The position numbers and the translations under genes are program-made. From Mucilaginibacter frigoritolerans (GTDB taxonomy: Bacteria > Bacteroidota > Bacteroidia > Sphingobacteriales > Sphingobacteriaceae), in contig NZ_VLLI01000001.1 of NCBI RefSeq assembly GCF_007830615.1, positions 671,276-735,275 of the forward strand: 64,000 nt of DNA, written 5' to 3'. Below are positions 1 through 64,000 of this stretch, one piece after another (positions within the stretch are counted from its first letter, which is position 1; every line of letters begins with the position of its first letter). The notes under the pieces are model-generated. The model had not been told where the DNA came from, made no database searches, and saw only the letters and a program-made list of their open reading frames with translations.

Positions 1-1
1 T

Positions 2-193
2 ACCGAATGCGGATTAATTGTGATGAAGCAGGAGGGGCGCGAGCGTTACTGTGAGGCGAAAATGGAAAAGTTAAACGAGGTTGCCGAATGGGTAGAGCAG
101 TACCGTAAATTCTGGACTAATAAACTGGATAACCTGGAAAATTATTTAGAAGAACTACAATCAAAAAATAAAAAAAATGGAAAACAAAAATGA
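2..193 (+). CDS. ArsR-family transcriptional regulator (C-terminal part only)
   Basis: Partial gene cut by the window start. The open frame from base 2 ends at the TGA at 191-193. The visible 63 residues read TECGLIVMKQEGRERYCEAK and continue with an acidic, Trp-rich helix (EWVEQYRKFW) and a lysine-rich tail. This is the usual end of ArsR/SmtB winged-helix regulators that sit before SRPBCC genes: the beta-wing (GLIVMKQEGRERYC) followed by the dimerisation helix. The stop lies 17 bases inside the next gene, whose ATG is at 177, so the two are probably translationally coupled. In such clusters the regulator is expected to control its own operon. The effector cannot be read, because the N-terminal half is outside the window. 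Confidence 0.8.
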   Translation, partial: TECGLIVMKQEGRERYCEAKMEKLNEVAEWVEQYRKFWTNKLDNLENYLEELQSKNKKNGKQK

Positions 194-692
194 TACAACA
201 ATAACCCCGGCATTGGTTATTAAACGTGTACTGAAGGCTCCACGCGAGCTGGTATTTAAAATGTGGACAGAAGCCGAGCATTTAGCCAAATGGTGGGGTC
301 CAAAAGGATTTAATATTGAAGTAAGTAGGCTGAATGTGGAGCCCGGTGGCGAATTTTTATACTGTATGAAAGGTGAAGGATTTGAAATGTGGGGCAAGTT
401 TGTTTATGTCGAAATAGTTGCACCCGAAAAAATGGTATTTATCAATTCATTTTCAGATAAGGACGGCAATATTACCCGGGCACCGTTTAGTGCTACCTGG
501 CCGCTGGAGGTAATGAATATCCTGACATTAACCGAGGAAAAAGGCGTAACTACACTAGAGTTAAAAGGTGGGCCGCACAATGCAACGGAAGAAGAATTAA
601 AAACATTTGAAGCTGGTATCCCATCAATGAACCAGGGTTTTGGAGGCACTTTTGATCAACTGGAAGAGTATTTGGCAACAGTAAACCAATAA
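177..692 (+). CDS. SRPBCC (AHSA1-like) domain protein 1
   Basis: 171 residues, a single SRPBCC/START-like fold of the AHSA1 (activator of Hsp90 ATPase homologue) type. The family hallmark is clear: RVLKAPRELVFKMWTEAEHL followed by KWWGPKGF near residues 18-45, then EPGGEFLYCMKG. There is no signal peptide, so it is cytoplasmic. Such proteins bind hydrophobic ligands in a deep pocket; the ligand here is unknown. The start overlaps the end of the ArsR-like gene, and the next gene encodes a second SRPBCC protein after 8 bases. The pair looks like a tandem duplication that has diverged. It is unlikely to be a real Hsp90 co-chaperone: members next to ArsR regulators are mostly of unknown role. Confidence 0.85.
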   Translation: MENKNDTTITPALVIKRVLKAPRELVFKMWTEAEHLAKWWGPKGFNIEVSRLNVEPGGEFLYCMKGEGFEMWGKFVYVEIVAPEKMVFINSFSDKDGNITRAPFSATWPLEVMNILTLTEEKGVTTLELKGGPHNATEEELKTFEAGIPSMNQGFGGTFDQLEEYLATVNQ

Positions 693-700
693 ATAAAATT

Positions 701-1165
701 ATGGAAGCAATAACCAAAACAGCTGAAGAAACTGCCGATAATGAATTGGCAATTACCCGTATTTTAAATGCACCTATAGAATTGGTGTGGGAAGTGTGGA
801 CAGACCCTAAACATATAGCACAATGGTGGGGGCCAATCGGTTTTTTTACTACTATACAACATATGGAGATAAAAGAAGGTGGTGAGTGGGATCTGGTAAT
901 GCACGGTCCGGATGGCGTTGAATATAAAAACAAGAATATTTTTAGCAAGGTTATCAAGCCCGAGCTGATCGTCTTTAAACATGTTACTCCACCCATATTC
1001 ACGGCAACTATCACCTTTAAAAAACAGGATGCCAAAACAGAACTAACTATGAAAATGGTGTTTGAAAGCGCCACAGATTATAGCTTGGCTATAAACAAGC
1101 ATGGCGCAAAAGAAGGGCAGAAACAAACTATTGCAAGGCTGAAAGATTATGTAGAAAATATATAA
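701..1165 (+). CDS. SRPBCC (AHSA1-like) domain protein 2
   Basis: 154 residues, homologous to the preceding gene over its whole length: ITRILNAPIELVWEVWTDPK, then QWWGPIGF and KEGGEWDLVMHGPDG match the same landmarks in protein 1. Single SRPBCC domain, cytoplasmic, no signal peptide. It follows protein 1 by 8 bases and precedes a RibD/DHFR-like reductase by 17 bases, so the genes form one operon with the ArsR-like regulator. Substrate and function are unknown. The divergence between the two copies suggests different ligands or heteromeric use rather than a recent duplication. Confidence 0.85.
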   Translation: MEAITKTAEETADNELAITRILNAPIELVWEVWTDPKHIAQWWGPIGFFTTIQHMEIKEGGEWDLVMHGPDGVEYKNKNIFSKVIKPELIVFKHVTPPIFTATITFKKQDAKTELTMKMVFESATDYSLAINKHGAKEGQKQTIARLKDYVENI

Positions 1166-1182
1166 ACAGTGAAATTATTATC

Positions 1183-1740
1183 ATGGCAAAAGTATTAGTA
1201 TCAAATCTGATTTCGCTTGATGGATATATTGAAGGACCTAATGGCGAGTTTGACTGGCCGGTAGTTGAAGAAGAGTTCTTTAGATATGCTGAATCTATGC
1301 TTCAATCAGCAGATGTTCTTTTATTTGGACGAATTACCTATGAAATGATGGCAGCCCATTGGCCTACTGAGCAGGCTATAGCTGATGCCCCGGCTATTGC
1401 GGGGAAAATGAACGGTTTGCCGAAGATTGTTTTTTCATCAACCCTGAAAAAAGCTGATTGGCAAAATACCATTTTGGTTGGGGAGAATATGGAAGAAGAA
1501 ATTTTAAAACTAAAGGAAAAACCAGGAAAAGATATAGTAATATTGGGTAGCGGGAGCATCGTATCACAACTTACGCAGGCAAATTTGATTGATGAATACC
1601 GGATAATTGTTAATCCGGTGATATTGGGGGGCGGTAAACCGGAGTTTACAGGGCATATAAATAGGAAACAGTTGAAACTTACTGACATAAAACAGTTTAA
1701 GTCGGGCGTTGTCATTTTGTATTATCAACCAATTAAATAA
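1183..1740 (+). CDS. Dihydrofolate reductase / RibD C-terminal-like family protein
   Basis: 185 residues. The N-terminus VSNLISLDGYIEGPNGEFDW and the later LFGRITYEMMAAHWP and ILGSGSIVSQL blocks are typical of the RibD C-terminal/DHFR-like NAD(P)H-binding fold (YyaP/YwjB group). These proteins are usually annotated as dihydrofolate reductases but rarely have proven DHFR activity; reduction of a small metabolite is more likely. Cytoplasmic. It sits between SRPBCC protein 2 and a DoxX-family membrane protein, all in one orientation with gaps of about 20 bases. The family call is firm, the reaction is not. Confidence 0.85.
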   Translation: MAKVLVSNLISLDGYIEGPNGEFDWPVVEEEFFRYAESMLQSADVLLFGRITYEMMAAHWPTEQAIADAPAIAGKMNGLPKIVFSSTLKKADWQNTILVGENMEEEILKLKEKPGKDIVILGSGSIVSQLTQANLIDEYRIIVNPVILGGGKPEFTGHINRKQLKLTDIKQFKSGVVILYYQPIK

Positions 1741-1761
1741 ACCAAATAAACAATCACAAAA

Positions 1762-2151
1762 ATGAAAAAGATCAACATTATTTACTGGATTGCTACAATT
1801 TTACTGGCAGCTTTAATGCTATCGTCTGCCATTCCAAGTATTATGAACATACCAGCGTCAGTTGCATTTATGAAACACCTGGGATACCCAACTTATTTTG
1901 GTGCATATTTAGGTGTTGCCAAATTGTTAGGAGTTATAGCTATTTTGGTGCCGGGTTTCCCTAAAATAAGAGAGTGGGCCTATGCAGGTTTTACATTCGA
2001 CCTCATCAGTGCCGTATATTCATTTATAGCTGTTAAAGATCCACTTAACGGACTCACTTTGTTTCCGGTTTTCTTTGCCATATTAATAGTTTCGTACATT
2101 TATCACCATAAAAGGCTAAAAGCTTCGGGCTTAAAAGAGTCTGCGGTGTAA
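1762..2151 (+). CDS. DoxX family membrane protein
   Basis: 129 residues with four hydrophobic segments (about residues 8-28, 47-65, 72-90 and 98-115), matching the small four-helix DoxX/DoxD-like membrane family. Features include GAYLGVAKLLGVIAILVPGF and a basic C-terminal tail (HHKRLKASG). DoxX-like proteins associate with thiol or redox membrane complexes in some bacteria, but most are uncharacterised. It closes the ArsR/SRPBCC/reductase group and is followed after 14 bases by a MATE exporter, so it may share that transcript. Confidence 0.85.
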   Translation: MKKINIIYWIATILLAALMLSSAIPSIMNIPASVAFMKHLGYPTYFGAYLGVAKLLGVIAILVPGFPKIREWAYAGFTFDLISAVYSFIAVKDPLNGLTLFPVFFAILIVSYIYHHKRLKASGLKESAV

Positions 2152-2165
2152 GATCATTATTTATT

Positions 2166-3557
2166 TTGAAGTTAAAACGTTTCTTTTCTTTGTTTCGCCA
2201 GGCTATAGCTGGTAGTGAACAGGATTATACTGTCGGTAGTATCCGCAGGGCGGTTTTTTTACTGGCCATACCCATGATTATGGAAATGATGATGGAGTCG
2301 GTATTTGCTGTTGTAGATATTTTTTTTGTGGGTAAGCTGGGTAATGCGGCTGTGGCAACGGTTGGTCTTACCGAATCGGTGTTAAGTATAGTTTATTCAA
2401 TTGCTGTGGGTTTAAGCATGGCTGCAACTGCACTGGTAGCCCGGCGCGTAGGCGAAAAGAATCTGCTTGAAGCTGCCCATGCAGGTATGCAAGCTATCCT
2501 TTTTTCAGTACTGCTCTCTGTTATTATTTCAATAACGGGGGTTTACTATGCCGGTTCAATTTTGCGTGCCATGGGCGCCAACGAACAAATGATAGCTGAA
2601 AATATTCGTTATACGCAAATTATGTATGGAGGTAACGTGGTAATCATGTTGCTTTTCCTTATAAACGGCATATTTAGGGGGGCTGGTGATGCCAGTATTG
2701 CCATGCGTAGTTTGTGGATTGGCAATATTTCCAATATTATATTATGTCCGGTACTGATTTACGGTTTCGGGCCAATTCCTGCGCTTGGTTTAAAGGGCGC
2801 TGCAATTGCTACAACTACAGGCAGAGGAATCGGAGTGTTGTATCAATTATATCGTTTATTTATCCGCCGGGGTTTACTTCATTTTTACATCCACCAATTA
2901 AGGCCTCATAAAGAGTTGTTGATGCAGATTGTGAAAATTGGTAGTACCGGTACTATTCAATTCCTGGTAAGTTCGGCGAGTTGGATATTTTTAGCAAGGT
3001 TGATGGCGGGTTTTCATGAAGCGGCAATGGCCGGTTACCAGATAGCTATCCGTTTGCTTATTTTCTTTTTGCTTCCTGCCTGGGGCCTTAGTAACGCTGC
3101 CGCCACTTTAACTGGTCAAAATCTAGGCGCAGGCAAGCCTGATCGCGCTGAAAAAAGTGTTTGGATAACAACAGGCTATATCATTATATTTATGCTCTCA
3201 GTAAGCCTCTTTTTCTATCTTTTTGGCTCCGTGATTGTCAATTTCATGAATAGCGATATACAAGCAAGACGTTATGCTTTGCAAACGCTCCGCATCGTTA
3301 GTTTAGGTTATGTTTTTTTTGGTATCAGTATGTCTATGCTCAATGCCTTTAACGGAGCTGGAGATACCCGTACACCAACATATGTTAACCTTGTAGCTTT
3401 TTGGCTGTTTCAAATACCATTGGCCTGGTTTTTAAGTCAGTATTATATCAAAGAACCCAAAGGCATTTTTATAGCCATTTTAATTTCGCAGATTGTATCA
3501 GCTGCGCTAAGTTATTATTTGTTTAAAAGAGGGACATGGAAACAGATAAAAATATGA
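2166..3557 (+). CDS. MATE family efflux transporter
   Basis: 463 residues with about twelve membrane segments, the typical MATE length. The N-terminal half has AIPMIMEMMMESVFAVVDIF and FVGKLGNAAVATVGL, the second half has STGTIQFLVSSASWIFLARL and the FNGAGDTRTPTYVN block. MATE proteins export organic cations or drugs with Na+ or H+ antiport across the inner membrane. The start is a TTG (2166-2168): it gives a normal cytoplasmic leader, whereas the next ATG would remove part of helix 1. It follows the DoxX gene by 14 bases and converges on a leftward cupin-like gene with only 19 bases between stops. The substrate cannot be predicted. Confidence 0.9.
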   Translation: MKLKRFFSLFRQAIAGSEQDYTVGSIRRAVFLLAIPMIMEMMMESVFAVVDIFFVGKLGNAAVATVGLTESVLSIVYSIAVGLSMAATALVARRVGEKNLLEAAHAGMQAILFSVLLSVIISITGVYYAGSILRAMGANEQMIAENIRYTQIMYGGNVVIMLLFLINGIFRGAGDASIAMRSLWIGNISNIILCPVLIYGFGPIPALGLKGAAIATTTGRGIGVLYQLYRLFIRRGLLHFYIHQLRPHKELLMQIVKIGSTGTIQFLVSSASWIFLARLMAGFHEAAMAGYQIAIRLLIFFLLPAWGLSNAAATLTGQNLGAGKPDRAEKSVWITTGYIIIFMLSVSLFFYLFGSVIVNFMNSDIQARRYALQTLRIVSLGYVFFGISMSMLNAFNGAGDTRTPTYVNLVAFWLFQIPLAWFLSQYYIKEPKGIFIAILISQIVSAALSYYLFKRGTWKQIKI

Positions 3558-3576
3558 CGAAATATGTTACGATTGA

Positions 3577-4191
3577 TCACTCGGCTACCTTTATCTTAAT
3601 TACTAATTTTTTTACTACATCATAACCATCTACCTTAATACTGGGCCGATGAGCATCCTGCGGAAAAAAGAGATAAAATGTTCCTGGTTCAGCAATATAA
3701 AATTGTCCGTCGGTGGTATAATTGGCGCCGTCTGCTTTTTCGTTATAAGGTTTTATAACGGTTGCTTTAGAAACCGGTGCTACTCCAATTTTTTCCTTAC
3801 CTTTAATAATGTATTGTAAATCGATGTATTTGCGGTGCGATTCCCATGTTGTTTTATCAAATTCTTTAGAGGGCGCTTCGGTTATACTTGCATATGCATT
3901 ATCGCCGTCAATTGGATATTTTCCAGGTTTTAGTATGGTTAAATCACTGTCGCGTAAAAACGTAAACACTTTAATCCATAATGCTTTATTCTTGTTGTAC
4001 TGACGGGCAAATTCTACTTTGTTAACAGCAGAAAAAACATCAAGCTTAATACCATTCTTCCATTCTTTTTTATGCAGCCATTTCGCGGCACTTTTTTCAG
4101 TCCAGCTGGTATCCTGTGCCATTGCCATCAAGGTAATGCTTGAAAAGGTTAAAAGCAATAGTATTTTCTTATAAGCTGATAAAGTTTTCAT
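3577..4191 (-). CDS. YhcH/YjgK/YiaL family cupin-like protein, exported
   Basis: 204 residues. A signal peptide is visible (basic MKTLSAYKK, hydrophobic stretch, then AMAQ), so the protein is probably periplasmic. The body matches the YhcH/YjgK/YiaL (DUF386) beta-sandwich family: ESHRKYIDLQYIIKGKEKIG and FYLFFPQDAHRPSIKV, with the histidines of the latter block expected to hold a metal. Cytoplasmic relatives lie in sialic acid and sugar operons and are proposed to act on sugar anomers or epimers. An exported version next to a Tat-exported sugar oxidoreductase is consistent with periplasmic sugar processing. Divergent from the oxidoreductase, convergent with the MATE gene. Confidence 0.85.
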   Translation of the reverse strand: MKTLSAYKKILLLLTFSSITLMAMAQDTSWTEKSAAKWLHKKEWKNGIKLDVFSAVNKVEFARQYNKNKALWIKVFTFLRDSDLTILKPGKYPIDGDNAYASITEAPSKEFDKTTWESHRKYIDLQYIIKGKEKIGVAPVSKATVIKPYNEKADGANYTTDGQFYIAEPGTFYLFFPQDAHRPSIKVDGYDVVKKLVIKIKVAE

Positions 4192-4274
4192 AATTCGATT
4201 AGCCGGTTTAATTGGTACGTAAAATTAATGCCAATGTAAAAACTATTTTACCTTTTTTTAATGATGTTATGTAT

Positions 4275-4282
4275 TAACTTTG
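4275..4282 (+). promoter_or_regulatory. Bacteroidota-type -7 promoter element upstream of the Gfo/Idh gene
   Basis: TAACTTTG is an exact match to the TAnnTTTG -7 box of the Bacteroidota primary sigma factor. It would put the transcription start near 4289, 57 bases before the chosen ATG at 4346. The -33 region is T-rich but has no clear TTTG, so the call rests on the -7 box and its location alone. Confidence 0.4.
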
Positions 4283-4345
4283 ATAGAAAGCAGCAAATGA
4301 GCAATGACAAATCCGTTTTGCCGTTTGCCAAAACCAATTATAAAA

Positions 4346-5677
4346 ATGATTAATCGTAGAAAGTTTATTCATGCCGCTTCTGTGGCAGGAACAAGTTTTG
4401 TACTTGCTCCCCAAATAGGAAAAGCTGCGGGCTTTTTCAGAGGATCGCCCAATGATAAGGTAGTTATAGGAATGATGGGAACCCACAGCAGGGGTTTATA
4501 CCTGGCCCAAAACTTTGCTAAGTTACCTAATGCCGAAATTGGTTATGTATGCGATGTTGACGCAGATGTGGTTGCCAGTACTGTTGCTGACATTTACAAG
4601 CGCACCGGGAAAAAACCAGAAGGAATTACCGATATCCGTAAGTTGCTGGAAAAAAAAGACATTGATGCAATAGTTATTGCCGCCCCAGATCATTGGCACG
4701 CGCCTGCCACCATAATGGCCTGCCAGGCGGGTAAACATGTATACGTTGAAAAGCCTTGCAGTCACAATCCGCATGAAGGTGAACTCGCAGTAACTGCTTC
4801 AAAAAAATATAGCAGGTTGGTGCAAATGGGCAGCCAGCGTCGTTCGTTTAACAATGTGCAGGGAATGGTAAAAGAACTGCACGATGGGGTTATAGGGCGC
4901 ACTTATTACGCCAAAGGCTGGTATAGTAATCACAGGGCAAGTATAGGTATAGGTAAAGAGGTTGCGGTTCCTGCAAATCTTGATTATGAGCTTTGGCAGG
5001 GCCCCGCACCACGTATGCCCTATAAAGACAACTTGATTCATTATAACTGGCACTGGTTTTGGAATTGGGGCACGGGCGAAGCATTAAATAATGGAACCCA
5101 TGAGCTGGATGTAATACGTTGGGGTTTGGACGTTGATTTTCCAAACAAAGTGGTTTCTACCGGCGGTCGTTTTCATTTTAAGGATGATTGGCAAACACCC
5201 GATACGCAAAATATTTTGTACAATTTCCCTAATGATACTGCTGCCGAATGGGAAGGACGCAGTTGCAATGGCTATAACACCGAAGGCCTGGCCAGAGGAG
5301 TTATTTTCTATGGCGATAAGGGGACAGTGTTTTACCAGGGAGGTAATGGTTATACCGTTTATGATGGCGATAACAAATTTTTAAAGGAAGTAAAAGACAA
5401 GACAGTTGTGGATGCCACCAACAAAGTAAGCCCCACTGAGGCTTTAGACGGTTTGCACATGAAAAACTTTGTTGATTCGGTGCGGGGTATGGCACAGCTC
5501 AACTGTCCAATTGAGACCGGATTTAAATCGACTTTGTTGCCACAATTGGGTAATATATCTTACCGAGTGGATAGGTTGTTGCATATAGACCCTACAAACG
5601 GACATATTCTGAATGATCCGGAAGCGATGCAACTTTGGAGCAGAACCTATCAACCAGGTTGGGAAATAAAGGTGTAG
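4346..5677 (+). CDS. Gfo/Idh/MocA family oxidoreductase, Tat-exported
   Basis: 443 residues from the ATG at 4346. This start is preferred over an in-frame ATG at 4304 because it places the twin-arginine motif (NRRKFIHAA) right at the N-terminus, followed by a hydrophobic stretch ending near KAAG. The Rossmann part has VVIGMMGTHSRG, VCDVDADVVA and the family motif EKPCSHNP (EKP), followed by the alpha/beta substrate domain. Members oxidise or reduce sugars with tightly bound NAD(P). Tat export of a cofactor-loaded enzyme fits periplasmic oxidation of sugars or glycosides, often to 3-keto forms. It is followed after 73 bases by a DUF1080 protein, a frequent partner in 3-keto-sugar pathways. Confidence 0.88.
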   Translation: MINRRKFIHAASVAGTSFVLAPQIGKAAGFFRGSPNDKVVIGMMGTHSRGLYLAQNFAKLPNAEIGYVCDVDADVVASTVADIYKRTGKKPEGITDIRKLLEKKDIDAIVIAAPDHWHAPATIMACQAGKHVYVEKPCSHNPHEGELAVTASKKYSRLVQMGSQRRSFNNVQGMVKELHDGVIGRTYYAKGWYSNHRASIGIGKEVAVPANLDYELWQGPAPRMPYKDNLIHYNWHWFWNWGTGEALNNGTHELDVIRWGLDVDFPNKVVSTGGRFHFKDDWQTPDTQNILYNFPNDTAAEWEGRSCNGYNTEGLARGVIFYGDKGTVFYQGGNGYTVYDGDNKFLKEVKDKTVVDATNKVSPTEALDGLHMKNFVDSVRGMAQLNCPIETGFKSTLLPQLGNISYRVDRLLHIDPTNGHILNDPEAMQLWSRTYQPGWEIKV

Positions 5678-5750
5678 GTTTTGCTGTAACAAATAGTCAA
5701 AGGACTAAATAGATATTTTAAAGTTTTAATGCCTATTGAATATATCAGAT

Positions 5751-7124
5751 ATGAAAAAAATCAACTTGAATTTTGTAATTATATTGGTGCTTATAATTTT
5801 TATCGCCACTCAAAAAAGCAAAGCGCAAAGCAGCCATGAATTATTTGATGGTAAAACCCTCAAAGGCTGGAAACGTCTGGCCGGTACTGCGGATTATACT
5901 GTTGAAAATGGTGCCATTGTGGGTACGTCTGTTTTAAATTCCGGTAATACTTTTTTGGTGACGGAAAGGGAATATGGTGATTTTATATTGGAGCTGGATG
6001 TTAAAATTGAAAGCCCTCTTAGTAATTCTGGTATCCAGGTACGCAGCCATTTTGATCCGACGGGGAACAATGGGAAAGGGAAAGTTTACGGGCGACAGTT
6101 TGAGATTGATCCGTCAGATAGAAAATGGTCGGGCGGCATTTACGACGAAGGGCGGAGGGATTGGATATATCCGGTTGATCTTAACGCCAAAGCAAAGGAT
6201 GCTTTTAAAGTAGGCACGTATAATCATATTCGAATGGAGTGCATAGGTAACGAGATGCGTACATGGATAAACGGAACCGCTGTTGCTGATGTTGTAGATA
6301 CGGTTGATCAAAAAGGTTTTATTGGTTTGCAGGTGCATGCGGTAAATAACATAAAAGGGGCAGGTAAAAAAGTATATTTTAAAAACCTAAGTCTCCAAAC
6401 TAAAAACTTGGTGCCGAAGCCTTTTCCAAAAGATATTTATGTAGTTAATTATACTACCAATAGTTTGTCGCCTGGTGAAGTGGCGAATGGTTGGAAATTG
6501 TTATATGATGGCCATACTGCAAACGGATGGCGTGGTGTAACTTTGACCTCGTTTCCGGCAAAGGGGTGGCTTTATGCAGATGGAACAATGCACGTACTGC
6601 CGTCAGAAGGTAAAGAAGAATCAGGCGGTGGGGATATTGTTACCGATAGTTTATATGGTGCTTTTGATCTCTCTTTTGAATTTAAGATAACTCCGGGAGC
6701 CAACAGTGGTGTTAAATATTTTGTTACACTATCTGAAGTTACAAAAGGGTCGGCTATAGGGCTTGAGTACCAGGTGCTGGACGATAAATTGCATCCTGAT
6801 GCCAAGCTTGGCCGCAATGGCGACCGTACCCTTGCTTCACTTTACGATTTGATCCCTGCTAAAAAACAAGAACGCTTTGTACATCCTATTGGCGCATGGA
6901 ATACCGGCCGTATTGTGGTATATCCTGATAACCATGTGGAGCATTACCTGAACGGGGTAAAAGTATTGGAATATGAACGGGGATCAAAAGAATTTCGTGA
7001 TCTGGTAGCTATAAGCAAATATGTAATCTGGAAAAACTTCGGCGAAGCCAAAGAAGGGCATCTGTTATTGCAGGATCATGGCAATGAAGCTTGGTTCAGG
7101 AATATAAAGGTGCGTCGCTTGTAA
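5751..7124 (+). CDS. Tandem DUF1080 (3-keto-disaccharide hydrolase-like) protein, exported
   Basis: 458 residues from the ATG at 5751; a TTG at 5736 would add five residues in front of the lysine-rich signal peptide start. The signal peptide ends near KAQS. Two concanavalin-like DUF1080 domains follow. Domain 1 (about residues 30-220) opens with ELFDGKTLKGWKRLAGTADY. Domain 2 (about 240-458) opens with NGWKLLYDGHTANGW and contains SGVKYFV and GLEYQVLDD. DUF1080 proteins act on 3-keto-glycosides, hydrolysing or eliminating them. Having two such domains in one chain is unusual, since most members have one. The gene follows the Gfo/Idh oxidoreductase, which would supply keto-sugar substrates. 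It converges on cydB with 35 bases between the stops. Confidence 0.85.
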   Translation: MKKINLNFVIILVLIIFIATQKSKAQSSHELFDGKTLKGWKRLAGTADYTVENGAIVGTSVLNSGNTFLVTEREYGDFILELDVKIESPLSNSGIQVRSHFDPTGNNGKGKVYGRQFEIDPSDRKWSGGIYDEGRRDWIYPVDLNAKAKDAFKVGTYNHIRMECIGNEMRTWINGTAVADVVDTVDQKGFIGLQVHAVNNIKGAGKKVYFKNLSLQTKNLVPKPFPKDIYVVNYTTNSLSPGEVANGWKLLYDGHTANGWRGVTLTSFPAKGWLYADGTMHVLPSEGKEESGGGDIVTDSLYGAFDLSFEFKITPGANSGVKYFVTLSEVTKGSAIGLEYQVLDDKLHPDAKLGRNGDRTLASLYDLIPAKKQERFVHPIGAWNTGRIVVYPDNHVEHYLNGVKVLEYERGSKEFRDLVAISKYVIWKNFGEAKEGHLLLQDHGNEAWFRNIKVRRL

Positions 7125-7159
7125 TAAGCCCCTTATTTTACTTGTATTTTGCATTTTAC

Positions 7160-8173
7160 CTAAATAATTTCATCCTTTTTTTGAAAGCTATAGTATAAAT
7201 AGAACAAGGATGGGAGTATGATAAAACTGCCTATAAAGAGTCCCCAGCCTAAAGTATCAATGGTTTTTGTTGGGGCGTGAAGGGTTAATAAGGAAAGGTT
7301 TTGCCCGTCTTTTATCATGATGAAGTAGGGGAAATGCATGTAGCCAACAGCAAGCAATATCATCGTAACCTGGTAGGCAGCAAATACTCTTATAATTTTA
7401 CGTTTTCCCTTGTTTATTAATACCCAGAGAATTACTAGTGAAATTGACGCTGTTATTACGGCGACAAGACTAACGGGATTGCCGAAGATAAAATAGGCAA
7501 GGCGCACTTTTTCAAGATCAGCTGTTATAAATACAAAACCACCAAATATAACGGCCAGTATATTCATAAGTTTCGCCTTACGAATGAAACGTAATACATC
7601 CTTATCGTCATCAGCTTCCCCAATTAGGTAGATGGCTGCGAGGTATCCGCTTAATGCTACTGTAAAAAGTCCAACAGAAACAGAAAAAAGATTAAACCAG
7701 CCATAAATATAGGCTGAAAGAAAGTCAGTTGCATGTAAATCGATCTGCCTGGAAATGGCACTTCCGGCAATGATGCCTAAAAACAAAGGGGTTACAAAAC
7801 TGGAGTAAACAAATATACGGTTATAAAAATTCTGAGTCTTTTTGCCCTTAATGGCATCATAATTTCTGAAGGCAAATGCTGTTCCACGAGCAGTAATTCC
7901 TAAAAGCATAATGAGTAGTGGAATATGCAGATAGGTACACATGTCACTATAAATTACCGGGAAGCCAACAAACATAATTACCACAGCAATAACCAGCCAC
8001 ATATGATTGGCTTCCCAAACCGGCCCGATAGCCTGGTAGCTAGTTTTGCGGGTGCGTGATTTATTATCTTCGGAAGTGAAAAGTTCAATAATGCCTGCAC
8101 CAAAATCGGCTCCACCTAAAAGGAAATAAAGCACAATCGCCAAAAATAAAAATGAGATTACAACATATAACAT
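7160..8173 (-). CDS. cydB: Cytochrome bd ubiquinol oxidase subunit II
   Basis: 337 residues with eight to nine membrane helices. Family blocks are present: FLLGGADFGAGIIELF near the N-terminus, then GPVWEANHMWLVIAVVIMFV. With CydA it forms the bd-type quinol oxidase of the inner membrane, which reduces O2 to water with high affinity and without proton pumping. It lies 10 bases downstream of cydA in the same leftward operon. No cydX-like small ORF was seen just downstream. The length is normal for the short Bacteroidota type. Confidence 0.95.
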   Translation of the reverse strand: MLYVVISFLFLAIVLYFLLGGADFGAGIIELFTSEDNKSRTRKTSYQAIGPVWEANHMWLVIAVVIMFVGFPVIYSDMCTYLHIPLLIMLLGITARGTAFAFRNYDAIKGKKTQNFYNRIFVYSSFVTPLFLGIIAGSAISRQIDLHATDFLSAYIYGWFNLFSVSVGLFTVALSGYLAAIYLIGEADDDKDVLRFIRKAKLMNILAVIFGGFVFITADLEKVRLAYFIFGNPVSLVAVITASISLVILWVLINKGKRKIIRVFAAYQVTMILLAVGYMHFPYFIMIKDGQNLSLLTLHAPTKTIDTLGWGLFIGSFIILPSLFYLYYSFQKKDEII

Positions 8174-8183
8174 AAGCTATAAA

Positions 8184-9491
8184 TTAATGATTGTACAATT
8201 TAGGAACCATTTTTATTTGCCTGCTCAATAAAAATATAACGGCCACGCTTAAAGTAAAGTAAACCACAGTAAAAAGATAAAATGAATAGTGAATACCAGG
8301 CATAGGTGTTACAGCCTCGCTGGTACGCATAACTCCTTGAATAATCCATGGCTGACGGCCAACTTCAGTGACGGTCCAACCTGCCTCTACAGCGATGAAG
8401 CCAAATGGTGTGGATAATATAAACAAGTTTAGAAACCACCTTTTATTTAGCCAGCTTCTTTTTTTCCATAGGGCAATAAAGTACAAAATGCCTATAAGCA
8501 TCATAACTGAGCCAATCGCTATCATAATTTCGAAAGCGATATGCGTAACAGCTATTGGTGGTTGATTTTGTACTGGGATTTTGTCGAGCGCATTAACCGG
8601 CTGTTTAAAATTATCGTTTACTAAAAAGCTTAACAAACCGGGGATTTCAATACCATACTTTACTCTTTTAGCAGCGGTGTCCGGTATTCCTCCTACCACC
8701 AAAGGTGAATAAGGTTGTGTGTGGAAATACGATTCCATGGCAGCTAGTTTGGCCGGTTGTTTTTTAGCAGCATTTTTGGCAGAAATATCACCGCTAAATG
8801 GTTGTAATATGGCTGCTATTGCCCCAAAAACAATTGCAATTTTAAAAGCTTTGGTGTGGAAATTAATGTTTCTTTTTCTGGCTATCATTAAGGCATGGAT
8901 GCCAGCAACAGCAAAGCCTGTGGCCATAAATGCAGCAAGGGTCATGTGTAAAGCTTCGGAGAACCACGAGCTGTTAAACATGGCTTTTATCGGATCAATA
9001 TTGGTGTATTGGCCATTGATATAATCAAAACCTGAAGGGCTATTCATCCAGGAGTTAGCCGAAACCACTAAAATGCCCGAAACAACACCGCTTACTCCAA
9101 CTAATACGCCTGTAAACCAATGAAACCATTTATTAAAACGGTTCCATCCGTAAAGGAAAAAGCCTAAAGCAATAGCTTCCACAAAAAAAGCAACTCCCTC
9201 CAATGAAAAGGGCATCCCGAAAATAGGCCCGGCATGTTCCATAAATTTCGGCCATAATAAACCTAATTCAAAAGAAAGTATTGTACCGGATACGGCCCCA
9301 GTGGCAAAAAATATGGCAACACCTTTGCTCCAGGCCTGGGTAATGTTTTTATAAACATGATCACCGGTTTTTATCCATTTGTAATGCGATACGGCCATAA
9401 ACATAGGCATCACCATACCGATACAGGAGTATATAATATGAAAGCCTAATGATATGGCCATTTGCGATCGGGCGGCTAAGAAATCATTCAT
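8184..9491 (-). CDS. cydA: Cytochrome bd ubiquinol oxidase subunit I
   Basis: 435 residues, within the range of the short Q-loop class. The N-terminal heme-ligand histidine region (SLGFHIIYSCIGMVMPMF) is present, as is the strictly conserved block GRQPWIIQGVMRTSEAVTP. Helices and the periplasmic quinol-binding loop (about residues 230-300) are intact. CydA carries hemes b558, b595 and d and oxidises quinol. It is the first gene of the leftward cydAB operon; a Bacteroidota -7 box (9516-9523) lies just upstream. Confidence 0.95.
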   Translation of the reverse strand: MNDFLAARSQMAISLGFHIIYSCIGMVMPMFMAVSHYKWIKTGDHVYKNITQAWSKGVAIFFATGAVSGTILSFELGLLWPKFMEHAGPIFGMPFSLEGVAFFVEAIALGFFLYGWNRFNKWFHWFTGVLVGVSGVVSGILVVSANSWMNSPSGFDYINGQYTNIDPIKAMFNSSWFSEALHMTLAAFMATGFAVAGIHALMIARKRNINFHTKAFKIAIVFGAIAAILQPFSGDISAKNAAKKQPAKLAAMESYFHTQPYSPLVVGGIPDTAAKRVKYGIEIPGLLSFLVNDNFKQPVNALDKIPVQNQPPIAVTHIAFEIMIAIGSVMMLIGILYFIALWKKRSWLNKRWFLNLFILSTPFGFIAVEAGWTVTEVGRQPWIIQGVMRTSEAVTPMPGIHYSFYLFTVVYFTLSVAVIFLLSRQIKMVPKLYNH

Positions 9492-9515
9492 ATTTTAATT
9501 GTAAATAATCCTTTA

Positions 9516-9523
9516 CAAATATA
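9516..9523 (-). promoter_or_regulatory. Bacteroidota-type -7 promoter element for cydAB
   Basis: On the minus strand this reads TATATTTG, an exact TAnnTTTG match. It lies 25 bases upstream of the cydA start, implying a short leader of about 20 bases. A TTTG that could serve as -33 lies 28 bases upstream, which is longer than the usual spacing. The -7 match is clear, the full promoter is tentative. Confidence 0.4.
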
Positions 9524-9678
9524 TCCATTGTGCGTGTTAACATTTGATAAACAAATAATTGCTTGTTAAATAGAATATTTCTAAATTTTAATTCAGGTAG
9601 AAAAATATTTTTTTTATTAATCAAATTAATATATACATTTACGATATTGTAATAAGCCCAATTTAGAACCAATTTTAC

Positions 9679-10230
9679 TTGAAACGCATTTTTGCCATTG
9701 TACTATTAGGCATTCACCTATTTAATTTGGGTGGATATGTCTTGTTGTACCGTTATTACATCCACCAATCGGATGTACAAATGGTGAAGCAGATTTTCGA
9801 TAATAAAATTGATGACACAAAACTTGTAGAAATAAAAATCCCTGTAAATATGCCTACTATACAGGATTGGAATGATTATGAAGTTATTGAGGGGCAGATT
9901 CAGCTAAAAGACGCTTATTATAATTACGTACGTCTTAAAATGACACGTGATACCATGTACTTTATTTGTATAGCCAATGAGACCAAAACGCGTCTTGAAC
10001 ATGCAAATATCATCACAGCTAAAGAAATAAATGATGTTCCTTTAACTAAAAAAGGAGAGGCTCCTGTTTCTAAAAAAGTAAATACTTTAAGTGAATATAA
10101 TTTGCAGGCTTTTGAATACGATTATGTTGCTTTCGGCACAAATCTTAAGCAAACCACTAAGCCCATCTCCCTTAACTTAAGCAAGCCTTATATTAAATCT
10201 CCCGGGAAACCTCCCAACTTCATTGCTTAA
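9679..10230 (+). CDS. Hypothetical protein with N-terminal membrane anchor
   Basis: 183 residues from a TTG start at 9679 that follows an AT-rich gap and immediately gives a basic-hydrophobic leader (KRIFAIVLLGIHLFNLGGYV). The rest is soluble and probably periplasmic: VEIKIPVNMPTIQDWNDYEV, a KDAYYNYVRLKM stretch, then a Pro/Lys-rich C-terminus. I do not recognise a named family. It stands alone, diverging from cydAB. It may be an inner-membrane-anchored or secreted protein; function unknown. Confidence 0.7.
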   Translation: MKRIFAIVLLGIHLFNLGGYVLLYRYYIHQSDVQMVKQIFDNKIDDTKLVEIKIPVNMPTIQDWNDYEVIEGQIQLKDAYYNYVRLKMTRDTMYFICIANETKTRLEHANIITAKEINDVPLTKKGEAPVSKKVNTLSEYNLQAFEYDYVAFGTNLKQTTKPISLNLSKPYIKSPGKPPNFIA

Positions 10231-10485
10231 TAAACCGTCTTAAACTTTTGGTGCTTTGTTAGGTGATTTACGACCTGGCAATAAATTATTTGATTATTTC
10301 AAAATAGTTGATTCCTGTTTAAAGGTTTCAAAACTTGTTTGATATATCAGATTTCCTCAAATCTAAGATGGTTTATCTTTCTGCTGATTGATCTGCTATT
10401 CACAAAGTTTAGCCCATAGTGTTCCATATAGAATGCTTTATTCAGTATTTCTTCTTGATTTTACTTGTTTTTTAATTAACCATTT

Positions 10486-11427
10486 ATGATTAAATTTTTA
10501 CGATTGTATTTTAATCGGTACTTTGTGGTAATATGCTTTTTGAGCTTGTGCTCAAAAATTGCCAACGCCCAAACCAATGCCGATGCTTTAATGATTCCCC
10601 AAAATGTTTTTTGTGGCGAATTGATGTATGACCATAGTAGCTGGCAAAACTATTGGGAAGGAACTTTTAAACGTAACAACGGCAATATTGGTACTCTAAC
10701 CAATAATACCTATTCTGTAATGGGTAATTATGGCATAACCAACAAGCTCGATGTTTTATTTGGAATTCCATATGTAACAACAAATGCTTCCCGGGGCACT
10801 TTAAAGGGGCAGAGTGGTTTTCAGGATCTTAGTATTTCTTTAAAATGGCTGGCTTTTCAAACAGAAATAGGCAAAGGCATTTTTAGCCTGCATGCCATTG
10901 CTGAAGGTACTATACCTTTAAGTAATTATGAGCCTAATTTTTTGCCCGTTTCTATAGGCCTGCATAGTACAACCGCTTCATTGCGTGGCCTTGTAAACTA
11001 TCAAACAGGTAGATTTTTCGTAGCCGGAGCCGCTCAATATGTACAGCGAAGCGATATCACCATTGATCAGGACGCTTATTATACCACAGAAGAAATTTAC
11101 AGTAACAAGGTTTATATGCCCAATGTTACCAATTTCCTTTTCAGTACAGGCTTCCGCAGTTTACAGTTTAATGCAGAAGCTATCATATCACAAACTACTA
11201 CCCACGGTGGTTTTGACATCCGAAAAAATGATATGCCTTTTCCAAGTAATGAAATGAATATGACTACAGCCGGATTGTTGTTTAAATATAGTTTTAGTAA
11301 AGTGGCGGGATTGGAACTTACCGCTGGGGGTAATCATGTATTGGATGGCCGTAATGTTGGCCAAACCACTGATTTCTTTGGTGGAGTATTGTACCTGTTT
11401 GATTTTTCGAAAAAAGATAAAAAATAA
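10486..11427 (+). CDS. Outer-membrane beta-barrel protein, transporter-like
   Basis: 313 residues. A signal peptide ends near IANAQT. The remainder alternates short amphipathic strands with Gly/Asn turns (YSVMGNYGITNKLDVLFGIP, LFKYSFSKVAGLELTAGGNH), the pattern of beta-barrel proteins often annotated as transporter or phenol-degradation MetA-like. Predicted location is the outer membrane. The haloperoxidase lipoprotein starts 7 bases after its stop, so the two are cotranscribed. Substrate unknown. The preceding 255-base gap (10231-10485) shows no other feature. Confidence 0.75.
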   Translation: MIKFLRLYFNRYFVVICFLSLCSKIANAQTNADALMIPQNVFCGELMYDHSSWQNYWEGTFKRNNGNIGTLTNNTYSVMGNYGITNKLDVLFGIPYVTTNASRGTLKGQSGFQDLSISLKWLAFQTEIGKGIFSLHAIAEGTIPLSNYEPNFLPVSIGLHSTTASLRGLVNYQTGRFFVAGAAQYVQRSDITIDQDAYYTTEEIYSNKVYMPNVTNFLFSTGFRSLQFNAEAIISQTTTHGGFDIRKNDMPFPSNEMNMTTAGLLFKYSFSKVAGLELTAGGNHVLDGRNVGQTTDFFGGVLYLFDFSKKDKK

Positions 11428-11434
11428 GATAACC

Positions 11435-12988
11435 ATGAAAAGACACATACTATATATCGTTTTGCCGGTAGCCTTATCAGCAATAGTTTTTTTAGGGTCA
11501 TGCAATAAAACTGTAATTGATCGTACAAGTAGCTACGCGGCACTTACACCATCAAATATTGATCTGAATGCTGATACATGGAAACCAGTATTAATTACTG
11601 ATCCGTCTGTATTTACCGTAGCAGCGCCTGATGCTGTTACCTCTCCAGCTTATGTAGCTGATTTAAATGAAATAAAAGCGTATCAAAGCAGCTTGACAAG
11701 TGATCAGAAAGCTATTATTCAATATTGGAGTGCTGGAGCAGTACTTCGCTGGAACGAAATTCTTCGTGATTTGGTGGCTAAACATAATTTGCCTCCATAT
11801 CAAAATGCAGATGGTACCTATCCTGCACCAAGTTCAACCAATCCATTTGCTTATCCGCAATTTCCGTTCTCTAATCCACCATATGCCGCAAGAGCCTATG
11901 CATATGTTAGTGCTGCGCAATATGATGCATTGATTGCTGCTTATCACTTTAAAAAATTATATAACCGTGCAGCACCCTATAATTTAGCCGGTGTACAGGC
12001 ATTAATTCCTAAATCAGCTTTGCCATCATATCCGAGTGAAGACGCAGTTGTTGCCGGCGCCACGGTTGAAATAATGAAGCTATTATTCCCTACTGAAATT
12101 GCTTACATTGAACAGAAGGCAGCCGAAGAAATACAATACCGTATTATGGCAGGCGCTAATGTGCGTGGTGAATTAACAGCAGGGGAGTCATTAGGTTCAC
12201 AAGTGGCTGATGTTTTTGCTGCCCGTGCCCGCGCTGATAACGCAGGCAAGGCAATTGGCACCCCTGCAGAATGGACCCAATTACAGGTTAATACAGCCGC
12301 AAAAGGCGAAGCTTACTGGATAAGCCTTGAATCACCTTCAAGACCGCCGATGCTTCCATTATTTGGTAAGGTGATTCCGTTTTTGTTTGATACCACTACT
12401 GTAAAAGCATTAAGGCCAGGCCCTCCAAACCTAACTAATTCAGATGCCTTTAAAAAGGAGGTTGCCGAAGTACTATCATACAGCCAAAATCCAACACGTG
12501 AACATCAGGAGCAAGTTGAATTTTGGGCTGATGGGGCCGGTACATATACTCCTCCCGGACATTGGAACGCCATTGCAGAAACTGAATTTGTAAAACAAAA
12601 TTACAGTGAAGTACGTTGGGCCCGCAATTATGCATTATTAAACATGGCCGAAATGGATGTGGCCATTTGTTGCTGGGATACCAAATATTATTACTTTAAC
12701 CAACGCCCAACACAGGCCAATCCAAACATAAAAACATTAACAGGAATACCCAATTTTCCATCATACACTTCAGGACACTCTAATTTCAGTGCAGCTGCTG
12801 CAACCGTATTGACTTATTTATTACCCGATAGGGGAACTAAGTTTACAGATCTGGCAAATCAAGCGGCAATGTCACGCTTGTATGGTGCTATTCATTATCG
12901 CAGTGATGTTGAAGTTGGTCTTACAACAGGTGCAGCAGTTGGGCAGTATGCTGTTAAAAGAGCTCAATCAGACGGTGCCGGAAATTAA
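11435..12988 (+). CDS. Vanadium-dependent haloperoxidase / PAP2 family lipoprotein
   Basis: 517 residues from the ATG at 11435; an upstream in-frame ATG at 11336 lies inside the previous gene. The N-terminus is a lipoprotein signal with lipobox LGSC. The C-terminal domain has the full PAP2/vanadium haloperoxidase signature: K417-x6-R424-P425 (KYYYFNQRP), SGH with H448 (PSYTSGHSN), and S480-R481-x5-H487-x3-D491 (SRLYGAIHYRSD). These residues bind vanadate or phosphate. The enzyme is either a secreted haloperoxidase or an acid phosphatase, and sequence alone cannot decide. It is anchored outside the inner membrane and flanked on both sides by outer-membrane barrel genes. Confidence 0.88.
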   Translation: MKRHILYIVLPVALSAIVFLGSCNKTVIDRTSSYAALTPSNIDLNADTWKPVLITDPSVFTVAAPDAVTSPAYVADLNEIKAYQSSLTSDQKAIIQYWSAGAVLRWNEILRDLVAKHNLPPYQNADGTYPAPSSTNPFAYPQFPFSNPPYAARAYAYVSAAQYDALIAAYHFKKLYNRAAPYNLAGVQALIPKSALPSYPSEDAVVAGATVEIMKLLFPTEIAYIEQKAAEEIQYRIMAGANVRGELTAGESLGSQVADVFAARARADNAGKAIGTPAEWTQLQVNTAAKGEAYWISLESPSRPPMLPLFGKVIPFLFDTTTVKALRPGPPNLTNSDAFKKEVAEVLSYSQNPTREHQEQVEFWADGAGTYTPPGHWNAIAETEFVKQNYSEVRWARNYALLNMAEMDVAICCWDTKYYYFNQRPTQANPNIKTLTGIPNFPSYTSGHSNFSAAAATVLTYLLPDRGTKFTDLANQAAMSRLYGAIHYRSDVEVGLTTGAAVGQYAVKRAQSDGAGN

Positions 12989-13027
12989 AAGATATAGTTG
13001 ATTAAAAAATCCTGTATGAGAGCAGGT

Positions 13028-13051
13028 AATGGCTCCGTTTATGGAGCCATT
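13028..13051 (+). terminator. Hairpin after the haloperoxidase gene
   Basis: A perfect 9-bp stem (AATGGCTCC / GGAGCCATT) with a 6-base loop lies 40 bases after the stop of the haloperoxidase gene and 45 bases before the next start. There is no clear T-run after it, so it may be an intercistronic mRNA-stabilising hairpin as easily as a terminator. Confidence 0.5.
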
Positions 13052-13095
13052 ATTAAACGAACCAATTATTGAAATTTAATAAAGAAAAATCAATT

Positions 13096-14184
13096 ATGAA
13101 ACAACTTTACAAATTATTTATATCTGCATGCTTGTTTATACTTTTTACTAATCAGCATATTATGGCACAGGGCTGTGTTGCCATAAGGAGTACTGGTGGG
13201 ATTTGCGAAATGAATGAACATCCTGACAGTTCTGGTAACCTAGGGGGATATTGGTTATACAATAATAATGACCGCTACTATAAATCGTTCAGACACTTTA
13301 TAGGCAAGCAGGAGCAATTTCAACGCACGGCTTTGCATAACAATGTCATTAATAAAGTTTTTACTCAGGATAATTCATTTACCCGTGTGTTTGATAATCG
13401 TTGGTCAGCAACGGTAGATATTCCGTTTGCTGATAACAGTCGTTCGCAAGTGAGCAGCGGTACGCGTTTTAGCACACATTCATTTGGGGTTGGTGATATC
13501 AGCTTTACAGGATATTATTGGTTATTCAATCCTAAAAAAGCTACCAAAGGAAACGTGCAGGTTGGTTTAGGCGTCAAGCTTGCAACAGGAGCAGATAATT
13601 ATCAGGACTATTTCTTAAACGGTGCTACAGGCGCAAGAACGCTTGGCCCGGTTGACCAATCTATCCAGTTAGGTGATGGCGGAACGGGTGTTTCCTTAAG
13701 TATTAATTCCTACTATAATTTCACTCATTCATTTGGCTTCTATGGTAACTTCTTTTATTTGGCAAACCCAAGGGATGTAAACGGAACACTACGTTCCTCA
13801 ACTCCTGCAAGTGCAACAACAATTGCAACTACAGGAGATGTATTAAGCGTACCAGATCAATACCTCATTAGGTTTGGTGCTGACCTGGCGGTTAAAAAGT
13901 TTAATTTTTCGCTAGGAGTAAGAGATGATTGCTTACCTGTTCATGATCTTATTGGAGGAAGTGACGGATTCAGAAGACCTGGATACATTATAGCTGCTGA
14001 ACCAGGCATAACTTATAGTTTTAAAAATATTGCTTTATATGCTTACGTGCCAATTGCTATTATTCGTGATCGCACGCAAAGTGTGCCTGATATCAGGACA
14101 ACAGAAATAACAGGGGTTTATACACATGGTGATGCTGCTTTTGCAGATTATGTTGTAAATGTAGGTGTCACTGTGAAATTTTAA
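13096..14184 (+). CDS. Outer-membrane beta-barrel protein, unknown family
   Basis: 362 residues from the ATG at 13096; a TTG at 13069 would add nine residues before the signal peptide. The signal peptide ends near HIMAQ. The mature start GCVAIRSTGGIC contains two cysteines that may pair. The body consists of amphipathic strands with aromatic ends (GDISFTGYYWLFNPKKATKG, FNFSLGVRD), ending in VVNVGVTVKF with a terminal Phe, typical of outer-membrane barrels. It sits after the haloperoxidase and before a strong terminator. Probably a channel or receptor that works with the haloperoxidase group; substrate unknown. Confidence 0.75.
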   Translation: MKQLYKLFISACLFILFTNQHIMAQGCVAIRSTGGICEMNEHPDSSGNLGGYWLYNNNDRYYKSFRHFIGKQEQFQRTALHNNVINKVFTQDNSFTRVFDNRWSATVDIPFADNSRSQVSSGTRFSTHSFGVGDISFTGYYWLFNPKKATKGNVQVGLGVKLATGADNYQDYFLNGATGARTLGPVDQSIQLGDGGTGVSLSINSYYNFTHSFGFYGNFFYLANPRDVNGTLRSSTPASATTIATTGDVLSVPDQYLIRFGADLAVKKFNFSLGVRDDCLPVHDLIGGSDGFRRPGYIIAAEPGITYSFKNIALYAYVPIAIIRDRTQSVPDIRTTEITGVYTHGDAAFADYVVNVGVTVKF

Positions 14185-14202
14185 TTTTAGTTGATTTAAG
14201 AG

Positions 14203-14237
14203 AAAGCCGGGCGTGAGATACCCGGCTTTTTATTTTA
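14203..14237 (+). terminator. Rho-independent terminator after the outer-membrane protein
   Basis: A 9-bp GC-rich stem (AAAGCCGGG / CCCGGCTTT, 14203-14211 and 14221-14229) with a 9-base loop is followed by a T-rich tract. It ends the 10.5-14.2 kb unit and separates it from the RidA gene. Confidence 0.85.
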
Positions 14238-14266
14238 TGTTTGTTTTTAATTAATGAATTAAAAAC

Positions 14267-14731
14267 ATGAACACTGCCGATCAAAATTTTGCAGCACTGG
14301 GACTTACCCTGCCGCCTGCACCTAAGCCCCTTGGCGTTTATAAACCCTATTTAATTGATGGTAAATACCTTTATCTGTCAGGTCATGGCCCGGTTCAGAA
14401 TGATGGAACGCTTATTATTGGCCGTATTGGCGATACCTTTACTGCCGAAGAAGGTAAATTAGCAGCGCAGCAGGTTGGTTTAACCATGCTGGCTACCATC
14501 AAAGCCAATTTAGGGAGCTTTGATAAGGTAAAAAGAGTAATAAAAACACTGGGTATGGTTAACTGTACTTCCGATTTTGAAAAACATCCTTTCATTATTA
14601 ATGGTTGCAGCGAGTTATTTGCAAAGGTATGGGGTACAGATAATGGTGTAGGGGTTCGTAGTGCTGTTGGGATGGGATCATTACCCGATAATATTCCGGT
14701 TGAAATAGAAGCCATGTTTGAACTTTTTTAA
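14267..14731 (+). CDS. RidA (YjgF/YER057c/UK114) family protein
   Basis: 154 residues, the longer RidA-like subgroup, with YLYLSGHGPVQNDG and VGVRSAVGMGSLPDNIPVEIEA. R131 matches the conserved substrate-carboxylate arginine and E148 the conserved glutamate of the deaminase site. RidA proteins hydrolyse reactive enamine/imine intermediates such as 2-aminoacrylate released by PLP enzymes. The next gene, 29 bases on, is a PLP enzyme of the D-serine dehydratase/D-threonine aldolase family, which fits this role well. Cytoplasmic. First gene after a terminator, so probably the operon start. Confidence 0.85.
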   Translation: MNTADQNFAALGLTLPPAPKPLGVYKPYLIDGKYLYLSGHGPVQNDGTLIIGRIGDTFTAEEGKLAAQQVGLTMLATIKANLGSFDKVKRVIKTLGMVNCTSDFEKHPFIINGCSELFAKVWGTDNGVGVRSAVGMGSLPDNIPVEIEAMFELF

Positions 14732-14760
14732 ATATTAAGTCCAAAATTTCAGATAAACTT

Positions 14761-15873
14761 ATGACTGAAAAAGATTGGTACATCATTGATAATGCCGAAG
14801 AGTTGGATTCGCCGGCTTTGGTGGTTTATCCCGCCAGGGTAAAACAAAATATTGCTTTATTAAAAACCAGAATTGATGATGTTGAAAGGTTACGCCCCCA
14901 TGCAAAGACCTACAAATGCAAAGAGGTTACTCAATTATTAATAGAAGCTGGTATAAGTAAGTTTAAGTGCGCCACTATTGCCGAAGCGGAGATGCTGGCA
15001 ATGAGCGGTGCAAAGGATATTTTATTGGCGTACCAACTTGTTGGTGAGAAAATAAACAGGTTTGGGCAATTGATGTTTGACTATCCCGATACCAAATTTG
15101 CCTGCCTGGTTGATAGTCTTGATGCGGCTACTGTTATATCTGATGTAGCTTTGTATAACGAATCGGAAATTACTGTTTATATTGATTTAAATGTTGGCCA
15201 AAACCGTACTGGTATAGCACCTGATGAAAGGGCTTTTCAGCTTTATATGGATTGTGATATCTTACCAGGCGTAAATCCTGTTGGTTTGCATGCTTATGAC
15301 GGGCATCTTCACGATGCTGATTTTAAAATACGTACCCAAAAATGTAACGACTCTTTTGCGCCGGTATTGAAATTACAGTATGATTTGATTGAAAAAGGCT
15401 TTGACCCTGTTATTGTTGCCGGTGGCTCACCAACTTTTCCAATTCATGCAAAAAGAAAAGGTATTGAATGTAGTCCAGGCACATTTGTTTATTGGGATGC
15501 AGGATATGAAAATGAACTAACAGAACAATTATTCTTAACGGCAGCTTTGGTGGTAGCCAGGGTAATGTCCTTACCCGACGAAACAAAAATATGTATTGAT
15601 GTTGGTCATAAATCAGTAAGTGCTGAAAATGAATTAGCCAAAAGAATTTATTTTTTGAATGCTCCAGAGCTTAAAATGATAAGCCAAAGTGAAGAGCACC
15701 TGGTTGCTGAAGCAGTTGCGGGCCATGAATATCAAATAGGTGACATATTATATGGCTTGCCTTATCATATTTGCCCAACCGTAGCTTTATATGAAAGGGC
15801 TATTACTATTGAAGACAATAAAACGCATGGCGAATGGTTAAATCTGGCCCGTGATCGTAGAATAACCATTTAA
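14761..15873 (+). CDS. PLP enzyme of the D-threonine aldolase / D-serine dehydratase family
   Basis: 370 residues. An alanine-racemase-like TIM barrel carries the PLP lysine at K49 (RPHAKTYKC), followed by the DSD1-like C-terminal domain. H336 and C338 (YHICPTV) match the HxC zinc site of eukaryotic-type D-serine dehydratase; a phosphate-binding Gly-rich segment lies at VIVAGGSPTFPIHA. The reaction is either cleavage of D-threonine to glycine and acetaldehyde or dehydration of D-serine. The HxC site and the RidA neighbour favour a reaction that releases an enamine. Cytoplasmic. A dipeptidase gene follows after 61 bases. Confidence 0.85.
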   Translation: MTEKDWYIIDNAEELDSPALVVYPARVKQNIALLKTRIDDVERLRPHAKTYKCKEVTQLLIEAGISKFKCATIAEAEMLAMSGAKDILLAYQLVGEKINRFGQLMFDYPDTKFACLVDSLDAATVISDVALYNESEITVYIDLNVGQNRTGIAPDERAFQLYMDCDILPGVNPVGLHAYDGHLHDADFKIRTQKCNDSFAPVLKLQYDLIEKGFDPVIVAGGSPTFPIHAKRKGIECSPGTFVYWDAGYENELTEQLFLTAALVVARVMSLPDETKICIDVGHKSVSAENELAKRIYFLNAPELKMISQSEEHLVAEAVAGHEYQIGDILYGLPYHICPTVALYERAITIEDNKTHGEWLNLARDRRITI

Positions 15874-15882
15874 TTTGTAAAA

Positions 15883-15898
15883 ACGAGATGCATTTCGT
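15883..15898. promoter_or_regulatory. 16-bp near-palindrome between the PLP enzyme and the dipeptidase
   Basis: ACGAGATGCATTTCGT is palindromic except for one mismatched pair. It lies in the short gap before the dipeptidase, 37 bases upstream of its ATG. It could be an operator for a local regulator. No matching regulator is in view and a single copy cannot establish function. Confidence 0.25.
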
Positions 15899-15934
15899 CT
15901 CTGTTTAGTATCTTCCTACATAAAAACTTATACC

Positions 15935-17005
15935 ATGTTTGCTATTGATGCCCATTTAGATTTAAGCATGAACGCCATTGAATGGAACCGTGACCTGCGC
16001 CAACCCATTGCTGCTATAAATGCACGGGAAGTTGGGTTAACGGATAAGCCAGATCGTGCAAAAGGAGTAGTTTCCTTACCTGAATTGCGTAAAGGCAATA
16101 TAGGACTGGTAGTAGCCACCCAAATTGGCCGTTATGTAGCTCCTGATAATCCATTGCCCGGCTGGCATTCGCCAGAGCAGGCATGGGCCCAAACACAAGG
16201 GCAGGTTGCCTGGTATAAAGCGATGGAAGATGCGGGCGAAATGGTGCAGGTTAATAATTTGCAAAGCCTTGAAAAACATTTAAAACTCTGGAGTGATAAT
16301 ACACCCAATGATAAAAAGCCTGTTGGCTATATTTTAAGTTTAGAAGGCGCCGATTCTATAGTAACCGTTGCCCATCTGGAGCGTGCTTATAATTACGGAT
16401 TAAGAGCATTAGGGCCTGCACATTACGGACCTGGCCGGTATGCCCAAGGGACCGATGCAACAGGGCCTATGGGGCCACATGGGCATGATTTATTGAAGGA
16501 AATGGAGCGCCTTAATATTATTCTGGATGCTACGCATTTATGTGATGATTGCTTTTGGGAAGCATTGGATCATTTTAATGGACATGTTTGGGCAAGCCAC
16601 AATAATTGCAGGGCTCTTGTTGATCATAATAGGCAGTTTAGTGATGAAATGATAAAAGCATTAATTGATCGTGGCGCAGTGATAGGTGGAGCCTTAGATG
16701 CCTGGATGATGGTTCCGGGTTGGATTAGGGGAGTGTCCGATCCGCGTGAAATGAACTGTAACCTGGATGTAATGATTGATCATATCGATCATATTTGTCA
16801 GATAGCTGGGAATGCATTGCATGTGGGTATAGGATCAGATCTCGATGGAGCCTTCGGCCGCGAACAATGCCCTTATGATTTGGGAACTATTGCTGATCTT
16901 CAAAAAATCCCTTCGCTGTTAAAAAAACGAGGTTATACCGAAAGCGATATAGAAAACATGATGCACGGTAATTGGCTCCGTTTTTTAAGAAAAGCGTGGG
17001 GATAA
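15935..17005 (+). CDS. Membrane dipeptidase (peptidase M19, renal dipeptidase family)
   Basis: 356 residues. An M19 TIM barrel with the zinc ligands expected: H and D in FAIDAHLDLSM, the bridging Glu in YILSLEGAD, and later histidines in LDATHLCDDCF and VWASHNNCRAL, plus GIGSDLDGAFG near the end. M19 enzymes cleave dipeptides, often with a D-residue at the C-terminal position, and some act on D-amino acid derivatives. There is no signal peptide, so it is cytoplasmic. It follows the RidA and D-amino acid PLP enzyme genes, suggesting a D-amino acid salvage unit (inference). Confidence 0.9.
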   Translation: MFAIDAHLDLSMNAIEWNRDLRQPIAAINAREVGLTDKPDRAKGVVSLPELRKGNIGLVVATQIGRYVAPDNPLPGWHSPEQAWAQTQGQVAWYKAMEDAGEMVQVNNLQSLEKHLKLWSDNTPNDKKPVGYILSLEGADSIVTVAHLERAYNYGLRALGPAHYGPGRYAQGTDATGPMGPHGHDLLKEMERLNIILDATHLCDDCFWEALDHFNGHVWASHNNCRALVDHNRQFSDEMIKALIDRGAVIGGALDAWMMVPGWIRGVSDPREMNCNLDVMIDHIDHICQIAGNALHVGIGSDLDGAFGREQCPYDLGTIADLQKIPSLLKKRGYTESDIENMMHGNWLRFLRKAWG

Positions 17006-17031
17006 TATAAAAATAAATTAAAAGCCTGTCT

Positions 17032-17063
17032 TTTGATCCTTATGTACAGTAACATTATATTTT
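17032..17063 (+). promoter_or_regulatory. Bacteroidota-type promoter for the glucosidase gene
   Basis: TTTG at 17032-17035 and TATATTTT at 17056-17063 are separated by 20 bases, close to the Bacteroidota consensus of TTTG at -33 and TAnnTTTG at -7 (one mismatch in the last base). It lies 38 bases before the ATG at 17101. Confidence 0.5.
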
Positions 17064-17100
17064 AGCATTATCTATTAAATCAAAACACTACCAATTTTTT

Positions 17101-19698
17101 ATGAACGCAGAGCAATTGAGATTAAAAGATTCCACCTGGAAAAAATGGGGGCCATACGTAAGTGATCGGCAATGGGGAACAGTGCGTGAAGATTATAGTG
17201 CAAACGGCGATGCCTGGAACTACATAACCCATGATATGGCCCGCAGTAAAACCTATCGCTGGGGTGAGGAGGGTATTGGTGGAATCTGCGATAATGATCA
17301 ATTGTTTTGTTTTGCTGTTTCTTTGTGGAATAAAAAAGATCCTATCATTAAAGAACGTTATTTCGGCTTAAGCAATCCCGAAGGCAATCATGGGGAAGAT
17401 GTTAAGGAGTTATATTATTATTTGGATAACACGCCAACGCATTCTTACCAAAAAATGCTATACAAATATCCGCAGGGCGAATATCCTTATGCCTGGCTGG
17501 TTAATGAAAATAAAAGACGTGGTCGCAATGATCCGGAATTTGAATTGATTGATACGGGTTTATTTGAGCAAGATGCCTATTTCGATGTATTCATTGAATA
17601 TGCTAAAAGTGCTGCAGATGATATCCTGATAAAAATTACTGTTCATAACCGTGGGGATAAGGAGGCTAAGTTAAATGTATTACCAACGCTTTGGTTTCGT
17701 AATACATGGTCGTGGGGATATGATGATTATATACCCGAAATGTCGTCCGATTCAAAAGGTATAGTTAGCGTTTATCATAAAACACTGGGTCAATTTTGGT
17801 TATGCGCAGAAGGGGCACCTGAGATATTGTTTTGCGAAAATGAAACCAATAACAAGCGGTTATACAATTATGAGGATGGCAAAAAGTTTTATAAAGATGG
17901 CATAAACGATTATATTGTTCATGGAAGCGACACCATTAATCGGCAGAATAACGGAACTAAGGCAAGTGTTAATTATGATTGCACAGTACCGGCAGATGGT
18001 AGCATAACTTTACGGCTCCGGTTATCAAAAGGTGTATCTACCTCTTTTGTGGATTTCGATCAGATATTTAACGCTCGTGTTATAGAAGCTGATGAGTTTT
18101 ATAACGATATACAAAAGCGTAATGAAGATGCAGACAGACGGTTAGTACAGCGCCAGGCTTTTGCTGGTATGTTATGGAGCAAGCAATTTTATTATTATGA
18201 TGTCCGTCACTGGATCAATGGTGATCCAGCTGAACCGTTGCCTCCTAAGGAAAGAGCTGAAAGTCGGAACAGCAAATGGATGCATTTAAATACAAAGGAT
18301 ATTATTTCAATGCCGGATAAATGGGAGTACCCCTGGTTTGCATCCTGGGATCTCGCGTTTCATTGTTTGCCATTGTCAACAGTTGATATGGCTTTCGCCA
18401 AAAATCAGCTTACGCTACTGGTAAAAGACTGGTACATGCACCCTAATGGGCAGCTGCCGGCCTACGAATGGGACTTTGGTGACGCCAATCCACCAGTTCA
18501 TGCCATGATTACACTGAAAATTTACCAGCTGGATAAAGCAGCAAATAATGGCAAAGGAGATACCTATTTCTTAGAACGCATTTTCCATAAGCTGATGCTA
18601 AACTTTACCTGGTGGGTAAATCGTAAAGATGCCCAGGGTAATAATATTTTTGAAGGTGGGTTTTTAGGCCTTGATAATATTGGCGTATTTGACAGAAATG
18701 CCCAGTTGCCAATGGGTGAACAGTTAGAACAGGCCGACGGAACCAGTTGGATGGCAACCTACTCCTTAAACCTGCTCCGTATTGCAGCAGAGCTGGCAGT
18801 AACCAATAAGGCTTATAACGACATTGCAAGTAAGTTTTTTGAGCACTTTATTTACATAGCCGGGGCAATGTCTAATTTAGGCAAGGACAACGAAGGGCTT
18901 TGGGACGAAGCTGACGGCTTTTTTTATGACCAATTGCGATTGCCGAATGATGGTGTTGAGAAAATGAAGGTGAGGAGTATTGTTGGATTGATTCCTTTAT
19001 TTGCTGCTGAAGTTTTGGATGAAAGTGATATTATAAATAACCCTATATTCAGAGATAGGTTATCCTGGTTTGCCCAGAACAGGCCAGATTTAGCTTCGCT
19101 TATTTCACGGTGGACGGAAACAAGAACTCCTGGTAAGCATTTAATAAGTTTGCTGCGTGGTTATAGGATGAAATCATTGCTTAAATATATGCTGGATGAA
19201 AATGAGTTTTTGAGTCCTCATGGTATCCGTTCGGTTTCAAAATATCATTTAAATAATCCGTATCACGTGGCACTTGACGGTATGGAGTTCAGCATTAAGT
19301 ATACACCTGCTGAAAGTGATAGCGGACTTTTTGGGGGCAACAGCAACTGGCGAGGCCCAATCTGGATACCAATAAATTTTTTGTTTATCCAAAGCCTCAA
19401 CAGGTTTCACGAATATTATGGTGATGATTATAAAATTGAGTGCCCAACAGGTTCTGGAAATTTCATGAACCTGCAACAGGTGGCCGATGAATTATACAAC
19501 AGGGTTTCCAGCTTATTTTTAAAAGATAAAGATGGTAAAAGGGCTGTGTTTGGGCATTATAATAAAATGCAAACTGATCCCAATTTTAAAGATTATATAT
19601 TGTTTTACGAATACTATGATGGTGATAACGGCCGGGGAGTAGGGGCATCCCACCAAACAGGTTGGAGTGGATTGATAGCTAACTGTTTACATATGTAA
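17101..19698 (+). CDS. GH63/MGH1-like glucosidase, large
   Basis: 865 residues. It matches the MGH1-like (glycoside hydrolase family 63-type) glucosidases: an N-terminal beta domain (SNPEGNHGEDVKELYYYLDN) and an (alpha/alpha)6 barrel with WEYPWFASWDLAFHCLPL, where the Asp is a likely catalytic acid region, then NWRGPIWIPINFLFIQSL and a C-terminal DNGRGVGASHQTGWSGL. No signal peptide, so it is probably cytoplasmic and acts on alpha-glucosides taken up or stored. It has its own promoter and is followed by a Tat-exported sugar isomerase-like gene after 103 bases. The exact substrate is unknown. Confidence 0.88.
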   Translation: MNAEQLRLKDSTWKKWGPYVSDRQWGTVREDYSANGDAWNYITHDMARSKTYRWGEEGIGGICDNDQLFCFAVSLWNKKDPIIKERYFGLSNPEGNHGEDVKELYYYLDNTPTHSYQKMLYKYPQGEYPYAWLVNENKRRGRNDPEFELIDTGLFEQDAYFDVFIEYAKSAADDILIKITVHNRGDKEAKLNVLPTLWFRNTWSWGYDDYIPEMSSDSKGIVSVYHKTLGQFWLCAEGAPEILFCENETNNKRLYNYEDGKKFYKDGINDYIVHGSDTINRQNNGTKASVNYDCTVPADGSITLRLRLSKGVSTSFVDFDQIFNARVIEADEFYNDIQKRNEDADRRLVQRQAFAGMLWSKQFYYYDVRHWINGDPAEPLPPKERAESRNSKWMHLNTKDIISMPDKWEYPWFASWDLAFHCLPLSTVDMAFAKNQLTLLVKDWYMHPNGQLPAYEWDFGDANPPVHAMITLKIYQLDKAANNGKGDTYFLERIFHKLMLNFTWWVNRKDAQGNNIFEGGFLGLDNIGVFDRNAQLPMGEQLEQADGTSWMATYSLNLLRIAAELAVTNKAYNDIASKFFEHFIYIAGAMSNLGKDNEGLWDEADGFFYDQLRLPNDGVEKMKVRSIVGLIPLFAAEVLDESDIINNPIFRDRLSWFAQNRPDLASLISRWTETRTPGKHLISLLRGYRMKSLLKYMLDENEFLSPHGIRSVSKYHLNNPYHVALDGMEFSIKYTPAESDSGLFGGNSNWRGPIWIPINFLFIQSLNRFHEYYGDDYKIECPTGSGNFMNLQQVADELYNRVSSLFLKDKDGKRAVFGHYNKMQTDPNFKDYILFYEYYDGDNGRGVGASHQTGWSGLIANCLHM

Positions 19699-19801
19699 AC
19701 CAGGTTTTGTGTTTAATGTGTTTAAATGACACAATAAATTTTTTAATTCAGTTTTAATCATTTAGTTTTACGTAACCACATAAACTAAATTACTTTTTAA
19801 C

Positions 19802-20734
19802 ATGAATTTAAACAGGCGCAAATTTTTGCAGGGTGCAGGTACGCTGGCACTTGGTAGTATAGCTTTTTCAGGAAAAGCTGGTTCATTGTTCAATTTCATG
19901 GCTCCACAACATCCTGTTGGGCTGCAGCTTTTTACTTTTTTTGGAGTTATTGATGAGGATGTAAAAGGAACATTGACTAAAATAGCTGCAATAGGCTATA
20001 AAGAAATGGAATCAGCTTTTAGTAAAAAAGGTGGTTATTATGGTTTGAAACCAAAGGAATTTAAAGCGTTGGTGAACGATTTGGGAATGTCATGGAAATC
20101 GCACCATGTGCTGGGAGCCCCTTTTAAATTACCAAAAGGCTATAAAATGCCGCTTGGGGCTGATGGCAAGCCTATGGTACTCCCGCCCATGCGAAATTTG
20201 AGGGAAAATATGCAGCAACTAGTTGATGAAGCAGCAGAAGGTGGCATACAATACCTGGTGTGTGCCAATTCACCTACAGGAACTTTAGACGAGATCAAAT
20301 CCACCATTGAGGTATTAAACAAAACAGGAGAAGCAACTAAAAAAGTGGGTATCCAATTCGCCTATCATAATCATGATATGGAGTTTCACGATATAGATGG
20401 AAAAATTCCTTATCACTTGCTCTTAACCGAAACAAATTCCGAAAATGTTAAAATGGAACTTGATTTGGCCTGGGCGGTTAAAGGAGGACAAGACCCCGTT
20501 GAATTATTTAAAGCTCATCCTGGTCGTTTCCCGCTTTGGCATGTAAAAGATTTAGATGCGGAAAGAAAAACTATACTTCCAGTAGGCAGTGGCACAATTG
20601 ACTTTAAGCGGATTTTTGAGCATCAGGCCGATGCCGGAATGAAGCATTTCTTTGTTGAGCATGACGAGCCCAAAGACCCTTATGCAAGCGTTGAAAGTAG
20701 TTATAAATATATTACCCAAACTTTAAAAGCTTAG
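19802..20734 (+). CDS. Sugar phosphate isomerase/epimerase-like TIM barrel protein, Tat-exported
   Basis: 310 residues. A twin-arginine signal is evident (NRRKFLQGAGTLALGSIAFS). The body is an AP-endonuclease-2/xylose-isomerase-like barrel with QFAYHNHDMEFHDIDGK, MELDLAWAVKGG and PLWHVKDLDAE; these His, Glu and Asp residues would bind a divalent metal. Exported members work in periplasmic or extracytoplasmic sugar conversion, some on 3-keto-glycosides together with Gfo/Idh and DUF1080 proteins like those at 4.3-7.1 kb. Single gene, followed by a bidirectional hairpin terminator. Confidence 0.85.
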   Translation: MNLNRRKFLQGAGTLALGSIAFSGKAGSLFNFMAPQHPVGLQLFTFFGVIDEDVKGTLTKIAAIGYKEMESAFSKKGGYYGLKPKEFKALVNDLGMSWKSHHVLGAPFKLPKGYKMPLGADGKPMVLPPMRNLRENMQQLVDEAAEGGIQYLVCANSPTGTLDEIKSTIEVLNKTGEATKKVGIQFAYHNHDMEFHDIDGKIPYHLLLTETNSENVKMELDLAWAVKGGQDPVELFKAHPGRFPLWHVKDLDAERKTILPVGSGTIDFKRIFEHQADAGMKHFFVEHDEPKDPYASVESSYKYITQTLKA

Positions 20735-20742
20735 GTCCGCAC

Positions 20743-20790
20743 AAAAAGGGAAGCATTCTGTGGTAATGAGTGCAACCCTTTTACTTTTAT
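20743..20790. terminator. Bidirectional hairpin terminator between convergent genes
   Basis: AAAAGGG (20744-20750) pairs with CCCTTTT (20776-20782), and GCATT inside the loop can pair with AATG. The A-run on the left and T-run on the right suit termination from both strands. It lies between the convergent sugar isomerase-like gene and the small unknown gene, and its right flank (20783-20790) reaches the unknown gene's stop at 20787. Confidence 0.6.
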
Positions 20791-21137
20791 AGGGTAGGAT
20801 AAGGCTTCATTACCGAACGTATACCTTTTACGCGGCTTTTTAGCCAGGTATAAATAGATGAATTTTCGAGGTAATTTCTTATGCTGTCATCATTTCTGAT
20901 GGCTGTTACCACATCTCTCAAAATATTTTTCACAGGCGAGGTTTTGCTAACGGTAGTTACAATCTCTTCTAACTGGTCAGCATAAATCACAGCTTCGTAT
21001 TCATTATCAAAAACCAAAAAAACCTTGTCTTTTCTTTTACCTTTTATTCCTTTTGAAGGCTCCGGCAAATGATAATTTTTAAAATCGGCAGAGGTAATCG
21101 GTTTCGGGCTGGTGGGTGGTAAGTTTATACGTAACAT
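20787..21137 (-). CDS. Small hypothetical protein, paralogue A
   Basis: 116 residues, no signal peptide or membrane segment. I do not recognise a family. It is clearly related to the neighbouring gene: both begin MLRIN, both have a Pro-rich segment, then an acidic stretch with YADxLE (VIYADQLEEIV here) and a shared AIRND motif followed by I. It differs by a 25-residue basic C-terminal extension (IYTWLKSRVKGIRSVMKPYP). It lies 21 bases downstream of paralogue B on the same strand, so it was probably a tandem duplication within one operon. Function unknown. Confidence 0.7.
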   Translation of the reverse strand: MLRINLPPTSPKPITSADFKNYHLPEPSKGIKGKRKDKVFLVFDNEYEAVIYADQLEEIVTTVSKTSPVKNILRDVVTAIRNDDSIRNYLENSSIYTWLKSRVKGIRSVMKPYPTL

Positions 21138-21158
21138 ATTAATGAGTTTTGAAATTAA

Positions 21159-21437
21159 TTATCGTGAGTAACTCTGTATAAATTCGTCATTCCTGATAGC
21201 CATAATAATATCATTTACGACTAAATACCGGGGTTCGGTTTTATCAGTTAACTGATAAGATAAAGCCTCCAGTTCATCAGCATAAGCAATGGCTTCCTCT
21301 TCATCTTCAAATTGTAATATCAAATCGTTATTAATCTCAGCTTCAACGCCATTCGGCGGCACCGGTAATTGAAGGATTTCAAAAGTTGAGAAATTTACTT
21401 GCGATGTCGTATTGGAAGGAACGTTGATTCGTAGCAT
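21159..21437 (-). CDS. Small hypothetical protein, paralogue B
   Basis: 92 residues, acidic, cytoplasmic. It starts MLRINVPSNTT and contains QFEDEEEAIAYADELEAL and IIMAIRNDEFIQSYSR. The same landmarks occur in the downstream gene, so the pair are paralogues. It ends where paralogue A continues with a basic tail. First gene of the leftward pair, diverging from the ethanolamine permease gene across a 202-base gap. No known domain recognised. Confidence 0.7.
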   Translation of the reverse strand: MLRINVPSNTTSQVNFSTFEILQLPVPPNGVEAEINNDLILQFEDEEEAIAYADELEALSYQLTDKTEPRYLVVNDIIMAIRNDEFIQSYSR

Positions 21438-21639
21438 AATTTTAGTTTAAAAATAACTTATATCATTACTTACGGAACACCACAAAGGTAAAGGTGTTTT
21501 AATAAAGTTAATATTTTGTAATTGTTAAAAATAACGTTTTAATGTTGTCTTTATGTTAACGGTTTTATAATAAACAGTATTTTGAAATTAAGGCAGCAAT
21601 GACTATTTTAAGGCGACAATAAACAGCAAAAAGTAGCCT

Positions 21640-22977
21640 ATGGCAAACGTAAAAACAGAATATTTAAAAAGAGTTTTAAAGCCTATTCATTTATGGGCAA
21701 TTGCGGTAGGTTTAGTTATTTCGGGCGAGTACTTTGGTTGGAACCTGGGCTGGGGAGTATCGGGTACTATAGGTTTTTTAATAGCCACTTTGGTGATAAC
21801 AGTAATGTACATCACTTTTATTTTTAGTTATACCGAATTAACAACAGCTATACCACATGCAGGTGGCGCTTTTGCCTATGCTTATAGGGCGATGGGGCCA
21901 TTTGGAGGTTTGGTTGCAGGTTATGCCACTCTCATTGATTTTTTGTTTGCTACACCTGCAATAGCCTTCGCTTTGGGGGCCTATATTCATTTTTTATATC
22001 CCGAGATATCCGTTTTATATTCTGCGTTATTTTTTAATGTGGTATTTATTGTCATTAATATTTTAGGAGTAAAGGAGTCGGCAAATTTTTCGGTATTTAT
22101 TACATTACTGGCGGTTGCTGAATTGCTACTATTTATGGGTATTGTAAGTCCACATTTTAAAATGAGCAATTTTGTAAGTCACCCCATGCCGTTTGGTTAT
22201 TCAGGTATTTTCGCAGCGCTACCCTATGCTGTGTGGTTTTATTTGGCTATAGAGGGGGTTGCCATGGTAGCTGAAGAGGTTAAAGAACCTAAACGTAATA
22301 TCCCAAAAGGTTATATCTCCGGTTTAGCTACGCTCATATTTTTAGCTTTGGGTGTGATGATTCTTACCGGTGGCATAAGCGACTGGCGCAAATTAAGTGG
22401 TCTCGACTATCCACTACCTGAAGCCATTAACATAGCCCTGGGAAAAGGCAATAATTTAACAAAAATATTTGCCAGCATTGGTTTGTTTGGATTAATTGCC
22501 TCTTTCCATGGCACAATACTGGCTTCATCAAGGCAAGTATTTGCAATGGCCCGTAGCGGTTATATGCCCCGGTTTTTATCAAATATTAATCATAAATTTA
22601 AGACCCCGCATTGGGCCATTATTTCAGGCGGAGTGATTAGCTTTATTGCATTATATACAGGTACAACCAATCAGATAGTAGTAATATCTGTAATGGGGGC
22701 AGTTTTGATGTATATGATGAGTATGATAAGCCTGTTTATTTTGCGGGTTAAGGAGCCTAACCTCGAGCGGCCATTTGCTTCTCCTTTTTATCCGGTATTT
22801 CCGTTCGTGGCACTCATTATTTCGGCTGTTACGCTGTTTGCTATAATATACTTCAATTTTATACTGAGTATTTACTTTTTTGTTGGGCTTGCCGGGGTTT
22901 CAGTAGTATTTGTATTAATGGGAAAACATAAAATAAAGTTAGTTGAGGATTTTATGGTAGCTCCAATTAATCTATAA
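21640..22977 (+). CDS. Ethanolamine permease (APC superfamily)
   Basis: 445 residues with about twelve membrane helices. It starts with VISGEYFGWNLGWGVSG and has SYTELTTAIPHAGGAFAYAY, the signature region of the ethanolamine permease (Eat) branch of amino-acid/polyamine transporters. It imports ethanolamine across the inner membrane. The two next genes are the large and small subunits of ethanolamine ammonia-lyase, which supports the substrate assignment. The 202-base upstream gap contains no visible cobalamin riboswitch. Confidence 0.88.
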   Translation: MANVKTEYLKRVLKPIHLWAIAVGLVISGEYFGWNLGWGVSGTIGFLIATLVITVMYITFIFSYTELTTAIPHAGGAFAYAYRAMGPFGGLVAGYATLIDFLFATPAIAFALGAYIHFLYPEISVLYSALFFNVVFIVINILGVKESANFSVFITLLAVAELLLFMGIVSPHFKMSNFVSHPMPFGYSGIFAALPYAVWFYLAIEGVAMVAEEVKEPKRNIPKGYISGLATLIFLALGVMILTGGISDWRKLSGLDYPLPEAINIALGKGNNLTKIFASIGLFGLIASFHGTILASSRQVFAMARSGYMPRFLSNINHKFKTPHWAIISGGVISFIALYTGTTNQIVVISVMGAVLMYMMSMISLFILRVKEPNLERPFASPFYPVFPFVALIISAVTLFAIIYFNFILSIYFFVGLAGVSVVFVLMGKHKIKLVEDFMVAPINL

Positions 22978-23030
22978 GTTTGAATTATTATTAAATCAAT
23001 TTCTGTCAATCAATAATTCAATAATAAATT

Positions 23031-24404
23031 GTGTATCAATATACGGTTCGTGATATAGTTTACCGGTTTAGTGATTTAAAAACATTGCTGGCCAAAGCAT
23101 CGCCATTTCGTACAGGAGATGCGTTGGCTGGGGTATGTGCTGAATCTTATGAAGAACGCGTTGCCGCTCAAATAGCACTAGCTGACGTGCCTTTAAATTT
23201 TTTTTTGAATGAAACCATTATTCCTTATGAACAGGATGAAATAACCAGGCTTATTATAGATAGTCATGATTCAGGGGCTTTTAAATTAATCAGTCATTTA
23301 ACAGTCGGTGGTTTCCGCGATTGGTTGTTAAGTGATGAAACAGATGCACTGGTATTAAAGAGCATTGAAGCTTGTGTAACTCCAGAAATGGCCGCGGCTG
23401 TATCTAAACTGATGCGTAACCAGGATTTAATCGCGGTAGCAAAAAAATGTGAGGTGATTACCCACTTCCGTAATACTATCGGCTTAAAAGGGCATTTTTC
23501 AACCCGCTTACAGCCCAATCATCCAACAGATGACCATAAGGGTATCGCTGCGAGTATGATTGATGGTTTACTATATGGAAGTGGCGATGCTGTAATTGGT
23601 ATCAATCCGGCAACAGACAGCCCGGCAGCGGTAATGAATTTATTAACGCTGATTGATACTGTACGCCAGCAATTTGATATACCTACACAATCATGCGTGT
23701 TAAGTCATGTTACCACCACTATTGAACTGATTAATAAAGGGGCACCGGTTGATCTTTGCTTCCAGTCTATTGGTGGCACTGAGTTAACAAATTCAAGCTT
23801 TGGGATTAGCCTTGCCCTGTTGGATGAAGCATACGAGGCAACCTTATCTTTAAAACGCGGAACAATCGGACAAAATGTTATGTATTTTGAAACAGGGCAG
23901 GGCAGTGAGCTGTCTGCAAACGGGCATCATGGTGTTGACCAGCAAACCTGCGAGGTGAGGGGCTATGCCATTGCACGAAGATACAAGCCACTTTTAGTAA
24001 ATACAGTAGTGGGTTTTATTGGCCCGGAATATTTATATGACGGCAAACAGATTATTCGCGCTGCATTAGAAGACCATTTCTGTGGAAAGTTGCTCGGTTT
24101 GCCAATGGGAGTAGACGTATGCTATACCAACCACGCGGAGGCCGACCAGGATGATATGGATAATTTGCTTACCCTGTTAGGCGTAGCAGGTTGTAACTTT
24201 ATAATGGGTATACCTGGTTCAGATGATATAATGCTCAATTATCAATCCACCTCATTTCATGATGCTTTATATTTAAGGAAAGTGTTGGGATTAAGACCAG
24301 CTCCTGAGTTTGAACAATGGTTAATAAAACAGGGAATAGTGGATGACCGTGGAGAACTGATGCAGCTTAATCCATCACATAAATTATTAACGCATTTTTA
24401 TTAA
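23031..24404 (+). CDS. eutB: Ethanolamine ammonia-lyase large subunit
   Basis: 457 residues from a GTG start (23031). It begins YQYTVRDIVYRFSDLKTLLA and carries the EutB landmarks GLKGHFSTRLQPNHPTDD, YFETGQGSELSANGHHGVDQ and VDVCYTNHAEADQDD. EutB holds the active-site barrel of the adenosylcobalamin-dependent lyase that converts ethanolamine to acetaldehyde and ammonia. The length matches the family. It is 53 bases after the permease and 33 bases before eutC, so one operon. No reactivase (EutA) or microcompartment genes are nearby. Confidence 0.95.
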   Translation: MYQYTVRDIVYRFSDLKTLLAKASPFRTGDALAGVCAESYEERVAAQIALADVPLNFFLNETIIPYEQDEITRLIIDSHDSGAFKLISHLTVGGFRDWLLSDETDALVLKSIEACVTPEMAAAVSKLMRNQDLIAVAKKCEVITHFRNTIGLKGHFSTRLQPNHPTDDHKGIAASMIDGLLYGSGDAVIGINPATDSPAAVMNLLTLIDTVRQQFDIPTQSCVLSHVTTTIELINKGAPVDLCFQSIGGTELTNSSFGISLALLDEAYEATLSLKRGTIGQNVMYFETGQGSELSANGHHGVDQQTCEVRGYAIARRYKPLLVNTVVGFIGPEYLYDGKQIIRAALEDHFCGKLLGLPMGVDVCYTNHAEADQDDMDNLLTLLGVAGCNFIMGIPGSDDIMLNYQSTSFHDALYLRKVLGLRPAPEFEQWLIKQGIVDDRGELMQLNPSHKLLTHFY

Positions 24405-24437
24405 ATTGTATCCAATATTTATCCGTGGTGTTTAACA

Positions 24438-25190
24438 ATGGTCAATAAAGAAATTGAAAAAACTGATCCGCTAAGTTCTTTAAAGGAATTTACTGCTGCC
24501 CGTATAGCAATTGGCCGTACAGGTACCAGTATTCCTATAAAACAATCACTGGAGTTTAAGTTGGCCCATGCCCATGCACGCGATGCCGTATATTCAGTTC
24601 TGGATACCGATGGTTTATTAAATAGCATGCAGCCGTTTAACTTACCCATTTTACACTTACACAGCAAAGCGCTTACCCGGCATAAATATTTAAAAAGGCC
24701 AGACCTTGGACGACAATTAAATGAAGAATCAGCCGAACTTTTAAAAGATTATAGCACTAATGCAGACATTGCTTTTATTATTGTAGATGGGCTTTCAGCA
24801 ACAGCGGTAAATGAAAATACCTATCCTTTACTGGAAGTTTTAATACCTCAGTTGAATAGAGCAGGTTTAAAAATTGCCCCTATATGCCTCGTTGAACAGG
24901 GCAGGGTAGCTATTGGAGACCATATAGGCCATCTTTTAAACGCGAAATTAACGGTATTGTTAATTGGAGAAAGGCCCGGACTAAGCGCAGCCGATAGTAT
25001 GGGAGCTTATTTTACCTATATGCCGAAACCAGGCTTAACAGATGAATCACGAAACTGTATTTCAAATATTAGGCCGCAAGGCTTAACCCATAAACCTGCG
25101 GCCGAAAAAATATTTTATTTAATAAATGAAGCCCTTAAAAGAAAGCTTTCAGGGGTTGCGTTAAAAGACAATGCCGGATTACTTGAGTAG
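24438..25190 (+). CDS. eutC: Ethanolamine ammonia-lyase small subunit
   Basis: 250 residues. Landmarks include FTAARIAIGRTGTSIPIKQS, LEFKLAHAHARDAVYSVLD, and GLSATAVNENTYPLL with the downstream IGERPGLSAADSMGAYFTY, which contacts the cobalamin. It is shorter than the enterobacterial protein because it lacks the long N-terminal extension, as in many non-enteric species. Together with EutB it forms the active lyase. It converges on a DUF4251 gene with 26 bases between. Confidence 0.95.
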   Translation: MVNKEIEKTDPLSSLKEFTAARIAIGRTGTSIPIKQSLEFKLAHAHARDAVYSVLDTDGLLNSMQPFNLPILHLHSKALTRHKYLKRPDLGRQLNEESAELLKDYSTNADIAFIIVDGLSATAVNENTYPLLEVLIPQLNRAGLKIAPICLVEQGRVAIGDHIGHLLNAKLTVLLIGERPGLSAADSMGAYFTYMPKPGLTDESRNCISNIRPQGLTHKPAAEKIFYLINEALKRKLSGVALKDNAGLLE

Positions 25191-25216
25191 AGTCCATTGG
25201 TGTATTTCATTATCTT

Positions 25217-25744
25217 CTATTTAGATTTTATATCTTCTATAGTACCATCAAATGAAATCATATCCCTATTACTGCTTACTACTTGTAATGATGCATAGCC
25301 GCTGGTTGATATATTTAGTGTCATCTGCTGCACACTTCTCCAATTAGCCATGTTGGTATCCTTTGGCTTAATAGAAATAAGCCAGCTGCCATTTTTATTT
25401 TGTTTGGTAACATAGCTGAAATTACCACTCTTAAATTTAATACCACCTTCATTTGTATAGATATCATTCGGGGCTGTATAAGCACGTCCATAATAAGGTA
25501 AATATGCAGTTATAGTATCTTTAGTTACTATAAGGTCATAGTAATCAGGAGTTAAATTTTTCTGACTTCCTCTTAAAGGTAAAGCATAGTTTGCTTTAAA
25601 AACGTAAACACCACTATCAACCATTTTTTTGATAGCTGCTTTTTTGACGGCTTGCTTTTCTTGTTTTGTACTTTGCGCAAATACAATAGTTGATCCGCAA
25701 GTAAAAATGGTAAATACAATGAGTATTCTGACTAATGTTTTCAT
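25217..25744 (-). CDS. DUF4251 family protein, exported
   Basis: 175 residues with a signal peptide (KTLVRILIVFTIFTCGSTIV) ending near FAQS. The body has the DUF4251 features: LRGSQKNLTPDYYDLIVTKD, ITAYLPYYGRAYTAP, then a beta-rich C-terminus (SGNFSYVTKQNKNGSWLISI). This family is almost confined to Bacteroidota and has no known function; a lipocalin-like periplasmic fold is likely. It stands alone between eutC and htpG. Confidence 0.85.
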   Translation of the reverse strand: MKTLVRILIVFTIFTCGSTIVFAQSTKQEKQAVKKAAIKKMVDSGVYVFKANYALPLRGSQKNLTPDYYDLIVTKDTITAYLPYYGRAYTAPNDIYTNEGGIKFKSGNFSYVTKQNKNGSWLISIKPKDTNMANWRSVQQMTLNISTSGYASLQVVSSNRDMISFDGTIEDIKSK

Positions 25745-25820
25745 AACTAATGATATAATAGGTTAAGTGATGGCGGTATATTAACGAATGCTAAATCTTA
25801 ATACTAAGTTAAAGTTTTTT

Positions 25821-25850
25821 AAATAAAAAAGCCACTCCCTAAAGAGTGGC
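25821..25850 (-). terminator. Rho-independent terminator of htpG
   Basis: Read on the minus strand, a 7-bp stem (GCCACTC / GAGTGGC) with a 6-base loop is followed by a run of T (25821-25830 on the plus strand is A-rich). It lies 34 bases after the htpG stop. Confidence 0.85.
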
Positions 25851-25883
25851 TCTTGTTTATATATGGAACGTTTAATTCAATTA

Positions 25884-27767
25884 TTAGATCAAATTAACAC
25901 TACGGTTTACAAACTCAGTAAGCTCAGCACCGGTTAACAGGCCTTGCGAAAGTAAAGCAAGGTCAAATGCCTGTTTTGATAATGCAGCTTGCACTTCAGT
26001 ATTTTCCTCGTTTAATATGCGGCTTATCAGTTTGTGGTTGCCGTTTACAATAACTTTATAATTATCAGGCATACTGCCATAAAAGCCCATTCCGCCGCCC
26101 ATTGCGGCCATTTCTTTCATACGGCGCATAAACTCGTCCATGGTTACAGTTACCGGTAATTCATCGGGGTTTAAACTTTCCAGTTCAACTTTGTAAGCCG
26201 GTTTGTTAATAGCTTTATTAAAAATGTCTTTAACTTTTGTAGCTTCTTCTTCTGTTAAAACATGTTCAAGGGCATCTTCCTTTTTAATCAATTTATCAGC
26301 AACATCGGCATCAACACGTTTAAATGAAGTTTTATCCAGTTTCTGCTCTAAATGGCCAATAAAATGGTTGTCAATTGGAGAATTCATCAGTAAAATATCA
26401 TAACCTTTTTTATTGGCTGATTGAATGAAAGCATCTTGTTTAGCGGGGTCATTAGTATAAATATACACTAGTTGGCCATCTTTGTCAGTTTGCTCAGGAG
26501 TTACTTTGTCTTTATACTCGTTTAAAGTATAGTTTTCATTTTTGGTATTGCTTAACAGAACAAAGTCTTTGGCTTTATCATAAAACTTCTCTTCGCTCAC
26601 CATTCCGTATTTTACGAAAAGGCCAATGTCTGTCCATTTTTCTTCAAATGCTTTACGGTCACTTTTAAATAATTCTGCCAATTTATCGGCTACCTTTTTG
26701 GTGATGTAGCTGTTTATCTTTTTTACATTACCATCAGCCTGTAAAAAACTGCGTGATACGTTAAGCGGAATATCCGGTGAATCAATTACACCATGTAACA
26801 ACATTAAAAATTCAGGAACGATGTCTTTTACCTCGTCAGTAATAAATACCTGGCGGGAGTAAAGTTTGATCTTGTTTTTCTGAACTTCAAAATCATTTTT
26901 AAGTTTAGGAAAGTATAAAACACCGGTTAGGTTAAACGGATAATCAACATTTAGGTGGATCCAGAATAAAGGATCTTCTGAGAAAGGATAAAGCTGTTTA
27001 TAAAAGTCGAGATAATCCTCATCCTTTAAATCATTTGGTGATTTTGTCCAGATAGGATTGGTTTCATTAATGATGTTATCAGTTTCAACTGATTTGTATT
27101 TGGTTTTACCTTCTTCATCAACACCATCTTCTTCTTCCTGGGTGTTGGTGCCAAATTTAATAGGTACAGGTAAAAACTTGCAATATTTATCCAATATTTC
27201 CTGCAGGCGATGTTTACTTAAAAACTCTTCAGAATCTTTATTGATATGAAGGGTAATTTCTGTACCTCGTTCTGCTAAACTACCTTCGCTTATTTCAAAT
27301 TCAGTACTGCCATCACAGGTCCAGTGTGCAGGTTCGGCACCATCCTGGTAAGATAAGGTTTCAATTTCAACCCTGTCGGCCACCATAAATGCAGAATAAA
27401 AGCCTAAGCCAAAACGACCGATAATCTCATTGGCGTCTTTTGATTCTTTAAACTTCTCCATAAATTCGGTAGCCCCGGAGAAAGCGATCTGGTTGATGTA
27501 TTTCTTGATCTCATCGGCGGTCATACCTAAACCATTATCAGAAATAGTAATGGTCTTTGCTTCTTCATCAAAAGCAACTTCTACACGAAGATCGCCCAGT
27601 TCGCCATTGTATTGTCCTAATGAACTTAAGCGTTTAATTTTTTGGGTAGCATCAACAGCATTTGATACTAACTCACGTAAGAAAATCTCGTGATCAGAGT
27701 ACAAAAACTTTTTAATGATGGGGAAAATATTTTCGGTATGGATCGAAATTGTGCCTTTTTCTTGCAT
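25884..27767 (-). CDS. htpG: Molecular chaperone HtpG (Hsp90)
   Basis: 627 residues, a normal bacterial Hsp90 length. The N-terminal GHKL ATPase domain has FLRELVSNAVDATQKIK, DNGLGM and GRFGLGFYSAFMVAD. The middle domain contains FPLNVSR-type motif IPLNVSRSFLQAD. The C-terminal dimerisation domain follows, with a Met/Gly-rich stretch near RRMKEMAAMGGGMGF. HtpG refolds client proteins in the cytoplasm. The gene is single, ends in a terminator, and has a -24/-12-like sequence upstream (27815-27831). Confidence 0.97.
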   Translation of the reverse strand: MQEKGTISIHTENIFPIIKKFLYSDHEIFLRELVSNAVDATQKIKRLSSLGQYNGELGDLRVEVAFDEEAKTITISDNGLGMTADEIKKYINQIAFSGATEFMEKFKESKDANEIIGRFGLGFYSAFMVADRVEIETLSYQDGAEPAHWTCDGSTEFEISEGSLAERGTEITLHINKDSEEFLSKHRLQEILDKYCKFLPVPIKFGTNTQEEEDGVDEEGKTKYKSVETDNIINETNPIWTKSPNDLKDEDYLDFYKQLYPFSEDPLFWIHLNVDYPFNLTGVLYFPKLKNDFEVQKNKIKLYSRQVFITDEVKDIVPEFLMLLHGVIDSPDIPLNVSRSFLQADGNVKKINSYITKKVADKLAELFKSDRKAFEEKWTDIGLFVKYGMVSEEKFYDKAKDFVLLSNTKNENYTLNEYKDKVTPEQTDKDGQLVYIYTNDPAKQDAFIQSANKKGYDILLMNSPIDNHFIGHLEQKLDKTSFKRVDADVADKLIKKEDALEHVLTEEEATKVKDIFNKAINKPAYKVELESLNPDELPVTVTMDEFMRRMKEMAAMGGGMGFYGSMPDNYKVIVNGNHKLISRILNEENTEVQAALSKQAFDLALLSQGLLTGAELTEFVNRSVNLI

Positions 27768-27814
27768 AATTCTTTTAATTGATTGAAGTTAACGTTTTAG
27801 TGATACTTGCAATC

Positions 27815-27831
27815 ATCAACCCTTGTTCCAA
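27815..27831 (-). promoter_or_regulatory. Sigma-54-like -24/-12 sequence upstream of htpG
   Basis: On the minus strand the sequence TTGGAACAAGGGTTGAT matches the sigma-54 pattern YTGGCACGNNNNTTGCW at most of the conserved positions, with canonical spacing. It lies 47 bases before the htpG ATG. The GC of the -12 element is GA here. The match could be coincidental. Confidence 0.35.
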
Positions 27832-27882
27832 AGTGAGTAATGTTGCCAAATTGACAGCATTGCAAGGACTTAAGTCAAATAA

Positions 27883-28404
27883 CTATTTAATAGCTGTTAA
27901 AAAGGCATCTAATAATGAAAGCAAAGACTCTTTAGTTCCCGGATCTTTTACTTCGCCGCTTTCCATTTTTGAGCGGATATAAGGAATAAGAAGTGTTGCA
28001 TCTTTTATTAAATTTGCATCAATCGCGCCTAATATTTTAATCAGTGCCTCATGTGCATTCTGGCCCCCAGTTGAGGCAGTTATTAAGGCGGTAGGTTTAC
28101 CAGAAAATGATCCGCTTGAAACGGTCCAGTCCAAAGCGTTTTTCAACTGCCCGGGTACGCCAAAGGCATATTCAGGTGTACAGATAATAATTCCGTCGGC
28201 TCCCTTTATAAAGCTTCGAAGGTCTGCCACTGTATCGGGTGGAAGCTCATGATCATTTCCGGGATCAAAAGGAGGGATGCGCGCCAAATTTTCATAAATA
28301 AAATAGCGGGTATCAGCAGGCATCATTTTGCCTAAAAAATGAAGGATAGCATGATTTGATGACCCTGAGCGCAGGCTGCCGGATATGGCAAAAATTCTTT
28401 TCAA
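27883..28404 (-). CDS. NADPH-dependent FMN reductase family protein
   Basis: 173 residues from a TTG start at 28404. It has the flavodoxin-like fold of NAD(P)H-dependent FMN reductases: FAISGSLRSGSSNHAIL phosphate-binding loop, then CTPEYAFGVPGQLKNALDW, the hallmark PEYxxxxPGxLKNALDW motif. It reduces FMN or quinone-like acceptors in the cytoplasm. It lies between htpG and the histidine kinase on the same strand, with a 95-base gap to the kinase gene; it is probably an independent gene. Confidence 0.9.
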   Translation of the reverse strand: MKRIFAISGSLRSGSSNHAILHFLGKMMPADTRYFIYENLARIPPFDPGNDHELPPDTVADLRSFIKGADGIIICTPEYAFGVPGQLKNALDWTVSSGSFSGKPTALITASTGGQNAHEALIKILGAIDANLIKDATLLIPYIRSKMESGEVKDPGTKESLLSLLDAFLTAIK

Positions 28405-28499
28405 CCCTTATGAAACTATTGTTGGATACGTTAATGAATTAATCTCAAAGCAAAATAACAAATTAAAATTGAGATTAGCCATTGGTACGGTATATCAAC

Positions 28500-29852
28500 C
28501 TAATGGGTTGTGCTAAACTGTAAAATAAAGGCTGAGCCCACGCCATCTGTTGATTGCACCTGGATATTGCCTTTATGCAGCAGCATAATTTGTTTACACA
28601 AACTTAAGCCAATTCCACTACCGCTTTTACGTGTACTGAAAAATGGGATAAATATTTTATCTAATAGTTCAGGAGGCATTCCTAGTCCATTATCAACTAC
28701 TTTAACCAAAATTTTGTTATTCTGGACTTCCGCCGCCAGGGTTAATCGTGGCTCTTCACGGTCTTTTACTGCTTCAACGGCATTCACCATTAAATTAATC
28801 ATTACCTGTTCAATAAGGTTAAGATCGGCTTCAATGAAGAGTGTAGGGTCACGTAAAATAATTTCAAGGTCGATGTGTTTTTTCTCTAAAGTAGGTCGCA
28901 TCAGGCTATTAAGCGTTTCGAACAGGTTGCGAACCAATATTTTAGTGAGGTCAAGTTTAGTAATCTTGTTAAGGTTTCGGTAGCTTTCGGTAAACTTAAG
29001 TAGGCCTTCACTTCTTCTTTTAATGGTATCAATGCCTAATTCAAGATCTTCCAGCTGACTGCTTACCGGACTGTTTGCAATTTCAGGACTTTTTAAACGA
29101 TTTTTTAGGGTATCGGCCAATGACGAAATAGGGGCTACAGAATTCATGATCTCATGGGTCATTACATTCAATAGCTTTTGCCATGCTTTTGATTCCGTTT
29201 CATCCAGTGCTTCACTCACATTCTGAAATGCCACCAGCTTATATATTTTATCCTCGCTTCGCATCACGCTGGCTGTTATCAGAATTTTTACCAGTTGTTG
29301 ATTACGTGATAACGTTATTATTTTAGCATCCCCAGGTTTAATCTTAATGATTTCATCGTATAATACTTCTTCGCGCTTTTGTAAGGAATGGATAGTTTTC
29401 AGATAAGGTACACCAATCAGGTTTTTAAAAGCTTCGTTTATCCAGCCTGTCTCACCATTTTCCTGTTCGTATGATAATATACCAGTATCAACCAGTTCCA
29501 GTATCTTTTGTAAATAGTGGTATTGGGTTTCACGTTCGCGGCTTATCAGTTTAAAGGTTGTATTGATTTCGTTAAAGCCTTTACGCAGTGGCTTAAGTTC
29601 ATTGGGGGCTTTACGTACATCAAAATGTCTCGAAAAATCACGATAGTGAATGGATTCAACAAACTGACTAACCTCGTCCTGTGCCTTTTTTTGAAACCTG
29701 ATCAGATCAATTACCTCATAAACAGAAAGCGTAATGGTGATTACCAGAAAAACATACAGCCCCTTTACCACCAGTATGGAGGTAACAGTAAGGGTAAGAA
29801 ACATCAATATTACCCGCAGCACCAGCCGCCATTCGTAGCGTTTAAATATCAT
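28500..29852 (-). CDS. Sensor histidine kinase, NtrY-like, partner of the sigma-54 regulator
   Basis: 450 residues. Two membrane helices at about residues 12-30 and 32-50 with almost no periplasmic loop, then a HAMP/coiled stretch, a PAS-like domain (about 110-215), and a HisKA domain with H233 in MTHEIMNSVAPISSL. The HATPase part has NLMVNAVEAV, DNGLGMPPELLDKIF and GSGIGLSLCKQI. The HEIMNSVxPI H-box resembles the NtrB/NtrY group. The minimal periplasmic part suggests it senses within or below the membrane. The gene start overlaps the regulator stop by 11 bases, so the two are coupled and form a two-component system. Confidence 0.92.
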   Translation of the reverse strand: MIFKRYEWRLVLRVILMFLTLTVTSILVVKGLYVFLVITITLSVYEVIDLIRFQKKAQDEVSQFVESIHYRDFSRHFDVRKAPNELKPLRKGFNEINTTFKLISRERETQYHYLQKILELVDTGILSYEQENGETGWINEAFKNLIGVPYLKTIHSLQKREEVLYDEIIKIKPGDAKIITLSRNQQLVKILITASVMRSEDKIYKLVAFQNVSEALDETESKAWQKLLNVMTHEIMNSVAPISSLADTLKNRLKSPEIANSPVSSQLEDLELGIDTIKRRSEGLLKFTESYRNLNKITKLDLTKILVRNLFETLNSLMRPTLEKKHIDLEIILRDPTLFIEADLNLIEQVMINLMVNAVEAVKDREEPRLTLAAEVQNNKILVKVVDNGLGMPPELLDKIFIPFFSTRKSGSGIGLSLCKQIMLLHKGNIQVQSTDGVGSAFILQFSTTH

Positions 29853-31197
29853 ATTTGCTTAATCTGCGGTATAAAGCGGTGCGCGTTAGTCCTAATTCTT
29901 TAGCTGCCCGGGTAATATTGCCATTATGCTTTTCAATTACCTTTAAAATGGCATTTTTCTCCATGATGCTTAATGGGACGTTATCATCATCAACCGCTAA
30001 ATCGGCAGTGGTTTCTAAAATAGAGAATATAAGATCATCCGGTTTCAATACATGGTCATCAGCCATAATTACTGCCCTTTCAATAGTATATTGTAACTCG
30101 CGCACATTACCCGGATAATTATATGATTTCAACTTCTGTAAAGCTGAGGCATCAAAATCCATTGATGGTTTTAAGTACTTACTTGCATAAAGCTTGGCAA
30201 AATGGCGTGCCAATATTACAATATCTTCATTGCGTTTGCGCAATGGTGGCATATTAATTTCGACCGTATTGATACGATAGATAAGATCTTTTCTGAAGCG
30301 ATTTTCATTAGCAAGTTCACTAAGTGGCGCATTTGTAGCACAAATCAGCCTGATATCAACATCAACTGCCTTATTGGTTCCCAATCTGGTTACCTGTCTG
30401 TTTTGTAAAACAGTTAACAGTTTTGCCTGTTGCTGCAGCGATATATTACCAATTTCATCCAGAAATAAAGTGCCACCCTGGGCTTCTTCAAATCGTCCGA
30501 TCCTGTCCTCACGGGCATCCGTATAAGCGCCTTTTTTGTGACCAAAAAGTTCACTTTCAAACAATGTATCGGTTAATGCACCTACATCCACTTTAACAAA
30601 AGGTTTACCTGCACGCAATGATCGCTCATGTATAGCTTTTGCCATCAGATCTTTACCAGTACCATTCTCACCTAAAATCAAAATATTGGCATCTGTGGGA
30701 GCGATCTTATTGACCTTGTGGAAAATATCCTGCATCACATCCGATTCACCCAGAATAGAGGTGTCTCCTCCACTTCCCTTTGTAACAGATTTGATTTGCT
30801 TAATGCCTTCTTTTTTATCTAGAAGTTCCTTAATGGTATCAATAAGTTTTTCATTGTGCCATGGCTTAACAATAAAATCATTTGCCCCTTCTTTTAGTGA
30901 GCGAACGGCCAAATCAATATCGCCATATGCAGTAATCATTATTACGCAAACTTCAGGCTTCCATTCTTTAACTTTGCGTAGCCAGTACAACCCTTCATTG
31001 CCTGTATTTATTGCACTGTTAAAATTCATGTCAAGCAAAACCAAATCCACTTGGTTACGCTGAAGCAGCCAGTTAAGATTTTCAGGATTTTTTTCGGTAA
31101 TAACCTCATTTGCTTCTGTTTTTAATAGAAGTTTAACAGCAGTTAATACGTCAGGGTCATCGTCAACTATTAAAACAGTAGCTTTTTTTAGTATCAT
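29842..31197 (-). CDS. NtrC-family sigma-54-dependent response regulator
   Basis: 451 residues. A receiver domain with D12/D13 and phospho-acceptor D56 (VDLVLLDMNF) and K111 is followed by an AAA+ domain: Walker A GENGTGKD (176-183) and Walker B GTLFLDE (242-248). The sigma-54 contact loop is GAYTDA (223-228) instead of the usual GAFTGA. A Fis-type HTH closes the protein (NITRAAKELGLTRTALYRRL). It should bind upstream enhancers and remodel sigma-54 holoenzyme. It diverges from the export array across a 417-base gap that contains a two-dyad enhancer; three more copies of this enhancer lie within the array. It is the best candidate activator of the array. Confidence 0.93.
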   Translation of the reverse strand: MILKKATVLIVDDDPDVLTAVKLLLKTEANEVITEKNPENLNWLLQRNQVDLVLLDMNFNSAINTGNEGLYWLRKVKEWKPEVCVIMITAYGDIDLAVRSLKEGANDFIVKPWHNEKLIDTIKELLDKKEGIKQIKSVTKGSGGDTSILGESDVMQDIFHKVNKIAPTDANILILGENGTGKDLMAKAIHERSLRAGKPFVKVDVGALTDTLFESELFGHKKGAYTDAREDRIGRFEEAQGGTLFLDEIGNISLQQQAKLLTVLQNRQVTRLGTNKAVDVDIRLICATNAPLSELANENRFRKDLIYRINTVEINMPPLRKRNEDIVILARHFAKLYASKYLKPSMDFDASALQKLKSYNYPGNVRELQYTIERAVIMADDHVLKPDDLIFSILETTADLAVDDDNVPLSIMEKNAILKVIEKHNGNITRAAKELGLTRTALYRRLSKYDI

Positions 31198-31477
31198 TAT
31201 TTTTTAGTTCGTGGTGGATAAGAATATGTTTGTAAGCCGGGTACAAAGCTCAGTACTTACTACACATATCCAATAATACCATAATTATCAATTATTATCC
31301 AAATGTTTATAAATTTATGATGAATCATAACGTATAGACTTACTAAGCCATTATCAATTTTTATGCTAAAAGTATAAACAATAAAGAAGGTGAGCTATAA
31401 ATAGTTAGTTATGAACTATTAATCGTTGTATATGAATAATAGAGTGGTCTTAACATCATAAACGGGTAAATAAGTAT
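31198..31477. other. Divergent intergenic region upstream of the array enhancer
   Basis: AT-rich, without a convincing ORF. It should hold the promoter of the two-component system; a minus-strand TTTGGATAATAATTGAT around 31287-31303 resembles the array's -24-like element but is not assigned. A degenerate ATCATAA-xCG site lies near 31455-31464, about 26 bp upstream of the first enhancer dyad, and another ATCATAA at 31324-31330. These may be weak extra binding sites. Confidence 0.4.
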
Positions 31478-31516
31478 TGTATCATAACCGTACACTTGTT
31501 GTAACAGAAGCGTACG
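31478..31516 (+). promoter_or_regulatory. Enhancer element A (two TGT-N11-ACA-type dyads) upstream of the adaptor gene
   Basis: A 39-bp element repeated at four places in the array. It is made of two 17-bp units starting at 31478 (TGTATCATAACCGTACA) and 31500 (TGTAACAGAAGCGTACG), 22 bp apart, so on the same DNA face. Shared positions are TGT at both unit starts and CGnAC at both unit ends. It lies 52 bp upstream of a TGGCATG element, a normal position for an NtrC-type enhancer. Confidence 0.8.
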
Positions 31517-31568
31517 CCTTATTTAGTTAAATGTGGTTTAATTTATTGAAATACAGTTATTTAATTTG

Positions 31569-31584
31569 TGGCATGTGTTTTTAT
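31569..31584 (+). promoter_or_regulatory. Sigma-54-like promoter A
   Basis: TGGCATGTGTTTTTAT. The -24 half (TGGCATG) is close to TGGCACG. The -12 half is TTTTAT and lacks the usual GC. The same arrangement follows each of the four enhancers. It is 46 bases upstream of the adaptor GTG. Confidence 0.55.
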
Positions 31585-31614
31585 AACTAACTATCAAAAT
31601 ATAAAACAACAACA

Positions 31615-32868
31615 GTGGACAGAATAATTGAAAAAAAGACCTGGAATACCAAAAGGATACTGACAATTGCCGGCATAACAGCCCTTGTTTTACTTATTGC
31701 CGGTGCCATTTACTCTACATCTGGCAAAAGTAAGCTTGATGTTGATACTGAACGTTTAACTATCAGCACAATAACAAAAGGACCGTTTCAGGAAAATATT
31801 CCGGTGAATGGTGTGGTAATGCCATTAACTACCATTTATCTGGATGCTACAGATGGGGGAAGAGTGGAACAAAAGTTTGTTGAAGACGGAGCTATACTTA
31901 AAGTAGGCGACCCTATTATAAAATTATCAAATACAGATCTTGAACTAAGATTGGCTGATGAGCAAACTGCTGTTTACAATGCCGAAACGCAAATGCAAAT
32001 ATCTCATAACGCTGCTCAACAAAACACCATCTCCAAACTTAATTCAATGGCTGATGTGGATGTTGCTTTTAAAGAAGCAGAACGAATTTATAAACTGGAT
32101 AAGGATTTATACAGCAAAAAGGCAATTGGATTGCAGGAATACCAAACTGCGGTTAATCAATATGATTATCAGTTAAAACGTAAAAAATTGGCCATGCAGA
32201 TTCTGGTGCAGGATACTACATTGGTAAAGCAACAAGCACAACAGGCACAAGAGCAATACGCTCAAATGAAACAGACATTGGATCTTTTGAAGAAAAAAGT
32301 GAACGATCTGACTGTAAAAGCACATGTTGCCGGCCAATTAACTTCATTTGATTCAGAGATTGGCCAGGATAAAAAAGCCGGTGATCCCTTAGGTCAAATT
32401 GACGTGCAGTCGGGCTTTAAGGTTAGGGTTAGTGTTGAAGAACATTACTTATCTAGGGTTTTTACGGGCTTAACAGGTGATTTTCAGTTTGCCGACAAAA
32501 CCTATAAACTGATTATAAAAAAGGTGTTTACGCAGGTAGCTAACGGTCAATTTCAGGTTGATATGGCTTTTGTTGGCCCTACACCAACAGGAATTAGAAA
32601 AGGACAGACTTTACAGGTAAGACTTTTCTTAAGTGACCCAACACAAGCGCTGTTATTGCCTAAGGGTGGATTTTTTCAGCAGACCGGTGGTAACTGGATA
32701 TTCAAAGTAAGTGATGACGGAAGTAAAGCTTACAAGGTTGATATCCAAATAAACAGGCAGAGTCCTGATTATTATGAATTAACATCTGGATTAAAAGAAG
32801 GAGATAAGGTAATTACATCCAGCTACGAAACCTATGGCGACATACAGGAGCTGGTATTAAAGAAGTGA
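31615..32868 (+). CDS. HlyD/MacA-like periplasmic adaptor (membrane fusion protein)
   Basis: 417 residues from a GTG start. One N-terminal membrane helix (about residues 14-36, TIAGITALVLLIAGAIYS) anchors it in the inner membrane. A split lipoyl domain (PVNGVVMPLTTIYLD with GRVEQKFVEDGAILKVGD, later HVAGQLTSFDSEIG) flanks a long alpha-helical hairpin (about 110-235) rich in Gln and Ala, followed by beta-barrel and membrane-proximal domains. It should bridge an ABC permease to a TolC-type channel. It is the first gene of the array, directly behind enhancer A and promoter A, and is followed by ATPase 1. It is the only adaptor in view for eleven permeases. Confidence 0.92.
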   Translation: MDRIIEKKTWNTKRILTIAGITALVLLIAGAIYSTSGKSKLDVDTERLTISTITKGPFQENIPVNGVVMPLTTIYLDATDGGRVEQKFVEDGAILKVGDPIIKLSNTDLELRLADEQTAVYNAETQMQISHNAAQQNTISKLNSMADVDVAFKEAERIYKLDKDLYSKKAIGLQEYQTAVNQYDYQLKRKKLAMQILVQDTTLVKQQAQQAQEQYAQMKQTLDLLKKKVNDLTVKAHVAGQLTSFDSEIGQDKKAGDPLGQIDVQSGFKVRVSVEEHYLSRVFTGLTGDFQFADKTYKLIIKKVFTQVANGQFQVDMAFVGPTPTGIRKGQTLQVRLFLSDPTQALLLPKGGFFQQTGGNWIFKVSDDGSKAYKVDIQINRQSPDYYELTSGLKEGDKVITSSYETYGDIQELVLKK

Positions 32869-32937
32869 CGCCAATAAACAAACTAATTAACTCAACTATA
32901 AACTAAAGAATAAATTACCCCATGCAACGGGACAATT

Positions 32938-32944
32938 AAGGAGG
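32938..32944 (+). promoter_or_regulatory. Strong Shine-Dalgarno sequence of ATPase 1
   Basis: AAGGAGG, a perfect Shine-Dalgarno heptamer, lies 5 bases before the ATG at 32950. Such sequences are rare in Bacteroidota and none of the neighbouring array genes has one as strong, so translation of this ATPase may be set apart from that of the permeases. Confidence 0.6.
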
Positions 32945-32949
32945 CACCA

Positions 32950-33627
32950 ATGATAAAAATTACAAATCTTGAAAAATTTTACCGTACAGAAGAGGTAGAA
33001 ACCATCGCTTTAAATAAGCTATCAATTGAAGTTAAAACAGGGGAGTTTGTGGCAATAATGGGCCCTTCAGGCTGTGGCAAATCAACCTTGCTTAATATTT
33101 TAGGTATGCTCGATGATCCGGATGAAGGTAGCTACGTTTTTAATGGAATTGAAGTAGCCCACTTTACTGAACGTAAACGTGCCGATCTGCGTAAGCACAA
33201 TATCGGCTTCGTATTTCAAAGCTTCAACCTTATTGATGAATTAACCGTATTTGAAAATGTGGAACTTCCGTTGATCTACACTGGTGTTCCATCATCTGAG
33301 AGGGTTAAGCGCGTTGAGGAAGTATTGGACAAGATGCAGATCATGCATCGCCGTAATCACTACCCGCAACAGTTATCTGGTGGTCAGCAACAGCGTGTTG
33401 CTATTGCAAGGGCTGTAGTTAACAAGCCTAAATTAATACTGGCGGATGAGCCCACCGGTAACCTGGATTCAAGCAACGGTAACGACGTGATGGAATTGTT
33501 AACTGATTTGAACGAACAGGGTACAACCATTATAATGGTTACACACTCTGAGCATGATGCCCGTTACAGCCACCGTATCATCCGTTTACTGGATGGACAA
33601 ACGGTAATGGAAAACATCATGATTTAA
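32950..33627 (+). CDS. ABC transporter ATP-binding protein 1 (MacB/LolD type)
   Basis: 225 residues, complete nucleotide-binding domain: Walker A GPSGCGKST (38-46), Q-loop Q90, signature LSGGQ (142-146), Walker B LILADE (162-167), D-loop NLDS (171-174) and switch H199. All catalytic residues are canonical. The FQSFNLIDELTVFENVELPL segment is typical of the LolD/MacB/FtsE group that powers FtsX-type permeases. It lacks a membrane part, so it must pair with the separate permeases P1-P11. Gap of 81 bases after the adaptor gene, with a strong Shine-Dalgarno. ATPase 2 at the far end of the array is its divergent paralogue. Confidence 0.95.
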   Translation: MIKITNLEKFYRTEEVETIALNKLSIEVKTGEFVAIMGPSGCGKSTLLNILGMLDDPDEGSYVFNGIEVAHFTERKRADLRKHNIGFVFQSFNLIDELTVFENVELPLIYTGVPSSERVKRVEEVLDKMQIMHRRNHYPQQLSGGQQQRVAIARAVVNKPKLILADEPTGNLDSSNGNDVMELLTDLNEQGTTIIMVTHSEHDARYSHRIIRLLDGQTVMENIMI

Positions 33628-33650
33628 ATGTTGAATAGTATTTAGCCATA

Positions 33651-33704
33651 AGTCCGAAGCTGCATAATTTCCCAATTAAAAATCAGCAACTAAGACTTCG
33701 GACT
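33651..33704. repeat. Inverted repeat between ATPase 1 and P1 (arm 9 bp)
   Basis: AGTCCGAAG (33651-33659) and CTTCGGACT (33696-33704) are perfect complements separated by 36 bases. The transcript could fold into a long-loop hairpin. No T-run follows on the plus strand, so it is not a classical terminator. First of three inverted repeats in this 223-base gap. Confidence 0.6.
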
Positions 33705-33739
33705 AAAAAATAGTTTATATAAGTTAATTAAGTGCCTCT

Positions 33740-33771
33740 GCTAACCCTCTCCAAAAAATGGAGAGGTTAGC
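33740..33771. repeat. Strong stem-loop between ATPase 1 and P1
   Basis: GCTAACCCTCTCC pairs with GGAGAGGTTAGC (12 pairs, one bulged C) around a 7-base A-rich loop. This is the most stable structure in the gap. The downstream sequence TTGAGTTG is only mildly T-rich, so it may pause or partially terminate transcription, or protect the 3' end of the adaptor-ATPase mRNA. It resembles small genome-dispersed hairpins. Confidence 0.6.
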
Positions 33772-33788
33772 TTGAGTTGAAATCTACT

Positions 33789-33803
33789 GCGATAAAATAT
33801 CGC
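33789..33803. repeat. Short hairpin just upstream of P1
   Basis: GCGATA and TATCGC form a 6-bp stem with a 3-base loop, followed by TCTGTTCTT. It is the third inverted repeat in the gap before P1 and could add to attenuation. Confidence 0.45.
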
Positions 33804-33850
33804 TCTGTTCTTATTGTAAGTATTTGATTATTAAAATAATATACATCGTC

Positions 33851-36259
33851 ATGATAAAAAACTATATCAAAACAGCTTACCGTAGCCTTTTAAAAAACAA
33901 GGGCTTTACCATTTTAAATGTGTTAGGGCTATCTGTCGGACTGGCTACCTGTTTGTTGATTGTTTTTTACGTGGTTGATGAATTAAGTTATGACCGATAT
34001 AACACTAAAGCCGGCAGAATTTACCGTATCTCTATCGATGCCAAGTTAAATGGAAACGCAGGTGTTTATGCTACATCAGAAGCTCCCTGGAAAAATATAT
34101 TGAAAAGCAGCTTTCCACAAGTGGAAAATGTAGCAAGGCTAATAGATAAAAATGGGCTGTTTCTATCGCCTCAAAAATTCTATGTTAAAAAGAATAATGG
34201 CAATATTTTGGAGCGCAATATTGTTTTTACAGAATCGTCATTATTTGATGTTTTTACACTGCCCATGATTGATGGCAATGCAGCACATGCCCTTGATGAA
34301 CCCAATACTGCGGTTATTACCGAAAGCACAGCAAAAAAATATTTTAATAAGGTTAATGTTACCGGACGTACATTAACTATAAATGATTCTAACACATTTA
34401 AAATAACGGGAGTAATAAAGGATATTCCTGCACAATCACAATTCCACTACGATTTTTTCTTATCATTTTCATCAAGACCCGAAAGTAAATCAAACAACTG
34501 GGGCTATGCAGGCTTACATACTTATTTGTTGTTAAAACCGGGTACCGATGTTGCTAAACTGGAAAAAGCACTTACCAATATTGATATAAAAAACTCCTAT
34601 AATCCATCCACCTGGACAACCGGCGATAATCATCTGCGTGTTTTTTTAAAGCCATTGGCTGATATCCACCTTCGGGACGCTGATGCTCAATATACTTTAG
34701 AGAAGAGTGGCAATATCCAGTATGTGTACATATTTCTGCTCGTTGCTATATTCATATTGCTAATAGCTTGTGTAAACTTCATGAACCTTTCAACCGCGCG
34801 TTCATCAAATCGCGCCAGGGAAGTTGGGGTACGTAAAGTATTAGGTTCGGCACGAAAATACCTGGTAGCTCAGTTTTTAACTGAATCGGTTTTAGTAACA
34901 TTTGTTTCTGCAGCTATAGCCCTCTTTTTAGCGTGGATGCTATTACCGTTATTTAATCAAATGGCTGATAAGCATCTGGAAATTACTCCACAAATTATTG
35001 CCTGGCTGTTACCTGCTTTACTGCTTGTAGTTTTGATAGTAGGCTTTTTGGCGGGTTCTTATCCGGCGTTTTATCTTTCATCATTTCAACCTATAGATGT
35101 ATTAAAAGGTAAAATTGCTGCTGGCTTTAAGGGTGGTTTTTTGAGAAGCTTTTTGGTGATTTTTCAGTTCGCTATCTCCATTTTTTTGATTATCGGCACC
35201 CTGGTAATTTATAACCAGCTCAATTATATCCGTAATAAGGATCTTGGTTTCGACCGCGACCAGGTACTGGTTATTAAAAATGCCAATACGCTGGGTAATC
35301 AGGCTAAAATTCTAAAAAATGACTTGAAACAGTTGCCTGGCGTAGCAAATGCTACTTTATCATCCTATCAACCAACAGGAGATGAAGACCTTAAAACTGG
35401 ATTATTTCCACATCGAAAAATTGATATTAAGGAAGATATATTAACTGAATTCTGGTCGGTAGATGAGGATTTTATTAATACTATGAATCTCAAACTAACC
35501 AATGGGCGTAATTTTTCGAAAGATATGTCCGGCGATACTGCCGGTATGATAGTTAACGAAGCGTTTGTCAGGAAGTTGGGACAACTGAACCCTTTGAATA
35601 AAGATGTTTATCGTTATAGCTATGGCTTACAGCAATACCACATTATAGGCGTGGTAAAGGATTTTAATTTTGCCTCTTTAAGGGATAACATCACGCCATT
35701 AGCCATGGTTTATGATTTTGACAACGGTGCAATCAGCGTAAAACTTCATTCAGCAAACCTAAGCGCTTTGATGGCGCAAATAGCAGGTAAATGGAAAGAA
35801 CTATCGCCTAATCAGCCATTCACTTATTCATTTATGGATCAGGATTTTGATGCTACTTATCGTACAGAGCAACGTTTTGGCTCAATGTTCATCTCATTCA
35901 GTACGTTAGCAATTATTATTGCCTGCTTGGGATTGTTTGGACTGGCTGCTTACGCTGCTGAACAGCGTACTAAAGAAATCGGCATCCGCAAAGTTTTGGG
36001 TGCAAATATCTCAACCATTGTGGCCATGCTTTCAATGGATTTTATTAAACTGGTATTCATCTCCATATTAATTGCAACACCAATTGCCTGGTGGGCTATG
36101 CAAAAATGGCTGCAGGATTTTGCCTATCGAACTACTATACAATGGTATATTTTGGCTGCAGCCGGAGCTACAGCAATTACAATAGCGTTTATTACTATTA
36201 GTTTTCAATCTATAAAAGCTGCATTGAGCAATCCGATAAATAGTTTAAGGAGTGAATAA
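33851..36259 (+). CDS. Double-FtsX ABC permease P1 (MacB-like)
   Basis: 802 residues from the ATG at 33851; an ATA/TTG-rich upstream extension to 33824 adds nine residues and is less likely. Layout: helix 1 near residues 20-42, periplasmic MacB-type domain to about 280, three helices, a fourth at about 425, a second periplasmic domain to about 665, and three final helices. Coupling-helix motifs are GVRKVLGSA (first half) and GIRKVLGAN (second half). It ends NPINSLRSE. Closest to P4: both share RSSNRAREVGVRKVLGSARK, although the codons differ a lot. No ATPase domain is fused, so it needs ATPase 1 or 2. First permease of the array. Confidence 0.93.
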   Translation: MIKNYIKTAYRSLLKNKGFTILNVLGLSVGLATCLLIVFYVVDELSYDRYNTKAGRIYRISIDAKLNGNAGVYATSEAPWKNILKSSFPQVENVARLIDKNGLFLSPQKFYVKKNNGNILERNIVFTESSLFDVFTLPMIDGNAAHALDEPNTAVITESTAKKYFNKVNVTGRTLTINDSNTFKITGVIKDIPAQSQFHYDFFLSFSSRPESKSNNWGYAGLHTYLLLKPGTDVAKLEKALTNIDIKNSYNPSTWTTGDNHLRVFLKPLADIHLRDADAQYTLEKSGNIQYVYIFLLVAIFILLIACVNFMNLSTARSSNRAREVGVRKVLGSARKYLVAQFLTESVLVTFVSAAIALFLAWMLLPLFNQMADKHLEITPQIIAWLLPALLLVVLIVGFLAGSYPAFYLSSFQPIDVLKGKIAAGFKGGFLRSFLVIFQFAISIFLIIGTLVIYNQLNYIRNKDLGFDRDQVLVIKNANTLGNQAKILKNDLKQLPGVANATLSSYQPTGDEDLKTGLFPHRKIDIKEDILTEFWSVDEDFINTMNLKLTNGRNFSKDMSGDTAGMIVNEAFVRKLGQLNPLNKDVYRYSYGLQQYHIIGVVKDFNFASLRDNITPLAMVYDFDNGAISVKLHSANLSALMAQIAGKWKELSPNQPFTYSFMDQDFDATYRTEQRFGSMFISFSTLAIIIACLGLFGLAAYAAEQRTKEIGIRKVLGANISTIVAMLSMDFIKLVFISILIATPIAWWAMQKWLQDFAYRTTIQWYILAAAGATAITIAFITISFQSIKAALSNPINSLRSE

Positions 36260-36261
36260 AT

Positions 36262-38619
36262 ATGTTAAGGAACTATGTAATTATTACATTCAGAAACATC
36301 AGGCGTAACCTTAGTTATGCCTTTTTGAATGTTTTTGGCCTTACTTTAGGTATTGCCTCCTGTTTGGTTATATTTCTTATTGTTAGAAATGAGCTTAACT
36401 ATGATGATTATAGCAAGGCTGATCGTATTTACAGGGTAACTCTTAACGCCATTGATTTTAATTCAAATGTTGCATTGGCCGTTGCCCCGGCGATGCGAAA
36501 CGACTTTCCGGAGCTAGAGCAGGTGTCGCAGGTAATGTATAGTCATGAAGTAATGATTAAAGTAAATAATAATCATTTTCGCGAAAACGATTTTGCTTTT
36601 ACTGATGAACATTTTCCTGCAATATTCAACCTCCGCTGGATTAGCGGTGATCCCAAAACTGCACTTAAAGAACCCAATAGCATTGTCATTACAGAAAGCA
36701 TTGCTAAAAAATATTATGGTGATAAGAACCCAATGGGTGAGATTATTAATTTAGAGAATGAGATCAATGTTAAGGTAACAGGTGTTATACAAGATCTTCC
36801 GGGTAACAGAAGCTTACCGCTAAAGATGTTCGTATCAATTGAAACGATCAAGAATCAGTTAAAAAACCAGATGTCAAATTTTTGGAATATTGGTGGTGGT
36901 TATTTTACTTTTATTTTGCTCCCGCAGCATTATTCTATACAACGAATTCAACATAAAATACCTGCATTTCTTCATAAAAACTGGAACCTTGATCCTAAAG
37001 AGGTTAGACTGCCACTTCAACCACTAAAAGACATTCATTTTGATCAGCGTTATATCAATAATATTGTAACACCAACTTCAAAGGATACCTATTATGCCCT
37101 GTTTGGGGTAGCATTGCTTATTATTATTACTGCATGTATTAATTTTATTAACCTGGCCACCGCACAGGCCATAAAAAGAGCTAAAGAAGTTGGCGTGCGC
37201 AAAGTTTTAGGAGCGCACCGGTCACAATTGGTTAAACAATTTATGGGCGAAACAACAGTACTGATATTAATTGCCCTTGTTTTAGGTGTTGGTATTGCTG
37301 CCACTTTTTTATCACAAGCCGGTACCTGGTTAAATGTAAAAATTGATGCAAGTGAGTTGGCACAGCCGCTGGTAATAGGTGTTATAGCTGCATTAACTAT
37401 TTTGGTTATATTACTGGCAGGCTTGTATCCTGCTTTTGTTCAATCGGCTTATCGACCCATTGATTCATTAAAAAACCAAACAGGGACACCTTCAAAAGGC
37501 TTCACACTGCGGAAGGGTCTGGTAGTGGCTCAGTTTGCCATATCGCAGATACTGATTGTGGGCACATTGGTTGTGGCGCACCAAATGGATTTTTTTGAAA
37601 ATCAGGATTTGGGCTTTAATAAAGATGCTATTATCTCGTTCTATGTCCCCAATAATGCAAAGAAGGATGTTTTAGAGCACGCTTTGAGCAATAACCCCGA
37701 TGTAAAACAAATTGCGTTTTCGAGCGGAGCTCCATCATACAATAATAATTTCGCAGGCTTTAGCGCTCCAGATCATGGTGTAATTAAAGATGACGTAACC
37801 GAAATGAAGTTTGTTGATGAAAACTATATTAATATGTTCGGTTTAAAGATGCTGGCGGGGCAAAAAGTAAATAAAGCTAATCCAAAAGATACAGTTCAGA
37901 ACATTGTAGCCAACGAAACACTGATTCATAAATTGAGTATTATGGATCCCGAAAAAGCAGTTGGACAGCGCATTGTTTTGAATGGCCGACCGGCAAACAT
38001 TATTGGCGTAGTACAGGATTTTCAAAGCGAATCAAAACATAAAAAAAGGCGAGCTTGTGTATTAATGTATTATGCTGATGCATTTTTTATGGCTAATGTG
38101 AAGTTGCAACCAAGAGCAATGAGTAATACTATTGATGATATTAATAAAACATGGACAGCGTTATTTCCTGATAATTTATTTGAGTACCAGTTTTTGGATG
38201 AGCATATCGCGTCATTCTATACACAAGAACAAAAAGTTTATACTGCTTTTAAGCTTTTCTCATCAATAGCTATATTAATTGGATGTTTAGGATTATACGG
38301 ACTGATTTCATTTGCAGCCGCCCAACGTACCCGTGAAGTTGGTATCCGTAAAGTATTGGGCGCTCCGCTAATTAGCATAGTCGGCTTGTTTTCGAAAGAG
38401 TTTATCCTGCTTATTTCTATAGCGTTCTTTATTGCTGCTCCAATTGGTTATTATGCCATGCATAACTGGCTACAGAATTATGCTTACCATATCAACATTG
38501 GAGTTGGTACATTCTTAATTGCAATAGCAGCATCATTCATAATAGCAGCCATTACCATATCCTATCAAACAATAAAAGCAGCACTGGTTAATCCGGTTAA
38601 CAGTTTAAGAAACGAATAA
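36262..38619 (+). CDS. Double-FtsX ABC permease P2 (MacB-like)
   Basis: 785 residues; the ATG is 2 bases after the P1 stop, and the end of P1 supplies an AAGGAG. The usual two-half layout with coupling motifs GVRKVLGAH and GIRKVLGAP; ends NPVNSLRNE, the only permease with Asn before the last Glu. The mid-protein helix FAISQILIVGTLVVAHQMDF and the following SSGAPSYNNNFAGF place it with P9 (FAISQLLIIGTIVAVNQMDF, SSDAPSSDNN), forming a second subfamily. Periplasmic domains are about 240 and 220 residues. The substrate is unknown. Confidence 0.93.
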   Translation: MLRNYVIITFRNIRRNLSYAFLNVFGLTLGIASCLVIFLIVRNELNYDDYSKADRIYRVTLNAIDFNSNVALAVAPAMRNDFPELEQVSQVMYSHEVMIKVNNNHFRENDFAFTDEHFPAIFNLRWISGDPKTALKEPNSIVITESIAKKYYGDKNPMGEIINLENEINVKVTGVIQDLPGNRSLPLKMFVSIETIKNQLKNQMSNFWNIGGGYFTFILLPQHYSIQRIQHKIPAFLHKNWNLDPKEVRLPLQPLKDIHFDQRYINNIVTPTSKDTYYALFGVALLIIITACINFINLATAQAIKRAKEVGVRKVLGAHRSQLVKQFMGETTVLILIALVLGVGIAATFLSQAGTWLNVKIDASELAQPLVIGVIAALTILVILLAGLYPAFVQSAYRPIDSLKNQTGTPSKGFTLRKGLVVAQFAISQILIVGTLVVAHQMDFFENQDLGFNKDAIISFYVPNNAKKDVLEHALSNNPDVKQIAFSSGAPSYNNNFAGFSAPDHGVIKDDVTEMKFVDENYINMFGLKMLAGQKVNKANPKDTVQNIVANETLIHKLSIMDPEKAVGQRIVLNGRPANIIGVVQDFQSESKHKKRRACVLMYYADAFFMANVKLQPRAMSNTIDDINKTWTALFPDNLFEYQFLDEHIASFYTQEQKVYTAFKLFSSIAILIGCLGLYGLISFAAAQRTREVGIRKVLGAPLISIVGLFSKEFILLISIAFFIAAPIGYYAMHNWLQNYAYHINIGVGTFLIAIAASFIIAAITISYQTIKAALVNPVNSLRNE

Positions 38620-38634
38620 ATAACCATAGTAGAA

Positions 38635-41022
38635 ATGATATTTAACTACGTAAAAATTGCCTGGCGCAACCTGACAAAACAAAGGCTTTATAGTTTTATA
38701 AATATATCGGGTTTGGCTGTTGGACTGGCGGTTTGCATCATGATTATGATGTATGTAACTCATGAAATGAGTTATGATAAGTTTCATAAAAACAGCAAAC
38801 GGATATTTATCCCGCACGCTTCGTTGAAATTAGGAGGAAGTACTATTAATATGGAGTACCTGAGTTTCGTATCAGGCCCCATGATTAAAGAGAGCCAACC
38901 GGTTGTTGAATCGTACGTTCGAACAATGGGTTATTTTAAGCCTGTAATTGTAAGTAAACCATCGGCTGGAAATGAAAAAATTTCAGAGGATAAATTATTA
39001 TTTGCCGACCCTAATTTTTTCGACTTTTTTTCTTTTAAACTTATTTCAGGATCAGTTTCAGATGTATTAAAAAAGCCTTTTCAAATCGTTTTATCACACG
39101 ATATGGCTTTGAAATATTTTGGTAGTCAGAGCCCTGTCGGTAAAACCATTGTTCTTAAAACAGATAGTACTTATACTTATCAGGTTACCGGAGTGGCAGA
39201 AAATTGCCCGTCAAATTCATCTATCAAATTTAATTTCGTAGCATCAAACTCAAGTTTAACAACTATGAAAGAGGCTCCCCAATATCTGGGTATGCAAAAT
39301 ATCGGGCCAGGTTCTTTTAATCTCTATTTATGCCTTAAACATACTGCAGATAGCGCGCTTTTAAGACGAAACCTGGATCTGATAGCAAAAAAAGATAAAT
39401 CTTTTGATGAGGAAAAGTTTGCACTCTCAGCCCTTCCCGATGTTCATTTAAAATATAATTTCAGTGATTCTTCGAACATAAAGTACCTTAAAATATTCCC
39501 GGTTGTTGCTATTTTAATTTTGTTGCTTGCGTTGTTTAATTATATGAGCCTTTCAACCTCCAGGGCAACATTAAGGGCTAAAGAGGTTGGTGTGCGTAAG
39601 GTATCGGGTGCCTCTCGAAAAACTATTGCAGTTCAGTTTTATATTGAATCTGCATTATTTACCTGCATATCTTTTATAATCGGCTATTTATTATGTTATG
39701 CGTTTAAGCCATGGTTCTTAAACGTACTGGATCTTAAAATTGATAACTCATTTCTATATAGCCCTGTAGTATTATGCTTATTAGTGGCTTTGCTATTGCT
39801 AACTATTTTAATAGCCGGGAGTTACCCTTCGTTTGTGCTTTCTGCATTTAAACCGGTTGCTACACTTAAAGGCAAATTTAGTAAAGGTACAGGCGGAACC
39901 GTCATACGGAAAATATTTACCACGTTACAATTTACTATTTCTGTGGCGCTTATTATCTGCGGATTAATTATTAACAAACAGCTTTATTTTTTTAGGCATA
40001 CAGATATCGGTATAAATAAAGATAACATCATTATGATACCGGTAAGCAATAGTTTTGGTAATAATTATCCTTCATTTAAGCAGGATGTCAGATCAATAGC
40101 TGGCGTAAGCGGTATAGCAACATCTCATTATGCCCTGTTTAAAGGATATGATATGTTTTTTTATTCGGGAAAAACAAAGAATGATAAAGGTGTTGCTCTG
40201 GCGTCTTTGGTGGTAGATAAAGATTTTATTACAACAATGGGGCTGCAATTAAAATACCCGTCGATAATGACCATAGATTTTTCAGGAAAAAACAAAGTTC
40301 TGATAAATGAAGTTGCCGCAGAACAATTGCATCTGCCTGTAGATCCGGTTGGAAGTAAGCTCAAATCTGGTGATAAAGTAGTTGGCGAATTTAAAAACTT
40401 CAATTTTGCTTCTCTTCAGTCAGCTATCTTGCCTTTAAGTTTGTCTATCGTGCCTGATTCATCTCATTATTTTAAAACAAATGGTTGTGTATTGTTTGCC
40501 AAAATAAATGCACATACTAACCTGCCGACTCTTATTAATGCTATTAAAAACAGGTACTCTAAGTACGACAAGAACACTCCGTTTAACTACTCTTTTGCTG
40601 ACGATACCTTTAATGAACAATTTAAGGCCGAGGATCGCTTGGCGGCCATATTTGGTGTGTTTACCTATATAACAGTGATAATGGCAACATTGGGCCTTTT
40701 TGGCCTGGCTGCATTTACTATTGAACAACGCACTAAGGAAATAGGCGTTCGTAAGATACTTGGAGCGAGTGTTTTATCCATAAATTCACTGATTTCTGTT
40801 GATTTTTTAAAATTAGTGTTACTCGCTATCGTGATTGCTTCTCCAATAGGATGGTGGACTATGAATAGTTGGTTGCAGGGCTTTGCTTACCATATATCAA
40901 TACAATGGTGGGTATTTGTAGTGGCAGCTTTAATAGCAATTATTACTTCGGTTGTAACTATAGGTTACCACTCATTTAGAGCAGCAATAGCCAATCCGGT
41001 TAACAGTCTCAGAAGCGAATAA
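38635..41022 (+). CDS. Double-FtsX ABC permease P3 (MacB-like)
   Basis: 795 residues, 15 bases after P2. It starts MIFNYVKIAWRNLTKQRLYS. The first-half motif is YMSLSTSRATLRAKEVGVRK followed by VSGAS, where a Ser replaces the usual Leu of the coupling helix; the second half is GVRKILGAS. The mid helix (LQFTISVALIICGLIINKQL) is unlike that of its neighbours. Ends NPVNSLRSE. The first half has drifted from the family consensus while the second half is conserved. Inner membrane; substrate unknown. Confidence 0.92.
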   Translation: MIFNYVKIAWRNLTKQRLYSFINISGLAVGLAVCIMIMMYVTHEMSYDKFHKNSKRIFIPHASLKLGGSTINMEYLSFVSGPMIKESQPVVESYVRTMGYFKPVIVSKPSAGNEKISEDKLLFADPNFFDFFSFKLISGSVSDVLKKPFQIVLSHDMALKYFGSQSPVGKTIVLKTDSTYTYQVTGVAENCPSNSSIKFNFVASNSSLTTMKEAPQYLGMQNIGPGSFNLYLCLKHTADSALLRRNLDLIAKKDKSFDEEKFALSALPDVHLKYNFSDSSNIKYLKIFPVVAILILLLALFNYMSLSTSRATLRAKEVGVRKVSGASRKTIAVQFYIESALFTCISFIIGYLLCYAFKPWFLNVLDLKIDNSFLYSPVVLCLLVALLLLTILIAGSYPSFVLSAFKPVATLKGKFSKGTGGTVIRKIFTTLQFTISVALIICGLIINKQLYFFRHTDIGINKDNIIMIPVSNSFGNNYPSFKQDVRSIAGVSGIATSHYALFKGYDMFFYSGKTKNDKGVALASLVVDKDFITTMGLQLKYPSIMTIDFSGKNKVLINEVAAEQLHLPVDPVGSKLKSGDKVVGEFKNFNFASLQSAILPLSLSIVPDSSHYFKTNGCVLFAKINAHTNLPTLINAIKNRYSKYDKNTPFNYSFADDTFNEQFKAEDRLAAIFGVFTYITVIMATLGLFGLAAFTIEQRTKEIGVRKILGASVLSINSLISVDFLKLVLLAIVIASPIGWWTMNSWLQGFAYHISIQWWVFVVAALIAIITSVVTIGYHSFRAAIANPVNSLRSE

Positions 41023-41055
41023 TTTAAACAAATAATATTACTAAACTAAAATATC

Positions 41056-43479
41056 ATGATAAGAAACTACATTAAGACGGCTTTTCGTAGCCTGATGAAA
41101 AATAAGGGCTTTACCATTATTAACGTATTGGGGCTGGCTTTAGGTTTGGCCACTTGCCTGCTCATCGTATTTTACGTATTTGATGAGTTGAGTTATGATA
41201 GATACAATGAAAAAGCTGATCGCATTTATCGTGTAAATGATGATATTAAGTTTGGTGGAAACACCAACTCATATGCAGTATCACCCGCTCCTATGGCCGC
41301 TGCTATGAAAGCTGATTTTCCCGAAATTGAACAGATAGTTAGGTTTAGAGGTAAGGGCGGGAATCAGGTAAAAAAAGGTAATCAGAATATTGAGGAGGAT
41401 ATGATGATTTATGCAGATCCTTCTGTTTTTGATGTGTTTACATTACCTATGATCAGTGGCAGCCCAACAACTGCTTTAACCGAACCACACACCATCGTAA
41501 TAACAGAACAGATTGCTCAAAAGTATTTTAATAAAACTAATGTGGTAGGGCAGGTATTAACCTTTAATGATACTGCTCAATATAAAATTACAGGGGTTAT
41601 TAAAAACATCCCCCACCAATCGCATTTTCATTTTGATTTTTTTATCTCTATGTCAACACTTGCTGAAAGCAGAGACATTGCATGGTTAAGCTCAAATTTT
41701 AATACATACATCTTGCTCAAACCTGGCACTGATTATAAAAAATTGGAAGCTAAGTTCGATGCTTTTTATAAAAAGCATGCAGGCCCTCAACTGGAAGACA
41801 TTCTTCATTTAAATTTTGCAAAGTTTGAGCAAGGTGGCAACTACATCCGCATCAATTTAATTCCAGTAAAAAAGATACACCTGTACTCCAACCGTGTAGC
41901 TGAGTTTGACGCTAATGGCAATATTGACTACGTATATATTTTTTCGGCTATAGCAATTTTTATCCTGCTGATTGCCTGTGTGAATTTCATGAACCTTTCA
42001 ACTGCAAGGTCATCAAACAGGGCGAGAGAGGTTGGTGTTCGTAAAGTATTAGGCTCGGCACGCAAATACCTTATTGCCCAATTTTTAACAGAATCTATTA
42101 TTGTTACCTTACTGGGTGCTGTGATCGCTGTTTTTGCAGCCTGGGCCCTGTTGCCATTATTTAACCAAATGTCGGGCAAAGAGCTAATCATAACCCCTCA
42201 TATAGTAAGTTGGCTTATTCCTGCATTGTTTATTATTATAATAGTAATAGGTTGTTTGGCGGGCTCTTATCCTGCTTTGTTCCTCTCTGGTTTTAATCCT
42301 ATTGATGTATTAAAAGGTAAGTTGGCAAATGGTTTTAAAGGTGGATTACTTCGTAGTTTCCTAGTTGTGTTTCAATTCGCCATCTCTATATTTTTAATTA
42401 TTGGCACGCTGGTTATCTATAATCAATTAAAATTTATCCAAAATAAAGATTTAGGTTACAATCGTGATCATGTTTTAACCGTGGGAAATATAGGTGCTCT
42501 GGGTAATAGTGCAAATACGTTTAAGCAGGAAGTAAAACAAATTGCCGGTGTTACAGATGCTAGTTTATCGGAAGCTTTGCCTACCTGGGATTATGGTAAT
42601 GGCACCACACTTTTTAAAGATCAGGCACCTGATCAAAAAAGGGCATTGAATACACAATTTTGGGGTATTGATGAGGATTATATCAATACACTTGGAATGA
42701 AAATTATTAAAGGACGGAATTTCTCAAAAGAAATGCTTACAGATTCAACCGGATTGATTATTAATGAAGCCGCAGCAAAAGTACTTGCATTTTCAAACCC
42801 GATTGATCAAAAATTGTATGCTCCGACGGATAACATGGTTAAAAATCTCAAAGCCTATCACATAGTTGGTGTAATAAAGGATTTTAACTTCAAATCGCTT
42901 CGCCTTAATGTTACGCCTTTGGTTTTTAGGCTTGATGGTGGCAGAGGGGCTTTTTGTGTCCGTGTTAACTCTGCAAATATACCCGCGCTATTGGCTCAAA
43001 TTAAAAAAAGTTGGAGTGGAGTAGCACCTAATTATCAATTTGATTATTCGTTTTTAGATCAACAATTTGATTCGCTTTATCGTTCTGAACAACGTATAGG
43101 CACAATAGTTATAGCCTTTACGTCTCTCGCCATAATTATAGCTTGTTTGGGGCTATTTGGCCTTGCTGCCTATGCCGCAGAACAGCGCACCAAAGAAATT
43201 GGCATCAGGAAGATTTTGGGTGCAAATATGTCAACCATTGTAGGCATGCTTTCGAAAGATTTTATAGGCCTGGTAGCTATTGCCATTGCTATAGCGTCGC
43301 CTTTAGCCTGGTGGGCAATGAAACAATGGTTAGAAGGCTTTGCTTATCGCCAAAATATTCAATGGTGGGAATTGGCGCTGGCAGGAATAGCAGCAGTGTT
43401 TATAGCTTTCATTACTATTAGTTTTCAGTCTATAAGGGCAGCCTTGACTAATCCGGTAAAAAGCCTTCGAAGTGAATAA
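41056..43479 (+). CDS. Double-FtsX ABC permease P4 (MacB-like)
   Basis: 807 residues, 33 bases after P3. It is the closest relative of P1: shared KNKGFTIINVLGLALGLATC-type start, RSSNRAREVGVRKVLGSARK, LRSFLVVFQFAISIFLIIGT, and GIRKILGAN in the second half. Nucleotide comparison of these blocks shows many silent differences, so the similarity reflects selection on the protein rather than recent conversion. Ends NPVKSLRSE. The periplasmic domains differ more than the membrane parts, as expected if they recognise different cargo. Confidence 0.93.
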   Translation: MIRNYIKTAFRSLMKNKGFTIINVLGLALGLATCLLIVFYVFDELSYDRYNEKADRIYRVNDDIKFGGNTNSYAVSPAPMAAAMKADFPEIEQIVRFRGKGGNQVKKGNQNIEEDMMIYADPSVFDVFTLPMISGSPTTALTEPHTIVITEQIAQKYFNKTNVVGQVLTFNDTAQYKITGVIKNIPHQSHFHFDFFISMSTLAESRDIAWLSSNFNTYILLKPGTDYKKLEAKFDAFYKKHAGPQLEDILHLNFAKFEQGGNYIRINLIPVKKIHLYSNRVAEFDANGNIDYVYIFSAIAIFILLIACVNFMNLSTARSSNRAREVGVRKVLGSARKYLIAQFLTESIIVTLLGAVIAVFAAWALLPLFNQMSGKELIITPHIVSWLIPALFIIIIVIGCLAGSYPALFLSGFNPIDVLKGKLANGFKGGLLRSFLVVFQFAISIFLIIGTLVIYNQLKFIQNKDLGYNRDHVLTVGNIGALGNSANTFKQEVKQIAGVTDASLSEALPTWDYGNGTTLFKDQAPDQKRALNTQFWGIDEDYINTLGMKIIKGRNFSKEMLTDSTGLIINEAAAKVLAFSNPIDQKLYAPTDNMVKNLKAYHIVGVIKDFNFKSLRLNVTPLVFRLDGGRGAFCVRVNSANIPALLAQIKKSWSGVAPNYQFDYSFLDQQFDSLYRSEQRIGTIVIAFTSLAIIIACLGLFGLAAYAAEQRTKEIGIRKILGANMSTIVGMLSKDFIGLVAIAIAIASPLAWWAMKQWLEGFAYRQNIQWWELALAGIAAVFIAFITISFQSIRAALTNPVKSLRSE

Positions 43480-43565
43480 TCTGCTAACTAAAATATTTAA
43501 CTGATGCAACCTAAATACTAAAATACTACTCTTATTAAAGTTGATATTAAATTAAATTTTTATTT

Positions 43566-45932
43566 ATGTTAAAAAACTACTTTAAAATCGCCTGGCGTAG
43601 TTTAAGAAAAAACCGCCTTTATAGTATTATTAACATTGGAGGCCTGGGCATTGGAATGGCTATAAGTTTTATGCTGCTCCTATACGTTTATAATGAATTT
43701 AGTTTTGATAAATTCAATACTAATGATGAGCGTTTATACCGGGTTTTGAGAAATCAGCCTAGTAATGGTGATATCATAACCAACTCGGCAACGCCGGTAC
43801 CGCTGGCACCGGTCTTGATTAAGGATTTTCCGGAGATTGATAAAGTTGCACGAGCCAACTGGCCGGATGATAATCTTATAAATTATAATAATAAAGCTTT
43901 AAAGATAAGAACAATGGCGGCCGATGCCTCGCTGCTGGATATGTTCAGTTTTAAATTTATTTATGGCACAAGGCAAAGTGCATTGTCAGATATTTCGTCT
44001 ATAGTGATCACCCAATCAGGTGCAAAAGCCATTTTTGGCGATGTCAATCCTGTTGGAAAAGTTATTAAGCTCAATAATCAATATCCATTAAAGGTAAGTG
44101 CGGTTATAAGCGACAACCCCTCTAATTCCTCCTTTGATTTTAAGGCCCTAATCTCCTGGCAAACACTGTCTGCCGAAGAAAAATGGATCAAAGATTCAGG
44201 CTGGGGAAATTATAGTTTCCTAACTTATGTAATGTTAAAACCTGGAGTATCGCTTGATGGACTTAAATCCAAAATGGCAAATGTTGTAGCTAAATATGAT
44301 CCTCATAACAAAGAAAATAAGTTGTTCCTCTATCCATATGCCAAATTCCATTTATACAGTGATTTTAAAAATGGAGTTAATACAGGAGGCAGTATTGAAT
44401 ATGTGCGTTTGTTTTTAATGCTGGCTATTGGAATTCTTTTAATTGCCTGTATTAATTTCATGAATCTGTCAACAGCGCGTTCAGAGCGGCGTGCGCGGGA
44501 AGTTGGTGTGCGTAAGGCAATAGGTGCACGCCGTTTTTCTTTGGTAATGCAGTTTATGGGCGAATCAATGTTGATGGCTTTCGCCGCATTCTTGCTCTCA
44601 ATCATATTGATTATTATATTAATTCCTGTTTTTAGTAATATTATTAATATAAAGCTCAGTGTTCCCTATAGTAATGTTTTTGCCTGGTTATCGGCATTGG
44701 GTGTAACCTTATTTACAGGTTTGGTTGCAGGTAGTTACCCGGCGCTTTTCCTCTCATCTTTTAGTCCGGTAAAGGTGCTTAAAGGACAGATTGTTAGTGC
44801 TAAATCAACGGTTACACCACGTAAAATATTGGTAGTAATTCAGTTTAGTTTCGCTATCTGTTTAATAATTTCAAGCATTTTTATTTATAAGCAGATAAAC
44901 TATATCAGAAATCGCCCTGTTGGTTATGACCGTAGTGGGCTGGTTGAAATGCCTGTTGAAGGCAATATGGTAAAACGGTTTGAAAACTTCAGGCAGGATG
45001 CGATTAACGCTGGTGCCATTACTGAAGGGGCAATGACTTCTGGTAGCATCACCAATAATGGAAGTAGTTCCTGGGGTATTATCTGGCAAGGTCAATTACC
45101 CGGCGAAGATAAGCTGCCAATAGATCAGATTGCTGTTACTTATCATTTTATCAATACCTATGGTTTAAAACTGGTTGAGGGGCGCGATTTTTCTGTTGAA
45201 TATCCATCAGACTCAGCAGCTATTATTCTTAATCAGGCGGCTGTACAATTAATGCGGTTTAAAAACCCTTTAGGACAGACTGTAAAATTTCAGGATAAAA
45301 ATTGCAAAGTGGTTGGTGTAGTTGAGAATTTTGTTTGGGGATCGCCATATGAGCCTGTAAAGCCAGCAATTATAGGATTTATTAAAGATTGGACGGGCAG
45401 CATTGCCCTTAGGTTGAATCCTGCAAAATCCATTTCAAGCAGCCTGGCTATACTGCAAAACATTTATAAAAAATACAATTCGGAATACCCTTTTGAATAC
45501 AAATTCACCGACGAATCATTTGCACGAAAGTTTAATCAGGAAAAGTTGTTAGGAACAATGTCAGCAGGTTTTACCTGCCTTGCTGTGATTATATCTTGTC
45601 TGGGGCTATTTGCGTTAGCGTCATTCTCTGCCGAACAACGGAAAAAAGAGATTGGTATCCGTAAAGTGTTAGGTGCTTCAACAGGAAATTTATGGTATAA
45701 TCTATCACAGGAATTTGTAAGGCTGGTAATCATATCATTTCTTATTGGCTCTGCTATTAGTGTATACTACATTAATCAATGGCTGGCTAAATTTACCTAT
45801 CATACTTCTGTTAGTTTGTGGGTGTTTTTAGCAACATTGATTATCAGTTTAACTATTTGCCTGGTTACCGTGAGCTGGCAGGCAATTAAAGCAGCGCTCA
45901 GTAATCCGGTAAACAGCTTGAAAAGCGAATAA
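43566..45932 (+). CDS. Double-FtsX ABC permease P5 (MacB-like)
   Basis: 788 residues, 86 bases after P4; that gap has no enhancer copy. Coupling motifs are GVRKAIGAR (first half, diverged) and GIRKVLGAS (second half). The first membrane block reads INFMNLSTARSERRAREVGV and the mid helix FSFAICLIISSIFIYKQINY. Ends NPVNSLKSE. It has the normal two-half layout with eight membrane helices. Substrate unknown. Confidence 0.92.
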   Translation: MLKNYFKIAWRSLRKNRLYSIINIGGLGIGMAISFMLLLYVYNEFSFDKFNTNDERLYRVLRNQPSNGDIITNSATPVPLAPVLIKDFPEIDKVARANWPDDNLINYNNKALKIRTMAADASLLDMFSFKFIYGTRQSALSDISSIVITQSGAKAIFGDVNPVGKVIKLNNQYPLKVSAVISDNPSNSSFDFKALISWQTLSAEEKWIKDSGWGNYSFLTYVMLKPGVSLDGLKSKMANVVAKYDPHNKENKLFLYPYAKFHLYSDFKNGVNTGGSIEYVRLFLMLAIGILLIACINFMNLSTARSERRAREVGVRKAIGARRFSLVMQFMGESMLMAFAAFLLSIILIIILIPVFSNIINIKLSVPYSNVFAWLSALGVTLFTGLVAGSYPALFLSSFSPVKVLKGQIVSAKSTVTPRKILVVIQFSFAICLIISSIFIYKQINYIRNRPVGYDRSGLVEMPVEGNMVKRFENFRQDAINAGAITEGAMTSGSITNNGSSSWGIIWQGQLPGEDKLPIDQIAVTYHFINTYGLKLVEGRDFSVEYPSDSAAIILNQAAVQLMRFKNPLGQTVKFQDKNCKVVGVVENFVWGSPYEPVKPAIIGFIKDWTGSIALRLNPAKSISSSLAILQNIYKKYNSEYPFEYKFTDESFARKFNQEKLLGTMSAGFTCLAVIISCLGLFALASFSAEQRKKEIGIRKVLGASTGNLWYNLSQEFVRLVIISFLIGSAISVYYINQWLAKFTYHTSVSLWVFLATLIISLTICLVTVSWQAIKAALSNPVNSLKSE

Positions 45933-46024
45933 GTTATTCATCATTTTTGAAAAACAACTTTACGGACAGCTAAACTATTTACCAGCGAGTTGAGTAATAT
46001 TTTATTTAAGTGTAATAATACAAC

Positions 46025-48415
46025 ATGATAAAAAGCTATTTTAAAATTGCATGGCGTAACCTGCAAAAAAACAAATTGTACTCTTTTGTTAATATTATAG
46101 GTTTAACTACAGGAATTGTAAGCTGTTTGTTAATAGGCATTTATTTAAAGCATGAGTTGACCTATGACGGTTTTAATAAAAATGCCGATAAAATTGTGCG
46201 CGTTACCATGGAATATAACCACGGTGGAGGATCGCAAAAAATGGCCTGTACTGGTACAAAAGTGGGTCCTCAATTTAGCAGAATGTTTCCTGAGATTGTT
46301 GACTATGTGCGATTGTACAAAAGTTCAAAGATAGTTAAGCTCAATAATCAGTTATTTGAGGAAAATAATTTTTTGTATGCAGAGCCGTCCCTGTTTCAGA
46401 TATTTTCATTTAAACTGAATAATGGAAGTATCGCCGACGCCTTGAGCTCGCCTGATAAGATGGTTATATCCCAAACAATTGCAAAAAAATATTTCGGTGA
46501 TGAAAATCCGGTTGGGAAAACTTTAAAAGCCGGAGATAAGAATTACACAGTTTCGGCTGTTGCCGCTGACGCTCCTTCAAATTCACAGTTTAAATTTGAT
46601 TTTTTAGTTCCCTTTAGTACACTCAATCAGGCAAAAAAAGAGCAATACTATGGTGCCAACTATATAACTTACCTGCTGCTTAAAAATAAAGACCAGATAC
46701 AACCTTTGCAACAAAAGATAAACGGCTATATGAAAACGGTTGACAAAGAAGAGCTTAAATTGCCCGATGGCCAGTTTTTAGCTTTTTACCTGGAGCCGTT
46801 AAAAAGGGTTCATTTATATTCAAACCTTCCGGGCGATATGGAACCAGCAGGCAGCATCGTTTACGTATATGTTTTGATTGTAGTAGCTCTGCTAATTTTA
46901 ATTATTGCATGTGTAAACTACGTTAATCTTTCAGTTGCCCAATCTGCAGGGCGTGGGGCTGAGATCAGCATCCGTAAAGTTATGGGAGCAGCCCGATCTC
47001 AACTGTTTACGCAGTTTATTGGAGAGGCATTGCTGGTTACTTTTATTGGGGTTGTTTTAGCAATTGGTATTTCTTGTATTGCATTATCGTACTTTAACCA
47101 GTTATCGGGAATTCAGTTTAAATATGGAGCTTTTTTTGATCCCGAAATTATAATCAGTGTAATTGTATTAGCCATAGTTATGGGATTAGCCGCGGGGATT
47201 TATCCTGCGCTACTGTTATCTAATGCCAAACTATCAAAAATATTAAAAGCCGGTTTTTCTTTTACTTCCGGAAAAGGAACACGGAAATCGTTGATTATTT
47301 TTCAATTTGTTATCTCCATATTTCTGATCATCACTACGGTGGTAATATTACAGCAGCTATCATATATCCGCAATAAAGACATTGGTTATAATAAAAGCGA
47401 TGTAGTGGTTTTACCTATTGGTTATAATAATATGAGTATGACGCGTATAAACGAACTTAAAAAAGAAATACGCAATACTCCCGGTGTTGAAAGTGTAGCC
47501 ACTGCAAATAACGAACCTGTAAATGTAATGTGGGGTGATGCGATAAAAACTGATGATGGAAAAAGTTTAACTGTGAATGCTTTACCTATGGATGAGGACT
47601 TTATAAAAACCCTCCAGTTGAAAATAATTGCCGGTAAAGATTTTGATCATACGGATGTTTTGCAGATGGATACTACTAACAATTATAAAAATTTCCATTA
47701 TTCGTTTATATTGAATGAAACGGCAGTAAGGGCCTTGGGGTGGACTCCGGAACAGGCTATTGGAAAGAAAATTTCAAAAGATTTACCCGGAACAATAAAG
47801 GCAGTTGTTAAGGATTTTAATTTTAAATCATTTCATAGTACCATTAGCCCATTACTTATATTTTTAGATTATTATCAAACCGGAGATCTGTTTGTGAGGA
47901 TAACAGGTAAAAATACTTCAAATACAATTGGAGCAATTGAAAATATTTGGAAGCAACGGGTGCCGGAACGGCCATTTGAATACAAATTTTTAGATGACGA
48001 TTATGATGCGCTTTACCGTAATGAACAACGTACGGCAAAAGTTTTTACAACTTTTTCAGTGTTAGCGATATTACTTGCTTGCCTTGGGTTATTCGCCATT
48101 ACTGCTTTCTCTGTAGTACAAAGAACCAAAGAAATTGGTATAAGAAAAGTACTTGGCGCTAATATATCGTCTATCGTTTTGCTGATCTCAAAAGACTTTT
48201 TGTTGATGGTTTTTATTGCTATGATAATTGCTTCGCCTGTTGCATGGTTCATGTCAAATAAATGGCTTCAGGATTTTGCATACCGGATTCATATCAATGC
48301 CTGGATATTTATTGTAGCTGGCTTAGCTTCCCTGGTAATAGCAGCGGTTACAATAAGTATTCAGGCAATTAAAGCAGCTTTGGCTAATCCGGTAAACAGT
48401 TTAAAAAGCGAATAG
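46025..48415 (+). CDS. Double-FtsX ABC permease P6 (MacB-like)
   Basis: 796 residues, 92 bases after P5. The first half is the most diverged of the set: YVNLSVAQSAGRGAEISIRK with SIRKVMGAA in place of G(I/V)RKVLGA. The second half is standard (GIRKVLGAN). The periplasmic part between the halves has a VNVMWGDAIKTDDGKSLTVN stretch. Ends NPVNSLKSE. It is the last permease of the first transcription unit, followed by the DUF4097 gene after 105 bases. Confidence 0.92.
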   Translation: MIKSYFKIAWRNLQKNKLYSFVNIIGLTTGIVSCLLIGIYLKHELTYDGFNKNADKIVRVTMEYNHGGGSQKMACTGTKVGPQFSRMFPEIVDYVRLYKSSKIVKLNNQLFEENNFLYAEPSLFQIFSFKLNNGSIADALSSPDKMVISQTIAKKYFGDENPVGKTLKAGDKNYTVSAVAADAPSNSQFKFDFLVPFSTLNQAKKEQYYGANYITYLLLKNKDQIQPLQQKINGYMKTVDKEELKLPDGQFLAFYLEPLKRVHLYSNLPGDMEPAGSIVYVYVLIVVALLILIIACVNYVNLSVAQSAGRGAEISIRKVMGAARSQLFTQFIGEALLVTFIGVVLAIGISCIALSYFNQLSGIQFKYGAFFDPEIIISVIVLAIVMGLAAGIYPALLLSNAKLSKILKAGFSFTSGKGTRKSLIIFQFVISIFLIITTVVILQQLSYIRNKDIGYNKSDVVVLPIGYNNMSMTRINELKKEIRNTPGVESVATANNEPVNVMWGDAIKTDDGKSLTVNALPMDEDFIKTLQLKIIAGKDFDHTDVLQMDTTNNYKNFHYSFILNETAVRALGWTPEQAIGKKISKDLPGTIKAVVKDFNFKSFHSTISPLLIFLDYYQTGDLFVRITGKNTSNTIGAIENIWKQRVPERPFEYKFLDDDYDALYRNEQRTAKVFTTFSVLAILLACLGLFAITAFSVVQRTKEIGIRKVLGANISSIVLLISKDFLLMVFIAMIIASPVAWFMSNKWLQDFAYRIHINAWIFIVAGLASLVIAAVTISIQAIKAALANPVNSLKSE

Positions 48416-48520
48416 TTAACCTGCCAGCAACTTTTTTATTAATAACAATATTTTTCGATTAGATGCAACGCAACGAATAAATGGCGTGTCTATTATATAA
48501 ACTAAATAAAATATAAAGAG

Positions 48521-49561
48521 ATGAAAAAGTATTTATTGCTGTTATTTATCGCCTGCCAAAGCTCTGTTCTTTTAGCGCAGGATTGGAATAAAACCCCTTA
48601 CGAAACTAAATCGCTATCAAGTGACGCCATAAAAGATGTTTATGTAGAAACTTCAGGTGGCAGTATTGCTGTTAGCGGTGCAGCCGGCGAAGCACCACGA
48701 GTTGACGTTTTTGTACATGGTAACAATAACCAGGAGCTTTCTAAAGACGAAATTAAAAAAAGACTGGATGAAGATTATAAGCTGGAAATTTCGGTAAGCA
48801 ACCATGAACTGCATGTTTTAGCAAAAAGAAAACATGATGGTGGGATTAACTGGGATTGGAGAAGACAATTGAGTATTTCTTTTAAAATATATGTACCTAA
48901 AAATGTGGATACTCATTTAGGAACCAGTGGTGGCAGTATTCATCTTGACAATTTATCAGGTAATGAAAACTTTAGCACCAGTGGTGGCAGTTTACATGTA
49001 GATGCTTTAACAGGATTAATTAAAGGAGAAACATCAGGCGGTAGCATTGAAGTGTCTAATTCAGGTAATGATATTAACCTGGAAACCAGCGGAGGTAGCA
49101 TCCACGCCAGCAATTGCCACGGAAAAATAAAGTTAGAAACCTCTGGCGGTTCATTACATCTTGATGATTTGAAAGGATCAATAAATGCAAATACCAGCGG
49201 CGGCAGCATTCAGGCCAATAGCATTGAAGGCGAATTAATTACAGGTACTTCTGGCGGCAGTGTCAATTTAACAAGAATGGCCTGCAGCCTTGAAGCTTCA
49301 ACAAGCGGTGGTAGCATGCATGTAGATATGGATCAGGTAGGCAAATATGTAAAATTAGACGTTAGCGGTGGCCACGTCGACTTAAAATTGCCTGCAAATG
49401 TTGGAATGAACCTGAATCTTTCTGCTGATAAAATAAATTCAGTATCAGTAAAAAACTTTAGCGGCGAGTGGGAAAAAACACATATTAAAGGAAGTATAAA
49501 CGGTGGTGGCATTCCAGTTAATGTTGACGCCAGCGGCAGTCTTAATCTGACCTTTAATTAA
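48521..49561 (+). CDS. DUF4097 protein with an 18-residue TSGGS beta-solenoid, exported
   Basis: 346 residues. A signal peptide ends near LLAQ (residue 20). An N-terminal region includes one isolated TSGGS (44-48). From residue 135 there are eight TSGGS motifs at exactly 18-residue intervals (135, 153, 171, 189, 207, 225, 243, 261) and a relaxed ninth (VSGGH near 281), each followed by a short beta segment such as IHLDNL or LHVDAL. This is the pattern of a right-handed beta-solenoid. DUF4097 proteins are called putative adhesins or stress-linked envelope proteins; the role is unknown. It ends the first array unit directly before a strong terminator. It may be cargo, a scaffold, or an envelope sensor for the system. 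Confidence 0.88.
   Translation: MKKYLLLLFIACQSSVLLAQDWNKTPYETKSLSSDAIKDVYVETSGGSIAVSGAAGEAPRVDVFVHGNNNQELSKDEIKKRLDEDYKLEISVSNHELHVLAKRKHDGGINWDWRRQLSISFKIYVPKNVDTHLGTSGGSIHLDNLSGNENFSTSGGSLHVDALTGLIKGETSGGSIEVSNSGNDINLETSGGSIHASNCHGKIKLETSGGSLHLDDLKGSINANTSGGSIQANSIEGELITGTSGGSVNLTRMACSLEASTSGGSMHVDMDQVGKYVKLDVSGGHVDLKLPANVGMNLNLSADKINSVSVKNFSGEWEKTHIKGSINGGGIPVNVDASGSLNLTFN
48923..49354 (+). repeat. Eight tandem 54-bp coding repeats in the DUF4097 gene
   Basis: Eight units of 54 bp, each beginning with the codons for TSGGS. The first codons vary (acc agt ggt, aca tca ggc, acc agc gga), so the repeat is kept at the protein level while the DNA has diverged. This argues for an old array held by selection, not recent slippage. 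Confidence 0.85.
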
Positions 49562-49589
49562 CAGAATAAATAAGATTTTCATTTAGGGT

Positions 49590-49646
49590 AAGCGGTACTC
49601 CTGGTTCTTTTAGCGTAAAGAACTCTGGAGGCCGCTTTTTATTTTT
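49590..49646 (+). terminator. Strong terminator at the end of array unit 1
   Basis: AAGCGG pairs with CCGCTT, CTCC with GGAG and GTTCTTT with AAAGAAC around a short TAGCGT loop, followed by a T-rich tail. It lies 29 bases after the DUF4097 stop and separates unit 1 from the P7-P8 unit, whose enhancer begins 88 bases later. Confidence 0.85.
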
Positions 49647-49733
49647 GATATATTATCCAAATACTAGACTTTCTATTTATATAACTCTAAATAAGCCATC
49701 CTAATGCGCATGGTTATCACTATCAAAAGCTAG

Positions 49734-49772
49734 TGTATCATAATCGAACACAAGGTGTTACGACATCGGACA
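49734..49772 (+). promoter_or_regulatory. Enhancer element B upstream of P7
   Basis: Second copy of the 39-bp element. Units start at 49734 (TGTATCATAATCGAACA) and 49756 (TGTTACGACATCGGACA), again 22 bp apart, each TGT-N11-ACA. It lies 52 bp upstream of promoter B. The rest of this 303-base gap is the unit 1 terminator and AT-rich DNA. Confidence 0.8.
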
Positions 49773-49824
49773 GTTTTAATTGTGGTTCTATCTTAATTAA
49801 TTGATTATTAGTTTGTTAATTGTT

Positions 49825-49841
49825 TGGTATGGGTTTTAAAT
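49825..49841 (+). promoter_or_regulatory. Sigma-54-like promoter B
   Basis: TGGTATGGGTTTTAAAT: conserved TGG(C/T)ATG -24 half, then a T-rich -12 half without GC. It is 40 bases before the P7 ATG, the same offset as promoter C to P9. Confidence 0.55.
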
Positions 49842-49864
49842 ATACAATCTGAAAATATATAAAC

Positions 49865-52288
49865 ATGATCAAAAACTTTATAGTAACTGCCTGGCGGAGC
49901 CTGCAAAGAAATAAGATTTTTTCTTTTATAAATGTTTTTGGTTTAGCCGTTGGCCTTGCTTGTTGCATGCTGATCAGTTCCTATTTGTATAAGGAACTTA
50001 CCTATGATACTTATGCCGTAAATTCAAAGCAAATTTACAGAGTTGAGCTCCATTCAAACGGGAATAATACTACAGCCGATTTTCCAAGTGTTGATGTTGC
50101 TGTTGGGCAGGGGATAAAAAGTGCATTTCCTTCAGTTTTGGCAACAACCCGTTTAACCGGACGAGGCGCTGTATTTGTAAAGTACCAGGAAAAGGTATTT
50201 AAAGAAGAAAAGATAGCCTTAATAGATTCAAATTTCTTCCGGTTTTTTTCTATTCCACTATTGGAGGGCGATGCCAGAACTGCACTCGCCGAACCCAAAA
50301 CCATCGTTATAACAAAGAATTTTGAAAAGAAATATTTTGGGGGTGCTTCATCGCTTGGCAAAATGATTACCGTTGGAAATGATTTGGTTAAAGTAACCGG
50401 AGTAATTGATAAAATACCGGATAATTCCCATTTTCATGCTGATGCTTTTATGAGCATGATAACTTTTGTAAGCCCGTCAGTCAAACAGACATGGAGCAAT
50501 GTGGGGTATTTTACTTATTTGTTACTGGATAAAAACGCTGATACTAAGAAATTAGAAGCAGGCTTTCGTCAACTGGTAGCAAAATTCGTAGTTCCCGAAA
50601 CTCAGCACGATATGGGAGTTAGTCTTGCGGAAGCACAAAAATCTGTGAATAGTTTTATTTTCTTTTTACGACCCCTTACCGATATTCACTTACATGCTGC
50701 AACGAAATATGAATTTGAGTCGAACGGTGATATTCACTACATCTACATTTTTGGGGCTTTGGCCATTTTTATTTTACTACTTGCCTGCATCAACTTTACT
50801 AATCTTTCAACTGCCAGTTCCTCAAAACGTGCAAAAGAAATCGGTATCCGCAAGGTATTGGGATCTGAAAAGAACAGGTTGATTTCACAATTCCTGGTCG
50901 AATCGGTATTGCTCACATCATTGGCAATGCTTTTTGCCCTGGGTTTCGTTTATCTGTTACTACCTTACTTTAATAATGTATCAGGAAAACAAATCAGTAT
51001 TGGATTCTTCTTTAGCTATAGTGCAATACTTTTGGAAGTGACGTTAACACTTATGGTAGGCTTGCTTGCCGGAATTTATCCTGCATTTTTCTTGTCTTCA
51101 TTCCAAATTATTGCCGTTTTAAAAGGGAATAACACTATTAAACCCGGCAGCAAAGGAAGTTTACGGAGCAGCTTAATTGTTTTTCAGTTTGCTATTTCAA
51201 CAGCGTTGATTATATGCACGTTAGTAGTGTATCAGCAACTGCATTTTATGCAAAACAAAAAGCTGGGTTATGATAAGAACCAGGTATTGGTAATAAACGA
51301 CGCCAGTGCATTGGATAATAACACTGAGGCATTCAAGCAACAGCTTTTAAATGATAACCGGGTAGTGAATGCTACAGTTTCAAACAATGTTCCGGGCGAT
51401 AATAATGCAGGTGGTACTGAAATTTATGTTAAAGATTTAGCGGATAAAGGTACCCGGAATGAAATACAAACTCATATCTATTGGATTCAAAATTCTTATA
51501 TCCCTACCCTGGGAATACAGCTTGCTAAGGGCCGAAATTTCTATCCTTCAGGCCCTGCGGATTCTGCATCAGTGATTATTAATGAGGCCGCCGTACGTGA
51601 TTTGGGTTTTGGAAATATTGATCCGATTGGCAAAACTATTGTACGTTCGGGACAACATCATTATAATATTGTTGGGGTAGTAAAGGATTTTAATTATACA
51701 TCTGCGAAGCAAAAAATAGCTCCTTTGATGATGATGGCATCAAATAATAGCAGGGGATCAATAATAGTAAAGATAAAAGCCAACAATGTTCATCAATTGG
51801 TAAATGATATTAAAAATCAGTGGAGTGCTTTTAATGCAAGTACGCCATTTAGCTATTCATTTCTGGATGAACGGTTTGCTTCTTTGTATAGCCAGGAAGA
51901 ACGTACGGGGCAAATATTTACTTCGTTCTCTTTTGTGGCTATTATTATTGCATGCCTTGGTTTGTTCGGGCTTGCAGCATTTATGATCCGCCAAAGGGTT
52001 AAAGAAATCGGTATAAGAAAAGTATTGGGTGCTTCTTCAACCAGCATTACGGCCTTATTATCAAAAGAGTTTTTAAAACTGATTGTTATTGCATCGTTAA
52101 TTTCATTTCCATTAACCTGGTACGCAATGCATCAATGGCTGCAGGATTTTGCCTATCGCATCACTATTCAGTGGTGGGTATTTTTATTAGCAGCAGGTAT
52201 TGCCCTGCTTGTTGCAACCATTACTATAAGTTTTCAATCAATTAAAGCGGCGCTGGCAAACCCGGTTAAGAGTTTGAGAAGCGAGTAA
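49865..52288 (+). CDS. Double-FtsX ABC permease P7 (MacB-like)
   Basis: 807 residues, first gene of the unit behind enhancer B. It begins MIKNFIVTAWRSLQRNKIFS. Coupling motifs GIRKVLGSE (first) and GIRKVLGAS (second); the first-half block is INFTNLSTASSSKRAKEIGI. The mid helix reads FAISTALIICTLVVYQQLHF. Ends NPVKSLRSE. Its C-terminal half closely follows the P1/P4 type. Eight predicted helices and two periplasmic domains, no fused ATPase. Confidence 0.93.
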   Translation: MIKNFIVTAWRSLQRNKIFSFINVFGLAVGLACCMLISSYLYKELTYDTYAVNSKQIYRVELHSNGNNTTADFPSVDVAVGQGIKSAFPSVLATTRLTGRGAVFVKYQEKVFKEEKIALIDSNFFRFFSIPLLEGDARTALAEPKTIVITKNFEKKYFGGASSLGKMITVGNDLVKVTGVIDKIPDNSHFHADAFMSMITFVSPSVKQTWSNVGYFTYLLLDKNADTKKLEAGFRQLVAKFVVPETQHDMGVSLAEAQKSVNSFIFFLRPLTDIHLHAATKYEFESNGDIHYIYIFGALAIFILLLACINFTNLSTASSSKRAKEIGIRKVLGSEKNRLISQFLVESVLLTSLAMLFALGFVYLLLPYFNNVSGKQISIGFFFSYSAILLEVTLTLMVGLLAGIYPAFFLSSFQIIAVLKGNNTIKPGSKGSLRSSLIVFQFAISTALIICTLVVYQQLHFMQNKKLGYDKNQVLVINDASALDNNTEAFKQQLLNDNRVVNATVSNNVPGDNNAGGTEIYVKDLADKGTRNEIQTHIYWIQNSYIPTLGIQLAKGRNFYPSGPADSASVIINEAAVRDLGFGNIDPIGKTIVRSGQHHYNIVGVVKDFNYTSAKQKIAPLMMMASNNSRGSIIVKIKANNVHQLVNDIKNQWSAFNASTPFSYSFLDERFASLYSQEERTGQIFTSFSFVAIIIACLGLFGLAAFMIRQRVKEIGIRKVLGASSTSITALLSKEFLKLIVIASLISFPLTWYAMHQWLQDFAYRITIQWWVFLLAAGIALLVATITISFQSIKAALANPVKSLRSE

Positions 52289-52319
52289 TAAAATATATTC
52301 GATAATAAATAATAAAGCC

Positions 52320-54755
52320 ATGATAAAAAACTATTTGAGGAGTGCTTTAAGAAACATCAGGAAGCATCCGTTCATCTCATTTATAAACATATTCGGGTTA
52401 ACAGTAGGATTAACCTGTTGCCTGCTTATTTTGGCTTATGTTAAGAATGAGCGCAGTTATGATAAGTTTAATAAAAATGCCAAAGACATTTATAGGGTAA
52501 CCCGCATATTTTATTCAGGTAAAGGTGTTGAAAGTTTACATTTGAGCGCTGTAGCACCACCATTTGGCCCACTGCTAAAAAGTGCTTTTCCTGATATTGA
52601 AAAGATGACCCGTGTGCTGCAAAATGGCACTAGCGCATTGAAATACAAAGACAAGCTTTTTAATGAGAAGAATGGATTTCTAGCGGACGAGAACTTTTTC
52701 GATTTTTTTAGTGTCCCCATTGTCAAAGGCGATCAAAAAACAGCATTATCGGAGCCGTATAGCTTAATGATGACCGAAGCCACTGCGAAAAGATATTTTG
52801 GTGATGAAGACCCAATAAACAAAACTATTCAACTGGATAACAATAAACATGAGTTTAAAGTTACCGGTATTTATAAGGCATTTCCATCAAATTCGCATCT
52901 GCATCCTGATTTATTGTTATCATTCAGTACCTTAAAAGACAGCACGATTTATGGGGAGAAGCAGCTGGAAACCAATTTTGGTAATAATGCTTTTTATACC
53001 TACTTGCTTTTTCCTAAAAATTATAATGTCGGCAGGATAGAATCCCAGCTACCTTATTTTCTCGATAATTATGTGCATTTGCCAGGAATGCCAGGCAATG
53101 TGAAAACGCATCAGGCTACTAAACTAACCCTGCAAAAACTTACGGATATCCACCTTACCTCGCATTTGGATGATGAGATTGAAGAGAATGGTAATATCAC
53201 CAGGGTCTACATTTTTTCGGCTATTGCACTATTTATTTTATTGATAGCCTGTATTAATTACATGAACCTGTCTACAGCTCGCTCAACGTTAAGAGCAAAA
53301 GAAATAGGGATAAGAAAAGTAATTGGAGCACAACGTAAAGAAATTATAAGCCAGTTTTTAAGCGAATCGATATTAATTACATGGGTTGCATTGATCCTGG
53401 CTTTTGCTATCACCAGTTTAGTTCTACCGCTCATAAATAAATTGTCTAATCAGGTATTGTCAATTAACAGTTTGCTTCAATGGCCGGTTTTAATTCCAAT
53501 ATTATTGTTACCATTTGTAATTGGTTTAATAAGTGGTATTTACCCTGCCTTGTTTATGTCTTCATTTGCACCAGTAAAGGTTTTGAAGGGTGTTTTGAAG
53601 GTTGGTTCGGGAAACATATCTTTCAGAAAAGTTTTAGTGGTAGTTCAGTTTTCTATTTCTATCATATTAATTGTGGCTACTACAGTGGTGTATCAACAGC
53701 TTCAATACATCCAGGATAAAGATTTGGGTTTTAACAAGGACTTCATTTTAACAATGGATTATCCGAACACATTGACCAAACAATATGAATCATTTAAAAT
53801 TGACCTTGAAAAGAATATAGCAATAAAGAACGTTGGCCGCTCTTCCCGTATCCCTTCCGGACGTTTACTTGACGAACAGGGGGCATCTGTTTTGCAGGGA
53901 GGAGTGATGCAATCTGTTAAAGTTGACTTGAAATGCATTGCTGCTGATTATGGTTTTGTCCCAACCTATGGAATGCAAATGGCATCCGGACGCAATTTTT
54001 CAAAAGCATTTTCAACAGATACTAATAATTTTATTATTAATGAAGCAGCAGTTTTGGCCTTAGGTTGGCGCACATCTGAAAATGCAGTAGGAAAGGACAT
54101 TAAATATGGTAATGTACAAGGAAAGGTTATTGGAGTTGTAAAAGATTTTCATTTCGAATCGTTGCATCAACAAATTATCCCGCTGATTATGACATTGCCT
54201 TCACTAAATCAAATTAATTATGGTAAGCTATCGATAAAAATTGATGGAAATAATGTTAAATCTGCCATTGCAATAATAAACGATACCTGGCATAAATATC
54301 AACCCGAAGTGCCATTTGATTTTACTTTTTTGGATTCGAAATTTGCGCAATTATATTACAGTGAGCAGCAGCAGGGTAATTTGTTCACCATATTTTCATG
54401 CATAGCTATATTTATTGCCTGCCTTGGTTTATTTGGTCTGTCGGCATTTACTATAACACAACGGGTTAAAGAAATAGGTGTTCGTAAAGTATTGGGAGCC
54501 AGTGTGCCGCAAATAGTAGGTGAATTATCCAAAGACTTTTTAAAGCTTGTATTAATTGCAGCAATTATTGCTTTACCATTAGCCTGGTATGCTATGAACA
54601 AATGGCTGCTTGATTTTGCCTCACGTATCAACATAAGCTGGTGGGTATTGGCACTTGCCGGAGTTATTGCATTGATTATTGCCTTTGCAACTATTAGTTT
54701 TCAATCAATTAAAGCTGCTTTGGCAAACCCGGTAAAAAGTTTAAGAAGCGAATAA
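52320..54755 (+). CDS. Double-FtsX ABC permease P8 (MacB-like)
   Basis: 811 residues, 31 bases after P7 and cotranscribed with it. Coupling motifs GIRKVIGAQ (first) and GVRKVLGAS (second). The first membrane block is INYMNLSTARSTLRAKEIGI; the mid helix is FSISIILIVATTVVYQQLQY. Ends NPVKSLRSE. The second periplasmic domain contains a DLKCIAADYGFVPTYGMQMA stretch with a Cys, rare in this set. Substrate unknown. Confidence 0.93.
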   Translation: MIKNYLRSALRNIRKHPFISFINIFGLTVGLTCCLLILAYVKNERSYDKFNKNAKDIYRVTRIFYSGKGVESLHLSAVAPPFGPLLKSAFPDIEKMTRVLQNGTSALKYKDKLFNEKNGFLADENFFDFFSVPIVKGDQKTALSEPYSLMMTEATAKRYFGDEDPINKTIQLDNNKHEFKVTGIYKAFPSNSHLHPDLLLSFSTLKDSTIYGEKQLETNFGNNAFYTYLLFPKNYNVGRIESQLPYFLDNYVHLPGMPGNVKTHQATKLTLQKLTDIHLTSHLDDEIEENGNITRVYIFSAIALFILLIACINYMNLSTARSTLRAKEIGIRKVIGAQRKEIISQFLSESILITWVALILAFAITSLVLPLINKLSNQVLSINSLLQWPVLIPILLLPFVIGLISGIYPALFMSSFAPVKVLKGVLKVGSGNISFRKVLVVVQFSISIILIVATTVVYQQLQYIQDKDLGFNKDFILTMDYPNTLTKQYESFKIDLEKNIAIKNVGRSSRIPSGRLLDEQGASVLQGGVMQSVKVDLKCIAADYGFVPTYGMQMASGRNFSKAFSTDTNNFIINEAAVLALGWRTSENAVGKDIKYGNVQGKVIGVVKDFHFESLHQQIIPLIMTLPSLNQINYGKLSIKIDGNNVKSAIAIINDTWHKYQPEVPFDFTFLDSKFAQLYYSEQQQGNLFTIFSCIAIFIACLGLFGLSAFTITQRVKEIGVRKVLGASVPQIVGELSKDFLKLVLIAAIIALPLAWYAMNKWLLDFASRINISWWVLALAGVIALIIAFATISFQSIKAALANPVKSLRSE

Positions 54756-54785
54756 CTTATTTATATCTGATCGATATATAATAAC

Positions 54786-54824
54786 TGTATCGAAACCGAA
54801 CAATTAGTGTGTCACTTACGAACA
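54786..54824 (+). promoter_or_regulatory. Enhancer element C upstream of P9
   Basis: Third copy of the 39-bp element, the most diverged. Units start at 54786 (TGTATCGAAACCGAACA) and 54808 (TGTGTCACTTACGAACA), 22 bp apart. TGT and CGnAC positions are kept in both. It lies 54 bp upstream of promoter C. Confidence 0.75.
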
Positions 54825-54878
54825 TATTCGTAAATTAATTTTTTTTATAATTTATTGATTGTCAACTAAATATTAGTT

Positions 54879-54894
54879 TGGTATGCATTTGGAT
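54879..54894 (+). promoter_or_regulatory. Sigma-54-like promoter C
   Basis: TGGTATGCATTTGGAT: -24 half TGGTATG, -12 half TTGGAT. It is 40 bases upstream of the P9 ATG. The second G of TTGG falls where the G of the -12 GC is expected. Confidence 0.55.
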
Positions 54895-54918
54895 TTCTTA
54901 TAATAAGAAAATAACATT

Positions 54919-57339
54919 ATGATAAAGAATTACTTTAAAATCGCCTGGCGCAATATTATTCGCCATAAAATATATTCGGTTATCAATATAGCCGGACTAA
55001 CTGTAGGTATAGCCGCATGCCTGCTCATTTTTACAATTATAAGGTATGAGTTAAGTTTTGATATTTTTCAGCCCAATTATAAAAATATCTATCATATTGT
55101 TACTGAACAAAAGAGCGAAAGTGGTATTGATTATAATCCAGGGGTTGCCGTACCAGCCACTGAAGCATTGAGGCTGGAATTTCCGAAAGCAAAAGTAGCA
55201 TCAATAAATTCCAGCTATGGGAGTCAGATAACTGTAAACGATGGAAGTGACCTGAAATACAATGGTGGCAAAAAGTTTACTGAAAATATAGGAGTAGTTT
55301 TTATTGAACCTCAGTTTTTTGACATTTTCAGTTGGAAATGGTTGGCAGGTAATGCTGCTGTTTTGGCAAACCCTAACATGGTTGTTTTAGATAAAACTAC
55401 TGCTACAAAATACTTTGGCAACTGGACAAAGGCTGTGGGGAAATCCATTACAATGGACAATTTGGTCAATTTGAAAGTAGCGGGAATAATTGAGGATGCA
55501 CCCAGCAATAGCGATTTACCGTTTAAAGTTCTGATATCTCATATCACCTGGAAAAACTACGCGAGTGTATATAATTATTCAGAAGGTTGGGGGCTACTAA
55601 GTAGTAGTCACCAGATATTTATGCTTTTCCCTGACCATACCACTCAAAATGATATTGATAAACAGTTAAAAAGGGTAACCATTAAATATTATAAATCAGG
55701 ACTAAAAGATCACCTTATTATCTCACAACCATTATCAATAATGCATTTTGATACCAGGTTTGGTGATAATTTAGGAGATCATATCACTACTAATGCAACG
55801 CTGCGTACCTTATCATTTATTGCCATTCTGATTATTATAATGGCGTCCATCAATTTTATCAATTTGTCAACCGCACAATCTGTCGGACGGTCAAAAGAAG
55901 TAGGTATCCGTAAAGTATTGGGTAGCAGTAGGAAGCAATTAGCTATTCAGGTAATTGGTGAAACTGCGCTTATTGTAATAGGTGCTGTAATTTTGGCTAC
56001 CATAGTTGCCAAAATCAGCTTACCTTATTTAAAAAATATTGCCAGTGTACCTGATGATATAAGCCTGATAAATGGTGGTAGTATTATTTTTTTAACGCTT
56101 ACCACACTTGTTGTAATTATCCTGTCTGGTATTTACCCTGCGCTTATAGTTTCTGGTTTTAAACCGGTTTTGGCTCTTAAAAATAAAATTACTGCTGCAT
56201 CAATCGGTGGTATTTCATTACGTCGAACACTTGTAATAACGCAATTTGCCATATCCCAGCTATTAATTATTGGTACAATAGTAGCTGTTAATCAAATGGA
56301 TTTTGTAAACAAAGCCGATCTGGGTTTTAACAAAAATGCTGTACTGATGCTTCCCGGATATACCGATAGTATCAGTCTAAAAAAAATGCAATCGTTTAAA
56401 CAACAGCTATTGCAAAATCCAGCTGTACAGTCTGTCAGTTTTACTTCTGATGCACCATCATCTGATAATAACTCAGCCAGTAACTTTTATTTTAATCATT
56501 CGGAAAAGGAGATTGGTTTTTCAACATTTATGAAAATTGGGGACGCTGATTATTTTAAAACATTTGGCCTGCGTTTTACCGCAGGTACGGGATATGATGT
56601 TAGTGATACTATGCGCCAGGTAGTTGTAAACCAAACATTGCTGCGTAAACTCGGTATTCAGCATGACGATTATGCTGTTGGCAAAACCCTCAGAATGGGA
56701 ACTGGGGTATGGGCAACAATAACAGGGGTTGTTGAAGATTTTAAAACTAATTCATTGCGTGAAGCGGTAAAACCTATTATTATTTTCCCATCAAAAAAAT
56801 ATGAGTCGCTGGCTGCCGTCAAATTAAAATCTAATAATCTTGTAAAGACTGTTGCCGGTATTCAATCATTATGGGAAAACACTTATCCCGAATATGCTTA
56901 CAATGGATTTTTCCTTGATGAAAACATTGCAAAGTTTTATAAACAAGAAAATCAGATGGCCTTAGTTTACAAAATATTTGCCTTTATAGCCATTTTTATT
57001 TCCTGCCTTGGGCTGTACGGACTGGTATCATTTATGGCCATTCAAAGAACAAAAGAAGTAGGCGTTCGCAAGGTTTTGGGAGCTTCGGTAAGCAGTATTG
57101 TATACTTGTTTTCAAAAGAATTTATGGCATTAATTCTTATATCATGTTTAATTGCCATACCTGCAGCATATTATATAATGAATGGATGGCTGCAGCATTT
57201 TGCATACCGGGTTTCTTTAAACATTTGGGTTTTTGTAGCTGCTATTGCAGTATCTGTGGTAATAGCCTGGTTAACCGTTGGCTATAAAGCGATGAAAGCA
57301 GCTTTAGTTAACCCTGTGAAAAGCTTAAAAAGTGAGTGA
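54919..57339 (+). CDS. Double-FtsX ABC permease P9 (MacB-like)
   Basis: 806 residues, first gene of the third unit. Coupling motifs GIRKVLGSS (first) and GVRKVLGAS (second, within TKEVGVRK). It groups with P2 by its mid helix (FAISQLLIIGTIVAVNQMDF), by SSDAPSSDNN and by KEVG instead of KEIG in the second half. Ends NPVKSLKSE. The first periplasmic domain contains a long GVDYNP-like insertion (ESGIDYNPGVAVPATEALRL). It is followed by P10 after 70 bases. Confidence 0.93.
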   Translation: MIKNYFKIAWRNIIRHKIYSVINIAGLTVGIAACLLIFTIIRYELSFDIFQPNYKNIYHIVTEQKSESGIDYNPGVAVPATEALRLEFPKAKVASINSSYGSQITVNDGSDLKYNGGKKFTENIGVVFIEPQFFDIFSWKWLAGNAAVLANPNMVVLDKTTATKYFGNWTKAVGKSITMDNLVNLKVAGIIEDAPSNSDLPFKVLISHITWKNYASVYNYSEGWGLLSSSHQIFMLFPDHTTQNDIDKQLKRVTIKYYKSGLKDHLIISQPLSIMHFDTRFGDNLGDHITTNATLRTLSFIAILIIIMASINFINLSTAQSVGRSKEVGIRKVLGSSRKQLAIQVIGETALIVIGAVILATIVAKISLPYLKNIASVPDDISLINGGSIIFLTLTTLVVIILSGIYPALIVSGFKPVLALKNKITAASIGGISLRRTLVITQFAISQLLIIGTIVAVNQMDFVNKADLGFNKNAVLMLPGYTDSISLKKMQSFKQQLLQNPAVQSVSFTSDAPSSDNNSASNFYFNHSEKEIGFSTFMKIGDADYFKTFGLRFTAGTGYDVSDTMRQVVVNQTLLRKLGIQHDDYAVGKTLRMGTGVWATITGVVEDFKTNSLREAVKPIIIFPSKKYESLAAVKLKSNNLVKTVAGIQSLWENTYPEYAYNGFFLDENIAKFYKQENQMALVYKIFAFIAIFISCLGLYGLVSFMAIQRTKEVGVRKVLGASVSSIVYLFSKEFMALILISCLIAIPAAYYIMNGWLQHFAYRVSLNIWVFVAAIAVSVVIAWLTVGYKAMKAALVNPVKSLKSE

Positions 57340-57409
57340 GTTTAGTGATTGTGGGGGTATTAGTTGAGCTTATATAGTAGAAATCTATTAAATCAATAAA
57401 CTAATTGTC

Positions 57410-59776
57410 ATGATAAAGAATTACATCAAAACTGCTTTACGTAGCTTATTTAAAAACAGAGCATTCAGTTTTTTAAATATTGCAGGTTTGGCAATAGGTG
57501 TAGCTTGTGCGTCGCTCATATTTTTATGGGTGCAAGATGAGCTTAGCTATAATCACAACTTTGAGAAGCACAATAGTGTGTATACGATTTACGAAAATCA
57601 AACCTACGAGGGTAAGATCAGTACTTTTCATGCCACTCCAGGGCCAATGGCAAAAGTGTTAAAAGCAGAAATACCAGGCATAAAAACTGCAGCAAGGACC
57701 ACCGGAGGTGATGGTGATGAGCTTTTTGCCCTTGGTGATAAAATAATAACTGAAAAAGGGCGCTTTGCTGATCCCGAAATATTTTCAATCCTTAAACTGC
57801 CTTTTGTAAGCGGGAATGCTACAAATCCATTTCAGCAATTACATTCTGTTGTGATTAATGAAACAATGGCGAAAAAGTTTTTTGGTGATATAAACCCTAT
57901 CGGTAAAACATTAAAAGTAAATAATGAGCAGGAATATACGGTTACGGCGGTTTTTAAAAATCTCCCAAAAAACTCAAGCTTTCAGTTTCAATGGCTGGCG
58001 CCCATGGCCAACATTGACCATAAACAACCCTGGATGAATATTTGGGGAGCCAACTGGACCCGTACTTTTATTGAGTTGGAACCATCAGCAAATTTGACTT
58101 CCGTTAATCAGAAATTGCAACATTTTATTGCTGATAAAACAAAAAAGACTAACACCACCGTTTGTTTCCTTTTTGCAATGAACGATTGGAATCTTCGCGA
58201 TAATTTTGTTGATGGCAGGATGAGTGGGGGACGTATACAGTACGTAAATATATTTTCATTTATAGCGGTCATAATTTTATTAATTGCCTGCATCAACTTT
58301 ATGAATCTTTCAACTGCACGTTCCGAGCAAAGAGCTAAAGAAGTTGGGGTGCGTAAGGTTGTGGGGGCTGGTAAAGGTAAATTGATAGGTCAGTTTATCA
58401 GCGAGGCTGTAATTATGGCATTTATCGCAGTATTGGTTGCCATCGGGCTAATTTATGCAGCAATGCCGTCTTTTAATAACCTGGTTCAAAAAGATTTAGG
58501 TGTAGACATTGTTGCGCCTGCTCATCTAGCTTATTTGATAGGAATAGCCGTAATAACCGGTTTACTTGCTGGTAGTTACCCTGCATTCTATCTTTCATCT
58601 TTTAATCCGATAGCTGTTTTAAAAAATATAAAAATAAAATCAGCTTCAGGCACAGGCCTTATCCGGCAAAGTTTGGTAGTAATGCAGTTTTCTGTATCTA
58701 TTGTATTGATAATAGGAACCATTATTATCTACCAGCAAATTCAGCATATAAAGAGCAGGCAATTAGGCTTTAATAAAAGCAATCTGATTTACATCAATCT
58801 ACAAGGCAAACAAGTTGATCAATTCACCACTGTATATAATGACCTGAAGCAAACAGGTGTTGTTGCAGATGCCGCATTGAGTGATAATCCGGCTTTGCAA
58901 ATCGGTAGTAACACCGACAATTATTCGTGGGATGGAAAAGACCCTGTTAAAAATCCACTAATCTCCTGGCAAAATGTAAGTCCGCAGTTTTTATCAACTA
59001 TGGATATGAAGCTTTTAGCCGGAAGAGATTTTTATAATGAAGCTGCTTTAGATAGTAACAACGTAATTATTAACGAAGCTTTTGCAAAGCAAATGGGTAA
59101 AGAGGGACGAATTGGGGGGATTATAAGAGATGGCAGCAAAAAAGCATTAGCCATAACAGGTATTGTTAAAGATTTTCTTTACAACGATATGTATGCAAGT
59201 GCTGCTCCGCTTTTACTTTATTGCCATCCCGCCGGTACTAGTGTTTTAAGCATACGTTTTAAAAATGGAACTAACTTACAGGATGCTCTTATAAAAACAG
59301 GAGCTGTTATAAAAGCTGATAGCCCTGGATATTCATTCGAATATCAATTTATTGATGATGATTTTAATCAGCTATTTAAAACGGAAACATTAACAGCGAT
59401 GCTAGCAGGCGTATTTGCTTCCTTAGCCATATTTATTTCGTGTTTGGGTTTATTTGGCCTTGCAGCATACACGGCCGAACGTAGAATCAAAGAAATTGGC
59501 ATACGTAAAGTTCTCGGTGCTTCTGTATCTGGTTTGGCCGGTTTATTATCAAAAGACTTTTTGAAACTTGTAGGCCTGTCATGCATTATCGCTTTTCCTG
59601 TTGCCTGGTTTTTTATTAACAATTGGTTGCAAAGTTACCAATATAGGGTAACCATTAATTGGTGGGTATTTATAATATCGGGTGTTTTAGCTATGGCGAT
59701 TGCTTTAACTACGGTAAGTTTTCAAGCTATTAAAGCAGCCTTAATGAACCCGGTTAGAAGTTTACGCAGCGAGTAA
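57410..59776 (+). CDS. Double-FtsX ABC permease P10 (MacB-like)
   Basis: 788 residues. Coupling motifs GVRKVVGAG (first) and GIRKVLGAS (second). The first-half block is INFMNLSTARSEQRAKEVGV, close to that of P5. The mid helix reads FSVSIVLIIGTIIIYQQIQH. Ends NPVRSLRSE. The first periplasmic domain is slightly shorter and has a Trp-rich stretch (QPWMNIWGANWTRTFIELEP) that P11 also shows (TNWGGNWLNTYLELAP). P10 and P11 may therefore handle related cargo. Same unit as P9. Confidence 0.93.
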   Translation: MIKNYIKTALRSLFKNRAFSFLNIAGLAIGVACASLIFLWVQDELSYNHNFEKHNSVYTIYENQTYEGKISTFHATPGPMAKVLKAEIPGIKTAARTTGGDGDELFALGDKIITEKGRFADPEIFSILKLPFVSGNATNPFQQLHSVVINETMAKKFFGDINPIGKTLKVNNEQEYTVTAVFKNLPKNSSFQFQWLAPMANIDHKQPWMNIWGANWTRTFIELEPSANLTSVNQKLQHFIADKTKKTNTTVCFLFAMNDWNLRDNFVDGRMSGGRIQYVNIFSFIAVIILLIACINFMNLSTARSEQRAKEVGVRKVVGAGKGKLIGQFISEAVIMAFIAVLVAIGLIYAAMPSFNNLVQKDLGVDIVAPAHLAYLIGIAVITGLLAGSYPAFYLSSFNPIAVLKNIKIKSASGTGLIRQSLVVMQFSVSIVLIIGTIIIYQQIQHIKSRQLGFNKSNLIYINLQGKQVDQFTTVYNDLKQTGVVADAALSDNPALQIGSNTDNYSWDGKDPVKNPLISWQNVSPQFLSTMDMKLLAGRDFYNEAALDSNNVIINEAFAKQMGKEGRIGGIIRDGSKKALAITGIVKDFLYNDMYASAAPLLLYCHPAGTSVLSIRFKNGTNLQDALIKTGAVIKADSPGYSFEYQFIDDDFNQLFKTETLTAMLAGVFASLAIFISCLGLFGLAAYTAERRIKEIGIRKVLGASVSGLAGLLSKDFLKLVGLSCIIAFPVAWFFINNWLQSYQYRVTINWWVFIISGVLAMAIALTTVSFQAIKAALMNPVRSLRSE

Positions 59777-59822
59777 TAATAAATTGATAGTATTAAGCGC
59801 AAATAACTCAATTACCTGAAAA

Positions 59823-62222
59823 ATGATTAAAAACTATTTAAAAATTGCCTGGCGTAACATTTGGAAAAACAAGGTTTTTTCGGCAATTAATATCATTGGT
59901 TTATCCGTAGGGATGGCAGCCTGTATTGTTATTATGCTGTTTGTGTCATATGAAAAAAGCTTCGATAATTTCCATACGAAAAATATCTATCGTTTAAATG
60001 AGGTGCAGACGGTTGGCAGCCAGGGAACCACACAAAAGGTAGCACTATCCATGTTCCCAATGGGAGCAACATTAAAACAAGAATTTCCTGAGATAAAAAA
60101 CTTTACACGAATACATTGGGGCGAGAAATATCAACTAACTCTTGAAAAGAAGAAAATATTCCTGCCGCAGATATTTTTTGTTGATTCCACTTTCCTCAGA
60201 ATGTTTGATTTTAAGGTAATTCGTGGTGATAGAGAAACAGCATTGTTAAAGCCACATACTGCGATGCTTACTGAGGAAACTGCTAAGAAGCTATTTGGTG
60301 ATGCTGACCCAATCGGTAAGACCATAACTCATTATGGCGATGATACTACTTCTTTTATAGTTACCGGTATTATGGCTAATGTGCCTAAAAACTCGCAGCT
60401 GCAATTTGACGCATTGTTTTCCTTTAGCAGTGTGTACAAGCCGTGGATGTTTACCAATTGGGGTGGTAATTGGTTAAATACTTACCTGGAACTTGCCCCA
60501 GGCACAAATCCTACATTACTGGATAAAAAATTCCCTGCCTACCTGAAAAAATATTTGAAGGGTGATGGCTGGAAATTTTTACAACTATTTGTTTTGCCAC
60601 TGAAGGACATACATGCTAATTCAGCTGATATCGGACTTGATTATATTAATTATCAAAAATTTGATAAAAAATCAACCAACTTATTTGCCATTATTGCACT
60701 TATAGTGCTGATAATTGCCTGTGTTAATTTTGTTAATCTTTCCACTGCCAGATCGGCTGAAAGAGCCAAAGAAGTAGGCATCAGAAAGTCTATTGGGGCA
60801 TATCGGTTTCAGTTAGCCATTCAGTTTATTGGTGAAACTATTCTGATTGCTTTTATGGCATTAATAATCGCTATTGCCTTGGTTGAACTGGCAATTCCTT
60901 ACATAAACAATCTGAGCGAAAGAGATATCTCGTTTAATATATTCAATAGTGTTTATCCTTTATTAATTGTTTTGGGCGGCACTGTTGTTATTGGTCTATT
61001 ATCTGGCATTTATCCTGCTCTCTATTTATCATCATTCAATCCTGTTAGGGTTTTAAAGGGATCAATAAAGGTAGGTAAAGACAAAGGGTCACTTAGAAAT
61101 ATTCTGGTTATTACACAATTTTCAAGTGCCATTTTTCTGATGATAGCGACTGTTTTTGTATTAAAGCAGTTAAATTTTATGCAAAAACAGGATCCTGGTT
61201 ACAATCGCGATCAAATTGTTAATATACCTCTGGATGGTGTCACCACCAAAAAATACGATCTATTTAAAAAAGAATTATCAGGCAGTACTTTGATAGCAGG
61301 GGTTACGGCATCACAGGATATTTTGGGAAGCCATCTGGATCAAACAGGAGTAACATTCAGGCCAGCTAACGGTCCGAAAGAAGACCTCGGCACAACGCTG
61401 TTAGTCGTGGATACCAATTATCTCGATTTGTATAAAATCAAATTGGTTGCCGGTAAAGACTTCTCGGGCGATAAAATGCCGGACGGCAGTCAGTTTATTG
61501 TTAATGAAGCATTGGCTAAAGAACTATTAAAAGATCATCCTAAAGCGCCACTATCATCATTGGTGGGACAGCGATTTGGATTTGATTCATTGGGTACTAT
61601 CACTGGTGTGGCAAAAAACTTCAATTTTAACTCATTACAATATAAAATAGAACCCATGTTTATGGTGAGCGCTAGGCATTGGGGATTTAGGAATATATCT
61701 GTTAAAATAAATGGCAGTAATACTGCAGCGGCACTTGCCCTCATTAAATCTAAATGGGATAGTATTTACCCTGATTATCCTTTTGAGTACCAGTTTTTGG
61801 ATGACCATTTTAATGAAGTTTATAAAGCAGATAACCAGGTAAGCAAAATTGTAGGCATCCTCGCCGGCTTGGCCATTTTTATATCCTGTTTAGGCTTATT
61901 TGGTTTGGCATCCCATTCTGCCGAAAGAAGAGTAAAAGAAATAGGTGTACGAAAGGTATTAGGTGCCTCAGTTCAAAATATAACTTTACTGCTATCGGGT
62001 AATTTTCTCAAACTGGTGCTGTTCGCTAATTTGATAGCATGGCCCATCGCCTGGTTTTCAGTGTACAAATGGCTCCAGGACTTTGCCTATCATATTAATG
62101 TTCAGTGGTGGATATTCATTGTATCTGGTATTGTATCCATATTGATAGCCTTTTTTACGGTCAGCTTTCAATCCATTAAGGCAGCAATTACTAACCCCGT
62201 TGAGAGTTTAAGGAGTGAATGA
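59823..62222 (+). CDS. Double-FtsX ABC permease P11 (MacB-like)
   Basis: 799 residues, 46 bases after P10, last permease of the array. Coupling motifs GIRKSIGAY (first, diverged) and GVRKVLGAS (second). The first-half block is VNFVNLSTARSAERAKEVGI. The mid helix is FSSAIFLMIATVFVLKQLNF. Ends NPVESLRSE. The Trp-rich periplasmic stretch TNWGGNWLNTYLELAP parallels P10. The transcript is followed by a 12-bp inverted repeat that may end the unit. Confidence 0.93.
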   Translation: MIKNYLKIAWRNIWKNKVFSAINIIGLSVGMAACIVIMLFVSYEKSFDNFHTKNIYRLNEVQTVGSQGTTQKVALSMFPMGATLKQEFPEIKNFTRIHWGEKYQLTLEKKKIFLPQIFFVDSTFLRMFDFKVIRGDRETALLKPHTAMLTEETAKKLFGDADPIGKTITHYGDDTTSFIVTGIMANVPKNSQLQFDALFSFSSVYKPWMFTNWGGNWLNTYLELAPGTNPTLLDKKFPAYLKKYLKGDGWKFLQLFVLPLKDIHANSADIGLDYINYQKFDKKSTNLFAIIALIVLIIACVNFVNLSTARSAERAKEVGIRKSIGAYRFQLAIQFIGETILIAFMALIIAIALVELAIPYINNLSERDISFNIFNSVYPLLIVLGGTVVIGLLSGIYPALYLSSFNPVRVLKGSIKVGKDKGSLRNILVITQFSSAIFLMIATVFVLKQLNFMQKQDPGYNRDQIVNIPLDGVTTKKYDLFKKELSGSTLIAGVTASQDILGSHLDQTGVTFRPANGPKEDLGTTLLVVDTNYLDLYKIKLVAGKDFSGDKMPDGSQFIVNEALAKELLKDHPKAPLSSLVGQRFGFDSLGTITGVAKNFNFNSLQYKIEPMFMVSARHWGFRNISVKINGSNTAAALALIKSKWDSIYPDYPFEYQFLDDHFNEVYKADNQVSKIVGILAGLAIFISCLGLFGLASHSAERRVKEIGVRKVLGASVQNITLLLSGNFLKLVLFANLIAWPIAWFSVYKWLQDFAYHINVQWWIFIVSGIVSILIAFFTVSFQSIKAAITNPVESLRSE

Positions 62223-62230
62223 TAGTAATT

Positions 62231-62291
62231 AGAGATTAGTTGGCTAGCGATTAGGTGTAGTATATTCTATATCTGTATTCAACTAATCTCT
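62231..62291. repeat. 12-bp perfect inverted repeat after P11
   Basis: AGAGATTAGTTG (62231-62242) and CAACTAATCTCT (62280-62291) are perfect complements with a 37-base loop. It lies 8 bases after the P11 stop. There is no T-run, so it may be a 3'-end-stabilising or processing structure. Its design (perfect arms, loop of about 36 bases) recalls the repeat at 33651-33704. Confidence 0.6.
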
Positions 62292-62319
62292 ATATTCCAG
62301 TCTCAGGTTACTAATCAAT

Positions 62320-62358
62320 TGTATCATAATCGTACGCTTCCTGTTACATAAGCGAACA
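62320..62358 (+). promoter_or_regulatory. Enhancer element D upstream of ATPase 2
   Basis: Fourth copy of the 39-bp element. Units start at 62320 (TGTATCATAATCGTACG) and 62342 (TGTTACATAAGCGAACA), 22 bp apart. It is the copy most like element A. It lies 54 bp upstream of promoter D. Confidence 0.8.
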
Positions 62359-62412
62359 GTAATTGCTTAGTGTTTTATTTGTAAGTATCTGATATTTAAT
62401 TAGTTGGTACTT

Positions 62413-62429
62413 TGGTATGTTATTGATGC
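62413..62429 (+). promoter_or_regulatory. Sigma-54-like promoter D
   Basis: TGGTATGTTATTGATGC: -24 half TGGTATG, then TTGATGC, with a GC shifted by two bases from the canonical -12 position. The ATPase 2 start is 118 bases downstream, so the leader is longer than in the other three units. The rest of this 308-base gap is AT-rich. Confidence 0.55.
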
Positions 62430-62530
62430 TTTTGTGCCCAAATGAATGAGTACAAATCAGGGATTAAAGTACTTATTTAATAAATTAGCAACTTAGTAGT
62501 TCAATAAACAATAATTAATAACCAAAACAC

Positions 62531-63208
62531 ATGTTATCACTACAACATATTTCGAAATACTACCAGGTTGGCGGCAATAAAAACTTTGTATTAAATGATA
62601 TCAGCCTTGAAGTTGATCAAGGTGAGTTTATCTCTATTATGGGGCCATCTGGTTCTGGTAAATCAACCTTGTTAAATGTTATCGGGATGCTTGATGAGCC
62701 ATCAGAAGGCTATCATTATTTTGTTAATAATGCAGTTCATCAGCTTAAAGAAAAACAACGTTCGGCCTTGTATAAACAATACATTGGTTTTGTTTTTCAG
62801 GCTTATCACTTAATTGATGAGCTTACAGTTTATGAAAATATTGAAACGCCTTTAATTTACCAGGATTATAAAAGCGGAGAAAGAAAGGCTATGGTTGCCG
62901 ATATACTTGACCGTTTTCAGATAGTTGGGAAAAAAGATCTTTTTCCCGCACAATTATCTGGTGGGCAACAGCAATTAGTTGGTATAGCCAGGGCATTAAT
63001 TGCAAAACCTAAATTATTACTTGCTGATGAGCCAACAGGAAATCTGAACTCTAAGCAAGGAGAAGAAATTATGGAACTGTTCCGTAAATTAAATAAAGAA
63101 GATGGGGTAACCATTATCCAGGTAACGCACTCAGAAAAGAATGCGGAATACGGATCAAGAGTTATTAATCTTTTGGATGGCAAAATTGACTCCTCAAGGA
63201 AGTTCTGA
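62531..63208 (+). CDS. ABC transporter ATP-binding protein 2 (MacB/LolD type), divergent
   Basis: 225 residues, same length and layout as ATPase 1: Walker A GPSGSGKST (38-46), Q90, signature LSGGQ (142-146), Walker B LLLADE, H200. Two regions depart from the norm. After the signature it reads LSGGQQQLVGIARA, with L149 and G151 in place of the near-universal Arg and Ala. The D-loop reads NLNS, with N173 in place of Asp. Walker A, Walker B and the His switch are intact, so it should still bind ATP. It begins the fourth unit and precedes the TolC-like gene by 26 bases. It may form a heterodimer with ATPase 1 (inference). Confidence 0.93.
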   Translation: MLSLQHISKYYQVGGNKNFVLNDISLEVDQGEFISIMGPSGSGKSTLLNVIGMLDEPSEGYHYFVNNAVHQLKEKQRSALYKQYIGFVFQAYHLIDELTVYENIETPLIYQDYKSGERKAMVADILDRFQIVGKKDLFPAQLSGGQQQLVGIARALIAKPKLLLADEPTGNLNSKQGEEIMELFRKLNKEDGVTIIQVTHSEKNAEYGSRVINLLDGKIDSSRKF

Positions 63209-63234
63209 TCTATAAATAATAGTAAAACAACAAG

Positions 63235-64000
63235 ATGCGACTTAGTAAATATTTTTTAATACTTCTTTTTTTAACCTGTGGTCTTTTAGCTCATGCACAG
63301 CAGGATAGCATATTTTCACTTCAAAAGTGCCTTAGTATAGCTGTAAATAATAATTTGAACGTTAAACAATCAGCCCTAACTATGGAACAGGACAGGATTG
63401 CTTTTAACCAGTCGAAGGAAAATTTATTACCATCCATTAACGGTAATATTAGCCGTGAGCTTAGCCAGGGGCGAGGTATTAACCCGGTAACTAATACTTA
63501 TGTAAACCAGTCGTTAACTTCTGATAATTATTCGCTAAATGCCAGCCTTACATTATTTAATGGTTTAGCGCTACAAAATGCTGTTAAACAAGCCAAATTG
63601 GCTTATCAGGCCGGTAGAATGGATTTCCAGTCGGCAAAGGATTTAGTAACAGTAAATATCATTATTAATTATCTGTCCGTGCTTGATGCACAGGAAATAT
63701 TAGGACAAACTAAAAGCCAGTTGGCTGTTTCAAAACAAAATGTGGACAGGTCTGAGATTTTGGAAAAGGATGGAGCAAATAAAGTGGCATCAGACTTTAC
63801 TGATTTTAAGGGCGCCTTGGCCGGGAGCCAGGTTGCAGTTGTAAATGCTCAGAACTCATTAAATGCTGCAAAGCTTAACTTGTTTCAATTAATGAATATT
63901 CCTTATAATGAAAACGCTGTATTGCAGCCTTTAAATGCCGAGGATTTGGTAGGGCAATATGGCGTTAACCCTGATCAGGTTTACCAAACTGCATTACAGC
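63235..64000 (+). CDS. TolC-family outer-membrane factor (5' part, runs off the window)
   Basis: At least 255 residues are visible and the frame is open at the window end. A signal peptide (LSKYFLILLFLTCGLLAHAQ) leads to SLQKCLSIAVNNNLNVKQSA, the typical first outer-membrane-efflux helix of TolC proteins, followed by ENLLPSINGNISRELSQGRG, LTLFNGLALQNAVKQAKLAY and long Gln/Ala-rich coiled helices. It should form the outer-membrane channel and tunnel of the tripartite exporter and dock to the adaptor at 31.6 kb. Cotranscribed with ATPase 2 behind enhancer D. Confidence 0.9.
   Translation, partial: MRLSKYFLILLFLTCGLLAHAQQDSIFSLQKCLSIAVNNNLNVKQSALTMEQDRIAFNQSKENLLPSINGNISRELSQGRGINPVTNTYVNQSLTSDNYSLNASLTLFNGLALQNAVKQAKLAYQAGRMDFQSAKDLVTVNIIINYLSVLDAQEILGQTKSQLAVSKQNVDRSEILEKDGANKVASDFTDFKGALAGSQVAVVNAQNSLNAAKLNLFQLMNIPYNENAVLQPLNAEDLVGQYGVNPDQVYQTALQ

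Follow-up and report, generated by a model that had tools for sequence, protein, structure and literature searches.

The export array of Mucilaginibacter frigoritolerans very probably forms one pump regulon, in which the neighbouring NtrC-type regulator, acting on tandem 39-bp sites and via an IHF-like bend, would open sigma-54 polymerase at TGGYAY promoters. In the window, which is the whole 64,000-nucleotide stretch of DNA analysed, and at the comparable loci of other genomes, element, palindrome and promoter stand in a fixed order and at a fixed spacing ahead of transporter genes (Table 1). The promoters read TGGYAY-N4-TT, one base shorter than the canonical N5.

The tandem elements, the export array and the neighbouring regulator

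In each 39-bp element a 17-bp unit, TGTnnC-N5-CGnAC(A/G), occurs twice; in all four elements the second unit starts 22 bp after the first, and CGnAC is present in 8 of 8 units. The first-pass annotation had reported four 39-mers with this register and a fixed CGnAC, and the coordinates, the register and CGnAC are confirmed. It had also given the unit form as TGT-N11-ACA, which stands for six of the eight units but not for the two that end in ACG (31500-31516 and 62320-62336), so that the form becomes TGT-N11-AC(A/G). The units are only partly palindromic, and in 167 distinct sites no third unit was found at a further 22 bp on either side of the pair. When the pattern TGTNNCNNNNNCGNACR-N5-TGTNNCNNNNNCGNACR was searched with up to three mismatches, only the four elements matched in the window (shuffle mean 0.03). 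Across the full 5.66-Mb genome no other match is free of mismatches, and the check on motif abundance thus confines exact matches to the array. At up to three mismatches the genome yields 7 matches as against 7 for a reversed control pattern; weak matches by themselves therefore mean nothing.

Table 1. Features of the window, with positions counted from its first nucleotide.
Feature	Positions	Strand	Remarks
Histidine kinase, likely partner of regulator	28500..29852	-	HATPase domain; H-box HEIMNS
NtrC-type response regulator, candidate binder	29842..31197	-	receiver, sigma-54 AAA+ domain, Fis-type HTH
39-bp tandem element 1	31478..31516	+	ahead of HlyD-type adaptor, in the gap common with the divergent regulator
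IHF-like palindrome 1	31539..31563	+	13/17 positions
Predicted sigma-54-type promoter 1	31569..31582	+	TGGCAT-N4-TT
HlyD-type adaptor	31615..32868	+	domain match
ABC ATPase 1	32950..33627	+	domain match
Permeases P1-P6	33824..48415	+	each two MacB_PCD and two FtsX stretches
DUF4097 protein	48521..49561	+	domain match
39-bp tandem element 2	49734..49772	+	ahead of permease P7
IHF-like palindrome 2	49794..49818	+	15/17 positions
Predicted sigma-54-type promoter 2	49825..49838	+	TGGTAT-N4-TT
Permeases P7-P8	49865..54755	+	MacB_PCD / FtsX stretches
39-bp tandem element 3	54786..54824	+	ahead of permease P9
IHF-like palindrome 3	54848..54872	+	15/17 positions
Predicted sigma-54-type promoter 3	54879..54892	+	TGGTAT-N4-TTG
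Permeases P9-P11	54919..62222	+	MacB_PCD / FtsX stretches
39-bp tandem element 4	62320..62358	+	ahead of ATPase 2
IHF-like palindrome 4	62382..62406	+	14/17 positions
Predicted sigma-54-type promoter 4	62413..62426	+	TGGTAT-N4-TTG
ABC ATPase 2	62531..63208	+	domain match
TolC-type outer membrane efflux protein	63235..64000	+	continues beyond window end

Four similar copies within one array might represent a dispersed repeat or belong to an RNA leader. Pairs of elements, however, have 24-31 of 39 bases in common while the 39-bp stretches flanking them share 8-18, a low likeness which argues that the elements are not copies of a longer repeat. The elements also lie upstream of predicted promoters, the window contains no Rfam match, and across genera the letters of the element are kept at fixed positions only, all of which makes a repeat or leader extremely unlikely.

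All four elements precede transporter genes, the adaptor, P7, P9 and ATPase 2, as had been noted. The array is accordingly predicted to divide into adaptor-ATPase 1-P1 to P6-DUF4097, P7-P8, P9 to P11, and ATPase 2-TolC. Terminator matches between 48300 and 64000 are no more numerous than in shuffled sequence (9 versus a mean of 11.8), and the borders of these units therefore depend on the elements alone. By Pfam, two MacB_PCD and two FtsX stretches are found in 11 of 11 permeases; for P1 and P7, scores with TIGR03434, a model of duplicated permeases, and with the darobactin permease model stay below the cut-offs. The DUF4097 protein inside the array is LiaG-like, with a match below cut-off. 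The regulon probably has at least one member unlinked to the array, a permease behind a degraded fifth copy. This two-mismatch element at C1:127390, approximately 575 kb off the array, has TGGCAT 53 bp downstream and is a weak match made credible by its context. Relatives of this permease locus in two other genomes (G025 and G028; 69 and 68% identical) are arranged alike.

The receiver, Sigma54_activat and Fis-type HTH domains of the regulator all score above Pfam cut-offs, and the genome yields a single rpoN match alongside seven strong sigma-54 activators. AtoC / ZraR-type NCBIfam equivalogs match the regulator strongly, yet every listed score falls below the curated cut-off, and the regulator is therefore none of those named proteins. 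It has the same domain order as AtoC / ZraR-type response regulators; unlike them, it carries GAYTDA in place of the GAFTGA loop, which the accessible part of one study calls invariant (PMC12316311). A D at this place is usual in the clade of the regulator, being found in 94 of 98 frames of at least 57% identity, as counted in overlapping loci. Element-bearing regulators have the recognition helix TR(T/A)ALYRRL, and that of the relatives examined is TR(A/T)SLYRR. The helix Ala also occurs without an adjacent element in G147 and G061, and in a 42% paralog that has a different site; the pairing of helix and element is thus a correlation across few lineages. Inspected by eye, relatives of 48-53% identity stand beside other dyads, of the types TGTTTC/GAAAC, TGTGTC/GAGAC and TGTCCG/CGGACA, some of them 22 bp apart (L259, L261 and L262 in G037; L258 in G050), which hints at a recognition code.

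Co-occurrence of the element and the regulator

In a set of 60 genomes that includes the genome itself, the element is present at up to one mismatch in 30 of 36 genus mates and in none of the 23 genomes from other families; with the reversed control pattern, all 60 together give 1 match. Orthologs of the regulator (at least 78% identity) occur in 31 of 36 genus relatives, the one in G012 being cut by a contig end, and all 31 carry the element: 29 at the 22-bp register, and G033 and G012 with a 4-bp linker. No credible element was found in the five genus relatives without the regulator (G007, G009, G023, G029 and G036), of which G009 is a 58% complete genome and G007 has a sole match with one mismatch and no promoter or transporter behind it. 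The association of regulator ortholog and element within the genus is strong (Fisher 2.7e-6, counting related genomes, which are non-independent events).

A similar association extends across the phylum. Among 395 Bacteroidota genomes the exact element occurs in 10, all of them within the 22 that carry the regulator at 58% identity or more (hypergeometric 2.8e-14, or 1.9e-6 with the genus left out, both uncorrected for kinship). The stretch beside the regulator was checked in 22 plus 8 of 41 matching genomes. In the 22, a clear element (at least 16 of 18 positions) adjoins the regulator in 16, one whose first unit is degraded (14 of 18 positions) and which has a promoter at 53 bp adjoins it in 3, and no adjacent element was found in the remaining 3 (G147, G061 and G375), in which a variable-linker pattern is also missing elsewhere; G375, with a best score of 14 of 18 and no promoter in place, was counted as having none. 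A TGTATC-anchored form of the element is present in at least 119 stretches of a species collection. The 80 listed titles are all from Bacteroidota and include Mucilaginibacter, Arcticibacter, Hufsiella, Chitinophagaceae, several Flavobacteriaceae and Hymenobacter.

From the loci, 209 distinct sites were gathered, 193 exact and 16 with one mismatch, with the overlapping-copy loci L001-L007 and L011-L039 left out. Because the collection required the pattern, the register and the core letters are partly ascertained, and related genomes are among the sites. The gene after the site is an adaptor in 83, a permease in 80, an ATPase in 30, a DUF4097 gene in 3, all at other loci than the window, and another gene in 9, and lies off the contig in 4; transporter genes (adaptor, ATPase or MacB/FtsX permease) are thus downstream of 193 of 209. 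Among the 83 adaptor-type sites, 74 have a homolog of the regulator divergent from the element; among the 113 other classified sites, of which 28 are at contig edges, only 1 does.

A different DNA-binding protein might occupy the element, the co-occurrence then being shared inheritance of the array. The genome does encode six further strong sigma-54 activators, and array and regulator are inherited together; we nevertheless consider this very unlikely, since only the neighbouring regulator diverges from the element and the two have been lost together within the genus. In addition, regulator relatives of 52-56% identity, in the 8 of 19 genomes examined, have best scores of 12-13 and no credible element. 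Taken together, the earlier proposal that the divergent regulator and the four elements would form a single regulon passes the comparative tests, namely co-occurrence in the genus and in the 395 genomes, placement, and a fixed -24-like element, and a pattern-based scan of the genome and its genus relatives finds the element again where a regulator ortholog is present.

The IHF-like palindrome and the short -24/-12 spacer

Downstream of elements 1-4, TGG(C/T)AT begins after 52, 52, 54 and 54 bp, in agreement with the 52-54 bp first described, and a second TGGTAC at 62405 precedes the TGGTAT of promoter 4 (62413). Promoters were counted only where a transporter or DUF4097 gene and no less than 120 nt follow the site, which gave 178 distinct 39-mers from the 209 sites. 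In 167 of these 178, TGGYAY, the -24 element of a canonical sigma-54 promoter, starts 50-54 bp behind the element; the distance is 60-62 bp in 3 and 45 bp in one, and 7 lack TGGYAY. Approximately 0.003 per site would be expected by chance. Start codons lie at a median of 47 bases after TGG (120 sites, approximate), which fits a transcription start approximately 24 bases after TGG.

The consensus of IHF is WATCAANNNNTTR. When the gap between element and promoter is aligned on TGG, its strongly conserved columns form a palindrome, YAAN4TTGATWATCAAN4TTR, in which this consensus adjoins its own reverse complement; the palindromic form was written as an extension of the consensus once the columns had been seen. 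The palindrome scores at least 12 of 17 in 165 of 171 promoters, in 163 of these 30-31 bases before TGG; in shuffles, 6.5 of 171 promoters reach that score on average and 12 at most. An IHF-type site, as judged by sequence match, is thus located between the activator site and the promoter. Palindrome position was compared at 18 loci, of which three gave no value, one had its best score off position and one scored 11 on position. In G128, G441 and L173, with 62 bp separating element and TGG, the palindrome is still 31 bases before TGG, and the extra stretch of roughly one helical turn falls between element and palindrome. No clear compensatory change between the palindrome arms was found. The genome has one PF00216 match for the HU/IHF family, and a single such gene would be in keeping with a homodimer bound to a symmetric site. 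In a separate scan of the genome with an IHF half-site plus TGGYAY at up to one mismatch, 39 matches were obtained versus 14 for the reversed pattern; some matches, such as G000:C4:53227 and G000:C4:232183 (L344 and L345), could be additional sigma-54 promoters.

The best control, within the genus, comes from a paralog of the regulator (41-43% identity) that lies in an HlyD / ATPase / permease operon. Among 15 stretches upstream of the paralog, 13 contain TGGTA(T/C)-N5-TTGCA, one contains nothing and one meets a contig border. A TGTCCG-type site ends 50-51 bp before TGG in these promoters, and the palindrome, in whose consensus they had no part, scores at least 12 of 17 in 13 of 13, at -29. 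In these 13 promoters, from as many genus mates (L284-L289 and L292-L298), a single TGTCCGATATCGGACA-type site, the canonical N5-TTGCA box and the IHF-like palindrome are all present. The paralog thus keeps N5 at about the same site-to-promoter distance, which indicates that the short spacer is peculiar to the element-bearing regulon.

Behind TGGYAY, TT is found at N4 in 157 of 171 promoters, and a TTGC-type -12 box at N5 is not the rule; the -12 box is weak. The canonical -24/-12 spacing could be kept and the -12 box merely worn, with the shifted TT a T-rich accident. T-runs do permit both registers in 90 of 171 promoters, and a G stands at the N4 register in only about a quarter, which leaves this reading a serious contender, albeit one that we believe will probably prove wrong. 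TT is exclusively at N4 in 67 promoters and exclusively at N5 in 8, YTG favours N4 by 44 to 2 and TTGC by 5 to 0, and the 13 promoters of the paralog retain N5-TTGCA. On these counts, a sigma-54 that accepts or prefers the short spacer is somewhat more likely than a worn -12 box. The idea that the GAYTDA/GAFTDA loop goes with the short spacer was considered and rejected, as GAFTDA relatives have N5 promoters and the D-less regulators L075, L093, L152 and L129 adjoin N4 promoters. In a genus scan with TTGGCACG-N2-5-TTGC, the canonical N4 looks much rarer than N2, N3 or N5 among the matches listed (four, by eye, in matches not restricted to promoters); this scarcity may reflect selection against stray promoters or an effect of codon phase.

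The promoters might alternatively not be of the sigma-54 type, and the element might recruit another form of RNA polymerase by direct contact at a fixed distance. Rigid distances are seen with contact activators, and the -12 box deviates; even so, we find this very unlikely, slightly more so than a different binder, in view of the sigma-54 AAA+ domain of the regulator (E = 5e-66), the match of TGG-A by TGGCAC in 32 of 167 promoters, and the paralog, whose nearly equal element distance goes with a canonical sigma-54 box.

Proposed mechanism and relation to known systems

We propose that the NtrC-type regulator would assemble on the tandem 39-bp activating sites and reach over a DNA bend, which an HU/IHF-type protein would impose on the palindrome. 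Sigma-54 RNA polymerase would then be opened at the TGGYAY promoter despite its short -24/-12 spacer, so that adaptor, ATPases and permeases would be switched on together as one regulon, with a kinase signal presumably setting the switch. A rigid distance is unusual for an enhancer, yet it would be expected of a geometry fixed by the bend, and we suggest such a fixed bend between activator and polymerase as its reason. An activator site, a bend and a sigma-54 promoter make up a known kind of module; the short spacer, if functional, is surprising. More tentatively, at somewhat less than even confidence, Bacteroidota may possess a hard-wired class of sigma-54 promoters that breaks the strict -24/-12 rule, in which a tandem site, a symmetric bend site for an HU/IHF homodimer and a spacer one base short act as a rigid machine that is kept phylum-wide for pump arrays, alongside canonical promoters in the same genus.

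With the element and a candidate regulator, a large group of Bacteroidota export pumps that has received little study gains a searchable operator. In the accessible part of one account (PMC5505868), the -24/-12 spacing is called strict in all sigma-54 promoters, a rule that the present natural promoters, with a same-genus control, would bring into question. Among the papers listed for the regulator, the site or the spacer in the open literature, with subscription papers outside the coverage, only one study is directly relevant. It predicts sigma-54 control of FtsX-like permease genes in Bacteroidia, as here, and its available text claims this as first evidence (PMC12316311). That text leaves the activator or site for these permeases unnamed, and its Bacteroidia consensus, TGGCAC-N5-7-TTGCT, excludes the N4 seen here.

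Promoters of the nifH / NtrC type have upstream activator sites, an IHF site in between and a GG-type -24 element. The system described here has activator sites, an IHF-like site between and the GG-type -24 in common with them; unlike them, it has a rigid distance between element and promoter, a symmetric IHF-like palindrome and a -24/-12 spacing one base short. A further comparison is provided by CbrB of Pseudomonas, whose subsites, as far as the accessible parts of two reports describe them, start with TGTTAC or end with GTAACA, are partly palindromic or non-palindromic, lie 20-25 bp apart on one helix face and involve IHF (PMC6296734, PMC8871633). Like these, the present sites are several, partly palindromic and at about the same spacing, with an IHF-type involvement that is here a sequence match. 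In contrast to the CbrB subsites, which those reports present as loosely spaced and of low conservation, the 22-bp register is held nearly throughout and the core letters are kept phylum-wide.
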